Source of the DNA: Seison nebaliae
Lineage: Eukaryota; Rotifera; Pararotatoria; Seisonacea; Seisonidae
Direction of reading: 5' to 3'
Assembly (NCBI GenBank): GCA_023231475.1
Contig: JALJEE010002257.1
Coordinates: 1 to 28,005 of the forward strand
Length of the DNA: 28,005 nucleotides
The notes below the pieces were generated by a model. It ran no database searches. It saw only the letters and a list, made by a program, of their open reading frames with translations, and was not told the origin of the DNA. The position numbers were made by a program, and so were the translations under genes. Shown here one piece after another: positions 1 to 28,005 of this stretch (positions are counted from its first letter, which is position 1; each line of letters begins with the position of its first letter).

Positions 1-716
1 GTAATGGATATCGTGGTTATGGTGGTCGTGGTTGGGGGCGGTGGTTGTGGATATCGCTGTCGTAGTTATAATGCTCCTGATTGTGGTGGTCGTGCTCGTG
101 GTTGAGGAGATGATTGTGGATATAATGGTCGTGGTTGGGGCTGTGGTTGTGAATATCGTGGTAGTGGTCGTGGTAATCGTGGTATTGTAGATGGTGGTCG
201 TGGTGTTCGTGGTTCTGATTTTGGTGGTCGTGGTTATGGTGGTCATGGTTATGGTGGTGGTGGTTATGGTGGTCATGGTTATGGTGGTCGTGGCTGCGGT
301 GGTGGTCGTAGTTATAATGGTCGTAGTCGGGGACGGTGGTTGTGGATATCGTGGTTTTGGTTATAATGGTCGTGTAGATGGTGCTCGTGGTTATGGTGGT
401 CGTGGTTGCGACGGTGGTCGAGGTTATTATGGTCGTGGTTGCGACGGTGGTCGAGGTTATTATGGTCGTGGTTGCGGCGGTGCTCGTTGTTATAATGGTC
501 GTAGCTGCGGTGGTGGTCGTAGTTATAATGGTCGTAATCGGGGACGGTGGTTGTGGATATCGTGGTTTTGGTTATAATGGTCGTGTAGATGGTGGTCGTG
601 AATGTGGTGCTCGTGGTTATGGTGGTCGTGGTTACTGCCTTGTTCGTTATTGTCGTACTTGCATTGTTATAGTGGTGGGTATTTTGGTTTACGAAAATAA
701 TATTGATTCGAAGTAA
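1..716 (+). repeat. GT-rich repeat array encoding Gly/Tyr/Arg/Cys-rich repeats (gene or pseudogene end)
   Basis: The plus strand is almost only G and T, with GGT, CGT, TAT and TGT as dominant triplets. Read in the glycine frame it gives repeats such as GYGGRG, GYNGR and GRGCDGGRGYY. The glycine-rich frame changes three times. It is frame 3 from base 3, frame 1 from about 34, frame 2 from about 329 and frame 3 again from about 540 to a TAA at 714-716. Each change is +1 and falls at a similar G-run (TTGGGGGCGG, TCGGGGACGG twice). A TGA interrupts frame 1 at 103-105. Beyond about 640 the glycine repeats give way to a tail with several Cys and then hydrophobic residues. It could be the 3' end of a structural or secreted Gly-rich protein gene, a decayed copy, or a noncoding satellite. 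The array is cut by the window edge, so its start is unknown. Confidence 0.6.
401..532 (+). repeat. Four tandem 33-bp units within the Gly-rich array
   Basis: Four head-to-tail 33-bp units begin at 401, 434, 467 and 500. Units 1 and 2 are identical (CGTGGTTGCGACGGTGGTCG plus GAGG-type tail), and units 3 and 4 have diverged at several bases. Each unit encodes 11 residues of the type GRGCDGGRGYY with one Cys. The unit length is a multiple of three, so frame is kept inside the block, unlike the longer-range repeat around it. Confidence 0.8.
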
Positions 717-1436
717 AGGAAGAACTGAAAGTATATGCATAAATTCACGAAAAAGACTAAAACAAACTTAAAAAAAATACTTAAAAATACTAAATAAAAG
801 AATTATAATGATGGGAACTGAAATTTCTACTTATTCGATCAATTATATTAATCCGTTGAATTTTAAGAAAAAGTGCGCACTCAAGAGAATCAAAGAAGAA
901 GATTAATATCCCATTATAACACGTCATCAAATATGTAATTCAATAAAATATTTTATATATTAATATCCAGTAAGAGTTTTAATGTTTTAATCCTAATATA
1001 TCGGATTTCGGTAATGATTTACTTCACTTGTGATGCTTGGATTGTTGTGTCTTTATTTTACGATTGAATCGACATTACCGGTCGATCAAGAGTTCTTAAA
1101 AAACAGTATTATTATACGGTAACTTAATAAACTATAATAAATATCCCACTGGTAATCTATAATCACTGGCTATCGATGGCGTTCTCCGTGAACTAAATGA
1201 AAACAATCTGATCGATATTGGAAACTCTCCATTTCCTCATGTTATTTTGGACATCTACTTCACATATGGAAGAAACATGCCTGATCACATTTCCCATAAA
1301 TATATAAACAATTGGAACTTCCTCATTGGAATGAATATTTACAACTTCTAATCGAAATTGTTAACCAAAAAATTATTTAATTTTAAAGAAAATGGTTATA
1401 TATTATGTTATGTTGTTCATATCTTGCTATTTTTAA
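717..1436. other. Intergenic spacer with an unexplained 62-codon open frame
   Basis: This AT-rich stretch lies between the Gly-rich array and the 3' end of the prolyl endopeptidase gene. A plus-strand frame is open from 1163 to a TAA at 1349-1351. It has coding-like, less AT-rich composition (it includes the residues NSPFPHVILDIYFTYG) but no usable upstream ATG. A short signal-peptide-like frame starts at ATG 1032 (MLGLLCLYFT...) and ends at a TAA at 1110-1112. No AG acceptor lies between about 1097 and 1163, so the two cannot be joined by an ordinary intron. For PREP polyadenylation I see only variant ATTAAA hexamers on the minus strand, at 1432-1437 and 1376-1381. Confidence 0.45.
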
Positions 1437-3713
1437 TTATTTGTTATCTGATATCCATTCTAATTCCATATTTTTTGCAATGAATGCGTACATATCAGAT
1501 GTTTCATCGATTTGTTTGCTAACTGGTTTCCCACCACCATGTCCAGATTTTGTGTCAACCAATATCATTAAAGGAGATTTCTGTCGATCATTCGATCCAA
1601 TGACGTCTTGTAATTTGGCTGCGAACTTAAGAGAATGTAATGGTACAACTCGATCATCATGATCACCTGTTAAGAGTAAAGTTGCAGGATATTGAGAATT
1701 CCCGTTTTTGCAGTCCTTAATATTATGAAGGGGAGAATATTTAAATAAAATATCAAATTGTTCACTTTGGGTACTACAACCATATTCTGGTATCCATGCA
1801 TGACCGATGGTAAATTTATGAAATCGTAACATATCCATCACGCCAACATGAGCAACGGCTACACCGAACAATTGTGGATTTTGATTAATTGAAGCACCAA
1901 CTAATAATCCTCCATTACTACCACCATTTATACATATACGAGAATTTTTCGTATAACTTTCTTTGATCAAATATTTGGCAGCTGATGAGAAATCGTCGAA
2001 CACATTTTGCTTTTTTTCTAGTTTTCCCTCGTCATGCCATTTCTCACCAAATTCTCTAAAATAATTTTAAATAAACAAAGTGATTTTTTATAGAAAAAGG
2101 AACCCTCCACCACGTAATGCAGGAACGGCAAAAATTCCTTTGAATCTTTTCACCCAAATCAATTGAGAGACTCGGAATGACGGTAATAGTGATATGCCGA
2201 AACCACCATATCCGTAAAGAAACACCGGATTATTTCCGTCTTTTTTCATCCCCTAACAATTTTTTTAATAATTTAAAAATTTCAAATGCAAAAGTACAAT
2301 AACTTTCAATGATAAAATATACATTGGAATTTCTGTTCCATCGTTACTTTTATATTTGACTTGTTCCACTTTGCAGTCATTGGTGGAGAAATCATTCAAA
2401 ATGGTTTTCCTTAAAATTTGCGGTTTCAACAAATTTTCCATTTTCAGCAATTTTAATTTGAAAACGTCACCGGGAGACAGGAAAGATGTAAATTTGAGAT
2501 ATGCCACTGAATCATATTTGTCTCCAGATAATTGGATAATTTGTCCTGCCGTTGGGAAAATGATTTCATTGAGATATTCTCCTGTTATCGAATCGAAAAT
2601 TTTCAATTGATGTCGAACAGAATGTTGATATGAAACGAGGAAGTAGTTGTTTATGCCGAATAATTTGGCGAATTCGAGAACATCTTCTTTATGTTCCGGA
2701 ATGAAATCTTTCACGTCTTTCAATTCATTCTTTTCATTGAGGAGAACCTCTAAAACTTTACCTCTCTTTGCATCATTGGCAGTTGTCTGGATAAGAAATC
2801 GTTTCCCGTCATTTCCAACATATTCATATTTCCCGTCATTCTTATCGAACAGTTTTATCCATCTTAATTTATCTAAATTATAATTGAATTCACTGATCCA
2901 TAAGCGATTTGTTGCTTCACATCCTTTCTGAATTCCCAAAATCATATAGTCGTGATCGGTCGAAATTTGTATATCGGAAAGCAATGTGGGGTCGTCGAAT
3001 TTCATTATTAATTTATCGTTCGGTTGATCATCTTCCAAAATATGATGATATAAAGAATGATAATCGTTTGAAGTCGTTTCTGTTCCATCACAAACACCTT
3101 CCTGTTGAGGATATGAATGATAAAAAAACGATTTACCGTTCGGCATCCATTGCATCGATGAAAATTTCACTTTTTCCAATTTATTCTCCAAATCTTCAAA
3201 ATCATCAAAATCATTTATTCGGCGGAAATGAATCGTCAACCAATCTGATCCACTAACACTCTTTCCATATGCCAATAATCGGCCACTTTTATGAAAGGAG
3301 GTCCCTGACAATGCAATCGTTCCATCTTCCGACCATTCATTTGGATTTATAAAAATTTTTCGTTTTTCTTTATTGTAAATATCAGATTCATTTGTTGCCC
3401 AATATAATACATTCTGATTTTCCAGACCACTATTCTCGTAAACATAAAAGAATTCGCCGCGACGGAAAGGTGCAGAAAATTTAGGGAAATTAAAAATTCT
3501 AGACAATTCTTCATGAAATTTCGTTCGAGTTTCACATTCGTCGAGGAAAGGACGAGTTAATTTATTTTGATTCTCCACAAACTTCTTCGTCCTCTCATCA
3601 TTCTCATTTTCCAGATATCGATATTCGTCCAAGATTTTCATTTTATTGTATTCGTCAAAAATTGAAACTTTTTCTGTTTTCGGATAATTCCATTTAACTT
3701 CCTTCTTTCCCAT
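1437..3713 (-). CDS. PREP: Prolyl endopeptidase (prolyl oligopeptidase, S9A), 3 exons, 725 aa
   Basis: Exons are 3713-2304, 2252-2104 and 2055-1437. The introns, 2253-2303 (51 bp, phase 0) and 2056-2103 (48 bp, phase 2), both have GTT donors. The 725 aa product fits the family length (human about 710). Sequence throughout both the beta-propeller and the C-terminal alpha/beta hydrolase domain matches PREP. The catalytic triad is visible: Ser about 566 in GGSNGG, Asp about 653 in DHDDRVVP and His about 692 in KSGHGGG. The Asp-His spacing of 39 equals that of the mammalian enzyme. Family members are cytosolic serine peptidases that cut short, proline-containing peptides such as neuropeptides after Pro. 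The ATG at 3711-3713 ([11 protein letters not shown]) is the first in-frame ATG; the open frame above it has no ATG. The gene is divergent from B4GALT7. Confidence 0.95.
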
Positions 3714-4462
3714 TTTCACACTAGTTTGAACTGGTTCAATAAATAATTTTCTAATTATTTGATGTCTAATTTTCAAGATGTCAAAAATAAATAATTAGAA
3801 GAAAAATAAGAAAATGACCTAATTGCAAATAATTGAAAGATGCGTTCTGTTTTAAGCCACATCTATAACATTGATACGAATTATAACCGAACTTTTCATT
3901 TAATTATCAATTTATATTCCCAAACTACGCACACTATACGAATTGTACGTATTATAAGCGAATGGTAAATAATAATAAATATCCATTGTCCATCACTTCA
4001 ATATGTTGTTGATGTTTACGAAAAAGAAATCATTCGATAAAGATAGAATGGATAGACTAAATTACAGTACTTTGATAAATATTCTTAATAAAGATATGAT
4101 TAGGAAAAAACATAATTTAAATAATATTGGCAATATTGTATTGCCATCACTGTTCTCGGGACAGTCTCATAACCTTCATAAATTAAAATTTCTCATTTTT
4201 TTAAATTTTGAGGATGAAAAGAAAATTACGACAGAAATTCGAAAAATATAATTTTGGAATTGACAAATTTAATTTCTTTCTCTGATTCATATTTAATAGT
4301 TTGAAAATTCATATAATTACTAATTGTTTAAATTATACAAGTAGAGAGATCGAACAACATGAACAACTGTGAAATTTTGATTGAAATAGAAGCTTCTGAT
4401 TCGTCAAAAATTCCATCAATTTATTGGAACTTTTCTGTGGAGAAAGAGAAGCATGAAATTAA
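3714..4462. other. Head-to-head intergenic region between PREP and B4GALT7
   Basis: These 749 bp separate two divergently transcribed start codons, so they should hold the promoters of both genes. I see no clear TATA-type or other named motif. The region contains a small ORF at 4003-4251 and an upstream ORF at 4359-4466 on the plus strand, either of which may be 5' leader of the B4GALT7 transcript. Confidence 0.6.
4003..4251 (+). CDS. Hypothetical 82-aa ORF in the PREP/B4GALT7 spacer
   Basis: An uninterrupted ATG-to-TAA frame of 82 codons, rich in Lys, Asn, Ile and Leu, with a less biased centre (GNIVLPSLFSGQSHN). I do not recognise the product, and see no signal peptide, membrane segment or known motif. 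It lies about 210 bp before the B4GALT7 start on the same strand. It could be a small independent gene, the first cistron of a shared transcript, or a chance frame in AT-rich DNA. There is no conservation evidence. Confidence 0.25.
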   Translation: MLLMFTKKKSFDKDRMDRLNYSTLINILNKDMIRKKHNLNNIGNIVLPSLFSGQSHNLHKLKFLIFLNFEDEKKITTEIRKI

Positions 4463-4466
4463 ATGA
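4359..4466 (+). promoter_or_regulatory. Upstream ORF (35 aa) whose stop overlaps the B4GALT7 start (ATGA)
   Basis: The ATG at 4359 opens a 35-codon frame (MNNCEILIEIEAS...) that ends in TGA at 4464-4466. This stop overlaps the B4GALT7 ATG at 4463-4465 by two bases (ATGA). If transcription starts upstream of 4359, ribosomes would end exactly at the main start, a layout suited to termination-reinitiation or translational damping. It is an inference from position; no transcript start is visible. Confidence 0.4.
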
Positions 4467-5581
4467 GTAATCTTACTTATAATTATCGAAATATACAATT
4501 GACCATTATTTTACTTTGGACTCTACTTGTCGTTTGGAGGATTTATGGAAGGTTTCTTTCTGAAGTTTCTTTTTAATATTTCCATCTGCTAATGAAGAGG
4601 GAAAGGAGATGAACATAAATTGGCAGTGATAGTTCCTTATAGAAATCGGTTGAATCAATTAATGAAATTTATTCCAGTAATAAGTGAAAAGTTGAACAAT
4701 GAAAATATAAGACATGAACTTTTCATTATACATCAATCAGATAAATATCGGTTTGTTATTATCAACTTAATATGACTGAAAGAATGTAATATTTAGATTC
4801 AATCGAGGAGCATTGATTAATGCTGGATTCTTATCACTTCTCCCTTTAGAATTCGACTACATAGCAATCCATGATATCGATTTACTACCGGAATCGAATT
4901 TATTATCTTATCAGTTAAACTTTACTTCTTCATTTCAAAATTTAATATGCTGTAAATAATTTCAAATACAGATTTCCAATTAAATCCGGCATTTTCCATT
5001 TGTCATCACCAAACATACATCCACTCTATAATTACTCGACTTATTTAGGTGGCATTGTCTTGATCAAAAATGATTTGTTTGAAAAAGTTACATTTTGGTT
5101 GATAATAATAAAAAGATAATAAATCAAACAGATAAATGGAATGCCGAATGATTGTTGGGGATGGGGAGAAGAAGATGACGAATTTTATCGTCGACTCACG
5201 AAAATTAATGTGAGAATTGATCGATCGGACAATCCACAATTAACAAGAAATAATTCATTTCATCATCTACATTCAAAAGATGACTTAGAATTCAATGAAG
5301 AGCGAGACAAATTACGGTATGGGAAGCAAAGAGATTTACGAAGGAAAGATTCGTTGGAAAACGGATTAAATTCATTAAAATATTTTTTGTCATCAAAGAA
5401 ATATTTGTGTCTCTCTGATGAATTAAATTTGTCTCAAACGTATTGTTTTCACATGTTAAATGTGAAATTAGTGTGCAATGAAAATGTGGAACCATGGTGT
5501 CGTCATCCAAAAGGTTTAGACGATCGATCGGCAATGCAATTATTAAGAAAATTGAGGAATTTTAAAAAATTAAAATTATAA
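4463..5581 (+). CDS. B4GALT7: Xylosylprotein beta-1,4-galactosyltransferase (galactosyltransferase I), 5 exons, 307 aa
   Basis: Exons are 4463-4551, 4598-4750, 4797-4913, 4972-5086 and 5132-5581. The four introns are 46, 46, 58 and 45 bp, all with GTT donors. The product is a type II Golgi membrane protein: a short cytosolic tail, then a signal anchor at about residues 13-27 ([13 protein letters not shown]), then the catalytic domain. Family motifs are present: [21 protein letters not shown], the metal-binding DID at 107-109 (HDIDLLPE), [13 protein letters not shown], and the acceptor-site [13 protein letters not shown] at about 167-179. C-terminal Cys residues match the family. Length (307 versus 327 in human) fits. 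The enzyme adds the first galactose to xylose in the tetrasaccharide linker of heparan and chondroitin sulfate proteoglycans. B4GALT7, not the lactose-type B4GALT1-6, is indicated by the C-terminal half. Confidence 0.95.
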
Positions 5582-5605
5582 TAAATTTTTATTTCGAATA
5601 ATAAA
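5580..5605. terminator. Interleaved polyadenylation signals of two convergent genes
   Basis: On the plus strand AATAAA occurs at 5580-5585, overlapping the B4GALT7 stop codon (5579-5581), and again at 5600-5605. On the minus strand AATAAA (TTTATT on plus) lies at 5588-5593, about 85 bases past the dynein stop at 5678-5680. The signals for opposite strands alternate within 26 bp, so the two mature mRNAs would be complementary at their 3' ends if both signals are used. Confidence 0.55.
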
Positions 5606-5677
5606 TTCGTAACGAAAAAATAATGATCAAATTTAAGTTTCAATTTGATACGTTCACCTTCTGATGAATTGGGATAT

Positions 5678-8600
5678 CTATTTGATATCACATAATAAGG
5701 CGACTCCTCTCATTGTCCAAAAATCTTTTGTATGATCCGGACGATCTAAACAAGTTAGATTAATAACCGTCACAAATTGCAAGTCAGTTCGTTGTGCCTT
5801 CTTATAAATGGGACAATTGTAATAAATTTCTCTTGCTGGTTCAGCAGTTCGCTCAGCAAATACATGTACTACTGGCAATTGAGAGAAAGAAACTTTGGGT
5901 TGACTTTCAACTAAGACACTTCGACGTCTATCCCAACCGGCTCCTTCTAAAAATAATCCGTAGATATATACCCCTACTAACGGTGCTGTTTTGATATCTT
6001 CTTTTTGCGATTTTGTCACTTGATTATTCATGACGACTGAATCTAATGTCCATCCGTCGTTTTGTCTTGTTACTTCCTGTTTCATAGCGGTAAGGAAACC
6101 TTGAGGATTGAAGAACCCTCCCAACCAAAACAAATTGGGACGTACTTCAAATAACCAGTGATGGTATTGAGTATTACGGTCGAGTAATTCAGTGAACCAA
6201 AATCCGATGGTGGTTGAAGACCAAGATAATTTCGTCCAACCAGCAGGCACTTTCGCATCATAAATATTATCTAAACATTCTCGTAAATTCTCATTGAGAA
6301 TAATTGTGCCGTCAACAGCCAATCGTAAATCAATTAAATCTCTTCTGACTTGAACGATAACTTTGTTCATTCGATCGACCTCTTGTCTCAAAAAGATACA
6401 CATCGGCTGATTAATTCCATATAATTTCACTCGATCCAATACTTCATGTGGAACATAGTCAGGTGGCAATTTCCCCACCATATCCCCACACATTCGATAA
6501 ACGACAGATTCTCTTGTTTCTTCTCCTTCTCCTGTTGACTCTTTTGGTTGGGTGGCCATTATCGTATCAAACATGTTCTGAGCCGTTTTACTCAAATATC
6601 TGTAAAGATATATTTATCAAAAAATTAGTAGAATAAGAAAATGTTTATGGTAATTTGAAACGTGATATCTGCATTATAATGGAGACCATATGCTTGAGGT
6701 GGATCAATTCTCGGCAACGTATCGATATAATCGAGATATTCAGTTATTGTTCGTACAGTAGGAATGTAATACATTGATGTAAATTTCGATTTGACGAATC
6801 GGAATTCCTCCTTAAACATTTCATCATTAAACCAAACCTTTTTTCATAAACATTATGAATAAAACGGAATAGGAAGAAAAAAAACTTTGGCAAATGTCTT
6901 TAATAATTTCTTATCGAAATCATCTGTTACACGCCCTCCATATTGAATTTCGGAAATCATATATCGGACGGCACTCCATGAAATTCTCTATAAAATCGAA
7001 AAGATGCTAATAATTAATGGAATTGAAAAGAAAATAACGCTTCCTATTTCCATATTATCTAAATATCGTTGAACATATTGAATGGTTGCTTGGAAGTCAG
7101 ATGCATTGAATTCATAAGGAATATTCCATCCTAATGGTCCATATTTTCTTCGCTCTTGAACGACTGAATGAAGATACGATACTGCGTATAATAAAGGTTT
7201 CCATTGAGGGGCATTTGTATAATTTAATAAATCGAGAGAAATGTTTTGATAAGTTCTTCGGAGACCAGCTCTTAAGCCTTGAGGAGGTTCATTTGTTAGT
7301 CGAATACCAATTTGTAACAAATTTATTGGGAAGTTTGGCATAGGGGCCGTTGTGATCCATAGGCGGAAATCCTCATGAATATTTTCAGTTGTTGTCAAAA
7401 CATCCAACAATTCATCCATATAATCTAATCCTAAATGACAATTCTGAAATAATATCCATCCTCCATTTGTAAGACCACTTTTAACTAATCGTCTAGCATG
7501 AACTTCTTGTCCTTGTCCCATAGAAATCGATCGACATTCCACACTGTGTTTCTTCGCAAATGCTAAAATCATATCAGTTGGATCACTTCCCATTGACAAC
7601 AAGAAAATGATGGGAGTACGTCCATTACTTTCATCATAAGCTTGTTGCATATCTAACATTACTGGTTCCGCATACATCTGTGATAATGATTCGGCAATAT
7701 ATTCTCTTGCTTGCATTAAAATACGATCTGGACACCAACAACGAATGAGCAACAGTTTTCCAAAAGAATCTAATGATGCCGAGTAACCATCAGGTATTTC
7801 TGATTTTTCTGGTGCTTCACTATCATACCAATGTCTCCATGCTTTCTCCAATTTAGGAATACGTTCCAATATGTCAGAGAAAGTGTTCAAATGACTTAAT
7901 TCTACCAAATTTAACCAGGTAGCATCATTTATCCATTTACATGGTTTTGGTGTGACATTATTCAAATCGAGACTTGCACCGCCTTTCACTAATACATTCA
8001 TTTCCGAAACATGTATTCTACCTTTCTCCATATCAATCTTTATTGTCATTAATAAGACAAATGTGTATCGATCTTCTTCATAGATACCTCTTGATGCATA
8101 ATAAAATATTATATGTGTTAAACGATTTACAACATTCTCTATTCGTCTGGCAGGTATCGGTGATGGTTGTGCAGTATGCATACTTTCATCGAATTTTTTT
8201 AAAAATTGTTGCAGAGATGTTTGATACATATTATTCACAACAGTCATTTCAACGAGAAGGAAATAAAGAATTGATCCTCTGGTTGCAATTGGACGATATT
8301 CCTCTCGAGCTAAATTTATCTTCTTTTCAGTAATTGCTGCTATCTTCAATTTCTCACGAACTTCATTTGATGTCGATTTAGTTGTGTTTAATACTTCAAG
8401 TAGACTGGGATCGTCTAATAAACTGCCTTGGACGGAACTTAGTTTATAAAGTAAATTATCTTCCAATTCTTTCAATTTTCTCTTATCATCTGTCACGTTG
8501 TTCAATAAGTCAATTCTTTCAGTTTCCAATTCTGCTTTCTCATTCGTAATAACACGTCCCAACAATTGTTCTTCTAATCCTTTCACAGTGACAGTGAAAT

Positions 8601-11600
8601 CAATAACAGAATATTGAGCATATACTTCTGGTGTATAAATGGGATTTGATAATTTTGTCGTTATATATAAACGAAATCCATCAGCAATCGCTATCTCTTT
8701 ATCTCCCACTTTCACATTCAAAGTTTTACCCAATTTTATATAATTTCTATCTGCTACATTGTCAAGGACGGGGTCTAATTCTTCACCAACGTCTTCAACT
8801 AATAATGGTCTTCCCAAAGACACACAATCCTCCAAATGGTTTCGGAACCATCGACTATTCAGATGACTGACAACTAATGAATTATTTTTCTCTCTATTTT
8901 TAATCCAAGTTTTCGCTTGAATTTGAGGATCGATAATTAAAGGATATCGAGTAGCACCATGAATGATAACACCGTTTTCTATCGATAATTTATCATTAGG
9001 TAAACCTTGAAGATTCCATTCAATAATGGTGTGATCATCGGTAAACATTTCGATAAAATTAAAAATTCCACTATTGGGAATTTCAAATTCACCAATTTCT
9101 TTCCTCCATCGTTGTACTAGTTTTAATCGGAAGAATTGATTAAATGTTCCACCGTATGAAAGAAATGTGACGGAAAATAAAACATCGCCGACTAATTTTT
9201 CGATACGTTCTTGAAACTCGTGAACATTTTCTGTCCATCGAACACGTTCGTCTCCCAATCCTTCCACTAAATTACTGGCAGCCATCATTTTCTGTTTCAA
9301 GATATTTGCCTCCTCCTCCAATGCTTCCTTCTTCCTACGAGCATCATTATAACGATCAGTAAGTGCTTGTAATTCCATTTCTTTTTCTCTTAATTGAGCT
9401 TCAGCAGCTTCCAATTCATTAGAGGCTAATTGGAACCGATGTTCTTGGGCGGCTAAATTATCTTTCAACGGCATCACATAACGGTTAACATCATAATATT
9501 TACTTAAGGATAATGTCCATTGAGCCAGACCGGCAACATTACCACAAACCTTTTTCGCAACTTCCATTTTATAATCTTCAGCTAAAAAATATGGTTCTAA
9601 TAATTCAACTTGTTCACCATCAATATTATCTTTCGGATATTCTTGTAACTTCTTAAGGAAACCGACATCGCTTAGAACTCTCAAGGATTCAGACCAGCTA
9701 GGTTTAATAAATTCAGGTTTTTCTGCGTCGATTATTACCGGATCTAATCGTCGTCTCATATAAATCAATACACAATCCATAATACGTTGGATAAGATGGG
9801 GTGGCTTTCCTAATTTTCTGACAGTTTGAATATCTGACGGTTGGATAGTTTTTAACGCAGCTTCAGCTGCATCTAATGCAGGTTTGGCGGCAGCTAATTT
9901 CTCCGAAGCAATTTCTTTTTCGGCATTTATTTGTTCAACCAAATCCTCTGCTTTCTTCTTTACTTGTGAGACTTGATTTTTTATAATTTCAGCTTCTTCC
10001 GTTTGAACTTGTACTTGCTCCAATACTTTTTGTGCAGCTGCATTCAATACTTCTAACTCTTTCTCTTTCACAACCAATTCTTCTGACAACATTAACACAT
10101 TCTCTTTCGCTTCTAACAATTTCGAGAGACCTGACTGCATCTTTTCTTTCAATTTCTGATACATGACAAGTTGATCGGTATAAACCTTTTTGTACACATC
10201 CAAATAACTCAAAAATGATTTTGGTGTTACAAATGCACGACGTCGATATTTATTGAAATATAATTCACAAGATGTGCTAATCGTATCATGGAAACGACTC
10301 ATTGTCTCGATGACACTTTTTCGATTTTCGTTCGAACATTCCATGGGAAATCGACCGATGTGATGTGAAGCCACCGCAATCAATGCGTCTAATGGCCATT
10401 TCTCAAAGAAATCGATAGTACAACCTGACGTTAATGCTGGAAATTTTAATGACCGATTACGGAATTTATCACCAACAGGTGAGAAACATAAGGCGACATG
10501 AATATTTGCCTTAGCTTTCTCTATGAAGAAATCATACAGAGCCTCGTTTGTACGATTAACTTTCGGATATTGTTTTTTCATCATTGGAATTAATGCTTGT
10601 GTAATCTCTTCTAATTCGTCTTTTGGGAATAAGTTACTTACTTCACCTGAACTGATGACATTGTTAAGATATTCAAGGAATCCTTCATGTTTTACATCAT
10701 TATCAGTAAATATAAATGTGACCCCAACTGAAGTGACAGCTAATCGATATAATACTTTTAAATGATCCAGAAAATTGCTAATATTATACGTTCTTGTTAG
10801 AGCTATTTGGAAGACTTTGTAACCAGAAATGAAGGAAGCCAATTTCGTTAAGGATTGTTTACCGGAGCCGCCAATACCTAATAATAAAAGATTCCCTCGT
10901 GGCATGGTCAATACTCGTGATATTCGTACTAAATGTATCATTGCATTTTGGAAGAAAACTAAATCCATATTACATCCACGAACATCAGCGTTCATTCGAT
11001 GCATAAAAGTTAATAATTTTGCTTTCAACTCATCAAATCCTGGAACTAATTCATAATAAGTAGGAGATTCTTCTTCATCTCCTATAAAATCTAAATCGGT
11101 TTTCATGAAATTAACGAAATAAGCATCATTGGCAAACGTTTCTCCCGCTTCCTCTTCCATATATTCAGCAGTCAATCTCATGAAAAGATTTTGGAAAGCT
11201 TTCTGATCGTCTTCTGAAATAAATCTATCTGCTATAACTCTTGTCATTTCATGTCTCCACAATAAACGGAATGTAGCTTTATCTGAACATTCTTTACTTC
11301 GAATTCTTAACATTCCTTGCCAGATTCGTGAGAGATCTCTTAAATTAAACACGTAATGAAATTTGGCCGGAGTTGGTAACATTCTTACTTTGACCATCTG
11401 CCAAACTAATCGAGTTAAAGGAACAAGATTTTCCACCTCTTCAATTACTACAGGTGAGAAACCTCGTTCTTTACAGAAATAACCTTGACCAATTATTCCA
11501 AATATTTTATCAACCGAATGATTGGATGGAAGCGTACAATTAAAAATAGAGAAATGTCTCTTTAATCTTTGTGGGATATCATTTCTACCGCCACCACCAT

Positions 11601-14600
11601 GAATCATAGCAGCAACAAATTGTATGTCATCAATCACTAAGAATTCTCCTGGTTTAGTTAACGAATAGAAACCGGAGAATTCGACTAATTGTCGGAGTAT
11701 CTCATTGGTGACCTGATCTCCCCATTCATTAATTTGAGGCATACTAATATCATCTATAAAAATAGTCATACGACGACCACCTGATGGACCATATGTATTT
11801 CCTGCACGTTTATCTACAAACGATTCAACAATCGATTGCAAGATTCCTGGTGTTGTTGTGGAAGAGAAGTTTAATGTCTTCGATGTATCCGTCTCTGGAT
11901 TAAGTTGTTTTAAATAAGTATTTATCATTGCTGTTTTAGCCGTTCCTTGTTCCCCAATGAACAAAACACATTTCCCTTGTTTCGTGATGGTTTTTAAAAG
12001 GAACATGGAACGAACATTATCAATATTTGGAACTAGAATGGATAAATAATCTGGAATCGAATGTTTTGGATAATCGTATTTCTCAACCTTATTCGACCAA
12101 TGATCCCATTCACCATTTGGTTTGACATAGAAATCGAACAGCGATCCTGATTCAATTGTTGGAAGGGGCATGTCTGAAAATTTGTCAAAAATGAACTCTT
12201 CAAATCGATACCGATCTGGCAGTTCCAACAGAGCACCCATACTCCACATTAAGGAGAATATAATCAATTTCTCCAAATGTGCTTTTTCGATGGTGGATTC
12301 GTTTTCTAATAAACCTCCTAACAAGTTACAAGCTTGAATGATGAAATTCGAATGGAACACAGACATTTTCAAAACCAAATTATGTGTCAAATGTAAGAAG
12401 AGTGGTTCGAACAATTTTTTGAAAGTACTCAACATTATCTGATGGGTATTAGGCGATCGATGTACTAACCATGATTTTAAGAACGCTTCCCACGGCAACA
12501 CATTGAGACCCATGTAAACCATACCATTTCTCGAGACAGTTGCAGGAGATGCATTGTCAATGTTATGGACTTCAAATACAATCTTACAATTATTCGCCAT
12601 TGGTATACGATCGCCATTGGCTAAGGTTAATGTTTTGTTATCATCTAAAACTGAATTTAAATTTTCTATCCAAATGGCATCTACAGGTCCATCCAGAACT
12701 AACCAAACATGATCATTTTTCTTCACTTTCAATGTTCTTCTCCATAATGTAGAGAAGATTCCATCAGTCCAATCATTAGTCGCTACATCTAATGTACCGA
12801 ACATTTCACCAGCAGTTATTGCTTTCGGATTCATTCGCATCTCTTTATGTGGTTCATTTAATAATGTCAATGTTTTCATCATTGTGTTGATGCAAGTCGT
12901 TTTTCCAGTACCCGACGGACCTAACATCATCAAGCCATGTCTAGTTAATTGTGTTTCAAATAGTTGTCGTATTTTCAAATTCCACAGCGGCTCATTAACC
13001 AAATTCAACTCTTGAACAACATCTGTAATTATTCTTTGCATTGTCGAATAATCAGCTTCTTTCAGTACTTTATCCGGGAACAAATCTTTCAATAATGACA
13101 AGAATAGAATTTCGTCATTATCTACCAATTTTGAGATGTTCATATCTCTCAACACTCTCAGAATAATGTCTTCTTCAGAATCATTCTTTTTACTACGTCT
13201 TTCTCCTCCTGATGCTCTCAGAACAGAAAGAATATTTCTGAGACCGAAATCATAATGAACTTGTTTACTTAATTGTTCATCGCATAATTTATACAAAGTA
13301 AAAAACTTTTTGGATAATGGAACACTTGTCTGAAAACCAATACTAGCTAATTTGACCCGAATAATAATTTGTCGATCTGGTACCATCATCGCTACTGTTC
13401 GAAATTGAATCTTTAAATTCTCTGGTAATTCCTGTCGACCAGCATAACCGGGATTCATTGTAATAAACAAACCAAATTCTTCATTCATTGAACATGTATC
13501 ACCATCAGTAAATACAAATGATTCAGCATGTGTCTTTCTAGCTATTAATAATACGGAAATCTGTTGTGCTGCTACAGATAATACGGGCAAATTAATTCGA
13601 TTAAATTCATCGAAACATCCCCAAGTGCCTGACATACCTAAACCTTTATAAATTCTTCCTAAACCTCTGAAATCCATTTGATCTGACATATTGAACACGA
13701 CCACATACTTCCCCAAAGCTTTTCCCATATCTTTCGTCGTTTCCGTTTTACCTGTACCGGCTGGTCCAGCAGGTGCTCCACCATAATTCATTCCAATAGC
13801 TTGAGCCAAACTAATATAACATCGATCAGTTAATGGAGTTATAACAAGACGTTCGGTACATCCTAAGAATTCATTTTGATATCGAAATATTACATCAGTA
13901 ATATGAACATTTAACACATCTTCATCAACATCGAAATAAAATCGTGATTGTTTGATCCATTCGAAATCTCCAACTGATCGTACATTATGTCGACACAACT
14001 CATCAAAAATGTCACGTTGATGAATGTGAATGATGACAAATGTTTGGAATTTTACTCGATCAAATTTTGATAATTCTTTCGCCACTTCATTGACGAGATC
14101 TGAGAGAATTTGCTCCCAATATTTGTTAGTCTGAGTCATCAATAATCGATTTTGTCTTGCCGTTAACAAAGCCTTTTCTGATGAACTTGTCCAAATGAAT
14201 TGCAAGACTAATATTCCGATTTGTGCTAAAGCGCCTCTTAGAAATCCCATGAGAGTATAATCTGGATCATCTGTTATCTGATTATAAGCACTTCTTATAA
14301 TCATATGGAGTGATCCTCGTTGAATTTTTAATAAAGTATTCAACCAAGTTTCTACATTGCCCGTGGCTGATACATGTTGATAAAGTCGTACAATTTCACG
14401 TTCTTTCGAATATAAGAATTCGATAGTATCATAATCCGTTTTCGACCAATTAATATCATCCACATTCTCAAAAACACTCAATAAATGAGGTTGGATTGTA
14501 TGAGAATCAGAGGCTTGTCCAAGAATCTTTAATAAAACTGGATCCGATACAAAATAGAATCTTGGAAAGATTTGACGTTTCGATTCCAAATATCCCGAAA

Positions 14601-17600
14601 GTGACTTCCTACAAAACTCTAATTGTTCCAATAAATGAGGAAGGATTTGTGATAAAGTGTCATCAGTTGTGCAACATGTTAAAATGTTTCTTGTCTCGTG
14701 AGCTTTCATCATAATCTTGAGCCATGATTTGTCAATGTTAGAAAAGCGTTTAGCTTCTTTCGGTAATTGTTTAGCAATATCTCCACTGGCAAAAACTGCT
14801 TCTAAATAAATCCACAAGTTCTGCACTTGTACCCAATTCTCCAAGATGTCGTTTGTCATTGTTAATTTATTAATAAATTGTTGAATTGGTTGACGGAAGA
14901 ATGTGTTGTAACGATTAGATAATAAAGAACTAAGATTCATTAACGATTCTTCTAAAATTGTTATAGCTTCAGTCACTTCAGCACCTTCCAACAATAATTC
15001 ACCTCTATTTTTAAATGTTGAAAATGAGAATTCTCTTTCATCCCATTCATGTTTTATTTGTTTCAATTTATATTCGATATCTTTCTCTTTCATCGCCGTC
15101 AAACAAATTTCCGTAATGTCATCCTTATTTTTCAACAATGGCGCTTCCATTACATTTTTGAGGAGAAATGTTGGCGATTCTACCGCAAATGTATGACCAG
15201 TAACTTGTTCAATTCTTACCCAATGACGTAATTGCATCGATTTGTTTGTCATCATTTCGAGTAGTGGAACACATTCTTTAAAATCATCAATTCTTTTTTT
15301 TAAATCAACATATGCGGCCCATGTCTTCAATTCAGTAGGTAATCGATTGCAAAGAACTTGAAATTCATGAATCTTCTCACCAACCAATTCAATATCGACA
15401 TCTGACCATGTCATATCATAAAATGAATCGATTGCAGTGTTGACGACTCGATATAAGGAATATAAGCGATTAAGAAAATCTAATTCTTGTTTTGTAGCAT
15501 CTAGAACTGGATATTCAACTTTTGGCACACCAAATATTCGATTTCCTGCTGTAAACGTTTCGTATTTCCTCCACAAATGATCAAACTTACCACGAAAAAT
15601 GGCTAAGCGATCACTAGCGATAGACGGTTCGATTCCTGCTTCATTCGGTCCTGCCGTTTCATACTCTTCCAGAAATACTTTAACATCGTTCTTGAAATCT
15701 TCAATGGAATTTGTGAACTTTTCAAATAAGGGTGGCTGAATTTCTAATAATCGATCAGTTACAACATTCTTAAAAATTTGAATTAAGAAACTTTAAATAA
15801 GAAAATGACTAAACGGCTTTAGCTGACAATTGATTAAAATGATATCGTAGAGCATCAATCTGATTTAATTCATCAGCAGATACATAAATGTCGAATTTGG
15901 TAAGAATGGCATAAATATCTTCGATGGGTCCAATTTGTAAATCAATGTCCATAAATTTCGACCGGAATTCATTCAAAGCGTCAATCATGAATCGCGCATC
16001 ATCAAGATCGACAAGTTTCTTTTCCAATTTGGGATTCATCTCATCGATAAACATGAGAATACTATCCATTTGATACCGATATTTCTCCCGAAGTGCTTGT
16101 CCCAAAATGTTCGTTAGATTTTTCGACAACGATTTCAACTTCTGTATTAGTTTCTCCGTATGCATCTCTAACGGTTCAACCACGATTTTTGCTGCAACTT
16201 TACTTAATCTCTCATCAGTTGTTTCCGTCTCTTGTAGTTCGGCCATAACATCTGAAATATTCGGATTCTTTCCCATAAATTCTTCAACACGTTCCGTGTG
16301 ACTGGTCAAGAACAAATGATTAAATTCCTCGAAAGTTGTCAGAGTTTGATGAAATTTCATTTTCTGATCTTTAATTGCAGCTGACAATGATGTCATAATG
16401 AAAGCAATATCTTTATTATCGGAAATCACTTTAAAATATCCACGATTGACCATATTATATTCAGATTTTTGTGGTTCGGATACTGATTGAAAATTACTTC
16501 TTTTTGGAGTGAAAGAAGAAGCATCAGGTGACATATGTGAGTAAGTGGCGAAATTCTCATCATCGCCCCATTTTACTAAATATTTTCCAACTCCAACAAT
16601 TTGATGAACAACTTTAATCAAATTTAATTGCATTCGATCGATATTCGGTTCTAATACAATATCTTCGTCATCCAGAACAATATCACAAATCAGTAACGGT
16701 TCAATGCGTTCCTTTTGAGCGGAATTATCAGTTCGAAATAATCTTTTCGAAGCGGCTGCTGAACGATAGAACAAAGTTGTGATAACTCGTCGTTTCACTG
16801 CATCCAGAGAATTCTTAATGGCTTTAATCATTGCGTCGATAGTTCGCCTCTCATATGAACTGATGAATTTCATCATATCATCAATCTTTTTCTCTTTGCC
16901 CAATGCTGGATCGCGAAACTTCTCCATTGCACTATGCATATTCATGGGAAGTTTATAAAACTCTTCTTTTGTCATTTCATTCCTCGTTTTTCCTGTCAAC
17001 AAGGAAATATCATATTTGTCGGACCACAAGAAACTTTTGACGAGACTCTGAATGTTGTCGCATATTTGTTCGGAAATGTTATTCATTCGACGTCTTGCCG
17101 TCGAGACGTTCTGCTTAATAATATTAGTAAATTCATTAAATGTTACCGCATGTTCAGGCAATTCCACTATCTTCACATTTTCCAAATCAATTAACAGATT
17201 ATAAACTCGAACATCCAATAGATAACGTGCCTTAAATAATAAAAGATATTTTAATATAAAACTTAAAAATATACAAACTTTTGTTACATCTTGTTCAATT
17301 CGATCTAACACATCTGAACATTCTTTCAAGTAACTATCGGCGTTATATGATATCCATGTAATATTGGCTAAACCCTCACGGAATGTTGATTCTGCTTTAG
17401 TTACATACTGTCCAGTTATCAATTTTAAATGAGATGGAATACTGGATTTCAATGATTTCATCCGACGAACAAGTTCATATGCGCAAGATTTCCTAGTTTT
17501 TAATGTTAACGAATCGGTATGCAATTTGTAACAGAATGGTGGCATTTCAATATTCAACCGTTTCATTATGCGAATTTCTCTCAACGATTCATCGACGTTT

Positions 17601-20331
17601 GGCGAGAAATTTACCGAAAATTGATTATTGGCGTATTGGAAAATTGGTAAGACTAAAGCATCCAATAATCGATTAAGATTTTGTTTCCACAATCTAATCG
17701 CGATAAAAAAAATATCTTTTAGAATTGAAGATAAATGGAACTTGACATAAGCATTCTCAAATTGAATCAAATAACTACAAGCTTTATTATAACGATTGAT
17801 GACAGGTAGAGCGGTAGCTGCACTCATAACATTTGGATATTTCCGAAATATTCCCATCGGCTGTTCCAATCGTTTGAATAATAATCTCGCCCAATTCACC
17901 ATTCCACTATGGAGAGGCATATTACGTTCTAAAACATGATTAGCATGATTATGCTTAGCATTATATATTTCCTTAATATTCTCTAATTCGTCATTATATT
18001 TCGTCACCATAATCATTAACAGTTCTTCCTCATAATTAAAAAAGGGAATGTTCAATTCTTTGAACTTATTTAAATAACGAATCGATTCATTTGATGAGTG
18101 CATTGGACATATTGTCCGTTTCATTAAAGCATAAAGATCGACCTATTGAACAATGGAAATGAGAAATGAGTAACAAATAATTTAACTTTCAAATTCTCAA
18201 TCTCCATCAATAAATTGTCGTTAAATCTTTCGAATTGGAAATCCGTTTTCTCTATATGGAGAACATCAAAATCTCCTTCATAAAATGCATCTGATGTTTG
18301 TTTGAAGTTTTTTGCAATTCTCACCATATTGTCCATCGACGAAGAGGCTAATGAGGAGAATTGTTCGATCCAATCAACAATGGTGTTGATCTATTTATTT
18401 AACACATTTCGAAATAGGAATATTTCAAAAAAAAATAAATTCTAACTTTTTTTAAACGTTCTGCAAATTTTTGGAATTTGATGAATATATAAACTTGAGA
18501 ACATTCCAATGGTTTCTCATCAGTGTTCTATTAATGTTTCTTAATAAAAAGGAAGAGTAAATGAGGAAACCTTAGCAATTTCATCAGTAGCACCATTATA
18601 CGCCTTCTTATACGCATCGAATAATTCCAGACATTGACAAATACGTAAACGCAGAACGGCCGATGGAATTTTCCTAATATCTTTCGTTCCATCTTCCGTC
18701 AGGTATTTATAACAACTCGTCACCATTTGAGTAGTTATTTTAACTAATAATGATGATATTTTTTCAGGTGTGTTGTAATATTCTGAACAAGAATTTATTA
18801 AGCGAACGGTATTCATTATTTTAGGTATTGAGTTAATCATAGCTTGCTACAAAGAATATAAATTATTCTTTTGACAATAAGGAAAAAATAACTATATCTG
18901 TGGTATATAATGAATGACAATGTTCCATTAAAACATCTAAATATCTTAAATTATCTTTTGTTTCGTTGGCATAATCAATGATTCGATTCATCAATCTCTT
19001 CCATTGCTATGTGGATGAAGAGTTTTAATAATTTGAAAATAAAAGAATAAACTGGAATCTTCTTACTTTGCGCACCATTTAATAAATATATCACATAATT
19101 ATAAGTCGGTGTGTTCAACTGATCGAGCATAAAATTAAATTTTGCACTCATCGTCTGCCAATGTTCTAATTCGACTATTGGACCTGTATCTGATCGTTCT
19201 TGTCGAATTTGATCGCTGTCAATAAGTAATTGGTTTATTTTCACTATCCAATGTTCCACCGTATCCTCCAAGTTGTTCACAAGTTCCGGTTTTTTCAATA
19301 ATTTCAAACAATCACCAGGGCTTTTTATGTCTTTAATTTCCTGCGGTAAAGGTTCATCAAATTTAATTATACTTTTATTAATTGCACTACAATCTGTTAA
19401 AAATTATATTTCTTTACATAGAGTAATTTTTCTAACGCTTGAGGAAGGTAGAGAAAAAATTTATTTGGTCAACAAATTTTTCTTTTTTCAATGTAGCTTC
19501 GCTTAATGTTTCATCTAAACTTGTCCACCATTCTTTATTCACAGTTAGAAAGCGACCAAATACGTTGGAAATTAAGAAAGAAAATTCTTGACAAATATCA
19601 GATTCTTTCAAATTGATTGTGTGATAAAAAATATTCTAAAATAATCAAGTTACAAATAATTAGTCAATAAGTATTTCAATAAGTCAATATATTAAACATT
19701 TGAATAATTTGCAGTATTGAGACCTTCTTTCTTAACACCATCTCGTTTTAAGAATATGAAGAGATATCCGTTTAAACTAATTTTATTTTTATCTGCATTC
19801 TTCAAAAATTCTTTGGACAAGATGTATAATCGAGGCATGGTAAGTTGTGCACCACGTCCAGCACCTTCAAAATGGAATTAAATACTTAACTTAAATCTTT
19901 GTTAACTTTCCGGTATTATACCATTCTGATAAGCAAAGATAAGGGCGTTTAAATCTCCGTCTTCGAATTCTTGTATAGCAGGCCATTCCTATGACACAAA
20001 CGAATATTTACCTTGGGGAAATGAAAAGATATTGAAACTGTAGTATTATCCAGCATCATTTCAATTATCCGATTCTGTAACGGTCCCGCATCTAATCCTG
20101 TTAATGCTTGTGTAGTATTTTTGATCGTAATACCCATTATTTCGGAAAAATATGTATGAATAGAAGTGACTGTTAGTTCTCTATCTTTTCGATCATTTTT
20201 ATATTGCAGCTAAATATTATATATAGTATTATTAACAATTTCATCAACAACGTTTTGATAACTAAATGAACTTTTTTCTGCTCCTCCTGAGCTTTAGTTC
20301 CCCCAACAACTTTGAAATACTGATGAGGCAT
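5678..20331 (-). CDS. DNAH5/DNAH8-like: Axonemal outer-arm dynein heavy chain, DNAH5/DNAH8 type, 17 exons, about 4618 aa
   Basis: Exons in transcript order: 20331-20272, 20209-20039, 19988-19907, 19864-19698, 19635-19437, 19393-19053, 19006-18893, 18846-18571, 18527-18447, 18390-18187, 18142-17742, 17693-17279, 17230-15815, 15768-7039, 6987-6886, 6837-6662, 6599-5678. They total 13857 nt, all in frame. The 4618 aa length matches human DNAH5 (about 4624). All 16 introns are 42-62 bp with GTT donors. The tail comes first, then six AAA modules. P-loops: AAA1 GPAGTGKT (about 1977), AAA2 GPSGTGKT (about 2259), AAA3 GEQGTAKT (about 2580), AAA4 GIGGSGKQ (about 2940). The stalk coiled coils (about 3180-3300 and 3410-3490) flank the microtubule-binding domain. 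The C terminus ends [10 protein letters not shown], as in DNAH5/8. It is the ATP-driven motor of outer dynein arms in motile cilia and sperm. The start ATG at 20331 has an in-frame TGA just upstream. DNAH5 and DNAH8 cannot be told apart here. Confidence 0.96.
17231..17278 (-). other. 48-bp stop-free intron inside the dynein gene
   Basis: The sequence runs AAA|GTTTGT...TTTAAG|GCA, phase 0, 48 bp, with no stop in frame, so retention would add 16 hydrophobic residues ([14 protein letters not shown]...) to the soluble dynein tail. I call it an intron because its size, GTT donor and AAG acceptor match its neighbours and because removal restores family-like spacing. Confidence 0.75.
17694..17741 (-). 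other. Second 48-bp stop-free intron inside the dynein gene
   Basis: Donor GTTCCA follows GTC AA and acceptor GATTAG precedes A TTG TGG (phase 2, 48 bp, no in-frame stop). Removal gives FENAYVKLWKQ, which restores the Tyr-x3-Trp spacing typical of this part of the dynein tail. Retention would insert 16 residues. Confidence 0.75.
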
Positions 20332-20753
20332 ACGCTTTCACCAAAAAAATAATAAAAAATCTTTAGAATGAAAGATAATTCATAGAAAATATAAATTTAT
20401 AAGAATCTAGAATCTATATAAATTACAGTAGTTTAATAAAATTTGGAAGGTACAAATCAACCTTACCAAAAAACATACTATATACTGAAAGTAAAAAGAA
20501 GTTAAAAAGTCGTAGTTTGTCAAATTTTTCGAGCTCACAATTTTAGTTTGTTAAAAAGCAAGAAAGTAATTGTTAAAAGAATTAACACTGAAATAATTAT
20601 TCTAACAATATCATTAGGATAACATATTTTTGGGTCAATAGGGGGAAACATTCGAAATAATGGCTTTTAGACATTTGTCTTCCAAGACATTTGTTAGAAG
20701 GATTTTCTATTAAGCTTAATGTCTCGGATAAAAATACGTTATTTAACAAAGTA
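20332..20753. other. Upstream region of the dynein gene
   Basis: About 420 bp of AT-rich DNA separates the dynein start codon from the TA target site of the Tc1-like element. It should contain the dynein 5' leader and promoter. I see no open frame or recognisable promoter or cilia-type (X-box-like) motif by eye. Confidence 0.5.
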
Positions 20754-20822
20754 CACTGTGTGTTTCATAAATTGTGGAACATAGGAAATCCCATATGCTA
20801 TCAAAAAAAGCTTCAAAAAAAA
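20754..20822 (+). repeat. Left terminal inverted repeat of the Tc1-like element (69 bp)
   Basis: It starts CACTGTGTGTTTCATAAATT and ends in GCTTC followed by a run of A. It pairs with 21795-21862 over the full length, with a 2-bp indel in the GTGTG tract and a handful of substitutions. The central block GTGGAACATAGGAAATCCCAT is identical in both ends. Confidence 0.9.
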
Positions 20823-20855
20823 TTTCATAAATTGTGAGACCAAAAAAAAGTTTAT

Positions 20856-21784
20856 TTAATAATCTATCCAAGTACCTTTCCTGTCTCCTACCGCTAAGTA
20901 TCTTTTCGGCATAGAATTATAAAGATTAATAAATAATGATGTATCTAATTTCGAGCATTCATATTCAATTTTTCGCCATAATTCTTCAATATTTGCGAAA
21001 ACTTTCGTATTCGCAAAAACTTTCTGGGTTAACATCCCCCGAACATTCTCAATCGGATTTAAATCTAGTGAACGTGCAGGATGGTCAAATAATTTCCAAC
21101 TCATATCCTTCATTTTTCCCATTGAGTATCTTGACGTGTGCACTGCAGCACCGTCTTGCTGGAAAATAAATTCATTTCCCATTTTTCTCTAACTTCTGAT
21201 AAGAAATCTCGTTCCAACATCTCTATATATTTTATAGAGTTCATAATTCCATTTATTCGGACTAAGGATATTACACCTCTTTCCGAAATAGCGCCCCAAA
21301 TCATCAAGCCCTACTTGTAATTCTTAGCTCCGGAACAGTACCTAATGGAACTGTCATCTGAAGAATGATGCCAATATCTTCGGCAATAATCGGGTCCACT
21401 AAAAGAAAACCTCTTCTCATCGGTAAAAATTATTGTAGAATAACGAGGTGGGGTGACAATCTGACGCCGCACAAAATCGTATCTTTTCTTTTTGTGCATT
21501 TTTATCAGATGCGGCTTCTCCTTCATTTCTTTCGACTCCAATTAAATTCGACGGATTGTCCTCCAAACGGTCGTTTTCGAATATTCTAAAACAAACCCGT
21601 CCATAACGGCTCTCACGTTGGAATGGAGGTTGCCGAAGATGAATTTTTTGATTTTCAGTTTCGTTCGTCGATTTATGAGCGAGGGGCGACCCAAATTTTC
21701 TTTTCTACGATCGGGCGTTACCTCTCCGATCTTGCAAATTCGTCCCACTGTCGCCAAAGAGACACTTAATTCTTTGGAAACCTA
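20856..21784 (-). pseudogene. Broken Tc1-like (DD34E) transposase
   Basis: Fragments in order: a helix-turn-helix remnant (SKELSVSLATVGRICK) with the linker GRPSL, then FTDEKRF (first catalytic Asp), MIWGAIS, QQDGAAVHTS (second Asp) and LDLNPIEN (Glu). There are 34 residues between the second Asp and the Glu, so DD34E. It is disabled by in-frame stops at 21782-21784 (TAG), 21542-21544 (TAA) and 21311-21313 (TAG), and by a frameshift near 21180-21190. The N-terminal start of the DNA-binding domain is missing, and the usual Trp after PIEN is replaced by Arg (ENVRG). No functional product is expected. Confidence 0.9.
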
Positions 21785-21794
21785 CCTCATTCCA

Positions 21795-21862
21795 TTTTTT
21801 TTTGAAGCTTTTCTTGATAATACATGGGATTTCCTATGTTCCACAATTAATGAAACACAGTG
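21795..21862 (-). repeat. Right terminal inverted repeat of the Tc1-like element (68 bp)
   Basis: Read on the minus strand it starts CACTGTGTTTCATTAATTGT and ends in AGCTTC plus an A tract, the mirror of the left end. TA follows at 21863-21864. Confidence 0.9.
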
Positions 21863-21936
21863 TATGTGTATGTATGATATAATGTTAGGTAATAATATTT
21901 CCTTTTAGTCTACTTCTACTAGTCTACATACGTTCT

Positions 21937-22020
21937 ATGGGAGACGTTATTATATTACACCTTATTCATATTATCTTCGTCGTTGATCTCGTATTGATAA
22001 GTGTGAGCAACTGTCAAAAA
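21937..22020 (+). CDS. Candidate first exon of a small secreted peptide
   Basis: The ATG at 21937 opens MGDVIILHLIHIIFV... ending SVSNCQK. This is a strongly hydrophobic stretch followed by small and polar residues, as in a signal peptide. The frame reaches AAA|GTTATT at 22020/22021, the exact donor pattern of the proven introns here. Unspliced, it stops at a TAG eleven bases further on. Possible acceptors at 22060 (40 bp) or 22069 (49 bp) both continue in the same frame to a TGA at 22100-22102 with a Trp/Phe-rich tail (WRMFWNHNEN), but the polypyrimidine tract is poor. Product not recognised. It may be chance. Confidence 0.22.
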
Positions 22021-22307
22021 GTTATTATTGATTAGAAGAGAAACCAACAGACGGCGAGAGTTTGGAAAGTGGAGAATGTTTTGGAATCATAATGAAAACT
22101 GATGGTTTTCTGACAAGTCGAATCTGCTGAAATTTTTTCATCAAATATTTTCAAATGATAATAATCATCAATGGAGTTCGATTTAAGCGACATGACAAAT
22201 TGAATTAATCGAACTAAAAAGATAAATTATGTTCTCTCATTCTTTTGATCATTTGTTAAGATAAAAGAAATTATTAAAGTAGCTTAACGTACCATACGAT
22301 TAAACAG

Positions 22308-22487
22308 ATGAATATAATTAAAATTTTATTTTATTCCGTTATTCTCATCATCTTTTTAATCTTCAAAGATAATTCTGATAGAATGTGTCCGGTGAATTTG
22401 TCACCATCATATGACGGTTCTACACTGAGACACATTAACAACTTTGTTTTCCATCTTCCTACAGCTTGCTGGAAAATTATATATTGA
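22308..22487 (+). CDS. Candidate small secreted peptide, 59 aa (43 aa if spliced)
   Basis: ATG 22308 to TGA 22485-22487. The N terminus (MNIIKILFYSVILIIFLIF) is a good signal-peptide-like segment, followed by KDNSDRMCPVNLSPSYD and a C-terminal CWKIIY, giving two Cys. The mature part is less AT-rich than its surroundings. Inside it, GAC G|GTTCTA to CTTCCTACAG|CT (22424-22471) is a 48-bp, 3n, stop-free segment with a GTT donor and a pyrimidine-rich acceptor. That fits the intron style of this genome and would shorten the peptide to 43 aa with its two Cys about 10 residues apart. No family recognised. A chance ORF in AT-rich DNA is the main alternative. Confidence 0.28.
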   Translation: MNIIKILFYSVILIIFLIFKDNSDRMCPVNLSPSYDGSTLRHINNFVFHLPTACWKIIY

Positions 22488-24564
22488 GAATATTGAACTA
22501 TGATGTAATATTATTTAAATTAAAGTGTTAAAAAGGAATGCAAATGGAATAATGATGGAAATTATTTAATTTTTCATAAATTTTTTATTTCTGCGACATA
22601 ATTGAGGAACCAATTGTACTCCAATACTGACGCTCGCACAATTTAATAATTTTTTGACTTATTTATAAATCCATTAACATTTTTATCCAAAATTAAGTTA
22701 AATATTTTCCTTGAGAAAAAATGTGAGGGAAAATTTATATAGTTTGATAGAAATTCGATAACGTAGAGGAAAAATTTGACGAATTCTATTGAAGGAGAAA
22801 TATGTTATTTTCCCATAGATTCAATTCCTGTAAATACAGATCGTGCAGTGCACCTGTTTATTGTCAACGTTCCATTTGTAATTCTCATAAATAATTGTCG
22901 AACTTCAAATTCCACTCACTCATGTTTTGTGTGAAATAGAGCTGTTATTTGTTAAGTAAACGGATATATAGTACATCCTAGGAAATTGAGTCGTGAAATT
23001 GTTTAGGAACGAAGAATGACGAAAAACGGAATTCGATATTTATGTGATTGATTGAACTCAATTAATTATTTGAATAAATTGAAAATTGGTGTTGAAAGAA
23101 GAAAAATCAATAACCTTTCAAACACTACTCTTAAATTTTTTTTTCTTATTTGGCAGTCGACGTAATTATTGGTAATAATCATTCGTTGAAATATTGTTCA
23201 GTCAATTATTGTGCAATCTTTTCAATGTTGTTCCTGAAAGTTTTCATAAAAGAAATAGTTCGGAAGAAAAAAAAGAAGTAATTATACACAGGAATAAAAT
23301 ATATTGATAATTATCTAGTTGAGCATCATAAATGAGAGTTGATCATCATATGGTTGACATTTTTGATGTCAGATGTTACAAACGAAGATGAATCGTCATG
23401 TTAGTTGTAATGAGATGGTTTCTCACAATTTATCTCCCAAAAGGATTTCGTATAGTTTCCTTAGAGTCTTTTAACGAAACTCATCGATGGACAAGAGAAG
23501 AAAAATGAAGACAACTGTTTTGAAGAAAAGTTTGGAAAGAAGGACAAATTGAATAAATTATCCAGGAGAAAAACAACACATAAAACCAATAACAATTAGG
23601 AAATGGAAAAATGATACGTAATTTGATCGAATGTTGTAATAGTCGGTTTGTTTAATTCAAATCTTCTAGTTATGGCCAATTTGACAAGAAAATGTTGTAG
23701 CACAGTTGGATAACCGAATTGTAAGATCTTAAATTACCCTGCAATCTATGCACCCAATTATACAGAGAAAGTTATATGAAATACTCTATCTATCATTCTG
23801 GATTGTCAAGAGAAACTTTATAAAATTATTCTTACCTGAAAATGTTGCTGCCACTCGTACATGTGATCGATGTGAGTTATGAGTCAACTCTTTTATGTAT
23901 TCTTCGTCGATCCATTCAGCACATGGTGACGACCAATGCCATTAGGATTGTTAAAGAAATTTGTTCATCTTAAATTGACCATATAAAATAATATTATTAG
24001 AAATTTCAACTAATTTCCATATGAGTAAAAAGTAAGTGTTTTCTTTTCCAGAAAGTAAATTTCTCCTCAAAATCACTAGTGATGTGTGAAGGAATGAAGA
24101 AATCCAATTTTCAAATAGGACTATCTCTCAAAAACTATCCAACAATTCTCGAACGAAATTTATTCTAGGCGAATTATTCCAGTCGACTGTATTTTCTAGT
24201 TAACTTCTACGTAACTATTATTCTGTCTATTAGACACTATCTAACTTCTTGTGTACATCTTTCCTCCCAACTCTGTTTATTCTTTTCCTTCCATATATCG
24301 TTGAGTGTTTTTTGTTCATTTAAACAATTTATATTAATAACCATAATCAACATAAACTGATTATACGTTTTTGTTAGAGACAAAGTTAATACTAATCTTC
24401 ATCTTATTGATTAGTTGATAATTATTGAAAACGAAATTGATAACTCGAAAATTATATGTAACTTTTTTTTCCATCAGCATGATGGAATGTATATCATTGT
24501 GGAAAAATACCATTCTAAGAATATAATAGAAATATTGTGACGAAAAAAAAAATTGCTTTTTATT

Positions 24565-24675
24565 ATGGAAGAGAAAGAGTATATTTCTGTAACTGATCTT
24601 CACATTCGTGTAGATGGCTCTATTGAAATTGACGTCCAAAGTTTTAAGGTAAAGTTTAGTTGTTTAAGAATTTGA
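24565..24675 (+). CDS. Candidate micro-ORF or exon (36 aa), function unknown
   Basis: ATG 24565 to TGA 24673-24675. The product begins MEEKEYISVTDLHIRVDGSI and is less AT-biased than its surroundings. AAA|GTT donor-like sites occur at 24640/24641 and 24653/24654, with a CAG acceptor at 24689 (introns of 49 or 36 bp). The 36-bp option leads in frame to YRPNDIIYKRIV. Parts faintly recall the S1 domain of exosome subunit Csl4, but the spacing does not fit, and I give this little weight. Confidence 0.15.
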   Translation: MEEKEYISVTDLHIRVDGSIEIDVQSFKVKFSCLRI

Positions 24676-25393
24676 TGTTGGATAATCAGAAACATACATC
24701 GCTATCGACCGAATGACATAATTTACAAAAGGATCGTGTACTGCTAAAAGTGTGCTTTTTATCAATTCTTTTCCGGTTATACTTGAAGAATTGGAATAAA
24801 TAAAAACATTTTTTTTCGACTAATCAATAACAGCCAACAATAATATTATTTCAAATGGAGTAAATCGTGAAATGTTAACGAATTTTTTTGTTTACCGAAT
24901 AAAGATGAAACACAGAAATTACTTTCCTCTTTATGAAGAACGTATGTTGAAACTAGTAAGAATACTATGAATGAATTGAGTGAATGGAAATGTTTTTTAC
25001 TTCAAATTTTTAATTGTTCGTAGATTTGTAATGTAAGAAGATCTTCTTACAATTTAAATTTTACGTGGCGAGGGAAAGGAATTTCAATATTTTTCCCATT
25101 TCTCTTTCCGATTCGTAGTAATGAAAACTGTAATTAATTTGGAGGAAAGGTTTTTTTTCTCCTATCGATAGATACTCTTGTTTGTGTTCGAGCAAAGTTG
25201 AGAATTTGCTGCTGCCAGAAGGACGAGAGATTATTTCAAAAAATTTTAATTGAAATCAATTCGGCAAATGGATTTGTTTTTCTGGTAGAAATGAGAGATT
25301 TCCCTAGAATGTTCATTGTGTGACTATTCTAACATTCTGATTATTGACCATATAAGTGCAGAGTGATTATCAGATAAAATTTTATTAAAGAAG

Positions 25394-25464
25394 ATGGAAA
25401 GAAAAGATTGAATGCGAATGCGAAGATTATGCGAACAGAAATTAAGAAGCAAATGAATAATTAG
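25394..25464 (+). promoter_or_regulatory. Chain of three short upstream ORFs before the GPCR start
   Basis: Three minimal frames precede the GPCR ATG at 25473: 25394-25411 (5 codons plus stop), 25412-25456 (14 codons plus stop) and 25453-25464 (3 codons plus stop). The second starts one base after the first ends. The third overlaps the second by ATGA. If this is leader sequence, translation of the receptor would require leaky scanning or reinitiation. The transcription start is not visible, so this is conditional. Confidence 0.35.
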
Positions 25465-25472
25465 GAGGAAAG

Positions 25473-26768
25473 ATGATGGAGAATAATTCAATTACTTCCA
25501 ACATTGACAATGAGCACATTGTGGAAATGCATCGCACTTTTCTTACCCGATTAATTTGTGGATTATTGTATGGAATCATCATTGTACTTGGTACATTTGG
25601 TAATTCGTTGACAATCTTCATCATATTCAAGAATCGACATGATCATGCTTTCTGGAATGTCACAAATGTTTTTATTGCCAATCTAGCATTTGTTGATATT
25701 GGAAGATGTCTCTTAAACGTCACATTCACTTTCTTCATGGTCTGTTTCATGGAGACAGACGAATGGCCTTTCGGTGCATTCGTTTGTTATGTCGTTCAAC
25801 TCAGTTTGGGCATATCCGTCTACATCAGCACATTTACATCATTAGCCATCGCTGTCAATCGGTATTATGTCATCATTTATCCGTTCAAGAAGTTTATAAG
25901 TTTACGAACTGCCTTCATTATTGTTCTACTTATTTGGATCGCTGCTCTCATCATCATTACACCGATACTCATCTATACGGATCATCGGACATGTGCAGTT
26001 AGTTCTTTTCCTTCTCTTTCATTTCCTCTTCATCATCCACTTAATGATTTTTTCCGATTTTCATACATTAATTTCCTTACACTGGAAATGCGCATGAGAA
26101 AACCATAAAAGAAACCGTCAAATTTAATCTTTCGTTTGATGCAGGAAGTATGGCCGTCGAAGAAAGCGGATAGAACGTACACGTGTGTATCCGATATCAT
26201 ACAGTATTTCCTCCCACTCTCAATCATTGCATTCTGCTACATCAGAATCTGGTTCGCACTCACGTCAAATATGGAGAAGCGGAAACATTCATCCGATTTG
26301 AAGAAGAAACATCGAACAAATCGGATATTAGTTGCAATGATCGCAATCTTTGCTATTTGCTGGTTCCCATTGATATTCTTACATTTCCTTATTAAATTCG
26401 AAATTGGCACTCATCGCGCGTTACCTTGGCACCTCTACCATCTTATTGCTCATTTAGTCGCTATGAGTTCCACCGTCTACAATCCATTCCTCTATGCTCA
26501 TCTCAGCGAAAATTTCGATAATGAATTTCGTAAACTATTATGTCTCTCGAAGAAGTCGAAAATCTCGACGACAATAGTCAAGAATGCGATAGCGATTCCC
26601 CTCGCCCCTAATGGGAAGACGCTGATACAACCAAGGAACGATTTTGTGAAACTGAACAATTTCATTGACAACTCATCGATCGATGAGAAGAAGCATTTGA
26701 TTACATTAGGTGCAAACACCACTACAGATCAACTAATAAGAAACGAAGAAAGAACTACATCTATTTAA
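25473..26768 (+). CDS. Rhodopsin-class neuropeptide GPCR, NPY/NPF-like, 2 exons, 382 aa
   Basis: Exons are 25473-25997 and 26145-26768. The 147-bp intron (GTTAGT...GATGCAG, phase 0) contains stops. Seven membrane segments are visible. Class A landmarks: GNSL in TM1 (Asn about 44), NLAFVD in TM2, Cys105 paired with Cys189 in the second extracellular loop, CWFP at 247-250 in TM6, and NPFLY at 288-292 in TM7. The TM7 and helix-8 sequence (MSSTVYNPFLYAHLSENF) is typical of NPY/NPF-type and related peptide receptors. The TM3 motif is NRY (129-131) where most members have DRY. The N terminus is short, without a signal peptide, with one N-glycosylation site (NNS, 4-6). The C-terminal tail is Ser/Thr-rich with Cys308 after helix 8. 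The ligand is probably an amidated peptide but cannot be assigned; RYamide/luqin or sNPF-type receptors are alternatives. Confidence 0.9.
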
Positions 26769-28005
26769 CTAAATTATTTCTCGACTTTTCATCATTTTAA
26801 TAAACAAACAAACGAAAACGGTGAACGACGAACCATTGCTACAAATCTTAGAGAGGATATAGAGTCGTGAGCAAATTACTTTTGTAAAAATTACCTTCAA
26901 ATCCATTACAATACGTCATTCCTAATAGTCTAAAATGGTCGATCGATAACAATTCCATCGGATGGAATCCACTCTTTATTTATTTTCCTTTGACTTTATT
27001 TCTCTCAAACTGAAAATATAACGAAAATACTCATGAAATATCATTCATTTATCCGTTCTATTCTCACCCATCAATCTAATCATTCAATTAATTTTATTTA
27101 TTCTCTCTCATCTTTGTTCATCATCAAACTGAAATAATCATTTGTAAGAAGTTGTTCCAATTTATAATATCATCTTATAATTTATTAACCACAACACTAA
27201 TCGTCTAGTCCTAAAGATCACAACTTTACAGCGAGTCAATCATTTATATTATTCATTTACAAAATTCAGCATTATTTCACGCTTGTAATCACACATTAAA
27301 ATGATAAGAAATACTGATAATACTCTCTTTTCTCAGGAATGAACTATTTCTCGTTGATTCACGGACAGTTCTCAACCCTTCCATTTTACTATCAATAAAG
27401 GACAGTATGTTCTCAAAGGAGACGAAAACATCTCACAATTATTAAACGACCCTGTTGAAATGAAACTCTAGTATTCTAGTAATTAATTGTTATAAAAAAT
27501 TAAAGAAAAATTATAAATAATTGGTTTTCTACTAGTTTTTTAGTAGATAATAATGGAATTCTTAATTATTTACTATCGATATACTGGGAAAAAGCTAAGA
27601 AATTTCTCATTCAGAAATAACTCTGGAAATTGTAAACCCATAACACATACACACGCTCATAAAATAACAATATGATTATTTAAGAGAAACCAAGCAATGA
27701 GGAGTTCTTGTCATAGTTTTAATAAATTTTAATAATAATTATTGGAAAATAGTCCTTCCGAATTCCTAATAATTAATGATTCAAGTAAAAAATTCCAGAT
27801 ATAAAATGAAAAGGTATTTATTAAATTGAATGAATGAATTAAATAGTTAATAATAATAAAAGATAAAATTTAAGAAATAATAATAAAAAATTTATATTCG
27901 TAAATAATTTATATCTCAAGTGTAGTATTCATCCGATTCTTTCATCTTCCTGGAATAATAATGAAATTATTATAATAATTAAATATTAAAGAAAAAAGAA
28001 TTTTT
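26769..28005. other. AT-rich spacer downstream of the GPCR gene
   Basis: After the polyadenylation signal I find no frame, RNA gene or repeat family that I can support. From about 27820 the sequence becomes nearly pure A/T with AATAAT-type low-complexity runs up to the window end. Confidence 0.6.
26799..26804 (+). terminator. Polyadenylation signal of the GPCR gene
   Basis: AATAAA lies 31 bases after the stop codon (26766-26768). The very short 3' UTR this implies matches the one inferred for B4GALT7. Confidence 0.55.

Follow-up and report, generated by a model that had tools for sequence, protein, structure and literature searches.

The splice-start code of an animal, the rotifer Seison nebaliae, appears to have been rewritten

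U2-type animal introns follow the pattern GTRAGT...YAG and, to our knowledge, pairing of U1 snRNA with the 5' splice site is treated as near-universal. The locus described here raises the question of how introns are recognized in an animal whose donors carry T at position +3. The window, a stretch of 28,005 nucleotides, is contig C685 of the 36 Mb assembly of Seison nebaliae, a tiny marine rotifer (Rotifera).

Introns of the window

Introns were placed in four genes of the window. The PREP gene (prolyl endopeptidase; 1440..3713, minus strand, counted from the homologous start MGKK) encodes a protein matching SNEBB_005802 of Seison nebaliae at 100%. The B4GALT7 gene (beta-1,4-galactosyltransferase 7; 4463..5581, plus strand) is supported by frame and domain alignment. 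An axonemal dynein heavy chain gene of the DNAH8/DNAH5 type, SNEBB_005804, occupies 5681..20331 on the minus strand, and a reading frame at 25473..26768 on the plus strand represents a putative GPCR gene, the family name being that of an earlier note on this DNA. That note claimed that all 23 introns of these genes start with GTT, and all 23 are indeed in place with this start (two in PREP, four in B4GALT7, 16 in the dynein and one in the GPCR gene); its acceptor tally of 13 TAG, five CAG and five AAG holds as well. GT-AG placement is possible for all 23, and none has A or G at +3. The note further stated that the junctions had been placed by protein homology and frame; for the GPCR intron and the first one of B4GALT7, frame is the only basis. 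Since GTT accounts for 39% of GTN trinucleotides in the local non-coding DNA, the chance of finding 23 GTT in 23 is about 4e-10.

Eighteen introns, the 16 of the dynein and the two of PREP, are cut identically in public Seison proteins, an agreement that does not amount to transcript proof because those models may be predictor-made. Both PREP introns, GTTCCT..TTTTAG (48 nt, 2056..2103, minus strand) and GTTATT..TGTTAG (51 nt, 2253..2303, minus strand), have their junctions inside the alignment to a solved prolyl endopeptidase; at the former, rgggefgekwh aligns to rgggeygetwh. The public PREP model contains these two GTT introns and one GTC intron (3766-3818), which sits in a doubtful N-terminal extension. 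In B4GALT7 (plus strand), three of the four junctions fall within the aligned domain and agree with the frame: GTTTGT..TTAG (4751..4796), GTTAAA..ACAG (4914..4971) and GTTACA..ACAG (5087..5131). The remaining one, GTTTCT..GAAG (4552..4597), lies upstream of that domain. The GPCR intron, GTTAGT..GCAG, spans 147 nt (25998..26144, plus strand); a trained gene finder uses the same donor there, but a nearer AG at 26111.

Placed on the window, the public dynein protein SNEBB_005804 (4618 aa) matches at every residue across 16 introns, all on the minus strand, and for each of them there is a single GT-AG option among the equivalent placements, always GTT. In 10 of the 16, the homology shows no gap out to 14 residues from the junction: GTTTCA (6600..6661), GTTTTT (6838..6885), GTTATT (6988..7038), GTTTAG (15769..15814), GTTCCA (17694..17741), GTTAGA (18391..18446), GTTTCC (18528..18570), GTTATT (18847..18892), GTTTAT (19007..19052) and, with weak homology, GTTAGA (19394..19436). 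The homology is gapped near the junction for GTTTGT (17231..17278) and GTTAAA (18143..18186), gapped for GTTAAC (19865..19906), and both weak and gapped for GTTTAA (19636..19697) and GTTTCA (19989..20038), while GTTCAT (20210..20271) lies in an N-terminus without homology.

Donor sites beyond the window

The wider sample comprised 26 sequences (218 kb, window included), to which we applied a gene finder self-trained by EM from a start model without donor preference past GT (flat donor). GT-AG ends are an assumption and not a result of this sample: when donors of any dinucleotide were permitted, the run yielded GT in nine of 91 cases, eight of them GTT, and was uninformative, so that GT was taken as given. 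With the flat donor, GTT was found in 91/114 introns overall and, where at least 60 nt of coding sequence flanked each side, in 85/101 introns of up to 250 nt and 63/69 of up to 100 nt (p ~1e-19 for the last); of 100 GTs that lay no more than 15 nt from a chosen donor but went unused, 41 were GTT. After EM, GTT opened 152 of 157 unique introns, from 19 sequences, and all 92 well-flanked short ones, and A or G occupied +3 in four of the 157 donors and in none of these 92. The GTT pattern claimed in the earlier note thus reaches well past the window. The five non-GTT introns measure 132-348 nt, and one of them crosses a U1 gene. Even a GTRAGT-biased start moved from 8/23 GTT in the first round to 150/156 in the fifth. 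G at +5 is weak (40/157 donors after EM), A is the most common exon base at -1, and the acceptor of Seison nebaliae introns is T-rich.

We also considered whether misread introns underlie the published BUSCO losses of Seison. This idea was dropped because the transcriptome lacks about as many genes (35.2% missing versus 36.5%, in the available excerpt of PMC8351084).

U1 and U6 genes and their pairing with donors

The earlier note proposed that U1, U6 or a U1-independent definition of introns may have been altered, and suggested reading the 5' end of U1 and the ACAGA-box region of U6. The U1 end is changed. A search with Rfam RF00003, in which 41 of 293 candidates were scored, recovered at least four U1 genes, all above the gathering threshold (97.4-112.9 bits versus 69.5, positions 1-166). 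Three of these four read AUACUAAC and not AUACUUAC, with A as base 6, the partner of intron +3 in the known U1:5' splice site helix. The 5' starts of the four are AUACUAACCUGG (two genes), AUACUAACUUGG (one) and AUACUUACCUGG (one), and the canonical end AUACUUACCUG is kept in only one of the four (C208:6576-6739). The three A6 genes are mutually 66-70% identical, and one of them (L004) also carries C9>U.

The A6 genes are probably the expressed forms, of which the 3' box described below is an indirect sign. All three have AUUGCAC, the U1A-binding loop motif of U1, in place of which the canonical-end gene has AGAGCAC. A TAATTAAACT-like 3' box lies downstream of the three A6 genes, of two of three U2 genes, of both U4 genes and of the U5 gene; it is absent from the weakest U2 gene and from the canonical-end U1, the other non-U6 snRNA genes found having it in eight of nine cases. 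The canonical-end gene is most likely a decaying relic with an ancestral-type 5' end. It may nevertheless be expressed, because our search for PSE elements detected a forward CACACTTT at -94, as it did at -72 of U1d; the same element occurs at -90 of one U2 gene. Similar elements were found forward at U5 and on the reverse strand at U1a and both U4 genes, and none at U1c or the divergent U2; one U2 gene had just 2 bases of upstream sequence.

The U1 branch of the earlier proposal is thus supported. As for U6, scoring 47 of 5404 candidates yielded one gene, in which the ACAGAGA box is canonical (AUACAGAGAAG). Neither the U6 branch nor the U1-independent option is needed, since U1 genes are present with a matching change and the U6 box is unchanged. 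Genes for U1, U2, U4, U5 and U6 snRNAs were all found; a search for U12 gave no match in Seison, nor in any control genome. The finger of U1C is conserved, and the first intron of its gene begins with GTT, as read by eye.

In-register pairing energies were derived from stacking parameters, the terms for mismatches and ends being approximate. Over the 157 donors the mean is -3.85 kcal/mol for the canonical U1 end and -5.55 for the A6 end, the latter being stronger for 152 donors, weaker for four and tied for one. Among the 33 single-base changes of U1 positions 1-11, the best two fall at position 6, where G is slightly ahead of A in this simple energy model (-5.76 and -5.55), and the next reaches -4.41. 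When the register was left free, A6 had the advantage with only 104 of the 157 donors. Of 33 further changes made to the A6 end, C9>U gives the best value for the 152 GTT donors, and it is the very change carried by the L004 gene; U at position 9 pairs with A at exon position -1. The weak G at +5 is not accounted for by A6.

A probable rewriting of the donor code and its alternatives

All these observations, read at the level of sequence, make it very probable that the 5' splice site of Seison nebaliae has been recoded, with a compensatory U-to-A change at U1 position 6 that reads GUU. The main U1 snRNAs would carry A6, which would form a Watson-Crick pair with U at +3, so that GUU would replace GUA or GUG as the start read by U1, and the U9 of one A6 gene would match the common A at -1. 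The position +3 faces G44 of U6, with which the usual A or G makes only a weak contact (excerpt of PMC11732430); U at +3 could form a U.G wobble there, and the second reading step may tolerate it for this reason. Pairing would be the cause of the constraint at +3, and the changes in U1 and in the donors would have evolved together. A fuller scenario, which we advance as a tentative whole at somewhat under even chances, is that a duplicated U1 became an A6 decoder, about 25,000 donors shifted from GUR to GUU, the canonical-end U1 is decaying, and the new U1 genes have split like isoacceptors, with A6C9 for G|GUU and A6U9 for A|GUU, in the manner of tRNA families after codon reassignment. With the same reserve, this could be viewed as a completed reassignment of the splicing code in an animal.

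A distinct and rather unlikely arrangement would have two decoders, the canonical-end U1 being expressed for a minor GTA/GTG class and A6 U1 serving GTT. The intact 5' end of that gene, its Rfam score above threshold and its CACACTTT at -94 fit this arrangement, and among the five non-GTT predicted donors the canonical end pairs better for four and ties for one, as would tend to be so for any donor lacking T at +3. However, these five predictions are long or weak, GTR is absent from the 92 well-flanked short introns, and the gene lacks the 3' box and the AUUGCAC loop.

It is less probable still that U6 or a protein sets GTT, with the U1 change a passive follower or neutral. The weak contact of the usual A or G with U6 G44, which U could replace by a wobble (excerpt of PMC11732430), would favour this, as would the splicing without U1 snRNA reported for Entamoeba (excerpt of PMC13292270). 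Nevertheless, U6 alone cannot explain the difference of this species because the U6 gene found is unchanged, and the fact that three genes with only 66-70% mutual identity share the U1 change at their pairing base suggests that it is kept by selection. As for base composition or gene-finder bias mimicking a fixed GTT, the genome is AT-rich and the GTT background is 39%, but the flat-donor result (63/69), the 41% GTT among neighbouring unused GTs, the convergence from a GTRAGT start and the concurring public models for 18 introns leave such an artefact with hardly any probability.

If recoding through U1 is correct, it would be evidence from evolution that donors of a living animal remain under constraint from U1 pairing at +3, at a time when a recent review assigns the leading role to U6 (excerpt of PMC11732430). 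It would also be a splicing counterpart to genetic-code reassignment, in which a remnant of the earlier decoder possibly survives. The Seison genome, and perhaps related ones, may be misread by gene finders tuned to GTRAGT. No description of a GTT/A6 recoding was found in the literature searched; the paper on the Pomphorhynchus genome nowhere uses the words intron, splice or snRNA in its text, and the available excerpt of a donor-site survey of 30 eukaryotes (PMC10599564) does not mention rotifers.

Seison resembles other animals with U2-type introns in its GT-AG ends, its U1, U2, U4, U5 and U6 genes, its canonical U6 box and its T-rich acceptor. It departs from them in having T and not A or G at +3 of nearly all sampled introns, and in that three of the four U1 genes found have A where position 6 is usually U. 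The donors of Entamoeba histolytica read GTTTGT and share T at +3 with those of Seison. Cyanidioschyzon has U1-less splicing, like Entamoeba; Seison, with four U1 genes found, stands outside this class. U1 snRNA is reported absent from E. histolytica (excerpt of PMC13292270), whereas Seison has a U1 with a matching base change. Like Seison, Fritillaria borealis is an animal in which splice sites have left the consensus wholesale: 95% of its introns escape GT/AG and its U1 5' end is strictly kept (excerpt of PMC13326754), whereas Seison retains GT-AG, as seen in the window introns, and alters the U1 5' end. Natural U1 variants with an altered 5' end are shared with the diplonemid S. specki, in which a second U1, its 5' end being a C-stretch, exists beside the canonical one and is said to pair about equally with the canonical donor logo (excerpt of PMC12621601); in contrast, the change in Seison fits a shifted donor consensus. 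A further parallel is provided by laboratory-made compensatory U1 mutants, as in E1A suppression (excerpt of PMC11732430), where an altered U1 base likewise restores pairing with an altered donor base, the case of Seison being natural and genome-scale.

Introns of the window

When the genes of the window were rebuilt, all 23 introns (two in PREP, four in B4GALT7, 16 in the dynein and one in the GPCR) began with GTT, as the earlier note had claimed, and its tally of acceptors (13 TAG, five CAG and five AAG) was matched as well. The window occupies positions 1-28005 of contig C685 in an assembly of 36.03 Mb and 846 contigs. The public dynein protein, SNEBB_005804, maps exactly onto the minus strand with 16 introns; each has a single GT-AG among its equivalent placements, giving GTT in 16 of 16, and 10 of the 16 junctions are crossed gap-free in homology to the nemertean DNAH8 (P0123). 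PREP corresponds to SNEBB_005802 of Seison nebaliae, with identity across the whole 725-aa query. Its public model contains the two GTT introns plus a third, at 3766-3818, which starts GTC and lies in an N-terminal extension; this is the sole exception in the two public models, where 18 of 19 introns are GTT. We take the methionine at residue 33 as the probable PREP start; since solved-structure alignments begin downstream of it (the best at residue 49 of 757, the earliest among the 46 listed at residue 38), the GTC intron is regarded as doubtful. B4GALT7 aligns with solved B4GALT7 chains over residues 35-282 (4irp) and 34-281 (3lw6).

The dynein also carries an unbroken exon of about 8.7 kb (7039-15768), with 13 introns toward the 5' side and three near the 3' end; reverse-transcription-driven intron loss might be its origin. 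Inverted terminal repeats of 64 nt, 92% complementary, lie at 20759-20822 and 21796-21859 with minus-strand transposase-like open frames between them, and by eye the element appears Mariner/Tc1-like. Positions 1-660 hold low-complexity, degenerate repeats in which GTGGT and TATGGTGGTCGTGG are frequent, with several frames open.

Donors in a wider sample

Twenty regions (L006-L025) taken from across the contigs were combined with the window and five U1/U6 loci, two of which (L001 and L002) overlap, into a sample of 26 sequences and 218,161 bases. A gene finder whose phased coding statistics came from training on long open frames, with a flat donor requiring only GT, placed 115 introns (114 after a duplicate was dropped), 91 of them GTT. 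When 60 nt or more of coding sequence was required on each side, GTT made up 85 of 101 introns no longer than 250 nt and 63 of 69 no longer than 100 nt; a requirement of 120 nt or more on each side gave 49 of 51. A second flat run with an intron limit of 400 nt gave 101 of 133. For comparison, the GTT share of all GTN is 39% in non-coding and 37% in coding DNA; the GTs passed over within 15 nt of a selected donor comprised 41 GTT, 21 GTG, 19 GTA and 19 GTC.

After five training rounds, 152 of 158 introns were GTT (152 of 157 without the duplicate). A GTRAGT-like starting matrix yielded 13 GTG, eight GTT and two GTA in round one (n=23), and 150 GTT of 156 by round five. Some introns of the trained set are merged or misplaced (6811-7038 of the window is two introns joined), so the set is a sample, not an annotation; its well-flanked short introns, drawn from 19 sequences, were GTT in 92 of 92. 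The five non-GTT introns are 132-348 nt long, and one runs across the U1a gene. The donor logo shows A at -3 and -2, A or G at -1, GTT, A or T at +4, a nearly free +5 and T at +6, and the acceptor a T-rich tract, mostly T or C ahead of AG, and A as first exon base in 57%. Extrapolated from sample density, the genome would hold about 25,000 introns. At the level of sequence, we consider the GTT-donor observation confirmed.

U1 and U6 snRNA genes

At least four U1 genes exceed the Rfam threshold, a lower bound because only 41 of 293 candidates were scored. Their 5' ends read AUACUAACCUGG in L001 and L003, AUACUAACUUGG in L004 and AUACUUACCUGG, the canonical end, in L002. In the established geometry, U1 base 6, counted from the 5' end, pairs with intron position +3; A at base 6 (A6) therefore pairs with U at +3. 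An altered U1, one of the possibilities raised by the earlier note, was thus found in three of the U1 genes; the single U6 gene detected carries the canonical AUACAGAGAAG. Pairwise identity is 65-70% among the four U1 genes, so concerted evolution is not keeping them alike, and just 66-70% among the three A6 genes, so recent copying does not account for their shared A6.

In a stacking model, replacing the canonical end by A6 strengthens binding to 152 of 157 donors, weakens it for four and leaves one tied, with means of -5.55 (A6) vs -3.85 kcal/mol (canonical). Position 6 offers the greatest gain from any single-base U1 change, G6 (-5.76) being slightly ahead of A6. With A6 in place, the 152 GTT donors gain most from C9>U (-6.22 vs -5.58), which is present in L004. 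Donors with A at -1 (76 of 152) favour A6 with U at base 9 (-6.61 vs -3.95), and those with G at -1 (44 of 152) favour A6 with C (-9.01 vs -6.62). U1d (L004, 1501-1659), which carries C9>U on top of A6, fits the frequent A at exon position -1.

A TAATTAAACT-like 3' box lies 9-20 nt beyond the 3' end of the Rfam match in eight of the 10 non-U6 snRNA genes: the three A6 U1, two of three U2, both U4 and U5 (L001, L003, L004, L026, L027, L031, L033 and L034). It was not found downstream of the canonical-end U1 or of the weakest U2 among these 10; the loosest form of the pattern has a background of about 0.008 per 40 nt. The U1A loop of the canonical-end U1 reads AGAGCAC. We take this gene as a probable relic, although CACACTTT at -94, resembling that of a U2 at -90, counts against this reading. 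Compared with the human finger, the zinc finger of U1C shows good conservation, and the two introns of its gene, read by eye, are both GTT.

The Prp8 core domain (L032, C431:80270-81487) falls within a single 2395-aa open frame, which suggests a gene with few introns or none. A search of the whole assembly for U12 snRNA, run without a positive control, gave no match; the minor spliceosome may have been lost in S. nebaliae.

A possible route and known systems

We propose that A6 U1 would read GUU and that the donor would next be passed to U6, with G44 opposite +3. According to a review, contacts between this G44 and the A or G normally present at +3 are weak (PMC11732430). U at +3 could wobble with G44, so that GUU might be acceptable to an unchanged U6. 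The likely path would begin with duplication of U1 and a time in which both decoders coexisted, after which donors would drift to GUU and the old gene would decay.

Seison is a rotifer of the order Seisonacea. The text of the S. nebaliae genome paper brings up introns twice, for gene compactness, and splice sites once, for homeodomain recovery, and no mention of splicing or snRNA was found in it (PMC8351084). Searching the A6 U1 5' end as a text string returned, among the matches listed, only C. elegans promoter work, and no description of such recoding was among the matches listed for splice sites/U1, Seison, rotifers, coevolution and rotifer spliceosomes in the open-licence literature. Other lineages have also been studied: in Entamoeba, U1 snRNA is reported absent (PMC13292270); in Fritillaria, the U1 5' end is strictly kept though 95% of introns escape GT/AG (PMC13326754); and in a diplonemid, a second U1 carries a C-rich end (PMC12621601).
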